From Forficula auricularia (taxonomy: Eukaryota > Arthropoda > Insecta > Dermaptera > Forficulidae), in NCBI GenBank assembly GCA_024734495.1, contig JALMQS010000061.1, positions 6,067,321 through 6,131,320 on the forward strand: a stretch of 64,000 nt of DNA, written 5' to 3'. This document shows positions 1 through 64,000 of the stretch, one piece after another (position 1 is the first letter of the stretch; the number at the start of each line of letters is the position of its first letter). The notes under the pieces are model-generated. The model was given only the letters and a program-made list of their open reading frames with translations, searched no databases and was not told the DNA's origin. The translations under genes and the position numbers were made by a program.

Positions 1-362
1 CTATCGAGTCAGGTACCATTAGTAGGTCTTTTAAAATACTATTAAACATATATAAGCAAATTACAAATGGATTACTTAAATTCACTTTAAAACGACGCAG
101 TAGAAGGGTGTCAGTACATATTTTTTTATTTAATGGGATATTCAAACCATTGAACATGAAATTAAGAATACGTCCATGGGCATAGTAAGGTGGGGGGGAT
201 TGCCCTGCTTAAAAACTCATTGTCCCCTCTAGAAAACTATAAACTTTATTTTAGGTATCACTTATGTATTTCTCATTAAATTATTTCGTAACTTCCAAAA
301 TTTGTCAATTCTACTAAAAAGTTAGTTGATCTCTTAATTGCATTACCAAAATTGAAACCTTG
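1..362. other. Non-coding sequence at the left edge
   Basis: AT-rich sequence with no exon I can support. The earlier exons of MED18 are expected to lie to the left, so this is probably MED18 intron. Confidence 0.4.
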
Positions 363-1050
363 TTTTTTTTTGTTTTTTTTTTAATGAAAATGATGAGAGA
401 AGGAATTACACCAAAAAGGTGTATTCCCTAAAGGCCTGGGTTGGCCTCTCCATCGTGAAAAGAAGAAGAGGAGGACATTTTATGGGCTGGGCAGGGGTCG
501 AAGGTATCTGTGGATACGGGTCTTAAACAGCTCAAGGTTATAAGTCGCGGGAAAGATGATGGCAGGGAGCGAGTTCCAGCCTCTGGAGGTCATAGGGATA
601 AAAGAATTGGCGAAAGCGCTTGTTCGATTTTTATCCAATTTGACAGCGAAGGGGTGCTGGGCGTTTGAAAACCGCGTGTTTCTCGTAAAGAGGGCTTTAG
701 GGGGATAATTGATTTCAGCTTGACTGAACAGACACCATGATAGTATCTGTAGTACAGGGAAAGGGCAGAAACGGTTCTTCGGAGAGCCAGGGGAGGGAGT
801 CGAGTGAGTTGGTTAGGTCTCCTATTAGTTTAATTGCTCGCTTCTGAATCGCATCCAGAGTAGCAAGAGAATGCTTGAAGGCACCCCTCTACAGATGAGA
901 GCCATATTCGAGACAGGGACGAATTTGAGCCTTATACAGTGTATGAAGTTGACTGGGAGTATAATAGCGTCTAGACCAAGCTTGCGCGCTGCAGCTTTAG
1001 CAGTGTGGTGGCTAATCAGCTGGCCGGCTGCCCCCTGCCCCCTGGGAAAA
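363..1050 (-). mobile_element. 5'-truncated jockey-like LINE fragment (LINE-A family)
   Basis: The reverse complement of this stretch matches the + strand LINE at about 33120-33760. Shared are the tail just before the poly-A, the cap-like phrase encoding the end of the reverse transcriptase ORF, and the region around the HindIII-like AAGCTTG. The T-run at 363-383 is the poly-A tail of the minus-strand element. The copy starts inside the RT C-terminal region, so it is strongly 5'-truncated, and short open frames across it are broken remnants. It sits just upstream of a MED18 exon, probably in an intron. Confidence 0.8.
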
Positions 1051-1296
1051 CTCCCTAACTACGCCAATGAATAAATACGTCCATTTCTCCTTATTAAGTT
1101 AAAATAAAAAGAAATTTGTTATCTCAAGTATTTTAGAATAAATAAGGTCCGGAACCCTCGATATGCGAGTCTAACTCCCACTTGCCGTTTTTTAATTCGT
1201 TTTTATGTTATTATCAACTTAAAATAATATACTGATATTGCAAATTCATTCATTTTTTTTTAATTTATCATTATTAATTATTGGAAAATATTTCAG

Positions 1297-1715
1297 GAGA
1301 TAAATCTCGACCTACACTTGTTCGAAGCAGCATTGATATTGGATGTAGTTCAACTGTAGTCGAGTTTCTCACTGAATTAGGTTGTAGAATGGATTATGAA
1401 TATATTGTTCGAGGTTATATGTTTAGAAAAGGACGAATGAAAATAACCGTTTCGAAAATTTTCAAGGTATATTTAATAAACCTAACATTTTTTTATATCT
1501 TTTAAAGAATATACAAGATATCCTTAATATTTTAGATGATACCTGGAAAGCCTGGGGAAAATGTTGAAGCGATATCTCAATCATACTTAGTTGAACTAAG
1601 TGTTTTGGCCCCTACTGGACAAGATGCCATTGCGGAAGATATGCGAAATTTCGCTGAACAATTACGGCCTCTTGTTCAACTGGAAAAAATCGATCATAAA
1701 CGATTACAACTTTAA
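1297..1715 (+). CDS. MED18: Mediator complex subunit 18, C-terminal exons (partial)
   Basis: MED18 is part of the Mediator head module, where it folds with MED20 and contacts RNA polymerase II in the nucleus. Two coding exons are visible. Exon 1297-1466 follows a TTTCAG acceptor, begins with the last 2 bases of a codon and ends AAG|GTATAT. Exon 1536-1715 follows TTTAG and ends in TAA. They encode about 115 residues, roughly the C-terminal half of a protein usually near 210 residues. Recognisable segments are the CRMDYEYIVRGYMFRKGRMK stretch, SYLVELSV, and the final EDMRNFAEQLRPLVQLEKID run, all typical of MED18. The intron is only 69 bp. The N-terminal exons are not seen and should lie left of the window, beyond the LINE fragment at 363-1050. 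No clear AATAAA lies close behind the stop. Identification is by remembered family similarity, and I am confident in it. Confidence 0.92.
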
Positions 1716-3437
1716 TAACTTTTATTTTCATAATTTATTCCACAACATATTCTCTAAAAGAACTGTATTTATTTCAAAATAATTTCTTCATTTAGTGTAT
1801 TATAAAAATTATTTTTAAATTTAAATATAATCTTAATCAATTTTTATTTAGTTCTTTTATATTTACTTTCTATAATCTTATGAATTTTTTAAATTATTAT
1901 AATAAGTCAATACATACACATACATAATTTCTTTCTCATATTAAGTTTTATATTAAAATTATATTAATCTTCACAAGTTGAGATTGTTTCTCTGTATAGA
2001 AGTGTGTTTGTAAGACAAAGACACCTAAAGATAATTCTGCTGATGTCAATGGCGAATTCTAACACCAGACAATCACAAGCACTGTTAAAGGAGGCAAGAA
2101 GAAGAAGTGTTTACAGGATTCGTTGACCTTTTAAAACCCTGAAGGAGGGAAGATCCTTTTAAAGAGAATTAAAATCATGTTCTATTAAAAAAAAAAAGAT
2201 TTTATTTGGAATATGTAGTTTTCGTTATCTTTGGGCTATCTTACCATCTTTCTTAATTGAATTCTACCAGTCAGTCTCCAAAACAAAATACTTTTTCTAA
2301 AACAAATGTGGTCCCTAACACGATTTTCAATTAAAACAAAATGCATTCTTTAAGTTAGTTCTTTCACAAATGCAAAAATTCAAGAAATCTTCGAAACTTG
2401 AAATATAAGTCATTAAAAGCATAATAAACACATTGTTAAAATTTGAAGACGATTTACCACACCAAACATGGAATAATTGCAATTAAATTGAAATATTTTA
2501 CATATGGCAGATTGGGAAAGGGTGGCGAAAATGATCATTATTTTATTTTCTTTAATTGAAGGACCTTCACCATCTTGATGAAAAATTAATATTTGTTAGA
2601 ATAATATATTCGGAGTAACTTGAAAAAAATTGAAATTATTTACCTCGTAGTTTTGATAAAAAATAAAAAAAAACATTTGGGCGATTATTTTTAGTGGAGG
2701 GGATATAATAACAATGGCAAACGATCATTCATAAACAGGATATAGTAGTGTGATAAGTATAGTCACGTTAGAAAAACAACCCAAAATTTTAGCACCGTTC
2801 ATATGTATAGAGTGGTTAGGAGGCTAAAACTTTTTGTGTGTATTGTCGCTAAAGAACTACCTTAATAGAAATGTGTCGTTTGTTAGGGACCACCTTTTTT
2901 TCTTATTTTCTTTTATAAAATTCTTTTGCAGACATTGATTCATAAATTAATTTCGTTTGGTTAAATTTTGGACTGTAGGTTAATCACTTCATCAGAAAAT
3001 GCATAATAACTATTGCCTATACTACGAAGAAATAAAATAGAGAGCGATGACCGAAAAATATCTGACATACACCAATGTAAAGAAAGAAGACAAAAGACTG
3101 AACGAGGCCAAGATGCAGCAATATTTGAAAGGATAATAAGGGTTAAAGTTCAGTGGATGTAGGAGGAAACGGCAGGACATGTAGAGATTTAATGAGGCTG
3201 GGAGAAAAAATTTAAGGGTGGGGTAGATTGGCCAATCGAGGAAGCAGAGCTAATAAGAAAAATCAAGGACATAAAAGATTAACGGAACAAGAGAAAAGAA
3301 TTCAGAAATTAAATCGAAATAAGAAAAATTAAACAATTTATACTGACAATATTGTGTACAAATAACCTCAAAAAGGAAATTTATATATTGCAATTGAATA
3401 TACGAGTATCCACCCGAATCGGGAAAGAGTTAAATAA
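1716..3437. other. Intergenic, degenerate repeat debris
   Basis: This holds the 3' UTR of MED18 and then AT-rich sequence. One recognisable piece is the end-like AACTACCTTAA at 2857-2867, resembling the terminus of the TTAA-flanked element at 5147-5867. No open frame here looks coding. Confidence 0.4.
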
Positions 3438-3501
3438 ATCTTATGTTAATTCTACATTTAGAAAATTATTTTTTGATTTTTGAAAAGGAAAAATAAATTG
3501 A

Positions 3502-3573
3502 GCATCCGACGGGACTCGAACCCGTGTCTCTCCTCTTACTCGAAGAGCGGCTTACTAACTAGCCCACGGATCC
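3502..3573 (-). repeat. tRNA-like SINE head, left arm of the palindrome
   Basis: Read on the minus strand, a 72-nt tRNA-like fold starts GGATCCG and ends CGGATGC, with 6 of 7 acceptor pairs. It has a perfect T arm (ACGGG, loop TTCGAGT, CCCGT), which contains the RNA polymerase III B box GGTTCGAGTCC. The anticodon arm is CTCT/AGAG with GAG in the loop. I treat it as a SINE head and not a working tRNA gene, because it is duplicated in inverted orientation 30 bp away inside a palindrome. Confidence 0.65.
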
Positions 3574-3604
3574 TCCCGCTATCTAAAGAGCTTATTCGGC
3601 GAGA

Positions 3605-3677
3605 GGGTCCGTGGGCTGGTTGGTAAGCCGCTCTTCGCGTAGGGGAGAGAGACACGGGTTCGAGTCCCGTCGGATGC
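3605..3677 (+). repeat. tRNA-like SINE head, right arm of the palindrome
   Basis: Inverted copy of the tRNA-like unit at 3502-3573. It keeps the B box GGTTCGAGTCC and the T arm, but the acceptor pairing is weaker (GGGTCCG against CGGATGC) and the anticodon arm is changed. The divergence between arms suggests that neither is under tRNA selection. Confidence 0.6.
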
Positions 3678-4795
3678 TCAATTTATTTTTTCCTTTTCAA
3701 AAAATCAAAAAATAATAAAATAGATAGGGTACTATAATGTTTTAAATTAAAATTTTGGTGTTTTTTGAGGCTCTTGAAGAATTGTACTGGCTGGAAAATT
3801 CACCAGTTATCACTTTGTCCTTGAAGGCAAAAATAAATAAACTAATAAATGTTTGTTGTTTAAAATATTAATTATTCAAACCGGGTCTTGTATATATGTA
3901 TAACAATGTGGTTAACAAGCTTGGGTTTTACTAATTAAATATAGTTATATAATTTAAAATTGAACAACCAATAATTATTTTATTTATACAGTATTTGGTA
4001 CTTGAATAAGGCAATCGGCCATTTCTATAAATAAATAAACTTAAATATTTTACTGATATTTAAGATATAAGATATATATATATATAAATTATTGTTCAAT
4101 TCTTTTCAACAATAACAACAACACTCAAACACACGATAAACAATAATATTAACGGTAAACGGTACACGATAAACTAAAAAAACGAAACGAAAACAGATCA
4201 GAGCAAGTTTACTTTGACACCTTGCCACCTCGACACCCATATATGATCTCTCTTTCCACGAGTACATTAGTCATCGAATCCAACCTCTAGCTTCCACGTC
4301 ATCGAGTAGTGAGCTCCGTCTAGACCTATTTTGGTTACAGAATATAAAGAAATTTTATTTCTTTTTCCTAACGAAGACATTCCATCTGTTTCCAAGGTTT
4401 TCAAGAGCTTCAAAAAACACCAAAATTATAATAATAAAATAATTTTCTAAATGTAGAATTAACATAAGAAATTATTGATCATATTATTTAACTTTCGTGG
4501 TTCAAATTGCTTTAAGAAAAAAATTTAAAAGTTAATTTGTCTAAAAAAAGTTAAATAAATAAATAAAATAAAAAAATGGTAAATCAAATAAATTTTATTA
4601 CATTAATTTGTAATATAGAGTAAATAAGGATTTTTATAAATATAAAGAAAAAATTAGATCTTTGAATATAGTTGCAATAAGATTATAAATAAAATAAAAA
4701 TATCAAAAACAAAACAAATAAATATATTTTAAATCATAATATGTAGATTTAGGTAAATACAAAAATAGTGAATAATAAAAATTCTTAATTTAACA

Positions 4796-7700
4796 TTATC
4801 TTTCTATTAAATTTAAAGTATGTTCAAGTGTATCAAGCAGATTTTCTTTTAAAATTACATTATTTATTACAATTAACCAAGAATAAAAACTGAAATCACC
4901 ACCCGGACAAAATTCTAAAAAACAAAATAAACAAAAGTTATTAATAAAAATAAAATAATTATTTATTTATTTAAGATGAATTAAAGAAATGGGAAATACT
5001 TTATAGAAAAAATTAAATTGATGTTAATCTTATATGAAATTTTAATATATGGAAAGTTCAGAAGTCAATGAGTGTAAGATAGATGTTCTTTGAAAATGAC
5101 TTGGCATCATTAAATAAAGCTTAATTTCTTTCAAATTGAATTCCCTTTAAGGTAGTTGTTCCGCCAAATGCGTTTTCTTAGGATTTTTTTGAAATTTATA
5201 CAGATTATTATTTAAATACTGCTGCATCTATTGGTGGCAAAACGAAATTTATGAACAATACAGTTCCGGAGATATTAAATTTAAAAAATCGAGTTTTTCA
5301 GGCTCTTTAACATTGCACTTTACGGAATATCGGAAAGTTTACATACATATTTAATTATAATTAAGAAACTCTTCTTACCATTGTAATAAAAAACTAAACC
5401 AACATTAAACAATAACTAATACATTTTTTAAGAAAATTTTAATTCATAGTTACAACAAAGTTTCTGAGATAATAATGAATAAATAATGAAAAAATGTATA
5501 ATGAAAAATTTACACTAAAAACAAGCTGGCAACAACGCATTTATTTAACCTAAAAAGTGGGTTAACTTTAGTAATATTTTTGACGTTTTTTCGCTTCAGC
5601 CATTGTCTCAACAGCTTTCAATCGCTTATTAAGAACTTTTTGTTTTATAAATCTCCCTTTATAATGTATTTTATCTGAAATTTCTATGATAAAATATATA
5701 CAAGGTCGGACAGTGTTGCCAGATTTGTCAAACGAGCACGGGATTGGCTAGTAGTGGTACATAAACAGCAAAAAGTTTTGGGCTTATGAATTATGAATCA
5801 TTATTGTTTGTTCAATATACTCTAGTATTAACTATTTGCTACTATTATCGCGAAACAACTACCTTAAATAATTAATGTAAAGATTTAAGCATCTTTTTAA
5901 CCGACTTCAAAAAAGGAAGAGGTTTTTTTTTTTTGTGTCTATGTTACCTCATATCTCCGCCAATTGTGAACCGATTTTGAAAAAAAAAATTGCATTGGGT
6001 TCAGACTAGCTTCCGATTGGTCCCGTTTTTTTTTCATTGGTATTAGACCTTTTTTGTTAGGTTTATTCAAGCCTAACTTCTTTGTTTATCAACAGATTTC
6101 GATAATTCTTTTTTTATTGGAAAGGGGGTTTCTTAGGGATGGTACCATATTAATTTGGTCAAGTTCTGATGATAAGATCACTATTAATAACATCACTAAA
6201 AAGAGAAAAATAAAAATAATTTTTAAGATAAAACTAAAACCGACTTCAAAAAATTAAATGCAACAAATAAAATACACCAAAAGGTATAAAATAATTATTA
6301 TCTTATTTAGTTACAACTAAACGACGAAATATTAACATAAAATTACTTTTTGAAGTCGCGGCCAAACATATACATTTTATGAATCGCACTCGACGGATCT
6401 TACTTAGTACGCTCGCTTATATACATATTTCGTTTGGCACAGACTTCAAAAAGTAATTTCATGTTAATATTTCGTCGTTTAGTTGTAACTAAATAAGATA
6501 ATAATTATTTTATACCTTTTAGTGTATTTTATTTGTTGCATTTAATTTTTTTGAAGTCGGTTTTATTTTTTTCTTAAAAATTATTTTTATTTTGAAAAAA
6601 GATGTAATTTTTCAAAAATCAACGCAGGTAATTTAACCACAATAATATTAACCCCTCTGATATGCAATGTAAAAATATTTCTACTAAAATCTTAGATTCG
6701 TCCCTAAATAAAATAAATTATTTTCTTAATATTATTGTGGTTAAATTACCTAGGTTGATTTTTGAAAAATTGCATCTTTTTTCAAAAAGATGCTTAAATC
6801 TTTAAATTAATTGTAATATAATATTACAAAAAGAAACAAAGAGGTTGTCCTCTGTTTGATGATTTTCAAGTAATATAATATGTTAATTTTCATCAATTAT
6901 ATTAGTTTCATTCGCACTTGGGCACTTTTTATTAATGTTTTTTGAATACACTGATTGACTTCTAATGCTTTAATTTAATAAAAGAACAAGATTTTAAATA
7001 ATGATAATATTATTTGTTAAAATTAATTTACTTACCACATAAGTCTTTAATATTTAAAAATCCTAAAACAGATATTTTTCTTCTAGATAAGTCATGTATA
7101 TCTGAAACAATTTTTTTAAGTACTTCAATGAAATCCTTATTGGAATCCTTGAAATTGCAAAGTATGATAGAGAATAATTGGCCTTTTGGTCTCAGAAATC
7201 CCACCTGAAAAAATATAATCTTTTATTACTTGAAATATTATATCTAATTTTTAAACTAATAATAATAATAATATGATTTAATTCCCAGTTTTTTTTGTTT
7301 TTGTTTTTAATGTAATCGAATGCAAAAAGGGCGCACCACCTATGGATCTTGAAAGACCCTTGCATTACCGAAGAGAAGGGAAAGTTGATTTAAGTGAGAG
7401 GGTGTAGACGTAGGTGTTTATGCACTCGGGTTTTGAAGGTTTGAAGATTATAAGTGCTGGGAAGAGTTCCAGTTCCTTGAAGTCATGGGGATATACGTAT
7501 TGGCGAATGAAGTGGTCCGGCACTTTTCTAATTTGACCGCGAAAGAGTGTTGGGAGTCGGCAAAACGCGTGCTACGCGCAAAGTATGCTTTGGGGGAATT
7601 ATTGATTTTATCTCATCAGAGCACCTGCCGTGATAGTATCTATAGAAAAGGGAAAGGGCAGAGACATTTCTTCGATGAGCTAGGGAGTCGAGGGAGTCGG

Positions 7701-10700
7701 TGAGGGTAGAATCGTCAATTAGCCTGGCGGCTCGTTTCTGAATTGCATCCAGGGTAGCAAGGGAATATTTAGAGGCTCCTCTCCATAGATGAGAGCCGTA
7801 TTCGAGACAGGGGTGGATTTGGGCCTTGTAGATGGTGAGAAGATGTAGGGGCGTTTTTGACTTACTAGTGAACTTGATAATTTTTTATAAAAGAACATTC
7901 GTAAGAAGAGAGTAGGGCCCCGCTTTTTTATATATATGATCTTAAAGGACAAAGTCTATTTAGCTAGAGCCTATATATATATATAAAAATAAATAAATAA
8001 TTTATTTTTCTTGAATAAATTATTTATCTATTTTATTGACAACAATAAATAAATAAAGAACAGATATCATAAATATCTCTTATAAGATAACCATACATAT
8101 AAATATTTCTATGGATGTGGCATAGGTGTAATATAAATAGAAAGATATATATATATATATATATATTAGATATTCATTAAGTAAATAAAGATAAGAACCA
8201 ATAAATATTTCTGATAATTTTAAATAGAAAAATATTGACTTGATGGGGACCAAGAATAGGTTATATATATATATTTCTATGGCTAGATCAAATATAAATA
8301 GAAAGATATTTATATTAGACATTCAATACATAAATAACAAAAAAAGTGAATCAGAATAAAATGCAATCTGTCTTATTTAATCTTAAAGCGAAAGGCATAG
8401 ATTCCTACTTAATGTGGCGCTACGATTTGTAAAGTCGAAACAGCTGTTAGATTGAAATAAAACAGAAGATTCGAAACTCTGATTGAGCCAATAGAATAAC
8501 AAATAGTATACTTAAAATAATTATTAAAGAATAATTAAATGATATAAATACAATAATTTGAAGGAATTCACGGGATTGTTCCACGTATTCAAGATGGAGA
8601 GATGAAATTTCAATTCGATATTGATCCTGGAGTCGAATGAAATTCGGATTTATAAATTGGTATTATAAAGTTTAACCTAGAGTTAACCGAAGGTTGACCT
8701 AGGGGTGGTCTAGGGGTGACCTATGAGGGGTGCTTTACTGCGACCCACTGAACACTTGAGATAGCTAAGATTGAATTATATGAGTCTATTTCACAGACGT
8801 CAATGCAATTCAATTTGAAACAAGAAAATTGGATTACGTGGCTCACACGCAAACTCGAATTAGATTCTTGCAGAAGAGGATAATCGAACAATAAATTGTA
8901 CTGAATTAGTCGCAATATGGAAATAACCAAAGATTATAAAGAGAAATGAATAAATCATAAGAGATTGTATTCGTAGATCATCTTAATGGAAATAGACAAG
9001 GATTATAAAGAGAAATGAATAAATCATAAGAGATTGTATTCGTAGATCATCTTAATGGAAATAGACAAGGATTATAAAGAGAAATGAATAAATCATAAGA
9101 GATTGTATTCGTAGATCATCTTAATGAGTCTTTGTACATTGTCGACGTGGAATAGGAAAAAGAACATATAGAACATATGGTGGGGACTTGGCCGACGCAG
9201 CATAGCGATTACAATGTTAATTTTTGAATGTGCATTTATTTGCTCCCCTAATTATTTTAGAGTTAAAGTTCTTATAGGTTTTTTGTAGAAAAAAAATACT
9301 GAATCAGAACATATTTTTGTTTTCAAATTTTGAAATTTCAGAACCCTAATAATCATCATTATAAATAATTGTATTTTTACAAAAATCACTGAGGCCATGG
9401 AATTATTAAAACAAACAAGGCATTTTCATTTGTTGTTTCTATTTGACGTTTAATAGTGATGTCTTTAGTGATTATTTTAGAGCATAATTTGAATACAAAA
9501 AACTGAGCAGAATTAAAATTCTAAAAGATAATTACATCAGATTTTGTCTAATTCATAATTTAAAAGTCCAAAAAAAAGATTTTAAAAATGTAGATATTTA
9601 TTTAAAAAATTTAAATTCAAAACTTTTATTGTTGTCGATTGTTTAAGTTTTATTGTTTATACTAGTCTCAAAATCGATTCATATTGGTGAACAAATCTAT
9701 GATTATAAAACAAAACTTAACTTTTTAAAGTCAGTTCTTATTACAATTATTCATTACAAGTAAAAGTTGAAATAATTAAGTATTTTTATGCTGGAAATAG
9801 TGCTCGGCAAGTGAGTTCCTTGTTTAGCGTTAAATATCCGAATGGGCCAATTCCAGCTGGTACAACGGTTGACAGAATAGTTCAAAAATTTGAAACTACA
9901 GGCACTACTAAATAATTGTAAGTGTAATAAAGACGCACAGAATTTACGTGAAAACGAGGAAAATGAGAACACCTTCAATGTTTTGGCTGCAGTAACGGAA
10001 GATCCTAATACAAGTTTAAGGCAAATTGCGGAAAACGTTGGCTTACATCATTCCAGAGCATTGCGAATTTTAAAAAAGCACAAATACCACTCTTATATCA
10101 ATGTCATCAAGAGTTGCAAGAAAATGATTTGGAGAGAAGAAATGCGTTTTGCCTTGAAATGATGGAAAAAAGTAATAAAGACAGAGATTTTTTGAAAAAC
10201 ATTGTTTTCACGGACGAATGCACGTTTACACTCCATAATGAACCAAACGTTCAAAAGTGTAGGGTGGGCTACTGAAAATCCACACAATGTTGTAAAGACC
10301 AGGACCCAATATCCCCGAAAAATTAACGTTTGGGCGGGAATATTCGGTCATCGCATTTTAGGACCATTTTTCTTAAATGAAAATTTAACTGGACAGCGCT
10401 TTTTGCAGTTATTGGAAGAGGATATAGTTCCGGCTGTAACGGAAAATGCTCGAGAAAACCAAGATATTTGGTTCCAGATAGATGGTTGCCCAGCACACAA
10501 CAGCCGCGATGTCCGTGGATTTTTAAATAATCATTTTGAGAATAAAATCATTGGTCCGAGGTTTACGATTAGCTGGCCTGCAAGGTCCCCCGATCTTTCT
10601 CCCAACGATTTTTTTCTTTGGGGACATTTAAAATCAAAGATTTACTCTGGACAAACATTTCAAAACTTAGATCAACTCAAAAATCGTATACAAGCCGAAT

Positions 10701-13700
10701 GTGATAAAATATCACAATACCAATTAGCAAATGTCAGACGAGAATTTTACGAAAGGTTGTTTAGTGGTAAATGGTGGTTTATTCGTACATTTGCTATGAT
10801 TGTTATTTTTTGTTATAATTTTATGCATTTGTTAATTATGTTAAAAAATTAAATTCTGTTTACCTTACTAATTTTAATGTTTTAATTACGTTTAAAAATA
10901 TTACTTATAATTTCGTTGATTATTCTTGTGAAAATTTAAAAGCTCGTTCTAAACTTCTTCTACGTGAATCTACTATTTTTATTTATCAATGACGAATAAA
11001 AAACTCAGCCCATTCAAATTTAACGAGTTTCTAATTATGGTAATCAATAAATTCTAATAAGAACTGATTTTAAAAAGTTCAAATATAACAAACGTCACTT
11101 AGAAACAACAAATGAAAATGCCTTGTTTGTTTTAATAATTCCATGGCCTCAGTGATTTTTGTAAAAATACAAATATTTATAATGTTGATTATTACGGTTC
11201 CGAAATTTCAAAATTTGAAAACAAAAATATGTTCGGATTCAGTATTTTTTTCTCTACAAAAAACCTATAAGAGCTTTAACTCTAAAATAATTAGGGGAGC
11301 AAATAAATGCACATTCAAAAATTAAAATTGTAATCGCTATGCTGCGTCGACCAAGTCACCACCCTGTATATAGGTAAATATATATATTTTGTTTATGTAT
11401 CTATGTACTCAAGTACTGTGTAAATTAGTGTAGGGATTAGATTATAGCCAGAGGGAACGGTTTTAATGCTTTCTTAAATTGCAGTTTGTTTTATTATTAA
11501 TTACCATATTAATATCAACATCTAGAGAAGCCTTTAATTTCAAGTAAGCGAAACCAACAAGCGTTTTTAAAGATAGAAATCGAAAACTTGGTCATTTGGT
11601 TCCTCTGCAAGGTATTACACTTAACTTAATATATATGAAAGAAATGTTGAATTCAATACCATATAATCCAATAATATATATGAAATGGCATTGAATTAAA
11701 ATATACAGATTTTTCTTAACTTTGTAAATGAATTCAACATTTGTTCAACAAAGATCTTTTTTTATATAATGATACCGATGCAAGAAGAAAATATTTATAT
11801 CAGAGGTTTATTTAGGTGGGTAGTTTTAAAAGATAATTCCATGAATAGCAAACAAAAGTAATATATTAGCCAGCTTGGCATTACAGTACAAGTACTGACA
11901 ATGACCTTTTTACCTTTAAGGGTTATAGAGATAATGGGTCACATCTCCTATCCCCTTTAGGGCCTCCCAGAAGGATACATGCCACATTAATGAGATTGGG
12001 ACTGCAGTAAATATGCAAACAGCACACAACACCAATCTAAGAAATAACCGCGCTACATGTCGGTTGTCTTCGGTGATCATTATGGGAACCGGTCCTTTCA
12101 ATTAGCAAAAGCTGTTGGTCTAGAATAATAAGTCCTCATTTAATTCACACTATAAATCTATAATTATCAGTAAATCGGAGCCGAAATGTATAATTACATG
12201 GGTTAACTTATTAAAAATTTAATTATATAACAAATATGACAACATTATCTAGTAATATACAATGGAGTCAAATGCCGGACTCGATCTGAACGAATTGTGA
12301 CGCCGCGAATGTTTTATCCCACTCGAAATGAATAACTTCAACATTTCATAATGAGTTATCGTTGTGAGACAGAATATTTTCAATTTTTTTCAAATCAAGT
12401 TAGAATAATAATAGAATGCTTGGAGGCCCCTCTCCACGAAAGCGAGCATTATTCAAGACAGGGGCGAATTTGAGACTTGTATAATATAAGGAGTTGAGTG
12501 GGGGTGAAAAAGCGTTTGGTTCGGAAAAGAAAGCCAAGCTTACATACTGCAGCTTTTCCTACTGATATAATATGGTCATTCCAAGAAAGGTCAGAACCTA
12601 AGGTGACACCTAACATTGATATTTTATCACGGAATTACAATGAGCTCGAATCAAAGGAAATGTCAGGAAGGTTCCTATCTACGCGCCTAGAAATTAGACA
12701 GCATTGCGTTTTGCTAGCATTAAAGTTTACAAAGTTGTGAGATCTCCAATTTCCGTAAAGGAAATTCGTTCCTTGTTAGGAAACATTTTGGTTACACATT
12801 TTCTAAAAACCACTCAGGGGACCTTGAAAAGTAAAGATGTAGAAATATTTCAAATACGAATTTTTTCATGAATACATATTTTCTTTACTACTAATAGAAT
12901 CATCGATTCTATTTTATTGAGTAATGGCAATTAAACTTATACCATTTGTGAACCGAGATCTTTAGAAGTTAGGTGTGGACCAACAAATACAGTCAAGATA
13001 CAAAATTGTTGCAACCATCTTTGTCAATATAAAGTCGAGATATATTATCGCAAAATGGAGATAGATTTAAAGAGTTGAGAACGTATATTCATACATACAT
13101 TTCATTTACATATTTAAACATTTAATTTATTTATATAATTACCTTTTCAAATAAATGGCCCAGAATGTAAATTACTCCTAAATTAAACTGGGTTAAAATT
13201 GGAAATCCATTTATAATTAAAGATTCATCCTTGGTTAATTTGGATATTGTTTGAGTCAATTTAAAAAAACATATATCTTGAGAATATTGATATCTACCCA
13301 AAAATGTTCCCATCGAAAAATTCATATGAAAATCGAAGATTTTATAATTTTTTTTGATTGAATTTGAAATTTCTTCCGCTATTGGATCCTGGAAATTATT
13401 TTTAATAATAGATGATGGGTCAAGTTCAAATTTATGGATAATTAGATCCAAAATTTGATTTTTCATTTCTAATAAGCGGCTTTCACAAAATTTGGAACTT
13501 TCAATTCTTGAAAGGGCCTTTCCAAATTTTAAATCAATATTTGCACGTGGATTTTTCATCTAAAACAAAAACAAATTTACATTTATACGGAAAAAATGGA
13601 TAGAAATATATGGAAAAAATTATTCTATGTATATAAGTCATCCAAACGTACTTAGGTAAGATGATAGCGGTATATAAAACACATTTATGAGAATAAGTCA

Positions 13701-16700
13701 AAAATTACTTACACTTTTCGTTCTACAACTTTATTAAACTAAGATAGGTGTACAACAGATACATTATTTTTCGATATAGTCTCCACCTTTAGCAATGCAC
13801 TTGGACCAGCGAGCCACAAGCTTCCGGATGGCTTTCTGGTAGGTTTTCGGTTGGTCATGAAGCCACTTTTGCACCGCGTAGCTAGACGACAACTGACGCG
13901 ATCGTGATTAAATTCCGCACACGTGACCACAGACGCGCCAACTCAACGCATGCGTATGTGGCCGCCTCCTATCTTAGTTTAATAAAGTTATAGAACGAAA
14001 AGTGTAGGTAATTTTTGACTTATCCTCGTATATAAGTCAAGGCTGGGAACGATAAAATACATGTATTTGTAATATATTTGTATTTTAAATAAATGAGGTT
14101 AAATAAAGTATTTCAAATACATTGCTGCCAGTATTTTGTATTTAAAATAATTATAAATTTATATCGAAAATACTTGAAATACATTCTGTTTAATATTCCC
14201 TATATATTTTTTAGATTATAGAAGATCATGTTTATCAATAAAGAAGTTTTGGATGAAACCACGTAATCGAAGATTTTTAATGAGATAAACTCATTAGAAT
14301 CCACGACGTTTCGATCTGTGTTCAGGATTCATCATCAGCTGTATATCTAAGGTTGCGTATTCTAAAACTAAAGTCCTTTTCGAAATGTTGGGCATTCTAA
14401 CGAATGATTTCATTTCTTCAAGATAATATTTCTATTACCGGTCTATTTGTCTATTTATTTCAGTTTTCCCATCAACTACGATAATTATCAAGTTAAATGT
14501 TTGAAAATAACATTATATATTGATTGTTCTAATTTGATAACATTATATTTGTGCCCATGATTATGAAAGTGGACTAAGTCAAAAAATTAAAAAAATTAGT
14601 TTTTTCATATTTTATGTTCCATCCATTTAAAAAGTACAGAATATAGTAATGAGATGTCGGTTTTGAAAATCGCATAAAATTGAACCGTTAAGTGGATTTC
14701 TAGTTGTCTTATTATACAGAATTCGAATCTTGTTTATTTTATAAAACTTTAAATATCTCGAAACTAACAATCAATGATTTAGACCACTTTCATAATTATG
14801 GGCACATTTATTTTGGGACTAGAAGAGTTAAATCTAAATATATATTTTTATAGATAACAGAACAAATCCAGAAATAATGTTAGTTTTGAGTATAAATCAA
14901 TGTTTTTACTTTACCATACAGGTTATGGTTAAGTATTGTAATCGTGTATGAAAAAAGTGTTGTTTTTTTTTGTACTTTTTTTCAAAATATCTCAAAAACG
15001 GCTGAAACTATTTTGATTAAAAAAATTGAGCGCAACCGTGGCATTTCGGTCTACAAAAAAGCCCTAATAATTAAACATCGAAAAAATTATATTTTTCGAG
15101 ATAATAATTGTTTTGTCAAAATGTCTGTTAGTTAGTCTGTCTGTTAGTCTGGTTGTCCGTTAATCTGTGCGTTACCAAATTTTTGTGGACGAGCTAGCTC
15201 AAAAACTAGTGTGAATATCGAAACCAAATTTCACACTTAGCTTTGACGCATTGAGATTAAGAGCTGATTAGATTTTGGTGCATATCGACCCAAAATTAAG
15301 GGGAGTAGAGGGGGGTTAAAAATTAAAAATCTAGGCCATTTAAGCAAACTCGACCAAATTTTGTATATATAATCTCCAAAAGTCAAAAAATGCAAAAATT
15401 AACCCCCCTACATGATTATAAATAATTTTATTAAATATAAGTGAGGGGCCATGTTGTATTGTAAAGTCAAGTGGATGGCCACATCAGAACGTGTCAGTTT
15501 ATTTAATTTGATATTATTTTATGTATTTCAGATAGATTTTTTTGAGTATATTTGTATTTCAAATACCCAAAGTGGGGAATTTTGCCTCTCTCTGATAATA
15601 GTGAAAATGAAAATGAGACACCTTGGTTATGTTTCAGTTCTAAATATAGATGAGAATTAAAAAACAGAATAAATCAGTAATTTTTATTATAATACCTGGG
15701 TAATATAAGTAAAAAATTTTGATAATTACTAATAAATACTCATTGAAGGAGACAATAAAAGAGTGTGTCTTCTGCTGGAATTATAAATTTTCATCATCAT
15801 CATTGAGTATACAGTCCTAAGACTGGTTTGATGCAACAATCCGTCTCCACTCGACTCTGTCCCCCGCCAGCTGTTTAACCTCTCTAAATGTCTGGCATCC
15901 CATATCCCCAATTATTTGGTTGAAATATTCTAATCTGGGTCTTCCCTTCCCCTTTTCTTTCCCACCTCCCCCTCCAAGATATCCCTAAGCAGTCCCCCAT
16001 GTCTCAGTGTGTGCCCCATCATCTGACCTCTTCTCTTCTTCAGACTCTTCCACAAAGGTTCTTCTTTCTCCGATTCTTCCAAGAACTTCTTCATTTGTAA
16101 TTTTATCCATCCATTTGATATTCATCATTCTTCTGTAGCACCACATTTTCGAAAGCCTCCAATCTCTTTCTCTCCGCTTTTCCAATTGTCCAGGTTTCAC
16201 ACCCGTACATGGCTATGCTCCATACATATGTCTTCAATAGCAACTTCCTGTTTGCTAAGCTGATTGAGGAGGAGCATAGTAGTTTTTGTTTTGAATTAAA
16301 CCCCATTTTTGCTTGGGCAATTCTTGATTTAATTTCGTTTTTGCTCCTCCCATCCCATGTTATTTTACTTCCTAGGTAGCGGAATTCCTTAACTCCTTCT
16401 AGGTTTTCTTGGTTAATTTTGATGCATTCCTGTCTCGTTTGTTCTTTTTTGTACATACTAGGACCTTGGTTTTATTCTTGTTTATTTTCATTTTGATTTC
16501 TTCTATTAGGATTTGGTTAATTCCATTCAAGGCGTCCTCTAATTCTTTTTTATTGCTTCCTAGAAGGGCAATGTCATCGGCAAATCTTAACATAGCGATC
16601 TTTTGACCTTGGATTTCGATACCTGTATCAATTTTGTCTTTGAATTCTTTAATCGCTTCTTCTATGTATAAGTTGAAAATCATGGGTGACAGCACACATC

Positions 16701-19700
16701 CTTGTCTTACACCTTTTTTATTTTGGCTTCTCTTTGTTCATCACCAATATTTATAATTGCCGTCTGGTTTTGATATAGATTGTAGATTAGTCTTCTCTCT
16801 CTGAATTTTATTCCCGCCTGTTTTAATATTTTAAACATAATTTCCCAATTGACGATAAATTTTATTTATTTATAACGAGACTATAGTTTCGAGGGCTTTG
16901 CCCTCTTCATCAGTCTATTAGATTCATAAATTAATTCCTGTGAATACATTGTAATAGACTGATGAAGAGGGCAAAAGCCCTCGAAACTATAGTCTCGTTA
17001 TAAATAAATAAAATTTATAATTCCAGCAGAAGACACACTCTTTTATTGTCTCCTTCAATATATAAAAATTCTGCTACTCTCGGCAAAAACTTTCAATTTA
17101 ATAAATACTCATTTTAAACCATTTTATATCTTCCTCATGAGGCCAAGTTATATTCCACTGCATCAGTTCATTTTTAATCATTAATAACTGATCCACTGGG
17201 GGTAATTTTTCTTTTATTTTTTTTTCTACAAAAGTAGTTTCTTGAGACTTTTGGTCAAATGTTGAATATATTGCTTTTGGCTGTAAAATTTAAATTTCAC
17301 TAATTTATCATGTAGGTATATGTATAAAATAAATAATTCAAAAATTGAAAAACAAAAAATTATCTTTACTTACAATATGTTTTTGTCCAACAATTTCACA
17401 ATTCGGCGAAATTGGCTTGAGAGAATATTTGTTAAAAAAAAATTCAGCGACTAAATGTCGTATCCGTTTAACGTGGAATTCATTATTTTTACTTTTTGTT
17501 TTAAAAAGTTCTATATTTCTATTTATCGCTTCAATCTGAAAGAATAAAATAATTAATTGATCAACATTTAATTAAAATTAGAATTTTTTTTATTATTTAC
17601 CTGAAGATTTTTATAAAAATCGGCACATGCTAAAAATTGATCAAAGAAATAGGGACATATAGATTCCTTAGGTAAAATGGCATTTTCAGATGTTTTCTTT
17701 TCGTAAAATATATATAAATATTATATTATTGAATTAGTCGATAAGGATATATTAATTTATTTAACTATTAACAATCAAAGATTAACCGTAAAAAGTCTTC
17801 AAAGGAGTTAGCCATGGTTCTATATAGGCAAGGCCTTTGTAATCCAAGCAAATGAAATAAACTTCAGAATTGCCTTCTTTACTTGTGACTGGTTTGAATA
17901 CATGAATTTGATTAAAAGCATTCCATAAAAAATTAATTAAACAGCATGATTCAGATTCAAATAAAGTGAACATTTTCATTAGAAAAGAACCTCCTAAAAA
18001 TTAATAATAAAAATAAATCAAATTGCTTTAATAAAAATAAATGATTAGGATATAAATAAAAATTATTGAAGCAGAATTATCATTAAATAAAAAAAAAATC
18101 GCTTTCCGAGGATTCTGTGCTTAATATTTAAATGATAAATTAAATCTTTATAAATATTAAGTACAAAAATTGGCTAAAAACACGTGTGTGCTGATATTAC
18201 TTGTATCTGCTCTATGAGGTATCTGCCTCAGAGCATCTTCATGAGTCAATAAATAAATAAAATGGATGATCTGGGGCCACGATAAACTTAATTTAAAAAA
18301 TTAATTGAAAGTAATGGAAGGCAGCCCATGGGTAGTGAGGAAAGAAAAAATTAACACATCAAATAAGGTCTAATTTATTGGAATCCTTCCTTCTTTACTT
18401 TCAAACCGACGTTTCGGAGGATTCTTCCACCCTTCTTCAGGGTTTCAAGGGGTCAATGAAGGAAACAAATAAAATGCTTCCTTCCTCTCTCTACAACAGT
18501 GCTGAAGAAGGGGGAAGAATCCTCCGAAACGTCGGTTTGAAAGGAAAGAAGGAAGAATATACCCCTTATTTGATATGTGTTAATTTTTCTTTCCTCACTA
18601 CCCCTCGGCTGCCTTCCATTACTTTCAATCAAAAGTTCTACCAGCCCGTCTCTCTCCAGAGAAAATTTCGTTGCAAATTAATTAAAAAAAATTTAGTCTA
18701 ATTCAATTTAATTATATTTTTACGGGGATATCTTAAACATACTGATAATTTTTTTTTATTTTCGACCTTTCCTAAAATAATCATTCGATTAAATTTTAAT
18801 ACGATTTGAATACACATATAAGCAGTAAAGTTTGTATCTTATTTAGTTTACGAGCTACAAGACGAACAGTAATAAGATTCAGTTTTACTTTTATATGGAA
18901 ACCTAAAAAAGAAGCCGGACCTAAAGGGTTTGAAAGATGGCTAGACTAACAAATCAGAAATCATGGACCCTAACAAAAATTTAAAAGCGCCTTATTAAAT
19001 AAATCGGAAGACAATGTGAAACCACCCAGATGAAAAATTTGCCCACACCATTACTTCAGAATACTCTCCATAGTAAACGGCAATGCTCAACATCGAGTAT
19101 GGCACTAAAACAGGGGTCGGCAACCTGCGGCTCTTTCTATGTCAAGATGCGGCTCTCCAGTTTCACGCGAAAATATTAATAACTATGTTATTTTATTTTC
19201 AAAACTCATAAAAAAATATTATACTGCAAGTAAAGTAAGAAGCCAACTAACAAATAAAAATCTGGAGGTGTGCTTGAAACTGGAAACAACAAGTTATGAG
19301 TCAGATTTAACCAAACTTTCAAAAGGCATCCAAGGCCAATGCTCTCATTAATGTAACTATCTATTATTCAATAATTATAGTTATATTATTTATTTACTAA
19401 TTTTATTATTCTAGCAGAGCTAGATAAAATACTTTAATATTAATAAAGTTGTTGTAGGAAATAAGGACAATAGCTTATGCAAATAATTTTTATTTATTGC
19501 CAACGTTTCGTCAATTTTGTTGACTTCCTCAGGGCTCAAATAAATTAACTTCCTTGCATATTTGTCATTTTATCAATATTCCTTCTTAGCAAACTTATCA
19601 GGCCAATCATCAAACAGATTGAAAATATTAGTTTGATGACTGGCCTGATATGTTTGTTAAGAAGGAATATTGATAAAATGACAAATATGCAAGGAAGTTA

Positions 19701-22700
19701 ATTTATTTGAGTCCTGAGGAAGTCAACAAAGTTGACGAAACGTTGGCAATAAATAAAAATTATTTGCATAAGCTATTGTCCTTATTTCCCTACAACAACT
19801 TTATTAATTTAATCGATGGACATAAAAATAATCAAAATACTTTAATATGTTTTGTGCGAAACATTTGTATGTTTTTATATGAATAAATATTATTTCATAT
19901 TTAAAGTTATTTATTTTAAATCAAAAATCAAATTTATATACCTAATCCTAATCAAATACCATAATATTGAAACAAAAATGTTAGTGGCTCTTTAAAAACT
20001 GGGAAATTTTGTAAATTGTAACTTTTGGCTCTTCCGTCTCAAAAGATTGCCGACCCCTGCACTAGAAGAAAGGAGTGAGATCCACAGCTCTAGGCTGCTG
20101 ATGATTTATTATTTTAGAATAAAAGTCTCATATAACAATGATGAGAGTAGTAGATTCAAATTGTATATATGAAATTCAGATAAAAAAAAGATTGTTTTAG
20201 AATACCAGTTTCTAAAATTTGAAGAGCAGTAAATGTTTCCCAATAATTCAGAGGGGAAACTAAATTTTCTTGTTCCCCGGGGTCTTTTTGACAATCTATA
20301 CTTCCATCCGCTGTCACCTATAAAAATTAATCATATATAATCAGTATTACTATTACAATTTTTAAGACTATTTTAATTACAAAAATAATAAAAAATAATA
20401 CACATTCAAATAAAATATTAATATTTTTTGGATTATATTATGTGGAAAAATAAGAACTAAGTAGTTGTATTAAACAAAATAGAATTGTATTCTTAATTTT
20501 TTTTATAAATTAAATTAGAAAATAAGGAAAAAATTTTTATAGGCTAAAGGACCAAACAAATTCGAACCCGCAACTTCACATACCCAGTGTAGTGTGAAGC
20601 TCTAATGAACTTTGCTAAAAGTTTCCACTCCCAGATTGACCCTAAATGTTATATAAACATATAGAAAGTTTTCCTTTAATTAAATTAAATTAGAGAACGA
20701 AGAAAATATTTTTTATTATAGACAAAAGGATCAGCCGGGATTCGAACCCGAGATCTTCGCATGTGCGCTGCGATGCCTTCATAAGAGCCTTAGCTCTTAT
20801 CCTCTCGGCCACTGATCCCCGAACTCAAGCTAATACCTAATGTCTATATGAATTTGGAATTTCATTTTTATTTAATCTTTAATCTCTTCCTCGTTCATTT
20901 TTGCAGCTCTTTAGTGGCCGGACTATTATTAAACTATATTCAAACGCCTCCCAATCGATAGATCAGGCCACTACAGAGCTGCAAAAATGAACGAGGAAGA
21001 GATTAAAAGATTAAATAAAAATGAAATTCCAAATTCATATAGACATTAGGTATTAGCTTGAGTTCGGGGATCAGTGGCCGAGAGGATAAGAACTAAGGCT
21101 CTTATGAAGGCATCGCAGCGCTCATGCGAAGATCCCGTGTTCGAATCCCGGCTGATCCTTTTGTCTATAATAAAAAAATATTTTCTTCGTTCCTAATTTA
21201 ATTTAATTTATAATTGTCTTTCGACGCGGCCTCGTTGTGATTGCGCCCCGAGGTAAAGAAAAAATTATTTTCGACCTTTGGGTTTGTGATCAATTGGGAG
21301 GTGTTTGAATATAATTTTCCTTTAATTTTTAATTTATTTATTTTTTAGTTCCAAGTTTGGAAAATAATTAAATTTTCTCAAAGTCATGAAGCGAAATTAC
21401 AAATGAGGCCTTTTTCAAACAAAGACAATTGATTATAAATTAAATTAGAAAATAAAGGCAATTTTTTAGGGTAGGTATATATTTGTAATTTAATTCTTTT
21501 TTAATGTATTATCGGAATAAATTATTAAAAATTATTAAAGACTTCTAAAAAATTATTATAATAATCTCAATTTTAAATCAAAAGGGATATATTGATGGCC
21601 TATATTTATCTGAAGAAGGCATAATATAATTTTCAACGTTTCTTAGATAATACCAATAAGAGAGAATTAAACCCAATTTGATTTTTTCAAAGTGACAAGC
21701 CACCAGAAAATAAAAAGTCGACGCCGAGAAATTAAATTCCTTCACAGAAGGGGCAGCTTTTTAATTCAGCAAAAGGTTCCTCTCATCACAATTGTCTTAT
21801 GGGCTATTCGACTTGATGCACAAGCAGCGCATCTCATGCATATTTAGAAATTTCTCCCAGTCAAGTGGACATGTTCACCGAATAGGTTATTTGATATTCT
21901 TCTAAATTTTGTGTAAATAAAATTTGGAATTTAATATAAAGGATTTTTTTTATAAATAAGTTTTTTTAATCAATAAAATGAAAAAATAAATTATCTTACC
22001 AACATAATTCTTCCTAATTGTTGCTTTACATTTTTAACGATAAAATTCATATTTTCTTGATTCATAAGATTTCCAGTAAAATCGGCTCCAAAATTCCAAT
22101 TATCTATTGTATTTAATATAAATCGGTCATCATTTATCATATTAGATAGAGGATTTCCTTCATAATATGGATTAAGAGTTGTGGCTCTCCAACCCCACTG
22201 AAAATTATATATTTAATTAAAATTATAAATTTATATTAAAAGAATATATTCACAAATAAAATTAAATGAATAAAAAACGTTTTGTTGAAATTGAAAAAAT
22301 TTACTGAAATTTAAAATATAAAAAAATATTTATAAAATTATTATTTAATAAATAATTCTCAACGTTTTATTTTAAAATGTTATATTTTTAAATAAAAATA
22401 TATAAACCTTAGTATTTGGATGGTGCGATTTTAAATAATGATTTAAAGATGCGATAAATGCTCCAGGGGCTTCACATAAATGGACTGAATTGAATGTGTT
22501 ATTTTGTACAGTGTGGTCCGATATTAATGGAAAAGTACTAACAATTTCATAAAATTTACACCATGCCTAAAAATGTAAAAGTATTTGATTTATTATAAAA
22601 ATAAATGAAAATTTTAATAAAATAAAATAAAAACATGATAATACAGAAAAAAATATGCAATCAAGTAAATACCTGAGTTAATAATTCTGGTTTAATTTGA

Positions 22701-25392
22701 TTTTTTATTTTCCATGAAATACTACCAGCTCTGTTTGTAAGTTTGGTATGTTTATGCCATACGTCTAAGTTAAAAAGATTCAATTTATTTTTTACTGAGT
22801 TCAATTCTTTTTTCATTTCTTGACCGGGATCAATCTAAAAAAGAGATAATAAAAAAATAAGTGAAAATATTATCGTTCTTAATACTATTTAATTATATAG
22901 GTTAAGGATAGTGTTTATAGAAAATTTTTTAAAAAAATGTTCTATTCCCAATAACCTACATAATTATAATATTCTAAAATGACCTACAGGCTACATATTT
23001 ATAAATTAACTATAATAATAATATCAGAAAACTCTTTAAGTATAAGATACTTTTTTTTTAATGCAATCGAATGCAAGAAAGATGCAGCCCCTATGGATCT
23101 CGAAAGACCCTTGCATTATAGAAAAGAAGTGGAAGTTGATCAAGGGTGGAGGCGTAGGTGTTTGTGCAGGTTTTGAAGGTTTGAAGATTATAAGTGTTGA
23201 GAAAGATGAGAGGCCGGGAGAGAGTTCCAGTTCCTTGAAGTCATGGGGACAAACGTATTGGCGAATGAAGTGGCCCGGCACTTTTCTAATTTAACTGCGA
23301 AAGAGTGTTGGGAATCGGCAAAACGCGTACATGGTTTGGGGAAATTACTGGTTTTAGGGTCATTCTTAGTTATGGAGTGTTAAGCATGGTCTACTACTAT
23401 CAATCTTTACTATTGTATGGAATTTTGGTCTGGGGAAATATTCATGAGATTATTTTGAGAGGTCTTTCTGTTGCTCAGAATATTATTATAAAAATTATTT
23501 TAAAGAAGCATCCAACATTTGGCACTCTGGCATTATACGATGAGTTTAAAATACTAAATTTGAGACAGCTATTCCCATTGAATGCCTCTATTCACGTATA
23601 TAAAATAAATTGTACTGCAGCTTTATCCTACGCGTATCTCTAATAGAACAAATATAATTTTGCCTAAGTTTAAAACTGAATTGAATTTGCAATTTCGAAG
23701 AGGGCACATCTCGCATATTTTGACAAATACACTTTTTCATAAAAATATTATCTAAAAACTTCCCTGCACCTACTATGCTCGAAAAAGGCACTAAAGTATT
23801 AATTTTACTGCTCCCAAAATGTAACTCAAAAATAAATATAGCTGTCTCAAATTTATGGCCTTCTTTCCTAACACCTACCTAAGAGAATTCCATGACCACT
23901 TGTAATTATTTCTGTTTTATAAAGAGAAATCAATGAGGATGTCCTCTGCTTGATGCAAATGTGTATACATATATATATATTAATTATAACTATTTATTGA
24001 ACACAAACAACAAATAATACAATATAACTACGTTATAATTAATTATAGGTATATATATCGGGTGAGTTTCCTATCTGAAACAGTCCTATAACTCAAAAAT
24101 AGTGCATTATATGAAAAAAAGTTTCAAATAAAAGTTTATTTATATCGGGGGGAACTAAACTAAGCAATTGTTTGTCGGCCTAGAACAAGCTTTCAAAGGT
24201 ATTTGGAGGTCAACTTCTGTTTTTTAAATAGAAACCTATTTTTATTTGATGTCGAATAAAAATTTTTTAATAAAAGTTGTTCAATTTTTTTGTAGATTCA
24301 GAATATGTACAGAAACATATAGGTTTCTACTTAAAAAACAGAAGGTGACCTCGAAATACCCATGAAAGCTTGTTCTAGGTAGACAAACAATAGCGTAGTT
24401 TAGTTTCCCCCTTGATGTAAATAAACTTTTATTTGAAACTTTTTTATATAGGTAATACACTGTTTCTGAGTTATAAGACTGTCTCAAGATAAAAAACTCA
24501 CCCGGTATATATGTATATATCTGCGATTCTTTTACGGCTGATTCCGCATATCTCATCCTGTTTTCCACCTCTCTCCTGTAGTCCCCGGGCATTGATCGCG
24601 CTCAGCACGTCCTGATGCCAGGTCCTTGGGGGTCGTTAAAATTAATTATAAATAAATAAATAAATCTTTAATGACCTGCTTAGAGGCACAAGTCCTCGGT
24701 GGGTAGGTAGGTCCTCCAAACATCAATACAATCTACCCAGACAGACTGGAATATTGCAGCAATATTGCGAATCTTGCACAATATTGTTGCAATATTGCCG
24801 CAATGTAAAAGAGGCGGACATAGGAATATTGCTGCAATGTTCCTGCAAGGTTTAATATTGCTGCAATGTTCCTGCAAGGTTTAATATTGCTGCAATATTC
24901 CCTTCTGTCTGGGTAACTACAATAAATTAACAAACATCAATACAAATTAACTACAATTTAACAAATGAGTGATTTAAAAAAAATTTCATATTTTAATAAA
25001 AGCTTTAACAGCTACATATTTAATAATTATTTTAAAATTATTTTATTTTTCTCAATTCAATGGAGTTGAAACTCCCATGGTTTAAGTTATCATCTGAGCT
25101 CATTTCTCCCTAAGATTTTATATTAAGATAAATCGTAGAGAAATTAAATTAATTTTATTACTTTCCAATTCGTTTCCTTATAAATGACATAGGGTTTCGG
25201 TAAAGAACAGTCGCATGATCGTAAAAACGAAAATTTCTTCTCAAAACAGAAATTGATTTCTTTTTCATAAAGTGATTTGTCATAGTCATTCTGTTGAGTA
25301 AATTTTGATGAGTTTTGGGAACCACCGAAAGAGGATGGTAGCCCGAATTGGCTTAAATCTTGGTCCATATAATTGTTATCCCGGGAGCTCAT
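4796..25392 (-). CDS. CMTR2: Cap-specific mRNA (nucleoside-2'-O-)-methyltransferase 2
   Basis: CMTR2 (FTSJD1, fly adrift family) methylates the ribose 2'-OH of the second transcribed nucleotide to make cap 2. Coding exons, 5' to 3' on the minus strand: 25392-25162, 22834-22673, 22566-22408, 22197-22000, 20317-20206, 17993-17787, 17696-17601, 17535-17374, 17280-17109, 13559-13143, 7204-7036, 4914-4796. Together they give about 733 residues; human CMTR2 is about 770. Seen: the AWCKFYE motif (about 132-138), the SAM-binding HLCEAPGAF (about 160-168), TADGS with the catalytic Asp (about 254), PGEQE, and FLMKMF with the catalytic Lys (about 294), then [14 protein letters not shown]. The C-terminal half matches the inactive second methyltransferase-like domain. 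All exons have GT and AG borders. Two junctions (6/7 and 9/10) do not keep frame with the nearest canonical sites and are discussed separately. The start Met lies 11 bases behind a TTTGCAG acceptor, so a 5' UTR exon is expected upstream. The introns carry LINE, mariner, hAT and palindromic insertions. Confidence 0.93.
5147..5867 (+). mobile_element. TTAA-flanked non-autonomous element, copy 1
   Basis: The element is bounded by TTAA at 5147-5150 and 5864-5867. Its terminal inverted repeats begin GGTAGTTGTTCCGC and end GCGAAACAACTACC. A second copy in opposite orientation lies at 37334-38066. TTAA flanks suggest mobilisation by a piggyBac-type transposase, but I see no coding sequence inside. 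It lies in the last-but-one intron of CMTR2. Confidence 0.75.
5872..6815. repeat. Long palindromic repeat, ACCGACTTCAAAAA family
   Basis: The outer ends AGATTTAAGCATCTTTTT and AAAAGATGCTTAAATCT are inverted. Inside, the block at about 6235-6360 (TTCAAAAAATTAAATGCAAC...) is repeated inverted at about 6445-6570. A left-hand module contains the phrase CTCATATCTCCGCCAATTG followed by a Thr/Ser/Asp-rich pseudo-reading frame. The same modules recur at 28318-28605, 53320-54640 and 57925-58680. Confidence 0.75.
7288..7855 (-). mobile_element. LINE-A fragment in a CMTR2 intron
   Basis: The reverse complement matches the C-terminal RT region and tail of the LINE-A family (compare 32590-33760 and 23050-23330). 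The T-rich 7288-7318 is the poly-A side. The frame is broken in several places and the copy is 5'-truncated. Confidence 0.75.
7960..8340. repeat. TA-rich simple-sequence region
   Basis: Runs of (TA)n occur at about 7970-7984, 8146-8166 and 8260-8272, with two copies of a TATAAATAGAAAGATAT motif. This is low-complexity sequence with no gene. Confidence 0.6.
8917..9123. repeat. 69-bp tandem repeat, three copies
   Basis: Three head-to-tail copies start at about 8917, 8986 and 9055. Copies 2 and 3 look identical; copy 1 differs at a few bases near its start. The array ends next to the left terminal repeat of the mariner-like element. Confidence 0.9.
9177..11368 (+). mobile_element. Tc1/mariner-superfamily element with long terminal inverted repeats
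   Basis: The left end (TGGTGGGGACTTGGCCGACG) and right end (reverse complement GTGGTGACTTGGTCGACG) are inverted repeats of more than 240 bp, covering about 9178-9455 and 11090-11363. A further inverted block pairs about 9715-9760 with 11050-11090. The right end reads CACCCTGTATA, a usual mariner-type terminus next to TA. A decayed transposase lies between the repeats. The element is inside the large CMTR2 intron between exons 10 and 11. Confidence 0.88.
9770..10852 (+). pseudogene. Decayed mariner-type transposase, probably DD41D
   Basis: Three reading frames carry successive parts. First comes an N-terminal helix-turn-helix region ([17 protein letters not shown], then [20 protein letters not shown]), with an in-frame stop between these parts. 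Next comes [17 protein letters not shown], with the first catalytic Asp. After a frameshift near 10255 the C-terminal part follows, with [26 protein letters not shown] (second Asp) and [13 protein letters not shown] (third Asp). I count 41 residues between the last two acidic residues, which fits the DD41D (rosa-like) group and not classical DD34D mariners. The stop and frameshifts mean it is not functional. Confidence 0.85.
11370..12410. other. CMTR2 intron, no recognised feature
   Basis: AT-rich intronic sequence. The slightly GC-richer stretch at 11890-12110 has an open frame but no family resemblance and no splice support. I see nothing annotatable. Confidence 0.4.
12411..12735 (-). mobile_element. 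LINE-A internal RT fragment
   Basis: The reverse complement matches the RT C-terminal region (the CCTCTCCA and CAAGACAGGGGCGAATTTGA phrases) and extends further 5' than the copy at 363-1050. Both ends are truncated and no poly-A is seen. It lies in CMTR2 intron 10. Confidence 0.7.
13687..14030 (-). mobile_element. Internally deleted mariner element (MITE-like)
   Basis: Terminal inverted repeats of about 60 bp begin ATAAGTCAAAAATTAC and pair across 13693-13755 and 13965-14023. Just inside the left repeat, the minus strand encodes [15 protein letters not shown] and a stop, the typical C-terminus of mariner transposases. The rest of the transposase is missing. It is in CMTR2 intron 9, about 130 bp upstream of exon 10. 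Confidence 0.82.
14305..14338 (-). ncRNA. Hammerhead-like core, single copy
   Basis: On the minus strand CTGATGA is followed by 19 nt and then GAAACGTC. The core bases are intact and the would-be stem III is the self-complementary ACGT, but stem II pairs only weakly (GA with TC). It resembles the degenerate copy at 62871-62902. It is probably a decayed Penelope-type repeat remnant. Confidence 0.5.
14890..15420. repeat. Dispersed repeat D, copy 1
   Basis: The phrases ATATCTCAAAAACGGCTGAA, TGTCAAAATGTCTGTTAGT and GAGCTAGCTCAAAAACTAGT recur inverted at 49125-49620 and 60090-60630. The copies share order and spacing across about 500 bp. Class unknown; no coding potential seen. Confidence 0.65.
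15790..16735 (-). pseudogene. LINE reverse transcriptase C-terminal remnant (LINE-B)
   Basis: Minus-strand frames encode [14 protein letters not shown], then [14 protein letters not shown] with the RT catalytic FADD box, then [33 protein letters not shown] and [13 protein letters not shown]. This order is typical of the RT palm, thumb and downstream region of insect non-LTR retrotransposons. At least two frameshifts separate the parts (near 16430 and 16150). The 3' end is a short GATGATGATGA run, suggesting an RTE- or CR1-like tail in place of poly-A. Confidence 0.82.
16879..16913 (-). ncRNA. Hammerhead ribozyme core, left arm
   Basis: On the minus strand: CTGATGA, stem II GAGGGC/GCCCTC with a 2-3 nt loop, GAAA, then CTATAGTC. 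All conserved core bases are present. Cleavage would follow GTC. Stem III as a monomer is minimal, but ACTATAGT is self-complementary, so a dimer would form it well. Confidence 0.75.
16959..16994 (+). ncRNA. Hammerhead ribozyme core, right arm
   Basis: On the + strand: CTGATGA at 16959-16965, A, GAGGGC-AAAA-GCCCTC as stem II, GAAA at 16983-16986, then CTATAGTC with the predicted cleavage after 16994. Core complete. It is the inverted partner of 16879-16913. Known hammerheads of Penelope-like elements have the same minimal stem III. Confidence 0.78.
18408..18440 (-). ncRNA. Hammerhead-like core
   Basis: CTGAAGA, an imperfect stem II ending CCTCC, then GAAACGTC on the minus strand. The core is intact and stem III (ACGT) can form only between two molecules or two units. 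Confidence 0.6.
18502..18533 (+). ncRNA. Hammerhead-like core
   Basis: CTGAAGA, stem II GGGGGA/TCCTCC (six pairs, one G-U), GAAA, then CGTC on the + strand. Inverted partner of 18408-18440. Confidence 0.65.
18755..18915. repeat. Dispersed repeat E, copy 1
   Basis: The order ATTCGATTAAATTTTAATACG, then TTTAGTTTACGAGCTA, then GGAAACCTAA matches longer copies at 44150-44350, 44640-44830, 47860-48055 and 51360-51480. Repeat units ending in GTCCCGTTTT...GGAACCCTAAAAA are common in many insect genomes. No coding potential. Confidence 0.55.
19007..19108. repeat. SINE tail fragment, copy 1
   Basis: GGAAGACAATGTGAAACCACC followed by a decayed tail ending GAGTATGGCACT. Related tails lie at 48960-49060, 49734-49850 and 59189-59310. 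The hAT element that follows has inserted in this tail. Confidence 0.65.
19502..19532 (-). ncRNA. Hammerhead-like core
   Basis: CTGAGGA, stem II GTCAAC/GTTGAC, wait-free of extra bases apart from a short loop, GAAA, then CGTT on the minus strand. The core N position is G, and the predicted cleavage triplet is GTT. Confidence 0.65.
19714..19744 (+). ncRNA. Hammerhead-like core
   Basis: CTGAGGA, perfect 6-bp stem II GTCAAC-AAA-GTTGAC, GAAA, CGTT on the + strand. Inverted partner of 19502-19532. Confidence 0.68.
20728..20818 (-). repeat. tRNA-like head with long variable region
   Basis: On the minus strand 91 nt start GGATCAG and end CTGATCC, a perfect 7-bp acceptor stem. The T arm TCGGG-TTCGAAT-CCCGG holds the B box GGTTCGAATCC. 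Length and the GGCCGAGAGGATAAG D-arm region resemble Ser/Leu tRNAs. It is probably a SINE or retroelement head derived from such a tRNA. Confidence 0.65.
21068..21158 (+). repeat. tRNA-like head, inverted partner
   Basis: Same 91-nt unit as 20728-20818 in opposite orientation, with a few substitutions (CCCGTGTTCGAATCCCGG region). Acceptor GGATCAG/CTGATCC intact. Confidence 0.65.
23050..23330 (-). mobile_element. LINE-A fragment, 3' end
   Basis: The reverse complement matches 7288-7560 closely and the LINE-A tail. The T-run at 23050-23059 is the poly-A side. It is joined at about 23335 to an oppositely oriented LINE fragment. It lies in CMTR2 intron 1. Confidence 0.75.
23335..23900 (+). pseudogene. 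LINE reverse transcriptase C-terminal fragment (LINE-D)
   Basis: The + strand frame encodes [16 protein letters not shown], then [19 protein letters not shown] and [13 protein letters not shown]. This SxLxYGIxxWG...QNxIIRxI pattern marks the region after the RT domain in jockey/CR1-like LINEs. The reading continues, broken, to about 23890. No poly-A is visible. Confidence 0.7.
24058..24505. mobile_element. Palindromic MITE, CGGGTGAG termini
   Basis: Left end TCGGGTGAGTTT and right end AAACTCACCCGG. The arms extend inverted for about 190 bp each around a centre near 24275. TATATA flanks both sides and is the likely target duplication. No coding sequence. Confidence 0.8.
24655..24960. repeat. 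LINE-like 3' repeat F interrupted by a MITE
   Basis: CCTGCTTAGAGGCACAAGTC ... CATCAATACAATC before, and AACTACAATAAATTAACAAAC after, an insert at 24736-24913. The same repeat without the insert lies at 34908-35035. Probably the 3' part of an unidentified retroelement. Confidence 0.75.
24736..24913. mobile_element. Small TA-flanked MITE with internal 29-bp repeats
   Basis: Termini CCCAGACAGA and TCTGTCTGGG are flanked by TA on both sides. The inverted ends continue into a GCAATATTGC-rich interior. A 29-bp unit with TGCTGCAATGTTCCTGCAAG is repeated twice at about 24828-24885. TA duplication and size fit a Tc1/mariner-type MITE. Confidence 0.85.
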
Positions 25393-25420
25393 TTTAGTCT
25401 CTGCAAAGGTAATAAGCTTT
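25393..25420 (-). promoter_or_regulatory. Splice acceptor in the CMTR2 5' UTR
   Basis: On the minus strand ATTACCTTTGCAG precedes AGACTAAA and the CMTR2 start codon. This is a good acceptor, so at least one non-coding first exon should lie to the right, between here and the SNIP1 promoter region. Confidence 0.6.
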
Positions 25421-25760
25421 GAATTAAATAGATTAGATATAATTTATTTATTTAATTTTACTTACTCAAATTGGATTTTACTTCCAGTTTTTATTATTTG
25501 TTATTTCATTTTAAATATTTATTAAAAATAGTAATTATAAAGTGAATAAAATTATTAGAATGGTATTATATTTCTATTAGTTATGTATAAAAAAGCTTGT
25601 AAAAAGGTAACATTTCATGCAATTGCTTGTCAAATTTCAAATGGTTCAATATTTGAAGAGCATTTTGGAGTTGAGATTGAGAGTTTCTCCTGAAGGTGGC
25701 ACTGCATGCTAACACCATTTATTTTTTTAAATAGGGTAAAAGTCATGCGCGGATCCAGAG

Positions 25761-25791
<31 letters not shown>

Positions 25792-26413
25792 GCAAAGCAT
25801 TGAAGAACTAAATTTTTTATAATATGTTTATTTAAAACTATTGAGCTAGTTATTTGGAGCGAGAGAAGCTGGAAATTACTAAAATAAAAATGCACAATGA
25901 AATTAAAAAAAAATTTTAGAGTAGTATTTTCTTCAATTTACATTAATTAAAACATATGGTAAAACTTGCTCGCTGCCCCCCCCCCCCCCCCATGTGAACC
26001 ACTCCAAAAATAATGAAGTGATACAAAGGGTCCCCGCTTACCTCTAATTTTCGGAATTTTATTTTTTATTATTTTCATGTCTCCTAAAAATTAAATTTAT
26101 GAACCTTTACAAAAATGGCGAAGTGATACAAAGTCTATCTTTCCTCTCATTTTCGGATTTTTTAAGAAAATAAAGTTTCACTTTTAAAGAAATTTTAATT
26201 TATTCGAATAGTATATTTGTATTTTATTATTAATAAATCTATTTTTTAATTTTATTTATCTTGGTATATGACTTCAGAAACAAAGCCCATTTATTATTTA
26301 CTTATGTATGTCTGTAAATTGGTTTAAGGGTAAAATTATTGCCAGCAAAATTTTTGTAGTTTCCCGGGCATCAAAAATCTTTTAAAATTTGAACAGGAAT
26401 CAAAATGTGTTTC
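25420..26413. other. CMTR2-SNIP1 divergent intergenic region, left part
   Basis: AT-rich sequence between the divergently transcribed genes. It holds a (GT)n plus G-run at 25761-25792 and a C-run at 25979-25992, roughly inverted to each other with some flanking similarity. No recognised promoter motif. Confidence 0.45.
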
Positions 26414-26971
26414 CAGGGCCGGCGCTACCGGGGGTGCAACCCGTGCGGCTGCACAGGGCCGCACAGGGCGGCAGAAAGGCAAGGTGGGCGGGGGTCGCAG
26501 CGGTTAAATGTGACTGTCTAAAACTAGGTTAGATGACCTAGCAACAATATCAATCGAACATGAATTGGGAGAAAAATTGAACTATACTGATTTAGTGAAC
26601 GACTTTGCTGCTGTTAAAGCAAGAAAAATGTTTTTTTAATTCCAAATAACTTTTGTGATGAGGAAATGTTTTAGAATCAGTATTTGGTATTTCTCCATGT
26701 ATACAGTATCTTAACCTACTGTAAATTTAAAATTACAATAGTGTACAAGAACTGTTGACACAATTTGTTTGTAAAATATTTTTTATTTCTAAATAACACC
26801 AGTAAACTAATAACTGCTATGTTTGATGTTTCTAATTGTTATTTTATCCTATCTTTGTTACTTCCTAGTACTATTATGCTGATTTCCGGGCCGGGAGGAG
26901 CAAGGTATGGGGGGGGGGGGCGCCAAACAAATGCTTTGCACGGGGCGGCAAAGTGAGTTGCGCCGGCACTG
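26414..26971. mobile_element. hAT MITE with perfect 8-bp target duplication
   Basis: Termini CAGGGCCGGCGC and TGCGCCGGCACTG. TGTGTTTC flanks both sides exactly (26406-26413 and 26972-26979). The ends are GC-rich and the interior AT-rich without a transposase. It belongs to the same family as 44835-45633. It sits between the divergent CMTR2 and SNIP1 genes. Confidence 0.9.
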
Positions 26972-27347
26972 TGTGTTTCCGAAACTCGCCACCAGTTGTA
27001 GCTGGTAGCGGTTTTATAAATCAAATCGTTGGCAACACTGGTAGCTGCAAGCAGAGAGCATAGATAAAAGAGTATACTGCAAGCGTAGCAATAAGTAATG
27101 GAAGATGAACAGTTCTGTTATTTATCGAGTTTCTAAATTCATTCTTGTGTTATTAAGAAATATAATATTTTTATAAGTTACTATAATTTATTTATTTTAT
27201 TTCTATCTAATTTAATAATAATGAATTTTATTTTCATGTAATTTAGTGATTCTTTGCATTATTGAACCTTAATAAATTCTATTCACATGACATTTGTTTA
27301 CCACACTCATAACCATATATAAATATAATTTAATCATTTGAACAAAA

Positions 27348-30300
27348 ATGAAATCGAAACATACAAAAAGGAAAAGGGATTCCAGTTCATCGTCATCTTC
27401 CCAAGATGATTCCAATTCTAGTGATAGTTCATCTTATTCTTCGGACTCGAATGAATCCGACAATTCAAGTTCTTCTGGATCCTCGTCACCCAAAAGCAAG
27501 AAACAGAAAAAGTTTTCTGACAAACTCTTGAATAAAGAGAAAAAAGACAAGAATAAAGAAAGAAATAAACACGAAAAGGAGGTAACAAAAAACTTATTAA
27601 AAACTAAACCAAAACATAAATTATATGGAATTAGTTCTTCAGAAAAAACTGTTAAAGAACATAATAAATCAAGCAAAGAAGAAAATTTGAACGCTATAAC
27701 TATTAAAGAAGAGCCCTTAACTGAGGATGAAGCAAATACTAAAAGCAGGAAAAGAGGATATCATAGAAGCAGATCACCAAGGCAAGATATATCAGAAAAT
27801 GATAACAGGTAATTTGACACATTCTTTTTTAAATAATTTATATTTTTATTTTATTTTTTTATTTTTTATTTATTTTTTATTTATTTAATTTATTTTTTAT
27901 TTATTTATTTTATTTATATTTATTTTATTTTATATATGAGCCGTTTATTTTGAAAGTGGCCTATGTCCATTGTTTGTTATTTCGAGATATTTTTATAAAT
28001 ACATATATTTCCCTATACCTAAAATGAATAGTTTTTTAAATAAAAAATATCTTAAATTTCACTCGTCCAAAATGTATAAATAATTAAGATCTAGACCAGT
28101 GTTTCTCAACCTATGTGCCCTGAGAGATTGTCAAATGTTTCGCAGGGGTTTTTGACAAATAATAAAATTGCACGTGTTTTGTAACTTTAAAATTGTATTT
28201 GTAATTACCTCAACAGTTACAAAAAAAATATTTTTAGATTAATTTATAAGATCTTATTAAATTGGAAAAATAAATTGAATTCAGAGTTGTATATTGAATA
28301 ATTTTTAAGAAAAAATAAAACCGACTTCAAAAAAATTAAATGCAACAAATAAAATACACTAAAAGGTATAAAATAATTATTAACTTATTTAGTTACAACT
28401 AAACTACGAAATATTAACATGAAATTACTTTTTGTACTCGTTGCCAATGCGATTCATAAAAGGTATATGCTTGGCACCGACTTAAAAAAGTAATTTCATG
28501 TTAATATTTCGTAGTTTAGTTGTAACTAAATAAGTTAATAATTATTTTATACCTTTTAGTGTATTTTTATTTGTTACATTTTAATTTTTTGAAGTCAATT
28601 AAAAAGACGGACGTTTCGTCACTACCTCTGTGACTTCTTCAGAGAGTTATTCTTCAACTCAATTGTATCATATTATCCTAAAAATTCAATCTTTTTTAAT
28701 TTATTTTATTCTTAAAAACCTTGATTTTTCATCACAGTTAAAACAAAGAACGACAGAAATCACATTGTGTTGAAGAAAAAGTCGCTGAAGAAGTTGCAAA
28801 TATAGTGACGAACCGTCTATCTTATTCAATATAAAACTCTGAAATCAATTTATTTATCCAATTTCTTAAGATCTTATAAATTAATAAAATTATAGATACG
28901 ATTCATCAAATAAAATTTTTAAATTTACTTTCTGTGCCGCGAATAATTCCAGATATTTTTAAGTGACTAAAAAAGGTTGAGAAACACTGATCTAGACGAG
29001 TGAAATTTAAAATATTTTTTATTTAAAAATCTATTCATTATTATTATTTTAGGTATAGGGAAAATTTAATAAACTTGTATTGGATTTTTATGTAGAACTC
29101 AAAAATACTAAAATTTATGCCATGCCTCATTAGAAAAAATTGAATATTAACAACTTTTTAATTTTCAGAAATAAACAATTATTATGGTCATACTGGATAT
29201 AAAATTTGAATTTTTATGATTAAGTAAAATTCTTTAATGTCTAATTAAGAGTTCTAATTAGTCAAATTATTTCTACAAATAATATTTTATTATTAATTTT
29301 TAAAGATGAACGCTAATTGGTAAATTTTACAAACTATCTAAAATAACTCGGAAATTATAAATTTTAAACATTAAGTTCATTATACAAAATCATGTTAGTT
29401 TTTAACACTTAATCTAATGATGCAAAACTATTTGAAGAGTTCCATAGAAAATAAGAAATTTGATAGCGATTGCTGAAAAGCAGAAAGTGTCCAAAAGTTG
29501 TTCATAATTTATTTAAAAAGAGCATATTCCAAAATATAAATATGACAAAGTTCAAAATTTTCTCTCAACTCATTCCATGAAAACTTTTAATGAACGAGTT
29601 CTGTGAAACACCCTGTATATATTTCGATACTTTTATTTTGAAGAATTCATGAGGATATTGTACTCCATTGACTAGATATTATAAATATGAAAAGAAGACA
29701 TCTATGTCTAACTGAAACTACATTAAATCATTTTTTTCAAAATTGGACTTAGGCCACTTTTAAAATAAACCACTCATATATAAATTCTTAAGGAGAAATC
29801 AATGAGATTGTGTTTTGCTTGATGCACATAAACGTAAATCTTTTATATATAATATAATATAATTTATTTCACTATTTTTGATTTCTGAAATTTTTATATA
29901 ACAGATTTTTTATTCTTACATCCAATCCTTATAATTAAAAAATCTTGCTTTATTTATGAAATTTATTTATTTTATTTTTATTTATTTATCCAAAAAATAC
30001 ACAACATACAATATATCGTGCCCTATAGAGTTGACAAGTCAAGGGACCGGATTAAAATTAATAATTTAATTTTATAAACATTTACAATAAAGGAAATATG
30101 GTATACATTCCTAACCATTAGTTCGCATAATACATTTACATACATATCACAGGATGAAATCACAACAATCCAATCCATTTAACCAATTTTTTCTTCAATA
30201 CTTTCTTGTCACACGACAGATTTTTTAGATCATTTGTGAGTTTATTAAAATATTTAATTTCCACAAAATAGGCATTTTTTGGTGTAATTGACTTATTAAT

Positions 30301-33300
30301 CTTTGCCAGGACAATTGATCTATGTCTAGTTCTGCCACTATGTTTATTATACATCATCTTAGACACATCATAATAACAATAAAAGATTCATCAATACTCA
30401 AGACAAATTGCACCTTCATTTTTTTAATAACTCTAGTCAGTATAGTGAAAAGTGGTTGCATTATCATAGCACCCCCACGCAATTATACCATAGTTAATTA
30501 TACTCTCAAACAGAGCCTGATAAATTACCTTCATAGCCCTTGGATTCAATATTGCACACAACTTAGATAATACAAATTGATATATAATATCTGCTTTTCT
30601 TGATAATTTGCTTTATGTGATAGTTCGATCTCATATGACACTCTATATAGATACCCAATTATTTAAAATAGTCAACTCTTTTTCTTTCTTTGCTATCAAT
30701 ATATTTTATAAATCTTGTTTTTTTTTAAATCTAAATTGCAATCAATGTTAAAGTTGGATATTTTCTTTTTGTATAAGAAAGTTTTTTGTCTTTATAATGT
30801 CAATTTTCTCAAAAAGAAAGGAAAATAAATAATTTTCCTTTAAATTAATGTAGGATATGATTTAACAATACTTATTTGAGTTTAGAATTTCGAAAAATTA
30901 TTTAAGGAGAAAAGAAGGATTTTGAAATTGAAGATGGACCGAAACTCGTACATATATTAATAAAATAATTTTTTTTTCATTAATCAAGTTTTTTTTTTTT
31001 AATTTTAAGGATTGGTTGGACGAATAAAAAAATGTGTTAACATTTTTTTGTTGAGACTATAGTTTCGAAGGTTTAACCTTAATCATCAGTATTTTTAATT
31101 AGAAAATCTGTTGTTTCTCATGGTTCCAAATACCCGATTGGATACAGCTAAATTCGATTTCTCATTAAGAATCAACAAGTCTGCTACTCTCGGCAAATGA
31201 AATGTTTTTGAGAAATTCTATTATACTTTCAACTTTCATAATGGACAATCTAATACTCTCCTCACAGTCATAAACATTTTAACAAAATAAATCTTACGTG
31301 ACTATCATTGTCAAGAGTAAACGTCAAGTATCAAAATTTAATCAGCTCTTTTATAGAATTTAATTTTAATATTCTTATCAAGTTTTTTAAATTGTACGTA
31401 AAATTTAACTACTCACAAACAAAGCCATAATACTCACAAATATTTTCACTAAATAAAAAAAAATAATAATTTTGCCAAAGGTTTAAGATTGGTTTTATAA
31501 TATGTGAGGATTCTGATTTCATTAATATATTCACTTTTTTAAATTAACTCTGATTTTTAAAATAATCGAAACCAGTCAAATTTCACCTGTTCTTAACCTG
31601 TTTCAAACCTACTTTACTTGACAAAACGACGTGCATTTAATTCGTCTCTAAAAAATAGCATTTTTTTTTTGCTGTTAGTTAAACAAAAGTACCCTCATTT
31701 TAGTAAATATACGAGGATATTTCACCCCAAAAATTAGAATTTTCTATAAGCATTTATTTGCTCTTAGTATTTTCTATAAGCATTTATTTGCTCGAAAAAT
31801 AAAATCAATCTAGAAAAATTAAAATTAGAAATCAGGAATCCATAATTATTCAAAATCGACTCATAATTCTTTGGCAACAGATTGACTCTTAACCTTTATA
31901 ATTAATATCTCTTAAAATATTCTATGTTTACTCTATAAGCCTTTTTATAAGTTATGTAGCTGTTAAAGCTTGATTTTTGGTGATTAAATTTTTTATGTCT
32001 TAGGCTGTGAATTCAGTATTATTATTTTTTTTTAATCATAATTGTTTTACCCGTTTTTTCAAAAAAAAAGAAATTTTTTAAAGTTCAATGTGTTGATAGT
32101 AGCATGCTTAAAATTTCCAAGGAAATCACGAGAGGTTGTCATCTACCAAATTTTATGAGTACATTTCGAAGGGCAGCCACTAGCCTGGATTGCTATCTCT
32201 GACTTTAGTTCATTCGCAAGGGAGTAAATACAACAACCTTTCTGGCATGTAATCTATTTCAACTCGGATTTGGTCGATGACAACTGTGATTTACTTAAAA
32301 ACATATTTTTTCTGCACGATTAATACTGTTCCCCATGCTTATATAGTTATAATATATTGTATTAAAATATTTAGTTTTAAACTTGCAGAAAAAGAGCCCA
32401 TGGTTCTATTCAACTTTTCATTTAGTTTGAATTTTTTCCTATTTCAGGAGCTTCATGGGAATTTTTGTTCTCCAAGGATTCAGGCACCTTTTTTCTGCCC
32501 ACATGCCTAAAAGAAAATTTTCGCCTGGCTTCAATTTTTTTCAACTTTGCTCTATTTTCGGGGTCCTCAATGAAATTTAATCTCCAAAAGCCTTCGATAT
32601 GGTCTGGCACAAAAATCTTCTTGCCAAATTGATCTCCGTCGGCCTTGCGCCGAAACTCTGCAAGTTGTTCGAAAGTTTTCTTTCAGACCGTAGAATTAAG
32701 GTTGTCATCGATGGAATATCATCTTCCTCCTTCCATACCAACACTGGAGTTCCTCAGGGATCGGTTATCTCCCCTACGCTCTTTCGTATCTATATCAACG
32801 ACCTCCTAAACCTCCCCTCCAATCCGGTACACTGTTACGCAGATGACAGCACCCTACATAACACCCCTGCATCGCATAAAACCGTGCAGACATTGCCTCC
32901 TCAATAAATTTAGACTTATGCCGACTTAAAAACCGGGGATCTCAAAACTTAGTTAACTTCAATGCAGTGAAAACTCAGTGTTGCCTTATTTCTAGGCGCG
33001 TCGACAGAAACCTCCCAAACATATCATTCGATTCAAACTCACTGAAATTCAGGGATAAAATTTCTATGCTAGTCGTCACACTAGGGTCCGACCTTTCTTG
33101 GAATGACCATTTCTCAACCATTTCTAAAGCTGCAGAGCGCAAGCTTGGTCTCCTATTTAGGTCTAGACGCTATTATACTCCCAGTCTACTTCTTACACTG
33201 TATAAGGCTCAAATTCGTCCCTGTCTCGAATATGGCTCTCATCTGTGGAGGGGTGCCTCCAAGCATTCTCTTGCTACACTGGATGCGATTCAGAAGCGAA

Positions 33301-36300
33301 CAATTAAACTAATAGGAGACCCGGCCCTGACTAACTCACTCGACTCCCTGGCTCACCGGAGAAACGTTTCTGCCCTTTCCCTGTATATTGTGTCTGTTCA
33401 GTCGAGCCGAAATCAATTATCCCCCCTAAAGCCCTCTTTAAGAGAAACCCGCGGTTTTCGAACGCTCAGCAACCCTTCGCTGTCAAATTGGATAAAAATC
33501 GAACAAGAGCTTTCGCCAACTCTTTTATTCCTATGACCCCCAGAGACTGGAACTCGCTCCCAGCCACTGTCTTCCCCGCGACTTATAACCTTCAGCTGTT
33601 TAAGACCCGTTTCCACAGATGCCTTCGACCCCTACCCAGCCTATAAAAACCCTTCTTCTTCTTTTCACGATGGAGGGGCCAACCCAGGCCTTTAGGGATT
33701 GCACCTTTTTGGTGTAACTCCTTCTCTCATCATTTTCATTAAAAAAAAAAATTAGTGTAATCCAAATTTAGTTAAAGTGAGATTTAGACTTGTTGAACGC
33801 TTCTTCTGAACATATATAGTATATACTTTTCAGCTAACCGACCCTCTCAAGACGACTTTATTTACCTGTATGAGGAATTTTATAGGAATTTCCCTCTCCT
33901 TTCAATATAATTGATTCCATACACATTTGTAATGTTATAAAAATTTTATCAAGAGTATTTCTCTCTAGTTTATTAAATGCAACTAGAACATATTCAATCA
34001 ATAACTTTTAAGGAGTTAGGTGTTGGTTCTAGGTGAAACATTTTAATATAATAATAAAACTTGAGCAAGATGCGAGGTAGGTTTCACAAAAAAGAAATAA
34101 AACAAAATTGAGTTTTGAATTCGATATATTTCGGGGGTGAGCCCATCATCAGGAGTCAAAGAAATTCACAATGGATTCACATCCAAAATTTTAGAGGTAC
34201 ACCAAAGAAAAAAAAACAATGTTTATTTAATATTTATTTATTATTAAAATCAATATAATATGAAAAAATATTTAATGAGAAATGTGAGTGAGCCTCAAAA
34301 TTTGGTGCAATCGTTGATAAGACTGGTCGCTTACCTCTCAGCTATGTGTAGATGGATTATTTTCAAAAAACTTGACATTTTTCCGCGGCACACCAACTAA
34401 TGACCACGGTACACAAGTGTGCCGCGACACACACTGCGGAACACTGCTCTAGATAATCTAAGATTTTTCTTTCAAATGTATACCATACTTTCGAACAGAG
34501 GGAGTAAGAAAGAAGTAGATCCAATTCATTAATATTTAGATTTAGTAATTGTAATGATGTAGTTTTAATAATTGATAAAATTCTTATAATATGTTTACTA
34601 AAGATTTACTTCACTATAAATTTATTTATGATTTGCTAGTAAAAATAATGTTTTATACCATATATCTATAATATGGGGTCGAATAAAATTGTTAACTCAA
34701 AATAGGGTCGCCAATGGAAAAAGTTTAAGAGCTGTTATAGACGAAAGGATCAGCCTGGGCTCTAACACGGGATTTTAGAGAGCCTCTTAACTACTGATCT
34801 CCGAACTCCAACTATTACCTAATTAATATCTATATGAAGCTTAAATTTACTTTATTTAATCTTTAATCCTTTTTTATTCATTTTCGAGGCTCTGTAGTGC
34901 CTCAGTAAATAAATCTTTATTCCTCGACCTGCTTAGAGGCACAAGTCCTCGGTGGCTAGGTCCTCCAAACATCAATACAATCTAGCTACAATACATTAAT
35001 AAACATCAATACAAATTAATTACAACAATTTAAAAAATAACAAACAAGTAAAAAAAAATAAAAAAAAAATAGAAATGTATGCTCATTAATAAATAACATG
35101 ACCATAGATTTCCATCAAAAAACAAAAGTAATTTAAAAATTCCGCGCAAAAACCCGATACCAGGAGCAAGCGACGCATTAGCCATCCCGGCATTTGCCAT
35201 AAGTTGTTAAGGAAACCTGGTCAAAACCTTAACAAGGATGGTATGACCTTTCTCTACCTCACCTAATCTCTGCTTGTGAGAACTAAATAAAATTTTGCAG
35301 TATTATTATATATATTAATATTTATATTAAAATGAAGATGAACTAATAGGCTTTGAATTTATTGTCTCTAATAAATATTTCTACGATACAACATATTAAT
35401 AAAATTGTGTTTTTTTTTGTCTTTTTTCTAGACATTCAAGAAAAAGAAGTTCCGAAGAATACGTAGAAAGGAAATTTACCTATGATAAAGACAAAAGGGA
35501 TAACCTCTATGAGAAAGAAAGAAGACCACATCATGATAGGGATCGAAGAGAAATGCACCAAGAAAGAAAAGATTATTATCCAGAGAGGGAAAGAAGAGAG
35601 TATAATCAAGGGAGAGAAAGAAGGGAGAATTTTCAAGATAGAGACAGAAGGGAATATCATGAAAGACATAATCAACCACATCATTCAAAAAATAGACAAG
35701 AGAGAAATAACAGCAGAGAAAGGAGTCAAGAAAGAAATTCTCGGCCTCAGGATTTCAGAAAAGATCGAAGGTATAATTTTTTTTTTTTTTTTTAATATTT
35801 ATTATATATTCCTTAGGTATAGACCAGGGATGTCCAACCTTTTAGCTTCCCTGGGCCACATTGGAAGAATATGAGCTGTTTTGGGCCACATATAAAATAC
35901 ACTAACGCTAATAATAGCTGATGAGCAAAAAAACGTAGAATATGTACTTAAGAAATTAAGCTTTGTTACTTTATTAATTTTTTTATTATAAAAGTTTTGT
36001 GAATAAAAGTAAGAGACAAATCAGCAAGATAAAATTATAGTGAGAAGTTTGTCATTGTTTTTGGGATATAAATCTATCGATATTTGGCTTAAAGGAATTC
36101 TCAAAATGCTCATCAAATATTTTGGATTTAGATTCATTCTTTGTGTGCTTCATACTTGAAAATAGATGCTTGAATAAATAAAATTATTTAAGAATCACTT
36201 TATGAATATGCATTGCGGTTCACCCCTCGATGTGCACTAATCACGCCTGAATATTTATTTTTATTTTTAATTTTTCTTATAATAAACATATATTACCTGA

Positions 36301-37033
36301 TATTTTGAAATTGATCTGATCTAATATCCACTTTTTTTTATCTTTTTATAGAGGACCAAAGTTTGACCCAAGCAGAAAAATAAAATCAGAAGCTGAAGAT
36401 GAATCTAAATATGAATGGGGTAAAAAGTCTACGGAAGAAAATACTAAGAATGGTAAAAATGCAACGAATAAAGAAAAAGAAAAACCGAATTTCGGTTTGT
36501 CTGGAAAACTCGCAGAAGACACCAACATGTTCAAAGGTGTAGTAATAAAATATAATGAACCATTGGAAGCGAGAAAACCAAAGCGACGCTGGCGTCTTTA
36601 TCCTTTCAAAGGCGAAACAGCCCTTCCTACGCTATATATCCACCGCCAAAGTGCCTATTTACTCGGAAGAGAACGCAAGATTGCTGATATTCCTATCGAT
36701 CATCCTAGTTGTAGCAAACAACATGCTGTTATTCAATACCGTCTTGTGCCATTTACCAGAGAAGATGGATCTCAAGGAAAAAGAGTACGTCCTTACATTA
36801 TTGATCTCGAATCAGCCAACGGTACTTTTGTCAATAACAGCAAAGTGGATGCGAGAAAATATGTCGAACTCATGGAAAGGGATGTTATTAAATTTGGCTA
36901 TAGTTCCCGGGAATATGTCCTTCTTCATGAACATAGTAAAGATGATTTGGAAGATGACGATGTAAGTGCGACAGTTGAGGAGGAACAACCTACTACCAAT
37001 GATGTTGAAATTAAAACAGAACCCACCGATTAA
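27348..37033 (+). CDS. SNIP1: Smad nuclear-interacting protein 1, FHA-domain protein
   Basis: SNIP1 is a nuclear protein found with spliceosomes and the microRNA-processing machinery and as an inhibitor of TGF-beta/NF-kB co-activators. Exons: 27348-27808, 35432-35770, 36352-37033 (both junctions phase 2), giving 493 residues; the human protein is 396. Residues 1-153 are Ser-rich then Lys-rich; 154-266 form an Arg/Glu-rich RS-like region (RDRREYHERH and similar repeats). After the conserved KPNFGLSGKLAEDTNMFKG comes the FHA domain, about 370-475, with phosphopeptide-binding motifs YLLGRERK, PSCSKQH and SANGTFVNN. The C-terminus is acidic. The start is the first Met of the open frame. AATAAA-type signals lie at about 37111-37124. 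Intron 1 is 7.6 kb and contains hAT, LINE and Penelope-type insertions. Expected to share a promoter region with divergent CMTR2. Confidence 0.95.
28318..28605. repeat. ACCGACTTC-family palindrome, copy 2
   Basis: Arms 28318-28435 and 28480-28600 are inverted copies with the core ATTAACTTATTTAGTTAC and its reverse. Shorter than the copies at 5872, 53320 and 57925. Confidence 0.8.
28610..28642 (-). ncRNA. Hammerhead-like core
   Basis: CTGAAGA, perfect 5-bp stem II GTCAC/GTGAC, GAAA, CGTC on the minus strand. A decayed inverted partner (CTGAAGA ... GAACCGTC) lies at 28785-28817 on the + strand, with GAAA mutated to GAAC. Confidence 0.65.
28785..28817 (+). ncRNA. Decayed hammerhead core
   Basis: CTGAAGA and GTGAC are kept but the essential GAAA has become GAAC, so it should be inactive. 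Inverted partner of 28610-28642. Confidence 0.5.
29965..30760 (-). pseudogene. LINE 3' remnant in SNIP1 intron 1
   Basis: The minus strand encodes AYFVEIKYFNKLTNDLKNL, the jockey/CR1 motif near the RT C-terminus (usually FFYRGIKLFNSLP). Upstream parts read as broken fragments with many stops. The AT-rich tail is at 29965-30000. Confidence 0.65.
31040..31200. mobile_element. Penelope-type repeat fragment with hammerhead core
   Basis: Shares GAGACTATAGTTTCGA and CTGCTACTCTCGGCAAA with the composite element at 15745-17099. Only one arm is present. Confidence 0.7.
31054..31089 (-). ncRNA. Hammerhead ribozyme core
   Basis: On the minus strand: CTGATGA, stem II AAGG/CCTT, GAAA, CTATAGTC. The core is complete and stem III is the same self-complementary ACTATAGT as in 16959-16994, yet stem II differs in sequence and still pairs. 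Confidence 0.7.
31738..31796. repeat. Short direct repeat
   Basis: TTTTCTATAAGCATTTATTT is repeated twice in tandem with a 30-bp period. Confidence 0.7.
32590..33760 (+). mobile_element. 5'-truncated jockey-like LINE (LINE-A reference copy)
   Basis: The longest LINE-A copy of the window. It starts abruptly inside the RT domain and ends in a poly-A run at 33749-33758. The non-coding tail (CACGATGGAGGGGCCAACCC...TTTGGTGTAACTCC) is shared with the copy at 363-1050. It lies in SNIP1 intron 1, in the same orientation as the gene. Confidence 0.9.
32593..33645 (+). pseudogene. LINE-A reverse transcriptase, C-terminal part
   Basis: Encodes AFDMVWHKNLLAKL, GVPQGSVISPTLFRIYINDL, the catalytic box CYADDSTLH, then [51 protein letters not shown] and a final RDWNSLPATVFPATYNL. 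This order is typical of jockey-clade RT and its C-terminus. Frameshifts near 32905 and 33515 and missing N-terminal endonuclease mean it is not functional. Confidence 0.88.
34010..34165. mobile_element. Penelope-type terminal repeat fragment
   Basis: Shares AGGTGTTGGTTCTAGGTGAAA and the TTTCAC...AATAAAAC...GATATATTTCGG order with the palindrome at 42625-43055. Single arm, so probably truncated. Confidence 0.65.
34123..34152 (-). ncRNA. Hammerhead-like core
   Basis: CTGATGA, stem II GGG/CCC, GAAA, then TATATC on the minus strand. Predicted stem III ATATAT is self-complementary and the cleavage triplet is ATC. Confidence 0.6.
34735..34900 (-). repeat. Decayed tRNA-headed repeat
   Basis: Fragments of the 20690-21215 family: AAAGGATCAGCCTGGGCTCT, CTACTGATCTCCGAACTCC, then TATTACCTAAT and ATCTATATGAA. 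The tRNA-like head is shortened and its B box mutated. Confidence 0.65.
34908..35035. repeat. Repeat F, empty-site copy
   Basis: Same sequence as 24655-24960 but running directly through CAATCTAGCTACAATAC, where the other copy holds the MITE. Confidence 0.8.
35826..36250. mobile_element. hAT-like left end, partner not found
   Basis: CAGGGATGTCCAACCTTTTAGC is a typical hAT terminal repeat. I did not find its inverted partner before SNIP1 exon 3, so the right end is lost or diverged. SNIP1 intron 2. Confidence 0.5.
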
Positions 37034-37333
37034 CTATTATCCTCCCTTTAGGCACTTTAATCTTTCATATATTTATCATTATTATTGGTTCTTAAGAACG
37101 TTTTTTGTAAATAAATATTAATAAAACCTCTTTATTTTAATTTAGCTTTCTTTTTTTAAACATTTTTACATATATAATATATCTATAATTTATATTTACA
37201 AAAGATTTTCTTTGTGTAAAAAATAAAAAAAAATTATTCTCAATAATTATGGGGTTATCCTGACAAAATTGTCTAAATGCAAGACCGAGTTCTTTCAGGT
37301 GAAAATGTGACATTTTTGTTATTAGGCTTTTAT

Positions 37334-38066
37334 TTAAGGTAGTTGTTTCGCGACAATACTAGCAAAAAGTTAAAGCTAGAGTATATAGAACAGACAATAA
37401 GGATTCATAATTCATAAACCCAAAACTTTTTGCTGTTCATGTACCGATTCTAGCCAATCCCGTGCTCGTTTGACAAATCTGCCACCATTGTACGAGATTG
37501 AATATTTTTATATTAAAATGATAGATAAAATACATTTTAAAAGTTAAAAAATTTCTATAAAAATCGTTTTGTTATTTTTTAACAAATGTAATTAACGCCT
37601 ACGTTACACCATGAAAATTATAATTTTGAAAAAATCTAGCGCATGGGCGCATTATACATCTTTCACTGGTTAAATAAATGCGCTGTTGCCAAATTGTTTT
37701 AGTGTAATTTTTTTTATAAATTTTTCATTATTTATTCATTATTATCTCAGAAACTGTATTGTAACTATGAATGAAAATTGTCTTAAATATGTATTAGTTA
37801 TTGTTTAATGTTGGTTTAGTTTTTTATAAAAATGGTAAGAAGTGTTTCTTAATTATAATTAAATATGTATGTAAATTTTCCGATATCCCGTATAGTGCAA
37901 TGTATAAGAGTCTGAAAAACTCTATTTTTGAAATTTAATATCTCCGGAACTATATTGTTCATAAATTTCGTTTTCCAACCAATCGATGCAGAAGTATTTA
38001 ACTAATAATCTGTCTAAATTTCAAAAAAATCCTAAGAAAACCCATTTGGCGGAACAACTACCTTAA
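37334..38066 (-). mobile_element. TTAA-flanked non-autonomous element, copy 2
   Basis: Opposite-orientation copy of 5147-5867, bounded by TTAA at 37334-37337 and 38063-38066, ends GGTAGTTGTTTCGC and GGCGGAACAACTACC. Copies share internal blocks such as AGCCAATCCCGTGCTCG. It lies 300 bp downstream of SNIP1. Confidence 0.78.
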
Positions 38067-38330
38067 AATTTTATAATTCACTAATTTAGTTTTGAGAGAA
38101 TGCATTATGTTTCTGCAACAGATATTTGCTGAATTCATCGCAAGCCATGTGTTTAAAATTGTATTTTACCATAATGATCTTTTTAAGTGAATGTGTCAAC
38201 CAGTGATTCCTTTCTTTTGTCCACACCTGAGAATATTGATTAGAGTTATTATAATAGATATAATAGATTTGCAATGCTGTTTGAAATTGCCAAATTAAAC
38301 TGATATATTGGAGACGGACTGATAACTGAA

Positions 38331-38534
38331 TTAAGTGGATATCGATGAGGCAGTCCAAAAGAAGAATAAGATAATTTACACTATCTTTTTATTCGTAAAA
38401 CCGACGTTTCGGAGGCTATTCCATTTCAAAACCCTGAAGAAGGAGGGAATAGCCTCCGAAACGTCGGTTTTATCAATAAAAAGATAGTGTAAATTATCTT
38501 CTTTTTTTGGACTGCCTCATCGATATCCACTTAA
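38331..38534. repeat. Palindrome with one intact hammerhead core
   Basis: Arms of about 95 bp (TTAAGTGGATATCGATGAGG and its reverse at the outer ends). The right arm holds a full core at 38434-38465; the left arm keeps only the GAAACGTC half. Confidence 0.85.
38434..38465 (+). ncRNA. Hammerhead-like core
   Basis: CTGAAGA, stem II GGAGG/CCTCC (GGAGGGAATAGCCTCC), GAAA, CGTC on the + strand. Confidence 0.66.
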
Positions 38535-39434
38535 GTTATTATTAATGTTGAAAAATCTCCATCAGTCGTCGGAATCTTTCTGAAATTAATAAAAATGGGC
38601 ATTTTATCATAAGGTAGTAAAGTTTATTTTAAGTGTATTCCAGAATGGCAATTATATATTTTCCTAGTCATATATTTAAAATATTAAACAAAAAATAATA
38701 GAAAAATATAAGCGTGAATATACATAATCTGTATGACTCAGAAGATAAGGTTTTATTTCAAATAAATTAACATTTTTAGAGTAAAACCGTCATTAAGAAA
38801 TATACAAACACACAAATTTTCATTTTTTTTCAATAAGTTGATATGTTATTTGCCCCCTTCCCCCTAAATTAATTTTCGACGACGCTCATTAAGAGTCAAA
38901 CTTTGATCTATAGTAGAAATTCTAACTTTTGAAAATTGCAAAACTGATAAAAAAACTTTTAAGGATCATCGAAGGTCACAAATACTCAAATCGTTTAAGA
39001 ATTTTTCTATTAATTTTTTATCAAGAAAAAAAAAATTATAAAAAATTTATATGCCTGCTGGACGAGGGAAAATGATAATAATGTCTCAACACGCACAAAA
39101 AACTTGATCTCTTTGCTTTAATGATTCCAAAAAAAATAGAAATCGATTGTAGCTTTGTTGGTCGTCTGATATTCAGAAATAGAAATATTTTCGCTCTCAA
39201 CCGGGCATTGTGTAATAGAGGAACAGAAATGTAAACCTATAAGTAGATATTTTAGGAGAAAATAACTTAGAACAGACTTTTCCTGTATAATGTCTAAACT
39301 AGGCAAATGTGAAAAAATTATCCGGTACCAGTTTAATTTATTTTAAACATATGCTGTATAGATAATTGCTATGACTAGATTTTTCTAAAAGCATTATTAT
39401 TTAATTATATTAAGGATATTTAAAATATAAAAAT

Positions 39435-39737
39435 CATAGAGTATATAGAGTGGAAGGCTACCGAATATAGAAAAAGCGCTCTCTAGCCTAGTTCTTAAGA
39501 GCTATCCAAAGATCATAGAACATTCAAAGCCTTTGTCATAGATAAAAGATACATACTTACCCTTTATGTTATATATATATAAGCGTATTTTTTACTCTTG
39601 ATAATGTCACCAAAAATTGCCCCGAAGAGAGTGGTTTCCACCATTTTATTGCCCAATGGTTTTGCCCTTGTTTCTCCAGAGAGCTCTGTAACTCGTATAC
39701 GCTCCTTATGGAGCCTTCCACTCTATATTACTCTATG
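39435..39737. mobile_element. Short MITE with TAGAGT termini
   Basis: Inverted ends ATAGAGTGGAAGGCT (left, preceded by TAGAGTAT) and AGCCTTCCACTCTAT (right, followed by ATTACTCTA). About 300 bp, no coding sequence. It lies between SNIP1 and the Prrx gene. Confidence 0.75.
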
Positions 39738-39892
39738 ATAAAAATGTAATACAAGTTTTAAGGAATTAACGGATATAATAACAAACAAAATATGTGTAGA
39801 AAAATCTGAGATATAATCAAAATGTTAGAAAAATTTGCGCCATTGGTAATCTCTGATTTTTCTGTATACCTATATTTTGTCATAATCTAGAT

Positions 39893-40370
39893 CAATGCTT
39901 GTTAAAAGTAGTGGACCGCGGCCCCCTAGGGGGCCATGGATTACCCCGCAGGGGGGCCGCGAAGAGTCGCAAATGTAAGAAATAAATTATTATTGTTAAA
40001 TAAGTTTAAATACTTGGATTATAATTATAAAATTTCGATAATATATTGAAATGTTGAAATGATAATATATTTGCAACTGCTTATAACAGACTATTGATTT
40101 CATGCGCTAATTATTTTTAAATCAAGCATTTTAGTGGATGGTAGTGGATCCATACACTCATTAATCAAAACATAATAACCGTGTTTATTTTTTTTCACGC
40201 TTTTACTGTCAACCTTATTATATGCATTGACTAGTAAATGTATACATATACGAAATTCAAAATTATAAATAGTTTTTTAACCAATCTGAATTTAAAAAAA
40301 ATAGGGGGGCCGTGAGATATTGACTTGGGTTCCAAGGGGGCCGCGACTTCAAAAAGTTTAAAAATCACTG
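39893..40370. mobile_element. hAT MITE with perfect 8-bp target duplication
   Basis: ATCTAGAT flanks both sides (39885-39892 and 40371-40378). The imperfect inverted ends read CAATGCTTGTTAAAAG and, reversed, CAGTGATTTTTAAAC, followed in both by CGCGGCCCCC-type GC-rich sequence. Confidence 0.85.
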
Positions 40371-40379
40371 ATCTAGATG

Positions 40380-41279
40380 ATGCTTAAAATAAAAGAAACT
40401 GGTTCCTGAAGTCTACTTTTTTTGGACTAATAATCCCCAAAAGTTGTATATGAAATGTTTGGTAAAAAAGGCGTCAATCTCCACAAATGGTCAAAATGAG
40501 TTATATACACCAAGAAATTCAACCTTTTAAGCTACTACGGTTGTGTGAATATCAAAAGCGGTAAAATCCTTATCCAATCAAATATAAGGGTTATCATTTC
40601 TTACCTTTAACCAAATAGGCTACATGATGAGCATTTACAGATTTTTCGAATGCATATTGCAAATTTGCCTATCGGTTTTTTGTCAATACCTCAAATTCAA
40701 CAAATGTAAGATTGCCGCCTTTAATACGAGACGTCTCATATATGATACTATTTTATATACTGGATCAGCAACACCAAATTATTAGAAAAATTCTTTCGGG
40801 TTTTACTAAACAAAAGGTAAAATTATTTTATAAAGATATGTTTGATAATTCCAAAAAAAAAAAAATTGTATTTCTATATAGAACTATATACTATAAAAAA
40901 AATTTATTGAAGAAATAAAGTTAACATAGACTAGATAAATAAATAAATACAATCTTTGGTAGGTAAGCAAAAGAAAAGATATTGAGAATTTTTTAACATA
41001 CTTTCTCATTACTCATTAGTAAGAAATATGAATTTTACTTATAGAATATAAAAAACTTAATCTTATTACAATATTACAAATATAATACAATTTTTTTAAA
41101 TTTAAAATTAACTTTATATACGATATTTATATATTCAAGTTAAATTAGAATGTTTTTTTCTTTTTTTATTAATAAAAACTATCGGGTATTTATCATTCGC
41201 TGATTTTATAATTTCTAATTATCTAATAGAATGTTTTTGTTTTGTTTTTTAAATCATAAAGGAAATGTTTTTTTTTTAT
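40380..41279. other. Gene-free stretch downstream of the Prrx gene
   Basis: AT-rich, presumably including the 3' UTR of the Prrx OAR isoform near its left end. Nothing else recognised. Confidence 0.4.
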
Positions 41280-41362
41280 TTAAAGATGACTGGTATATTC
41301 TTGAGCACGAAATCTTAGATTGGCAATACTATTAGAAACAGAAATTGCAGATGGAGGTGATC
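41280..41362 (-). CDS. Prrx: OAR-domain terminal exon of the Prrx gene
   Basis: After a T-rich TTTTAG acceptor, the exon supplies GA to complete a codon and then encodes [20 protein letters not shown], six more residues and TAA. SIANLR.RA.EY is the OAR (aristaless) motif, which modulates activity in many paired-like proteins. It needs an upstream donor in phase 1. Phase-1 GT sites in exon 4 exist at CAAC|GTCATG (exon end 43676) and ACTG|GTTTCG, while the CGCAAG|GTTTCC site is out of phase. Confidence 0.8.
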
Positions 41363-44300
41363 CTAAAAAAAAAATAAAAAAATAATTATATATTTTCATT
41401 TTTATTATAATAGAATGTTCACGGTTGTATGATGTTTAAAAATAAATACAATTCTTTAATAAAAACAATCAGGTGTTCATGTAATCAAGTGATAAACGTA
41501 TCGAGAAAATTGTTCCCTTTATCAATAAAATATTAAGCAGAAGTAATTAAAAATTCCACATGAATCATTCCGCCTCATTTAAATTTGAGATCAAATCCAA
41601 CATATTTTGCATTGTAAAGTTCACTAGGTTTTTTTTCCAATTTTCCAAAGATACATTTTTAATAATATAGTCTTTAATATACATTTATTGTTGCACTCAT
41701 AAATTTTTTAACGCCGATTTTACTCAATTTCATATTTTTTCAATTGAAATAATCTACAAAAAGTCAATTCCGTCCCCTTGGCTGTTTAAATATTCAAACC
41801 CGTGTATTTACTTGAAAAATGTTCAGATATGACTGAATAAGATATCACCTAAATAAAAAAAAGATGAATGAAGACTATATAATTTATTCAAGTTTTTTTA
41901 GAAAAAATTATTGAGAAATTGTCCAAAGACAGTGTATCAATTCCGTCCCCAATATAGTTTTAGTATTTAACTTGAGTCACGCCATCACTGCAGTGGTGAA
42001 GAGAGAAACTATTGTCAGTTGGTGAGTTAGTTTGTTAATAGCAACCAGTGGTGTTAATATTATTCATATGGTAACACAGAAAAATGACTTCTTAAAGGTA
42101 GTGATTAATTATGTCGTTCATAAGTGTCATTTCCGTCGCGATAACAAGTCATATAAAAATATTTATTTAAAAAAACTTTCTAGTGTAGTTTTACTTTTAG
42201 TGAATTGTAACCAAAATTGTAACCTTCTATATTTTTAAGCTCAGTCTCTGTCCATATTACCAAACCAAAATTCTCTAATGTCAATTCCGTCCCCTTGTCA
42301 CACCTGAATAGGAAAAATCATAAAAAATTGAAAAATATTTTTTAATTCATGACCATTATTAGAAATTGGTTTATAGATAGTTGAGCCACAAAACTATATT
42401 ATTATTGTTGGGGTGCGATAAAGTTATATTTTCAAATGTTTAGTTAAAAAAAACCAAATAAGTTGAATTTACTCTTGAATTTTTCTAGTCTCAAAATTCT
42501 TAATAAAGAAAAAAATTTAGAATATAGATTAATTTTAAATAATTAAAGATCAGTTGAACGATTAGATAAAAATTAGGGGACAAAAATATTTTCTTTGTCA
42601 AGACATAGTACACTTTTTTTTTTACTTTGAGAAAGTGGTGTAGGTTTTAGGTGAAACATGATATTAATTAATAAAGTAAAGGGTGTGTAGTTTCACAGTG
42701 AATGAAATAAAACTCAAAGAGGTTTATACAAACTCAATATATTTCGGATTATTAATCCATCATCAGGAGTTTACAGGTTAAAACTGTAAACTCCTGATGA
42801 TGGACTAATAATCCGAAATATTATTGGATAAAAATACTTGGTAGGTTTCACATTAAGATATAAAAAAATAAATTCGTTTTATTTTTTATATCTTAATGTG
42901 CAAAGTATTTTTATCCAATAATTTTAAAAATGTTTCACCAAGTACCAACACCAAATTCCTTAAAAAACAATCCGAAATATATTGAGTTTGTATAAACCTC
43001 TTTGAGTTTTATTTCATTCACTGTGAAACTACACACCCTTTACTTTATTAATTGACATAGTACACTACAAATTTCAATTTTTTGGAAATTTTTCGGCTGT
43101 AGTTGAGATTGGCAGATCGAGTGATACAGTTTATTAACCCGGACATGTATGCCGTAACCTTGAATGTCGGGTGTTTCAAACCAGTGCCATACACTATATT
43201 TTTTGTAATACCAGCTGAGAAAGAAAATAAGCCATATCTATTTCAGCAAGATCTGGCGGTGTAAGTGTTATTTCTAACTTTGATCCATTATTTAAGGAAT
43301 GAGTAATGATCACTCTTTAATATAAATAATACTTAATGGCGACGTGTTACATGGATTGAAGTATCTATGAAGAATCGATATTGCTGTGAATGTATAATTA
43401 CATAATATAGGTCCGAAAAAGTTAAAGGGGTTTCAAAAGAAAAGTGTAATTTTACACACATCGAGCTAGAAAAGTGTAAGTATGCACTATAGTCAGTGAG
43501 AAATCAGTCGATACACCCACAGAAAACGTCTCTAGAAAATCGCACTTTCGCGACTGGTATTACAATAATTTTTATTTTATTATTATTATGTATGGATTTT
43601 ATGAATTAAATGATAAAAATTACGTATTTGATGGAAACCTTGCGAGAGAAATGCGCATGAGGGTGAAGGCATGACGTTGGGCGGCGGCAGAGGCGGCGGT
43701 GGCGGGCGGCGCCGCCTGCAGGTAGCTAGCATATTGCTGACAAGGGGCGGATGGTTTCCACATGCTTTCGAAACCAGTATAGTCCACCATTGCTCCAGAA
43801 AGCATGCCTAAAAAGTAAAAAAATAATCAAATTAAAACATAAAATTCTTTATAACGCCCGATTTCAACAACCAAACTTAAACTCAAATTCATTTTTATTA
43901 GTCGTTGATAAGGATAGAATGATGGAATCCGGCTAATTTTTTTCCATAATTTTAAGTTAAGCCACGCTTGAACTCCGACAAGTACAAAAATCACCTACAA
44001 ATGACCACTGTCCAGCTCTCTCACACCGTCATTTTAAAAGAATTAAATTTGAAAAAATTTACTCCAATTTTTCTTAAAGAGATCTTTGCATGAATACTTC
44101 ATACTCCATGATATTTATTTATTTATTTTTGTTTTCCAATCCAGAAAAAATTCGACCCTCTCCAAAATAGTCGTTCGATTAAAATTTTTTAATACGATTT
44201 TTGATTTATGGATAAATAAAACACATAACTAGTAAATTTCAAGTTTATTATTTAGTTTTCGAGATATAATGCTCTGACAAAGTAGCGATACTAATAGAGT

Positions 44301-47300
44301 CCCGTTTTGAACGTAACCCTAAAAACATATATTTGGTCCTACCCAAAAATCCACACTTTCCCGCCCCTGTTATAATTTCTTAAAACATTCTGATTATTTT
44401 TCGGAAATGTAAAAATTACATATGAAAACCGGCCAAGTGGAAGTCTGAACTCATACCGAGGGCTCCGAATCTTATAACACCCAAAATATCAAATTCGTCT
44501 TTATTTGAAATGCGTGAATTGGTGGAATTTTTCATAATTTTAAGTTAAGCCGTTTCTAAATGCTGCGCTGACAGGTTTAAAAATCACCTAAAAAGGTCAT
44601 TTTAAAGTTCTCTCATAATCTCATCTTAAATTGAAATAATGACACAATGATAGAAAATAGACTTTAAAATAAGCATTCGATTAATATTTTAATATAATTT
44701 TCGATTTGCGGGAAAATAAATATATGAATATAAATATATCGTCTAAATTTCAAGTTCTTATCTTAATTAGTTTTAGCTAAAATTTGATAGACGGACAGAC
44801 AGACAGATATTGTAGCGACACTAATAAGGGCCTCCAGGGCCGGCGCGGCGTGACCTTTTGCTGGGCGGGCCGGGTTTAAAAATTTTGCGGCACCTGATTA
44901 CACATTCTAATCCTAGGCTTAAATTTTACAACGAAGAATATTTACAAATGCTCTTACATATTATATATTTTTTATAAGAATAATATTAAATAATAATCCT
45001 TGCCACGCGTCGAGAGATTGACTAACATTCAAAATGGAAGACCGTAGCAATAATGCAATAGCTTGATCCGTTTTTGTTTAAAACATATGAATTTCAAGAC
45101 GGCAACTGACACACAACCACTAATAAATGTCAGGCGTTGCTATGCCCAGTTCCTAAGCAAGTTCGTAGGAGCTGCGACTCGTCGACAGACTTCCAAAAAT
45201 AGGGGAGGCTTATCTCTATTTTTTTAAGCAGTGTTTTATTTTAAACAAACCCAAGTAATATTTTTTCGTATTCATATTCGCTTTCAAGGGGCAAAAAATT
45301 CAATGAAAGTACAAAATCTGTAATCATGTATGGTTTGATTTTTGCAAAAAACTATAGATGTAGTTTAATTTCTCTAAAAAGTACATTTCTCTAAAAGCGT
45401 CTGGATTTTTTTATCTAAAGTAGGTAGTTTCCAGGATATGAGGACATTATAGAGTTACACTGAACTTTGTTGATTTTTGTTACTCATTTAAACTGAATCA
45501 TCGCTACTAAAAAAATGTCTTGCATCTGTTAATGGTATTCATTCTGTAAAAAGTTAATAAAAATCGGTGTTTTTTAATTTGGCAATTTTCGTAGACCGCG
45601 GGGCCTCTCAAAACCTGCCTTGCGCCGGCCCTGAGGGTCTCGCTTTACTTTTTAAACAGACCCCTAAAAAAATCTATTTTTCAAAAATGTTTAATCCCAA
45701 TTAAAATGTAAGTGAATGTATTATATTTATGAAGTCTTAATTTAAGCTTTATTGAACTAAGAATGAAAGACAATATTTCATCCCTTTCTGAACTGAAACG
45801 TTATGTAGGTATTCTCAACCTGATTTGTAATGCTTCAGCTAACACTTAAAAACAAAGCCTCCTAAATCTATACACAATAGTTTTCTTGGATAAGAAAAAT
45901 ATACTATTTTAAGTTACTTATGAAAATATCAAAAACACTTAAAATAAATGAAGAACTCGAGTTACCTGGTCCTATATTGGGGTGCCTGCCACTGGGCAAG
46001 GGTTGTTCATCACAGCCTGTAGGTAAAGAGTTCGTTCGAGATAAATATCCACTATTTGAATTATTTGTTGTAATATTTCCATTGCTTCTTTGAGAAAACA
46101 CTGATCGTTCGTTGCGACGGAATTTTGCACGTCTATTTTGAAACCATACCTAAAAAAAATATTAATAAAATAAAATGATAAATGATGATAACTAGAAAAA
46201 GTTATCCGTGTCATTGTAATGGGATTTAAAAAAAAAACGATATTATTTTTAAATTGGTATTTAGGAGGATGATTCATTAATAAATGTCACTTGCAGATTC
46301 GCTACGGATCAAAATCTACAAACAAATTAATTATCTGTCTTTATTCCAGAGTCACTTCTACATTTAGGTATTATACAATATACTTAATTTAAATTTAGAT
46401 ATTTTTCACATGGCCAGTTCTACCTGTAATTACAATAAATGCTAATTAACCAGTGTTGTTAATTAACTAGATACAGCATCTAGATATATTTTTGAGTATC
46501 TAGCTAGGTATCTAGATATAGTTTGGAGTAGAGGTAAAATTTTCAGTGGTATCTATTTAAAGAAGATACATCTTTGGATTCAAAAATTTTAAAATAGTGA
46601 TTTTTACTTGAATCACATGTCACGTACTCGCATTTCTTTTAACTAAAATAAGGTCTAAACTAGATGTTAGAATATTTGATTTAAATTAATAACAGGAATT
46701 TACAAAAAATATTTCTAGACAGCCTTTAAACCCCATTTAAACCCCCAATAATAATAATATTTCTATACCAAAACCTTTTAATAGGTTTTATTATTCGTTA
46801 ATCACCCTGTATATTCTAAATCTAGTATAGAAGAATGTAGTTTAGTATTATTTAAGCATTTTGAATTGAATTTTAAAAACCTCTCATCCAGCTATAAAGC
46901 TTGAATTTTTATCTACGCATGGATCTTGTAGGTGGATATATTTTGCAAAAAACTATATCTGTACCCAGAGCCTTTCAGAGAGGGGAAAAGAACTCAGCTG
47001 CCCTGGCCGGGCCTTATAATAATTGAATTTGTTAATGTTGAAGGGGGCCAAGTTCGTGTGAAATAAATAAATGTTATAATTTAATAAATATAAAATAAAA
47101 TTGTTTTTTCTTTTCCATAGTTTTATTCGGAATTTTGAAGGCCATCAAAAATATTTGTCCCAGGCCTCGCATTTACTCTAAAAGGCCCTGTCTATTCTGT
47201 ACCCTCTGTACCTATATCTACGGTAGATGTCTTGGAAAAATTTTATTTGTATACATTTTCACAAAAGAATCTTTTTTTCTATCTATGGTAGATGCTTTAA

Positions 47301-50300
47301 AAAATGTATCTTTAATTGCAAGCGTTCAAAAATTCATTATTTGAAATTCCAGCGCTAAGCTAATGATTGCCGTTTCCGAATAAAATAAAATTTTCAAACA
47401 GAAGTTCTGTAATAGCTCGTACAAAGCCCAAAAGTCTTTGGCTTAAGAAATAAAAACATTTTGGCACTAGAACTAACTTCCCTTCCTGGGTTATCCTGGG
47501 ACCGATACTCAAAAGACAAACAAAATCATGGATGAAATTATTTTTCCCAAGTTTCAAACATTTCTAAACATAATAAAACCCGGCAAGTAAGAGTCGGATT
47601 CACATTACCGATGATTACATACCTTATTATATCTTCCAAAAAATTTGAAATATCAAATTCGTTCTTGTTTGTTTGATCCGGAGGGAATGAACAAATTTGT
47701 TGATTTTTTTCATAATTTGAAGTTAAGCCAGGAGGTACAAAAATCTCCTACAAATGGCCACTGTGAGTCGTCTTAGAATGAATTGAATAAAAAAAATTAT
47801 ATGGGATATAACATCACAACCCATGAAAAAAAATTGTTTTCGAACCCACAAAAAATGCAACCCTAGACAAAATAATTATTAGAATAAAATTTTAATGTGA
47901 TTTTTAATTTCGAGCAAAATTAATATACATAGGTAACTTGTAAATTTCAAGTTTGTATATCTAATTTAGGATGGTCTGTCAAAGGGACAGACAAAAAGAG
48001 CACGTGCCGTCAGTAATAATGTCCCGTTTTGGTTATATACGGAACCCTAAAAAATTTTTAAATTAAATTTTTTAAGCGAATTCAATATCCTGACGGTGTT
48101 AAGACTTCACTCAATTTTTCACTTGTTTAAGACATAAATATGGTGTTTAATGTAAATCCACAAATATAATTAGAGTAGAAAATTTGAATGAATAAAATGG
48201 ATCTGAAATGAATAAATATAATTCCGATATTGGAACCCATAAGTTTAAGTTTATATTTTAGGTAAATAAAAATCAATATTGTTAGAAAACTGATCTCCTT
48301 CCTTAAATCATATACCCTTTGCTTAGATTACTGCCAAATACTAATTAACAAATGAATATAAATTCCCACCTGAACTCGAGCTTCCGTGAGAGATACTCGT
48401 CTTGCTAGTTCTTCTCTGGCAAAGGCGTCAGGATAATGGGTTCGTTCAAAAACTCGCTCTAGAGCAGCCAATTGGGCTGTAGTAAAGGTAGTTCTATTAC
48501 GACGAGGTTTTTTCGTTGATGCTGAATGAGAATTTGGACGGATTCCTGATCTTCGTTCTTCACTATCCACAGGCGAAAGATTATCACAATCTGAAAGAGA
48601 GAGAGAGACTCTTTTATATAAATCATTTGCTAAAGAAAATCAAAAGAAGTTGTCAACTATTAAATCCGTGGGGTAACTATGTTTCTAACAGGAGATAGCT
48701 TCGGGGGAAGTAATATTTCAGGGTTATGGGGTGAAGGGTAAGATGGATAGGAGATCAGCTGAATGAATAAATAGATAAAATAAACTGATGTGGCCATCCA
48801 CATGACTACCACACGCCTGTCCCCTCTCTTACATTTAATTTAATAAAATCATTTATAATCATTTAGGAGTCAGGTTAGCCGAGTGGTTAAAGACCATGCC
48901 TTCTAATCAAGCAAGCCAGACTTGTTGCAAATATTTGACCGGTTATAATCTGATTCCTTCAGTGGAAGGCAATGAGAAACCTGTGGAAAATTTTCCCAGA
49001 AAAATTACAATGGAGAGGATACTCTCTCTAGGCACTTGGACCAAACTATGGGCGGTTAGTTTTTACACTTATAGACTTTTGGGGGCCCACTGATTATGTG
49101 TATACAATATTTGGTTGAGTTTGGTCCAAGGGCCTAGATTTTCATTTTTTGACCCTCCCCCCAATTTTGTCCTCAGAAAAAAATAATAATCTTTTTCCTG
49201 GTTATAAATTCATTTTATAGTATATTTCATTTTTCTTGTTTTGTTTTGTTTTTTAGTTTTAAAATCTTATAATTTTAATTTTTAAACCCCCTTAATTTTT
49301 GGTTCGATTTCAGCCAAAATCTAATCAGCTCTTAATCTCCAATGCACCGAAACTACATGTGAAATTTCGTTTTGGTATTCACACTAGTTTTTGAGTTAGA
49401 GCGTCCACAAAAATTTGGTAACATACAAATGTACTAACAGACATTTTGACAAAATAGTAATGCTTCAAAAAATATAATTTTTTCGATGTTCACTTATTAG
49501 AGGTTTTTTTGTAGGCCTAAACGCCATGATTTTGCTCAATTTTTTTAATCAAAATAGTTTCAGCCGTTTTTGACATATTTCAATACTTGTATTCCCTGTA
49601 TGGTAAAGTAAAAAGGAAAAATAAAATTACTGGAAAAGTTCTAAATCGAGAATTGATAAAATAAATAAAAAACATAATTTAGTTAAGGCTACTACAGAGA
49701 GAATGAATAAAGAGTGGATTAAAGAATAGGGGAAGGCAATGGGAAACCACCCCTGCGAAAAATTTCCCCAGGAAAATTACAATGGAGAGGATACCCTCCA
49801 TAGTAATAGCCGACGCTCGGAATCGATTATGGCACTTGAAGAAGAAGAAAGATTAAATTCCAAATTCATATACACATGAAATAAATTGAATAGTTAGCGT
49901 CTATAATTATTAATTAAATGAAGGCTGCGGAGAATTGTACTTTGTTCTAAATAAAACAAGATAGGTATTTGTTTAAGACAGTTTAATCAAGTCGAGATTA
50001 ATCAATTTCAAATTTACAAGACGAATTTAATTTACTTGATCCTATTCTGAAATTGATAATGTGTACTTATATATATATATATAGGATATAGTCCAACATA
50101 ATTGAAAACTTTTTATTTTTTTAACAATACCTCAAAATTTAATGTGTCCAACTTTATCGGCGTCAAGCTATATAGTAAGAAGCAGAATAAGGTCATATCT
50201 TTTAAAATAGTTCAGATATTTTATTTTAAACACCACCAAAAATCTGACCTTTATCAAAATTTTAATAAGATTTTGATTTCGGGGAAATGAATAGATATAA

Positions 50301-52150
50301 CCAATAAATAATAATAATAATAATAATAATAATAAGCTCAACGAGGTAAAAATTATTCCGATTGTGATGTCTGTGGAGGGTGTGTCCAGCAACAACTTAA
50401 AAAAGAACATCAGATCGCTAGGGATATCAGACGAAATAACACCTCTCGTGCAAAAGGCTGTCGTTTTACAGACCTGCTATATAGTAAGAAGATTCCTAAC
50501 GATTAAATGAACAAAAGAAGAGTAACTGAGGGCCAGGGTGAATTCCCTTTCCACAGCGTCTGAGCCTAACCCCATAAGAACAACAGGGGTAGGTGAAATT
50601 TTACCAGCACTTGTGCTGAGTAAGTGTCATAACTCAAATAATAATAATAATTCTTTATTAGCTATTTTAGCTATACATCATACAATTAAACAAATATATG
50701 TAATTTGTTTTTAAATAATACATTCAATTCACGAGATACAAAAAGATAACGATACTCAATACATTCTAAAATATAACAATTTATAATAAACATATAAATG
50801 TATAACACACCATACATGACAATAAACAAATGAACACATGTACATATAAACAATAATAATAATAATAACAAAAGTACAAATTAATCCTACATAAAAAAAA
50901 AAAAAAAAATCACAATCTTGGTATTATGGGAAAAGGAATATAACAAAAACAATAATAACAGTAACAACATATATATAAAACATATCACAAGTAATTATTG
51001 CTCTGATATTAGCAATAGCCTCACTTCTCTTTTAAATGCCGATAAAGTTTTACATTTTTTGATGTATTCGGGTAAGTTATTATATAATCTTAACCCTTTA
51101 TAGAATACGCTGTTCATGGTGCTTGCCTTGTTTACTGTACTCAAGTAGAAGTCTCCCTGTTGTCTTGTTCCATGGGAATGTATTGGTTTCATTTCGTTTA
51201 ATTTATCTATTAGATATTGAGGTGCAAGTTGGTTTATGATTTTGTAAACAAATATCAAAACTTGCATTTGTATACAATTATTTATATTAAGCCATTCCAA
51301 TGTGTCAAGCATTTCTTTTATCCTGGTGTACCTATTGCACTTTAATATAATTCTCATGGCTTTATTAAATTAAAAGTTTGAATCTTATTTAGTTTACGCT
51401 CGAACAGATACTTAACACCGACACTAAAAGACTCTTGTTTTCTTTTTGAACGGAACCCTAAGAAAATATCAAGTGAAGTCATAATCAAATTTCTTTCAAA
51501 ATCTATAAAATGATTGCCTTGAACAGAAAACCAAATTTACTTTTTCATCTAAAATTATTTTTCCGAAATACTCTCAACATTCTACAACAACAATAATATA
51601 CATAAACGGAAACTTTGGCTGATCACTGTGGATCCTTCCACGAGTCTCCATTAACTTATTAAAATTATTGAATTCCGAGATTACCAAAATGTGTATTTCA
51701 GGTGAAAATTCCAATTCCAATTTTCGGATCCAGAATAATACTTTCTAGAATATGGTAAGATAAAAGTAAAAAATTCTGAGTTCTGAAACTATTTTTTTTT
51801 TGTTTTTTTTTGTTTTTTTTGAAAGTTTCTAGCTGAGATTAGTCTGAAGAGCCTGAGGTTGCCCACCCATGGATTTCCTGCTTAGTCCCTAAGGACTCTG
51901 CCCTGGCTTCCAAATCCATGGAAAAAATATTCTCTCACCAATCTAGGTAAGATTCATTCAATCCTTTGAATCGAACTGCTAAATAAATTATTCGTATTTG
52001 TGAATCGACCATAAAAGTGATTAAGATGTTGAGAGTATCAGGTTTTCGGTCAAAATTAACACCTTAATTGTTTAGTTCCGAGTTTTCGATCTTTTATTTG
52101 ATCATCGTCAGGGCTATAAAACTATGTTTAAAGGTAGTTTTTTACATTTT

Positions 52151-52195
<45 letters not shown>

Positions 52196-53888
52196 CATCC
52201 AAAACTACTTATATATTAATTTCTCTATGAATAGTTACGAGTAGTGGTCACATTAAAGTTAATCAAATAGTTACTTGTCAATTTTTGGAGAATATTTTGA
52301 TCTGAAACAGAATAAAATACGAGAGATGATTTGGAATAAATTTTGATTTTAAAACATTTTCCTTATATTATTTTATAGCCCTAAATATGATCAAATAAAA
52401 GATCCGAATAAACAATTAATCTGTTATTTTTGACAGGAAAGCTGTTACTTCCTCAACGTCTAAATAAATTATTAATATTACTTATAATTAAATATTCCAG
52501 CGCCTCCCAATCGATCGCAGACCCCAAAGATCGAAAATAATTTTCTCTTCACCCGGGGCGCGACCACAACGAGGCCGTGTAAAGACAATTAATAACAAAT
52601 TCAAATTTAGGGAACGAAGAAAAGATTATTTTTATTACAGACAAAAGGATCAGCCGGGGCTCGAACCCGGGATCTTTGCATATGTACTGCAATGCTTTGT
52701 CATAAGAGGTTGTTTGCCTCCTATATCTACTAAGCTACTGATCCCCGAACCCAAACCAATTAATAGTCTTTACACGGCCTCGTTGTGGTCGCGCCCCGGG
52801 TGAAGAGAAAATTATTTTCGATCTTTGGGGTCTGCGATCGATTGGGAGGCGCTGGAATATTTAATTGTTTGATTAATGAATCAAGGCCTACCCTGCGAAA
52901 AAATGAACGAGGAGAGGATTAAAAAAAAAGAAATTCCATAATTCATATAGACGAAAGGTATTAGTTTGGGTTCGGGGATCAGTAGCTTAGTAGATATAGG
53001 AGGTAAACAACCTCTTATGACAAAGCATTGCAGTACATATGCAAAAGTCCCGGGTTCGAGCCCCGGCTGATCCTTTTGTCTGTAATAAAAATAATCTTTT
53101 CTTCGTTCCCTAAATTTAAATTTATTACATATAATTATAGACAATAGAACATAACCGAAGTTAATGGAGCAAAAGAAAATATTCTGATACCTATAAAAAT
53201 TCATGAAGAGATTGTCAAAATACAAGTTCATTCTGGCACCAAATTATTTGTATTTTTAAACCAAAGAACATATTAGATTTTGAAATTTCTAGCTTTCGGT
53301 TTAAAAATGCAAAAAATTACTTTTGAAGTCGGTGCCAAACAAACTATACCTATAAGCGAGCGTATCCGCCAAACGTACTAAGTAAGATCCGTCGAGTGCG
53401 ATTCATAAAAGGTATATTAATTAATTAATATTAAAAGGTATATGTTTGGAACCAACTTCAAAAAGTAATTTCATGTTAATATTTCGTCGTTTAGTTGTAA
53501 CTAAATAAGATAATAATTATTTTTATACCTTTTAGTGTATTTTTTTTGTTGCATTTAATTTTTTTGAAGTCGGTTTTTAATTTTTTCTTAAAAATTATTT
53601 TTATATTTTCTCTGTTTAGTGATGTTATTAATAGTGATCATATCATCAGAACTTGACCAAATTAATATGACACCATTCCTAAGACACCCCTTTCGGATAA
53701 AAAAAGAACCATCGAAAATGGTTCATAAACAAAGAGGTTAGGTCTAAACAAACCTAATAAAAAAGGTCTAATACCTATAAAAAAAATAAAAAAAAAAAAT
53801 GGGACCAATCGGAAGCTAGACTGGACCCAATGCAAAAAAATTTTCAAAATCGGTTGACAATTGGCGGAGATATGAGGTAACATAGGCA

Positions 53889-53936
<48 letters not shown>

Positions 53937-56900
53937 GTCGAATAGAGAACCTCCTCCTTTTTTGAAGTCGGTTAAAAAAGGAGGAGGTTCTCTATTCGAC
54001 TGAATTTTTTTTTTTTTTTTTTTTTTTATGTGCCTATGTTACCTCATATCTCCGCCAATTGTGAACCGATTTTGAAAAAAATTTTTGCATTGGGTTCGGT
54101 CTACCTTCCGATTGGTCCCATTTTTTTTCATAGGTATTAGACCTTTTTTGTTAGGTTTGCTCATACCTAACTTCTTTGTTTATGAACCGATTTCGATGAT
54201 TCTTTTTTTATTGGAAAGGGGGTATCTTAGGGATGGTGCCATATTAATTTGGTCAAGTTCTGATGATATGATCACTATTAATAACATCACTAAAAGAGAG
54301 AAAATAAAAATAATTTTTAAGAAAAAATAAAAACCGACTTCAAAAAATTAAATGCAACAAATAAAATACACTAAAAGGTATAAAATAATTATTAACTTAT
54401 TTAGTTACAACTAAACTACCAAATATTAACATGAAATTACGTTTTTAAGTCAGTGCCAAACATATACCTTTTATGAATCGCATTGGCACCGAGTACAAAA
54501 AGTAATTTCATGTTAATATTTCGTAGTTTAGTTGTAACTAAATAAGTTAATAATTATTTTATACCTTTTAGTGTATTTTATTTGTTGCATTTAATTATTT
54601 TGAAGTCGGTTTTATTTTTTTCTTAAAAATTATTAAACCAAAGAACAGATTAAATTTTGAGATTTCTACCTTTCGGTTGAAAAATAAGAAAAATCGAAAC
54701 GTTGTGTTACATGGTGTTGAATGGTTGTAGTTAATGAAGAGAAAATAAACTTCCCCTTTGACTAAAAAAATTGCCAAAACTCAAAATTTACAGAAAGTGT
54801 ATCGAGTTTGAAAAAGTCACCACTTTTTTAAATTTCAAATAAATATAATATTTTTAAGTTATTCAATTCCCTAACGTCTTTGAAAGCACTAGTTCATTTT
54901 CGATCACGATAAACACTTGAGATTTCTACTCAAAGAGTAGACAATTTTTCCCATTTGAAGGGTTTCGTGGTTCTCTGAGTTACGTATTAAAATAGGTCAG
55001 GTCTGGGGCTGATAGGCCCAGGGCAAGCTACTTGAAATTTGACGAAAAATTAAAAACTGTTTTTATTAAAAGTCTGTACTTACACTTTATGCAAATTGAG
55101 GTGATTTGTAATTTTTTAAGTTAGAAATATTGCCAAAAAGGCACAGTTAATTAAAACAAGCTTTTATCTGGTGAATTTCACTTCGTTACATGCATTAATT
55201 TTATTCTAATTTTCTGCATTTTTAAAAGGAAGTTCTGAAGTTAGAAATTCCTTTTTCTATTCAGTTCTCTGTTTTGAAAATAAAATATTGTAGCATCAAA
55301 ATGAACTTCCTAGAAGTTTTACAGCTTCGAGCTGTCGGAACCTAGTCAGTCTCAAAAAATTATATGTGCACAATACGACTTTCACTTAGAATGACTACTT
55401 TTTTGAAATTTTAATAATATTCCTCTTTTAAATGAATCCCTCGTAAATCAATAATTCAAAAAGTAAAGGCTACTTCAACCGAAATCTCGATGAATTCTTT
55501 TAGCTCATACTTAACTAAAATCTGAATTTTCATTTGTCTACGACTTATTAGAGCTGAGATATAGGTATTTCAAATATTTTTTTGCAACACGCCAAATCAA
55601 CTCCCTTCTACAATTTTAATTTGACTAAAATACACTTTTGAAGAATTTATAATAATAGATAACTACCAGTGGCAGTTGGTGAATTTTCAGCCAGGAGATG
55701 CTGTCCTAAAAAAACATTTTCATTATATTTTTTTAAATTTTATTTTAAACTCGCTTTTTTTTACAAATTTCATCGAATTCGGTATCATTTTTGTCATTTT
55801 CCAAATTTAGCATAAGATTTTTAAAAAATATATTTTGGGATATTCGCCCCCATACAAACGGATACTGCTTTGTGTGAATGGGGGAAGGAGTCATAAATTA
55901 AATCTTTTGATTTAAACTCCAGAGTCCCTGAGATGGAAACCGACAATCTTCCACAATGAATCAGCCTGTCCTATAAGAAAATCTTAAATTTCTCTTAATT
56001 CTATTGCTAGAAGCAAGCTATGATTTGTCTAGTATAGCACTCTTAGTTATTTCAGATCTTATTATATTGAGGGTACTTAGAAATGGATTAGTCCAAAAAT
56101 TCCAGAATCATCTTTATTTATTCTTTGTTTCTATTATTACTATTTTAATAGTTCCTCAGCGAGAACAATTTTTATTCGACTAAAACTCGTCTGGACTTGT
56201 CTTTGACCTGCTTGAACTGGAAGCTATAGCAGGCAGGGACTTGAAACCTTCTATCTGCACCTCTTTTCGGAAAAATCATTCATTTTAATTGCCCCTTGAA
56301 ACTATGCAACTTTTTTATTTCATTTCGAGATTCAATATACTTTTACAAAACAAAAAATGTTTTTTATAGAAATATTTTAAACGGATAATAATTTGAAAAT
56401 TTAAAGATCCTCCTGAATTTTGAAGTCGATATTTATGAAAATACTCTAAATGTTTGAAATTTTAGAGATGCTCCGCATCCGCAGTATACATGGACCGCAC
56501 ACTAGTGATAATTGCTTATATTGATACAAAAATAAAAAAGTTACGCTAATATTATGACACGCGAAGATCATCTAAGTCGATTGCTTGCTTTTGGAGTCAA
56601 GAAGTAGCATAACTTCCAGGCGCATACGAGCCGATCGGAGCTTTTAAATATCATTTTTGTCTTCACGTGAAAAACATACCCTTGTTGTATGGTACATAAA
56701 GAAAACAATTAATTTTATTACCTTTGTAAATCGGCATAATTTTATCAATTTATCTATTTGAATAGCTACAGTTGATATGGACCTGAAATTTGTATCTTTA
56801 TTCTAAATTTCAGAATAATATAAAGTTCATCCCAGCTGTAGCTATTCAAATGATAACTGTAAATCTTATTTAATTATTCAATAAGTTCGGCGGTATCAGA

Positions 56901-58583
56901 TCCATACAATAATTTTCAAATTTTTGTACGCGTGTTTAGAAATGTCTTAAACTGGATTTAAAACAAGATGTTTTTGAAAATTGAAAAGTTTTTGTTTTGC
57001 CGAGATAAGCAGAGTTGTTGATTCACAAAGAGAAACAAAGGAGGTTGTCCTCTGCTTGATGCAAATAAACATACACACATATATATCGAAATTATATATC
57101 TGTCAAACAAATAAATAATATATATACAGATATATAATTTCGATATATATGTGTGTATGTTTATTTTCATCAAGCAGAGGACAACCTCTTTGTTTCTTGT
57201 GTCAAGATGTTTTTGGTTTGTCTTTGTGCCTTGATTCAAGTTCCGACGATAGTCAAGAAGGAAAAGCGAAGAAAGTTTGGTCTGGTGTCAAAATTATTGT
57301 ATTTTCAAAACAAATAAGTGATTATATTTTAAGTTTTCAAGCTTCAGAACTCCCAATTCAATAATGAAGAAAATATCAAACTATCAAATTATATGGAAAA
57401 CTATCGAAAGGGTTTGTAGCCATGGATGCCTGAAGAATATTTTTTAAATAATGAAAACTTTAATAACTAATTTGTCTTAAGATTTCATCTTAAATTTACT
57501 ATTATAAATTTTATTTATTTATTTTTTTCAAAAATGACTTCCCATATTGTAGTCGAGATTAAATTTAATGTAGCCTGTAGCTAGGGAAAAAATATTGTTT
57601 TGATTTGAAATTTCATTAAATTTACTAATTCAGTTTATTGAAATAAAATAAATATTTTTTAAAGTATCAAATTCTTGAAAAATGATATGAGTTATTTTTA
57701 TTTTTTATGACAAATTCGTTTTTTATTTTTTTATTAAATTGGCTTATAATAAAAAATCTTTTAATCTCAATTTTCATAAAATTTCTTTGTATAAACCAAT
57801 TTTAATTTCACACGAGAAAATGAATTAAATTTTTTAAAGATATATAACGTTTTGGCTTCTTGATAAAAATATTTATTTGTAAATGTTCAAGATATGCCTT
57901 AATATATAAAAAATTTTTAAGAAAAAAATAAAAACCGACTTCAAAAAATTAAATGCAACAAATATAAAAATACACTAAAAGGTATAAAATAATTATTATC
58001 TTATTTAGTTACAACTAAACGACGAAATATTAACACGAAATTACTTTTTAAAGTCGGTGCCAAACAAAATATACCTATAAGCGAGCGTACCCGCCAAACG
58101 TACTAAGTAAGATCCGTCGAGTGCGATTCATAAAAGGTATATGTTTGGCACCAACTTCAAAAAGTAATTTCGTGTTAATATTTCGTCGTTTAGTTGTAAC
58201 TAAATAAGATAATAATTATTTTATACCTTTTAGTGTTTTTTTATATTTGTTGCATTTAATTTTTTGAAGTCGGTTTTTATTTTTTCTTAAAATTTTTATT
58301 TTTCTCTTTTTAGTGATGTTATTAATAGTGATTATATCGTCAGAACTTGACCAAATTAATATGACACCATCCCTAAGACACCCCCTTTCGGATAAAAAAA
58401 GAACCATCGAAATCGGTTCATAAACAAAGAGGTTAGGTCTAAACAAACCTAATAAAAAAGGTCTAATACCTATGAAAAAAAATCGAAAAAAAATGGGACC
58501 AATCGGAAGCTAGACTGGACCTAATGCAAAAAAAATTTTCAAAATCGGTTGACAATTGGCGGAGATATGAGGTAACATAGGCA

Positions 58584-58627
<44 letters not shown>

Positions 58628-61600
58628 ATCGAATAGAGAACCTCCTCCTTTTTTGAAGTCGGTTAAAAATAAAATAAGTAGGTTATAATGAAAGGCAGTC
58701 CATAAATAATTGTATTTTATTTTTATTCAATTTCCGACGTTTCGAGACTTTTTTCTCTCCTTCTTCGGGGTATTGAAGGAGAGAAAAAGTCTCCGAAACG
58801 TCGGAAATTGAATTAAAATAAAATAAAATAATTTATGGACTGCCTTTCATTATAAGATTATAACCTACTTATTTCGCTTACCAGTCCGCCTTTCTAAGAA
58901 AATAAATAAAATTACATTTCGATAATATAATTAATTATATTGGACCGAACAAGTAAAGGAACATTACCCCACCTCCACCAGGTAAGTACCTAGGTACATA
59001 ACTATTACTCTCAAGCAGCCTTTCTTCTCATTTTCTGACGTTTCGATGACAATAATTCACCTTAATTGGAGCTTAATAATTCAATTGATATAGTGCACTC
59101 GAGAGTTTTTTCCGAGTCGAATCTTGCTTGAGTCAGAACAATTTTCAACTCTATCAAAAACGCAAGGCGCCTCAATAAATCCGTGGGAAGGCAAATGGAA
59201 ACCACCAATGTGAACAATTTCCCCAGGAAAAATTACTAGTTAGAGAAATGCTCTCTAACATATGTATACCTAGTCACACTGCTCACAATTGAGTATGGAA
59301 CTTGATGAAGAAGAAAAAATGAATAATTAATTAATTATCCAAATAATTACAATTGATTTATCATTAACCAATAACTTAAGGCGTCCTTTAAATTTTTTTA
59401 AAGAAATATAGGGCCCTTTTAAAACTAAAACGATTAAAGAAGGATATTTATTTGAGTTTGAGAATGATAAATTACTAAGGCACAGAGGAGCTGTTTTTTA
59501 GCCATCATAATTGAATATACAAAAGAACAATAAAATAACAAATTTTCTATCAAAATATTACACTTCCTTTCCATCGTCAGAGCATTCATTTAAAAATTTG
59601 ATTAAAATTTAGGGGGTGGTAACTTTTCATAAGATGGAATTCGTGATTTAATGAATGATTTACAATTTTATGAAATAATCAATAATTCAATCGATTATTA
59701 GTATAATATTAGTGTTACATGGATTAATTGAATAAAATTACAAAAAGATTTAAGAATGTAAGTACCGGATTATATTGAAAATGGCACTAATTTTAATTTT
59801 TGTTAGTGAATAACATTTGTGATATTTAATTACTTTTTTAGTAAAATCTAAATTCTAAAAAGAAATTAACTAAACTGGTATGTCTAGCCACATAATTTTA
59901 CCATACACCTGCCTCCTTAATTATATTTAAGAAAATAATTAATAAAAATTCACGAAAGACACCGCTCTTAATTTTGAGCCCTTTAACAATTAATAATATC
60001 TCGTTTTAAACATGGGATCTCTCCGAGGGTAAATAGCTTTCTAGTATTTTTATTTGAAAATTTCATCATTTTAATTATTTGTGACGCTTTCCCTTTGGGT
60101 CACTATCGCTTTCACATGGAGAGTCATATTCGAGTAAGATCGTATAGAGTGCGATATGCAAAATTTCGTACAACTCGATCAGAGGGTCTAGAATTTACTA
60201 TAATATTGATAATTATATTTTGTGAAATCAGTGCCAGCCCAATTTTGGTCCCCGAAAGAAGAAATGACTCTTTTTTAATTATAGGACCCTTTATAGTAAA
60301 TTTTAATTTTTTAAGAACTCACACCCCTTAACACCCATCTCCCCTAATCCCAATACATCAAAATTATATGTGAAATTTTGTTTTGATATTCATAATAGTT
60401 TTTGAGCTAGGGTGTAGGTACACAAAATTTGATAACTACTAACAAACTTACATACCTACACTAACCCACTAACAGATATTTTGACAAATTAATTAATATA
60501 ATTTTTTTCAATGTTTTTTATAAGGTTTTCTTGTAGACGAAAAACCCCTGGTTTCGTTAAATTTTTTTTATCAAAATCATTTGGGCCGTTTTTGAGAATT
60601 TCGAAGAAACGATGTAAAAATCGCACTTTTTTAATGCACTACTTAACCATAAACAAATGATCTTTGGCTAGCTTGCTATAACAACAAAACGAATTTATCC
60701 ATGCCCCATCGTATAAGTGAACCCATGAGAAATAACACGTAGGTAGTTAAAAACATTAAAACCATTTTCCGTCTTAAAACTTGATTTACAAAGATCATCA
60801 AACAGTTTCAAGCAAAAACAAAAAATACTTTTCTTCGATGGTGAATACACCATCCACGATCTTAACAGCTTTCCACCATTAGGTAAAATTTGAAAAAAGT
60901 CGCGATTAAGCTTTCTTGTTTCGCTTTTGGGTTTGATTGTATTACCAGGTATTTTTACTCCTTCACTGAAATCGGCGTCTAAATTTTAAACGGACCTTGA
61001 CGTACCAAGTATACTCCGAGCAAAATTTTTAGAGATAATATTTTCTACCCTATACTTGACGACGAGGAAAAATATTCGAAATTATACAGTAATTCATAAT
61101 CCGTGGAAATCAAACAATAAACTTATGAAGTAAACAAGTTGTTTTTTCAACTATAACTAAATATAAAAAATGTCCTCCCAAAATATGTGTCACCCGGTGC
61201 GGACCCCCGTGCGCACCTCCATAGGTACGCCACTGCATATACGTGAATGCACAGTTATTTAATGTTATACCTAGTTTTATGACATTATTCTTATATTACT
61301 ATTTAAAAAAATCTGATTTATTAAAAAAAAGTTGAAATTCTGGATACGTTTGAAACTTTAGTCTTGAACGAAGGGTAAACCGCGACCTAATATCGTGTAC
61401 ACCTACTTCCACTTCCACTTTCATTTCCAAGTAGAAGACAATAGATAAAGAGGCATTATCTAATGAATTCCAAAATAATTCCACATAATTCCAATCGCGG
61501 TTCACCCCTCAGTCTTGAATAAGTGAAAATATTTTAAACAACTAATTTCTATTTAATGTTTTACAGAAATGTGCTATTTTCATTAAAATGTTGAAATAAT

Positions 61601-61802
61601 AAATGTGAAAGTGTAAACCTTGTCTAGCGGCTGCGAGGGCTGCTTGCGCCGCGGCGCCAAGTGTTTCCAGCTCCAGAAGACTGGTGACAGAAAAGCGCCT
61701 GGCGTTATGTCCAGCTGAAGAGTCAATCGGCGATGAAGAGGCGATGGTGGGCGGCATGGAGTGCGGGGGAGCCATTCCGCAAGAACCCCCGAATCCGAGC
61801 AT
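41280..61802 (-). CDS. Prrx: Paired-related homeobox transcription factor (Prrx type)
   Basis: A nuclear DNA-binding developmental regulator of the paired-like homeobox class. Exons on the minus strand: 61802-61619, 48590-48370, 46149-45966, 43807-43620 (own stop), and a separate exon 41362-41280 encoding the OAR tail. Read to the stop in exon 4 the protein has 258 residues; vertebrate PRRX1 has 245. Residues about 36-45 read [11 protein letters not shown], like the PRRX N-terminal FSVSHLLDLEE motif. The homeodomain (about 90-149) has [23 protein letters not shown] and [15 protein letters not shown] across the exon 2/3 junction, with Gln at position 50. There is no paired domain. Exon 4 is Ala/Pro-rich and GC-rich. 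The OAR exon reads [18 protein letters not shown]. The start Met follows an in-frame stop upstream with no earlier Met. Introns hold Penelope-type, hAT, LINE and SINE insertions. Assignment to Prrx rather than another Q50 paired-like gene rests on the homeodomain and N-terminal motif. Confidence 0.9.
42736..42766 (-). ncRNA. Hammerhead-like core
   Basis: CTGATGA, stem II GGA/TCC, GAAA, TATATT on the minus strand. Stem III candidate ATATAT is self-complementary. Confidence 0.55.
42794..42823 (+). ncRNA. Hammerhead-like core, altered stem III
   Basis: CTGATGA, GGACTAATAATCC hairpin, GAAA, then TATTATT. The stem III side is changed by the nested insertion, so activity is doubtful. Confidence 0.5.
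44150..44830. repeat. Dispersed repeat E, two tandem copies
   Basis: Two successive units with ATTCGATTAAAATTTTTTAA, ATATTGTAGCGACACTAATA and GTCCCGTTTTGAACG type phrases, plus AAAACCGGCCAAGTGG between them. Orientation as at 47580-48060. Prrx intron 3. Confidence 0.6.
44835..45633. mobile_element. hAT element, CAGGGCCGGCGC family, copy 2
   Basis: Termini CAGGGCCGGCGCGGCG and TTGCGCCGGCCCTG; flanking 8-mers AGGGCCTC and AGGGTCTC (one mismatch). Same terminal family as 26414-26971. It has inserted near the end of repeat E in Prrx intron 3. Confidence 0.85.
47580..48060. repeat. Dispersed repeat E, copy
   Basis: Contains GGCAAGTAAGAGTCGGATTC, AAATATCAAATTCGTTCTTG, GTAAATTTCAAGTTTGTATAT and the terminal AATGTCCCGTTTTGG...GGAACCCTAAAAA. 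Prrx intron 2. Confidence 0.65.
48868..49065 (+). repeat. tRNA-Leu-like SINE
   Basis: The head GTTAGCCGAGTGGTTAAAG is an A box of the tRNA-Leu/Ser type (48874-48892). The B box is degenerate. The 3' tail GGAAGGCAATGAGAAACC...AAAATTACAATGGAGAGGATA is shared with 19007, 49734 and 59189. Confidence 0.75.
49125..49620. repeat. Dispersed repeat D, copy 2
   Basis: Inverted relative to 14890-15420, with AGTTTTTGAGTTAGAGCGTC, CAGACATTTTGACAAAATAG and GTTTCAGCCGTTTTTGA. Confidence 0.65.
49728..49860 (+). repeat. SINE tail fragment
   Basis: GGCAATGGGAAACCACCCCT, AAAATTACAATGGAGAGGATA and GATTATGGCACTTGAAGAAG. The head is missing. Confidence 0.7.
50336..50640 (+). pseudogene. LINE ORF2 C-terminal fragment (LINE-E)
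   Basis: The frame from 50343 reads [20 protein letters not shown], then [20 protein letters not shown] and YIVRRFLTI before a stop at 50505. This matches the C-terminus common to a group of insect LINEs (VIPVVIGALG...L...LG...LLQK..LL...RI.RK.L). It is preceded by an (AAT)n run and followed by a short GC-rich tail ending in another AAT run. Confidence 0.75.
50634..51360 (-). pseudogene. LINE C-terminal fragment (LINE-C)
   Basis: The minus strand encodes [37 protein letters not shown] and [20 protein letters not shown] (50995-51357), the post-RT region of a jockey/CR1-like LINE. The 3' side ends in an (AAT)n-type run at 50634-50650. Confidence 0.8.
51363..51480. repeat. Dispersed repeat E, short copy
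   Basis: TTTGAATCTTATTTAGTTTACG, ACACCGACACTAAAAGAC and GAACGGAACCCTAA. Confidence 0.55.
52080..52420. repeat. Decayed palindrome with hammerhead-like half sites and (TA)n
   Basis: On the minus strand 52080-52111 reads CTGACGA, a GATC/GATC hairpin, GAAAACTC. A degenerate inverted copy lies at about 52378-52420 (TATAGCCCTAAATATGATCAA). Between them is a (TA)n tract at 52153-52192. Confidence 0.6.
52648..52744 (-). repeat. tRNA-like head
   Basis: 97 nt, GGATCAG...CTGATCC on the minus strand, T arm CCGGG-TTCGAGC-CCCGG. An A-box-like GTAGCTTAGTAGATATAGG is present. Confidence 0.6.
52976..53073 (+). repeat. tRNA-like head, inverted partner
   Basis: 98 nt, near-identical inverted copy of 52648-52744, with B box GGTTCGAGCCC. 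Confidence 0.6.
53320..54640. repeat. Large nested palindrome, ACCGACTTC family, copy 3
   Basis: The central part (53600-54330) is a near-perfect palindrome around 53963, containing A-run 53890-53932 and T-run 54006-54027. Each side is followed outward by the TTAAATGCAACAAATAAAATA block in inverted pairs (53325-53590; 54330-54620). Both halves carry the same pseudo-reading frame. Confidence 0.85.
54641..56755. other. Prrx intron 1, gene-free
   Basis: Unique-looking AT-rich intron. A possible hAT-like terminus CAGTGGCAGTTGGTGAATTTT starts at 55668 but no partner was found. No exon supported. Confidence 0.4.
56757..56852. repeat. Short palindrome
   Basis: ATTTGAATAGCTACAG at 56755-56770 inverts to CTGTAGCTATTCAAAT at 56836-56851, and the arms continue inward through GAACTTTATATTAT-like sequence. 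Confidence 0.7.
57027..57202. repeat. Palindrome H, 80-bp arms
   Basis: AAAGAGAAACAAAGGAGGTTG and its reverse bound perfect arms around a centre near 57112. The arm sequence, without a partner, occurs at 6834-6866, 23921-23960 and 29792-29832. No hammerhead core is present. Confidence 0.8.
57925..58680. repeat. ACCGACTTC-family palindrome, copy 4
   Basis: Inner inverted blocks pair 57932-58060 with 58150-58275. The right-hand module runs through the CCGCCAATTG phrase to the A-run at 58586-58624 and ends TTTTTTGAAGTCGGTTA. It resembles the left half of 53600-53965. Confidence 0.8.
58685..58870. repeat. Palindrome with degenerate hammerhead cores
   Basis: Arms of about 85 bp (TAATGAAAGGCAGTCCAT and reverse). 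Both arms keep stem II plus GAAACGTC, but CTGANGA is mutated (CCGAAGA on the left, TTGAAGG on the right). The outer sequence resembles the palindromes at 18290 and 38331. Confidence 0.75.
59185..59315 (+). repeat. SINE tail fragment
   Basis: GGGAAGGCAAATGGAAACCACC, TTTCCCCAGGAAAAATTAC and GTATGGAACTTGATGAAGAAG. Confidence 0.65.
60090..60630. repeat. Dispersed repeat D, copy 3
   Basis: Same order as 49125-49620, more diverged: ATAATAGTTTTTGAGCTAGG, CAGATATTTTGACAAATTAA, ATTTGGGCCGTTTTTGAGAA. Confidence 0.6.
61184..61235. mobile_element. hAT-like right terminus
   Basis: The reverse complement begins CAGTGGCGTACCTATGGAGG and continues with a GC-rich GCGCACGGGGGTCC stretch, the usual form of this insect hAT end. 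The matching left end was not found. Confidence 0.5.
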
Positions 61803-62050
61803 GGTCTTTTGTTCAAATTGCCATTTACTATTGCTAAGGAAATCTTAAACATCCGAAGAGGAACTGAGTGGCATGGCAGGCACTAGCACTCGCGGGTTGC
61901 GTTGTCAACATGAACACGGGGTAGACTGTGCCGGGGACAAGCTGGGACGAACATCCCTTGGGGGCCGGGGGGCGTGTCTTTCAAACGGATACGCCCCTCC
62001 GCCAGCGCCAATTAGCCTTGCTCTTTTAAATGGCCACAAACACCCATGCA
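61803..62050 (-). promoter_or_regulatory. GC-rich probable promoter and 5' UTR of the Prrx gene
   Basis: The only GC-rich non-coding block in the window. On the minus strand, going towards the gene, it has CCATTTAAAAGAGC (TATA-like, about 62033-62020), GGCTAATTGG (homeodomain-type core), GGAGGGGCGTATCC and ACGCCCCCCGGCCCC (GC boxes), and an initiator-like ACTCAGTTCC near 61873. Motif assignments are inference. Confidence 0.45.
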
Positions 62051-63211
62051 ATCACATTAAAAAAGCTTCAAATTCAATATGTAATCTGATATTTTATTAA
62101 AAAGAAAACAATTTTATTTCTCTATTTACATTAATGCCTCGAGACAAAAAATTAAAAAAAAAATTCTTAAATACAATGTAAAAATAGTAAAAAATTATTT
62201 CAAAAATTGAAAAAAAGATTCAAGACTTGGTACGCAGTTTGCAATTTCGGGGAATTCATAATTTTAAATGAGAAATAGGTATCTAAATCTGATATTCATT
62301 TCGATTTAATATTTTCTTACCTATACCACCGAGAGATGCTCGGTAATGCATGTGTTTATTTTTGATTTAATCAATCATTTGTTTTATTTTGATTCAACCA
62401 CCTCTTAATAATTAGTTTAAAAACTTATCAAAAAAATTTTTTCCCAAAAGTGAGACCTGTATTATTAAATCGTGGTATTAAATCGATTCTTCCATGTCTT
62501 CAGCAATTGTTACCTATAATAATCGAAACGTCAAAAATTCAATACCTATTCAATGCAATATAATTGGAATTAGTAGCCTTTCCATCAATTCAGCATTAAA
62601 TTCTATCTCTCCATCTTCAATACCTCTAATTAATTTTTTTTATTTAAATGACAATTTTTTGAACCGTCTATCTAAATAATTAAATTCGCTAATTTTAATA
62701 TATAATAATATTTGTAATGATTTATTAGTGGGATTTAAAATTTAAAAACCAATTACTATAATTATTAAAAGGAAATTGAATAAAAATGTAATTACCAATA
62801 CATTTTTATCGAGACAATCACCTGTGAATATTTATTTCAATTAACAAAAAACCCATCAAAAACAACTTAGCCGAAGATGAGAACGTGACAGATCGAAATG
62901 TCAACCCAAAAAATCCCCTAATCCGTGAATTTCATCCAAATCGTTAGAGCCGTTTTCGAGAAACCGATTCTATATATATACAAGAATTGCTAACTAAATA
63001 ATATAAGATAAGATAAAAGTGTGAAACAGGTCTGGACTTGTATTTGACGTACTTGCAATGTCGTAGTTCTAAACTTATTTAGGCTAGAAACGCCCTTATA
63101 AGTAATTAATAATAAACTTAATAGAAATCAAAAAAATGAATTTACATTTTATGGACAATGTCATCTTAGTGAAAAATTATCTTATTGATAATTATGTAAG
63201 TATATATTGCA
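62051..63211. other. Gene-free right flank
   Basis: AT-rich sequence upstream of Prrx. The only recognisable item is a degenerate hammerhead-like core at 62871-62902. Confidence 0.4.
62871..62902 (+). ncRNA. Decayed hammerhead-like core
   Basis: CCGAAGA (expected CTGANGA), about 17 nt ending GATC, GAAA, TGTC. It resembles the minus-strand copy at 14305-14338 and is probably inactive. Confidence 0.4.
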
Positions 63212-63304
63212 TGTCAGAGGGTTTCATCCCCTTGGGATCGAACCCAAGCGCTAACGTTGCTATCCGGGCTGTTAGCTTACCATAGAAATTAATTGCCTCT
63301 GACA
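63212..63304 (-). repeat. tRNA-like hairpin unit
   Basis: On the minus strand 93 nt start TGTCAGAGG and end CCTCTGACA (9-bp closing stem). The T arm CTTGG-GTTCGATC-CCAAG contains B box GGTTCGATCCC. A GGTAAGCTAACAGC segment resembles a D arm. It is a single copy here; either a SINE head or a decayed tRNA. Confidence 0.5.
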
Positions 63305-64000
63305 TACAAATAGAATAAAAGCAAGGAAATTTTACTCCATTCATTTAAGAATTGATTTGAAAAATTCTGCTTTGGAAATCGTTCATTTTGCCTATATTAT
63401 GTACCTACATCGCCTTAAAATCTCAATAAAACCATCCAAAAAATGATGTTTTCTGCATTTTTAAACCAAAAGTTTTAAAGCTAGAAAAACCAAATCTAAT
63501 CAGTTCTCCGCATTGGAAATACAAACATTTAAGAACCAACTTTCTACTACTTTTCGTTCTTAAATTATTGTGGGTATCTGAATCCAGATATACAGAAACA
63601 CAGCCTTCCTGCTGGACATAGTCAATAATACAATAAAAGGGAATCAAATCAAATATTTTTCTAATGTAACTAATGTCTGGGAATTAATTGAATATTAGGT
63701 ACTTAACACAAAGCTGTATATGTAAACGTAAAAGTTGTAGAAACGTTCATTAAATAATGACTCAACAATAAAAAATAAGATGATATTAAAAGAAAAATGT
63801 TGCTGAAAACACATACTGACATACTTAAATTAGATATTTTTGATGAGAAATTCTCCTCAGATTGCACAACGTTTCAACTTCTAGTTTTGAAGTCTTTTGC
63901 AAGTGCTTGTGATGTGATTCAATCTACTAAACACTTGAAAATGATTCGAGAATTAGCTGTGAATTCTAATGAGAATATATCATTAAAAATACCCAAACTT
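63305..64000. other. Gene-free right edge with decayed Penelope-type motif
   Basis: At 63864-63902 the minus strand reads GACTTC, a 7-nt loop, GAAGT and TGAAACGTTG, the stem II and GAAACGTT half of the hammerhead-like repeats, but CTGANGA is absent. An open frame from 63797 to the edge is a by-product of this repeat. Confidence 0.45.

Follow-up and report, generated by a model that had tools for sequence, protein, structure and literature searches.

Hammerhead motifs and the insertion layout of Penelope-like elements in Forficula auricularia suggest two-strand priming from mostly uncleaved RNA

The hammerhead motifs scattered over a 64,000-nucleotide stretch of the Forficula auricularia genome (the window) look like remnants of Penelope-like elements (PLEs), a kind of sequence already known. 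They are very probably minimal type I hammerheads in the pLTRs of several PLE families, whose insertions would have arisen by two-strand priming, mostly from RNA that was uncleaved. The sequence-level observation of the motifs is confirmed, and two window families, A and A2, are associated with PLE loci of the same genome. Priming on both target strands and an uncleaved template are suggested by the insertion patterns described below, and self-cleavage of the motifs is predicted.

Results

Hammerhead motifs in the window

All 17 places that a sequence-only reading had listed as hammerheads were inspected on both strands, and 15 of them are supported by reading and by a covariance model, R1, with the conserved core CUGANGA ... 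GAAA ... UH present. For minus-strand motifs the listed coordinate is the low end, and the core base C3 lies 29–35 nt higher (at 14338 for place 14305 and at 16913 for place 16879). Place 62871, proposed as a decayed hammerhead, gave no R1 match at E≤10, and 14305, taken for a good motif, turned out to be weak; 52080, described as decayed, carries a good motif (families G and F in Table 1). The model was built from 17 training rows, 12 of them from the window, and gave 16 window matches at E≤0.0065. Besides the 12 training rows, these are 31047–31099 (1.7e-5), 58724–58778 (7e-4), 28775–28829 (0.0065) and a partial plus-strand match at 58774–58814 (0.006), which was absent from the earlier list.

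A descriptor search, a check of the kind that had been proposed (C[CT]GANGA, 0–2 extra nucleotides, stem II of at least 3 pairs, GAAA, TH and stem I) returned 10 matches in the window, compared with 0.15 expected in total per dinucleotide shuffle (0.04, 0.06 and 0.05 for zero, one and two extra nucleotides; 100 shuffles). Chance text as the source of the motifs was rejected on these shuffle counts.

Table 1. Hammerhead motifs and associated insertion features in the window (E, E-value of covariance model R1)
Feature	Position	Strand	Remarks
Family G, doubtful motif	14293..14348	-	E 0.39; two stem II pairs next to core
Target site duplication, left copy	15730..15742	.	13 bp, up to 15 by one comparison; TAATAAATACTCA
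Family A PLE insertion, head-to-head	15743..17098	.	Arms in inverted orientation at 15742-15791/17010-17059 and 16855-17018
Family A hammerhead, left arm	16871..16923	-	E 2.3e-7, training row; CTGATGA, extra A, stem II GAGGGC/GCCCTC, loop III ACTATAGT (palindrome)
Family A hammerhead, right arm	16949..17002	+	E 2.5e-7, training row; divergent to 16871..16923
Target site duplication, right copy	17099..17111	.	TAATAAATACTCA again
Family B hammerhead, left arm	18396..18450	-	E 7.3e-8, training row; palindrome 18301-18632
Family B hammerhead, right arm	18492..18545	+	E 1e-6, training row; weak stem I
Family C hammerhead, left arm	19490..19542	-	E 1.8e-9, training row; palindrome 19434-19812
Family C hammerhead, right arm	19704..19756	+	E 2e-9, training row; minimum-energy fold with stems I and II formed, core open
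Family D hammerhead, left arm	28598..28652	-	E 5.5e-5, training row; outer arms 28228-28301/28822-28893 enclose another palindrome
Family D hammerhead, decayed right arm	28775..28829	+	E 0.0065, not training; GAAC for GAAA
Family A2 hammerhead, single	31047..31099	-	E 1.7e-5, not training; stem II pair 10.1-11.1 broken, AAGG/CCTT after
Family E hammerhead, single	34113..34162	-	E 2.6e-4, training row; extra T, loop III ATATAT
Family B2 hammerhead	38424..38477	+	E 1.7e-8, training row; palindrome 38331-38534, whose left arm lacks the motif's 5' portion
Family E2 hammerhead, left arm	42726..42776	-	E 2.1e-5, training row; palindrome 42666-43053
Family E2 hammerhead, right arm	42784..42834	+	E 7.1e-7, training row; stem I broken; by eye, another small palindrome breaks the arm downstream
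Family F hammerhead	52068..52121	-	E 8.8e-7, training row; inverted arms 52020-52121/52371-52465, right copy decayed
Family B3 hammerhead, part decayed	58724..58778	-	E 7e-4, not training; palindrome 58672-58874; core CCGAAGA with two extra nt
Family B3 right arm, truncated motif	58774..58814	+	E 0.0058, partial, not training

A non-canonical core and a covarying stem II

The hammerhead fold proposed as the order CTGANGA, stem II, GAAA, NTH stands, but its core is not canonical. Nearly every good motif carries an extra A or T after CTGANGA, between A9 and stem II. This inserted nucleotide came to light because a stricter descriptor scan of the window without it gave zero matches. The canonical core, with nothing between A9 and the pair 10.1-11.1, was found in none of the 10 descriptor matches (nine have one extra nucleotide and the tenth has two) and in none of 45 motifs with a stem II of at least four pairs in PLE loci of the genome, all 45 having exactly one. 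In a control scan of viral contigs, a stem II of at least four pairs was formed in 42/79 matches to the pattern without insert versus 0/25 matches with an inserted A. That hammerhead alignments contain insertions of 1–2 nt between CUGAnGA and the stems is implied in a part of PMC10085705. Two core deviations were noted, CCGAAGA at 58768 and GAAC at 28785.

The pairing of stem II across families of differing sequence had been taken as covariation, and the 17-row alignment exceeds all shuffles on three of five measures. Stem II is paired in 88.6% of cells compared with 59.3% in shuffles and 54.4% at most in slid controls, and its covariation score is 0.729 versus 0.186 shuffled, the observed level being reached by 0/500 shuffles; double-sided changes (280/500 shuffles as high) and further pair types (238/500) are not above shuffles in this alignment. 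These controls are not strict probabilities, because the rows are related and were chosen as motif matches. The 12 invariant columns of the alignment are likewise partly a result of that choice. Stem I is satisfied by construction in the 10 descriptor matches; weak or broken versions of it occur at 18502, 28642 and 42794 and in the PLE locus L123. Loop III is palindromic in 14/17 window motifs, 13 by a script that took the palindromic reading wherever possible, a bias of choice, and one (18440) by hand as ACGT. In the minimum-energy folds of the family A and L123 motifs, C3 and U4 pair with bases of stem/loop III in a competing structure.

No hammerhead was found in the window with Rfam 15, either at the gathering score or at E≤10. 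The sequence-only reading had named the absence of covariance-model hits as grounds for its refutation, and this is literally what the Rfam models returned. We do not accept it as such, since we read the empty search, short of proof, as a limit of those models: RF00163 also gave no match over the whole 1.06-Gb genome (73/118,820 candidates scored), though this genome holds motif-bearing PLE loci. The 14 control genomes searched with RF00163 were likewise empty.

Association with Penelope-like elements

The genome that holds the window encodes an insect-like SNIP1 protein. The three PLE proteins scanned, from loci L123, L135 and L137, each combine RVT_1 and GIY-YIG in one open reading frame, with RVT_1 of L135 below its cut-off. 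Among 35 fetched loci with GIY-YIG, 29 carry a motif with a stem II of at least four pairs; L113 lies within L135, and the same insertion is represented in two copies by L109 and L110. Stem II varies by PLE subfamily (GAAGAC/GTCTTC, GAGGGC/GCCCTC, GCTGC/GTGGC), while CTGANGA and GAAA are kept. The pLTRs of these elements are tandem or head-to-head, and a tandem array of 858-aa PLE frames with a period of 2909 has one ribozyme in each unit.

The link to Penelope elements made by the sequence-only reading holds directly for a part of the window. The family A region is 99.4% identical across 180 bp to L137, where the motif lies ~150 nt beyond the end of the PLE frame, and the family A2 region also matches PLE loci. 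Families B–F gave no direct link to a PLE gene in a local search of 65 PLE stretches; they are probably of PLE origin as well, as judged by structure. The window frames scanned, by Pfam or by eye, contained no PLE gene; the one frame scanned whole (3-12002) matched Med18 only, and a PLE fragment may have escaped notice elsewhere in the window.

Family A forms a head-to-head insertion flanked by a 13-bp target duplication; one of its ends is short and the other carries a tail, the right arm reaching 39 nt beyond the left. The insertion is broken at about 15792-16854 by foreign DNA, in which RT-like frames were seen by eye (16103-16737, minus strand); the half of these frames that was scanned gave no Pfam match.

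Insertion ends and arms

The ends of insertions were compared in a genomic PLE sample, all from one clade (L123-like). The table of two-ended insertions had 23 rows, of which L110, L157 and L159 were dropped as repeats of L109. Four of the remaining 20 failed a strict duplication test: L116 and L121 (short+long), L127 (other+long) and L129 (long+long). In 15 of the 16 strict insertions, with target duplications of 10–14 bp, one end lies 99–108 nt (short) and the other 145–154 nt (long) past the predicted cleavage site; the remaining one has other ends (+72/+35), and short+short and long+long pairs did not occur among the 16. Five of these insertions (L154, L161, L162, L164 and L165) came from a query favouring long ends, and the 11 from other queries comprise 10 short+long and one other. 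Short and long ends are ~42 nt apart in this clade, as compared with 39 nt in family A, and a tail of 30–40 nt at the 3' end, an optional PLE trait, is present. In the L135 clade, which was examined less, ends were seen near +65 to +72 only.

Arm lengths were analysed in 18 of the 20 insertions (without L127 and L129). Twenty-eight of the 36 arms extend beyond the ribozyme, and the motif is present in 25 of them, the exceptions being the right arms of L114, L116 and L121. No arm among the 36 ends at +1, the predicted cleavage site, and a hammerhead-cleaved template as the origin of the insertion ends was rejected on this ground. Eight arms stop between +27 and +65, as could also happen on a cleaved template whose end had been trimmed. 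The 5' ends of the two arms are more than 100 nt apart in 14/18 insertions (12/16 strict); L111, L114 and L161 have near-equal arms, and L112 has two short arms differing by 9 nt. A test for a single template by allele sharing between arms covered 19 named loci, 17 with overlapping arms, and offered few diagnostic source alleles. Clusters of A-to-G or T-to-C changes confined to one arm within the region common to both were found in L134, L164 and L162, that is, in 3 of 12 comparable strict insertions.

Discussion

In the mechanism that we consider very likely, reverse transcription of PLE RNA would begin at two internal sites, which lie downstream of the cleavage site by ~105 and ~147 nt. Both cut strands of the target would serve as primers, usually one per start site, and two independently truncated cDNAs would be joined at their 5' ends, giving a head-to-head insertion with a target duplication of ~10–14 bp. 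An arm longer than ~150–200 nt would leave a copy of the ribozyme, and the motif pairs would be divergent because the insertions are head-to-head. Integrated copies would come mostly from RNA uncut at that ribozyme. The core is nevertheless conserved in PLE subfamilies that differ in stem II, which makes it probable that the fold or its cleavage acts at some other step, perhaps aided by protein or within dimers.

Formation of the palindromes by self-priming, in which a cDNA or an antisense RNA folds over to act as its own primer and template, has been proposed in print for Adineta PLEs (in the relevant part of PMC3846280), and short spacers and near-equal arms in some window palindromes, such as that of family C, whose 159-nt arms are separated by 15 nt, would suit it, as would the three near-equal insertions above. 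Nevertheless, we regard self-priming as improbable: the arms differ too much in most insertions, the outer ends use different start sites where a fold-back would copy a single one, and the one-arm clusters of changes also stand against it. It is the arm lengths and end pairing that lead us to rank it below two-strand priming. Foldback or MITE-like inverted-repeat DNA transposons with chance hammerhead-like text would account for the inverted pairs of 40 nt or longer, of which the window has 46, many of them motif-free, but they are hardly credible in view of the chance expectation, the covariation and the presence of motifs within RT-encoding elements; for family A they are contradicted by L137 and L118. 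A retrozyme nature of families B–E, as small non-autonomous elements that disperse through circular RNA, appears very improbable. Retrozymes, whose mobility is attributed to PLEs, are where most type I motifs of animals have been reported (parts of PMC7229834 and PMC7761336), and no PLE gene was seen among the window frames scanned. However, retrozymes are direct tandem repeats of ~300 bp, whereas those copies in the window that are fully paired stand in divergent orientation, with no tandem arrangement among them, and their loop III is minimal and palindromic like that of the PLE loci of the same genome.

Other readings concern the role of the motif. It might persist as an RNA structure that binds the PLE protein or dimerises with a second RNA, with cleavage incidental or lost. 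The mostly uncleaved state suggested for integrated templates would agree with this, and in excerpts from PMC11167929 insertion in vitro was unaffected by ribozyme mutants and cleavage needed protein. We find such a role doubtful, because the PLE loci found by GIY-YIG retain CTGANGA and GAAA while stem II differs among subfamilies; the invariant core of the alignment argues in the same direction, though its rows were picked as motif matches. A further possibility, which we deem unlikely, makes the hammerhead a device for dimerisation of PLE RNA, with two RNAs, one per target strand, read from different start sites. The self-complementary loop III (ACGU, AUAUAU or ACUAUAGU) would join two template RNAs, in the manner of a retroviral dimer-initiation loop, a dimeric PLE particle might copy both into a head-to-head insertion, and cleavage in the dimer would come later or be regulatory. 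This idea is drawn from the palindromic loop III, the short+long pairing and the unequal arms, and the one-arm clusters, which point to two templates, favour it.

Several known systems resemble the elements described here. Minimal type I hammerheads in PLE pLTRs were reportedly described by Cervera and De la Pena in 2014 and by Lunse and colleagues in 2017; the present motifs are alike in core order, in a very short palindromic stem/loop III, in their pLTR place and in the PLE host, and may differ in the extra nucleotide at A9/10.1. An extra nucleotide in the catalytic core is said to occur in the hammerhead of Chrysanthemum chlorotic mottle viroid (De la Pena and Flores, in 2001), which is a plant viroid, whereas the motifs here lie in retroelements.

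The closest experimental counterpart is PAc (Poseidon of Anolis carolinensis). In the portions of PMC11167929 that describe it, two RT start sites match the tail, both target strands are cut and extended, and insertion is unaffected by ribozyme mutants. As in PAc, the ribozyme here lies close upstream of two putative internal RT starts and the tail spans the distance between them; cutting and extension of both strands and the use of unprocessed RNA would also be shared. PAc in vitro had no difference in start site between strands, whereas single insertions here almost always pair both kinds, and the start codon lies within the ribozyme in PAc, whereas in L123 the 858-aa frame has its first ATG ~200 nt downstream of the predicted cleavage site. 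Penelope of Adineta vaga, in the corresponding part of PMC3846280, likewise has head-to-head inverted pLTRs with a tail on one and duplicated targets (8–10 bp); that paper favours self-priming, whereas in our sample the lengths of the arms and the way the ends are paired speak for two separate primings. Metazoan retrozymes share the type I hammerhead in non-coding repeats, but their direct tandem layout and, in invertebrates, stable helix III (PMC7229834, in part) differ from the arrangement here.

The density of motifs, which the sequence-only reading had found remarkable, needs no special explanation, because an insertion can leave as many as two copies, in divergent orientation, and scattered minimal motifs are known by the thousand across many metazoan genomes (as stated in part of PMC7761336). 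Ribozyme density in animal DNA may simply count PLE insertions twice. A caution is that motifs such as these were missed by Rfam models.

How active PLE hammerheads are and what role they play was 'still a mystery' to a 2020 review (in a passage of PMC7761336). The many near-identical insertions in one genome make that role testable from sequence, by asking how the positions of insertion ends relate to the cleavage site and whether a single RNA or two RNAs gave rise to both ends. In our small sample, the integrated templates appear to have been mostly uncleaved at that ribozyme, usually with two start sites per insertion. This result would constrain models of what the ribozyme does in PLEs, and a two-strand model is offered in place of self-priming.

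Hammerhead motifs in the window

With none, one or two nucleotides between CUGANGA and stem II, our hammerhead descriptor matched the window 0, 9 and 1 times, compared with means of 0.04, 0.06 and 0.05 in 100 dinucleotide shuffles. Rfam 15, proposed as a check on the 17 hammerhead places of the sequence-only reading, gave no hammerhead in the window, either at the gathering score or up to E = 10. A covariance model built from 17 aligned rows (12 from the window, five from genome loci) gave 16 window matches at E ≤ 0.0065; 12 of them are its own training rows, and the four from outside the training set have E-values of 1.7e-5 to 0.0065. With both strands read, 15 of the 17 places were upheld by this model, whereas the place at 14305 is weak (E 0.39) and the one at 62871 has no match. 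The stem II covariation noticed in the sequence is supported: in the 17 rows, 88.6% of stem II cells are paired against 59.3% in shuffles, the covariation score is 0.729 (shuffles 0.186), and four forms of the second pair are seen (GC, UA, AU and CG). Two-sided pair changes and further pair types are no more numerous than in shuffles.

Nearly every good motif has an A or T inserted after A9, directly before the first pair of stem II, in the core forms CTGANGA-A-G...C-GAAA or CTGATGA-T-G...C-GAAA. Exactly one extra nucleotide is present in nine of the ten descriptor matches, and two in the tenth (58768); the motif at 31089, read by hand because the script gave no good parse, has one extra T and a broken first stem II pair. 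In the Penelope-like element (PLE) loci examined from the same genome, all 45 motifs with stem II ≥ 4 carry a single extra nucleotide, a count that includes two motifs of one locus (L130, at 401 and 640) unrelated to its pseudo-LTR and possibly due to chance, and some redundancy (L113 lies inside L135; the same insertion is represented twice, by L109 and L110). In IMG/VR, searched with patterns that compare an A insert with none and require CGAAACGTYG, so that other loop III types fall outside their scope, stem II of at least four pairs was found in 42 of 79 matches without the insert and 0 of 25 with it. The extra nucleotide thus characterises this lineage rather than hammerheads as a whole. 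We do not claim it as new, since PMC10085705 implies insertions of 1 or 2 nt at the same spot in hammerhead alignments.

Unconstrained folding gave the hammerhead form for families C and B2 and additional pairs within the core for E2, and in the best fold of A and of the PLE locus L123, C3 and U4 are drawn into pairs with the stem/loop III region. The predicted folds of A, L123 and E2 would fit RNAs that require dimers or protein for activity, or that are inactive. A self-complementary loop III is present in 14 of the 17 window motifs, counting 18440 (hand-read as ACGT), although the count leans palindromic, the script having taken that reading wherever possible. In the boldest reading, the palindromic loop III may be a putative dimerisation site for template RNAs.

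Features of the window, including hammerhead families
Feature	Position	Description
Families A, B, C, D, E2		divergent motif pairs
Family F		pair, right copy decayed
Families B2, B3		pairs, one motif of each truncated
Families A2, E, G		single motifs
Family A insertion	15730 and 17099	complete example; 13-bp duplication (TAATAAATACTCA)
Later insertion in family A insertion	about 15792-16854	
Near-perfect inverted repeats	3477-3702, 20678-21208, 52486-53127	tRNA-like sequences inside; at 20678-21208, Ile-TAT in each arm
Large palindromes without hammerheads	6207-6593, 24051-24512, 28323-28596, 53432-54634, 57910-58297	those at 6207, 28323, 54309 and 57910 related to one another
Tandem repeat	8917-9126	69-nt unit, three copies
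Transposon	9179-11363	terminal inverted repeats of about 274 bp flanking DDE_3 transposase with helix-turn-helix; mariner-like by eye
Homeodomain gene	48331-48639 and 45907-46149 (minus)	paired-type homeobox gene by eye
Homeodomain exon	48331-48639 (minus)	Pfam 4e-15
Next exon of homeodomain gene	45907-46149 (minus)	by eye; no Pfam match alone
SNIP1 gene		

Penelope-like elements as probable hosts

Of the 120 matches listed (4139 in total) for the SNIP1 gene of the window, those with names are mostly from insects. A search of the genome (1.06 Gb, 845 contigs) for GIY-YIG gave 150 scored matches among 3423 candidates. Eight of the 150 lie in open frames of 825-864 aa, three of which are near-evenly spaced, about 2909 nt apart. 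RVT_1 and GIY-YIG are both present in L123, L135 and L137 (Pfam; RVT_1 of L135 under its cut-off), and 29 of 35 loci drawn from the search carry at least one hammerhead. L137 has a family A motif about 150 nt beyond the end of its PLE frame and is 99.4% identical to the family A region over 180 bp; the best eight matches of A2 to PLE loci are 77-87% identical. These matches show that A and A2 derive from PLEs, and to that extent the Penelope link drawn in the sequence-only reading is borne out. For B-F we infer the same origin from the shared ribozyme type, divergent pairs and palindromic loop III. Among the genome loci examined, B1, C, E2 and G have matches without a demonstrated link to a PLE gene, the best matches listed for F consist of simple repeats, and no match was seen for D, E, B2, B3 or H.

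Insertion ends and priming

L123-clade copies were placed on the unit of that clade, with the predicted cleavage site as zero point. Most of their outer 3' ends fall into two ranges, about +99 to +108 (short) and about +145 to +154 (long); this is the PLE tail with two reverse-transcription start sites described in PMC11167929. Copies of the L135 clade, examined less, end near +65 to +72. A strict 10-14 bp duplication flanks 16 of 20 distinct two-ended insertions. Fifteen of these 16 combine a short with a long end, one has ends at +72 and +35, and none has two equal ends. By hand calculation, 15 mixed pairs out of 15 have a probability of 3e-5 for independent ends at even odds; five of the 16 came from a query favouring long ends, and the remaining 11 comprise 10 mixed and one other. 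In the family A insertion, the right arm exceeds the left by 39 nt at the outer end.

Paired arms have inner 5' ends more than 100 nt apart in 14 of 18 insertions; among the 16 strict insertions the number is 12. Moreover, in three of the 12 strict insertions with comparable arms (L134, L164 and L162), one arm carries an A-to-G (or T-to-C) cluster that is absent from the other over the same stretch, though in L162 it amounts to three changes within 10 nt. This confinement to one arm suggests two template molecules per insertion. Together, the mixed outer ends, unequal inner ends and one-arm clusters favour priming from two strands, whereby both target strands would prime reverse transcription, one arm each, and they speak against self-priming, the less favoured alternative proposed for Adineta PLEs in PMC3846280. 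Among the open-licence papers searched, we found none on Penelope-like elements with twin priming.

The one-arm clusters look like ADAR editing of the template RNA, fixed by reverse transcription, although T-to-C clusters would be unexplained if sense RNA were the sole template. Against the column majority, and including a few sites shared between loci, one-arm changes are A-to-G (sense) in 8/8 (L134), 17/23 (L152), 8/9 (L123) and 5/7 (L162), and T-to-C in 8/10 (L164) and 8/15 (L163). Other A-to-G-rich arms were set aside as subfamily differences, their sites being common to several loci.

Cleavage status of the templates

In the L123 clade, 28 of 36 arms extend beyond the ribozyme position, 25 of these 28 with the motif present, and no arm of the 36 ends at +1, the predicted cleavage site; most insertion templates were thus probably uncleaved at that ribozyme. 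In vitro work on Anolis PAc (PMC11167929) likewise concluded that templates are uncleaved. The other eight arms end at +27 to +65, and the stretch from -46 to +26 holds no arm end at all. Folding predicts a hairpin spanning +10 to +65 (-19.3 kcal/mol), and these eight ends may mark reverse transcriptase stopping there; alternatively, the eight may derive from templates cleaved and then trimmed.

With start sites just 105-147 nt beyond the ribozyme, even a short arm includes it, and up to two ribozymes are possible per insertion; the hammerhead density in the window is then a count of PLE insertions from several families. Elsewhere in the genome, the scored matches include seven PLE junctions at C618:2248973-2269888, spaced near 2909 nt or double. 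This long tandem PLE array would be well suited to tests of dimeric ribozymes.
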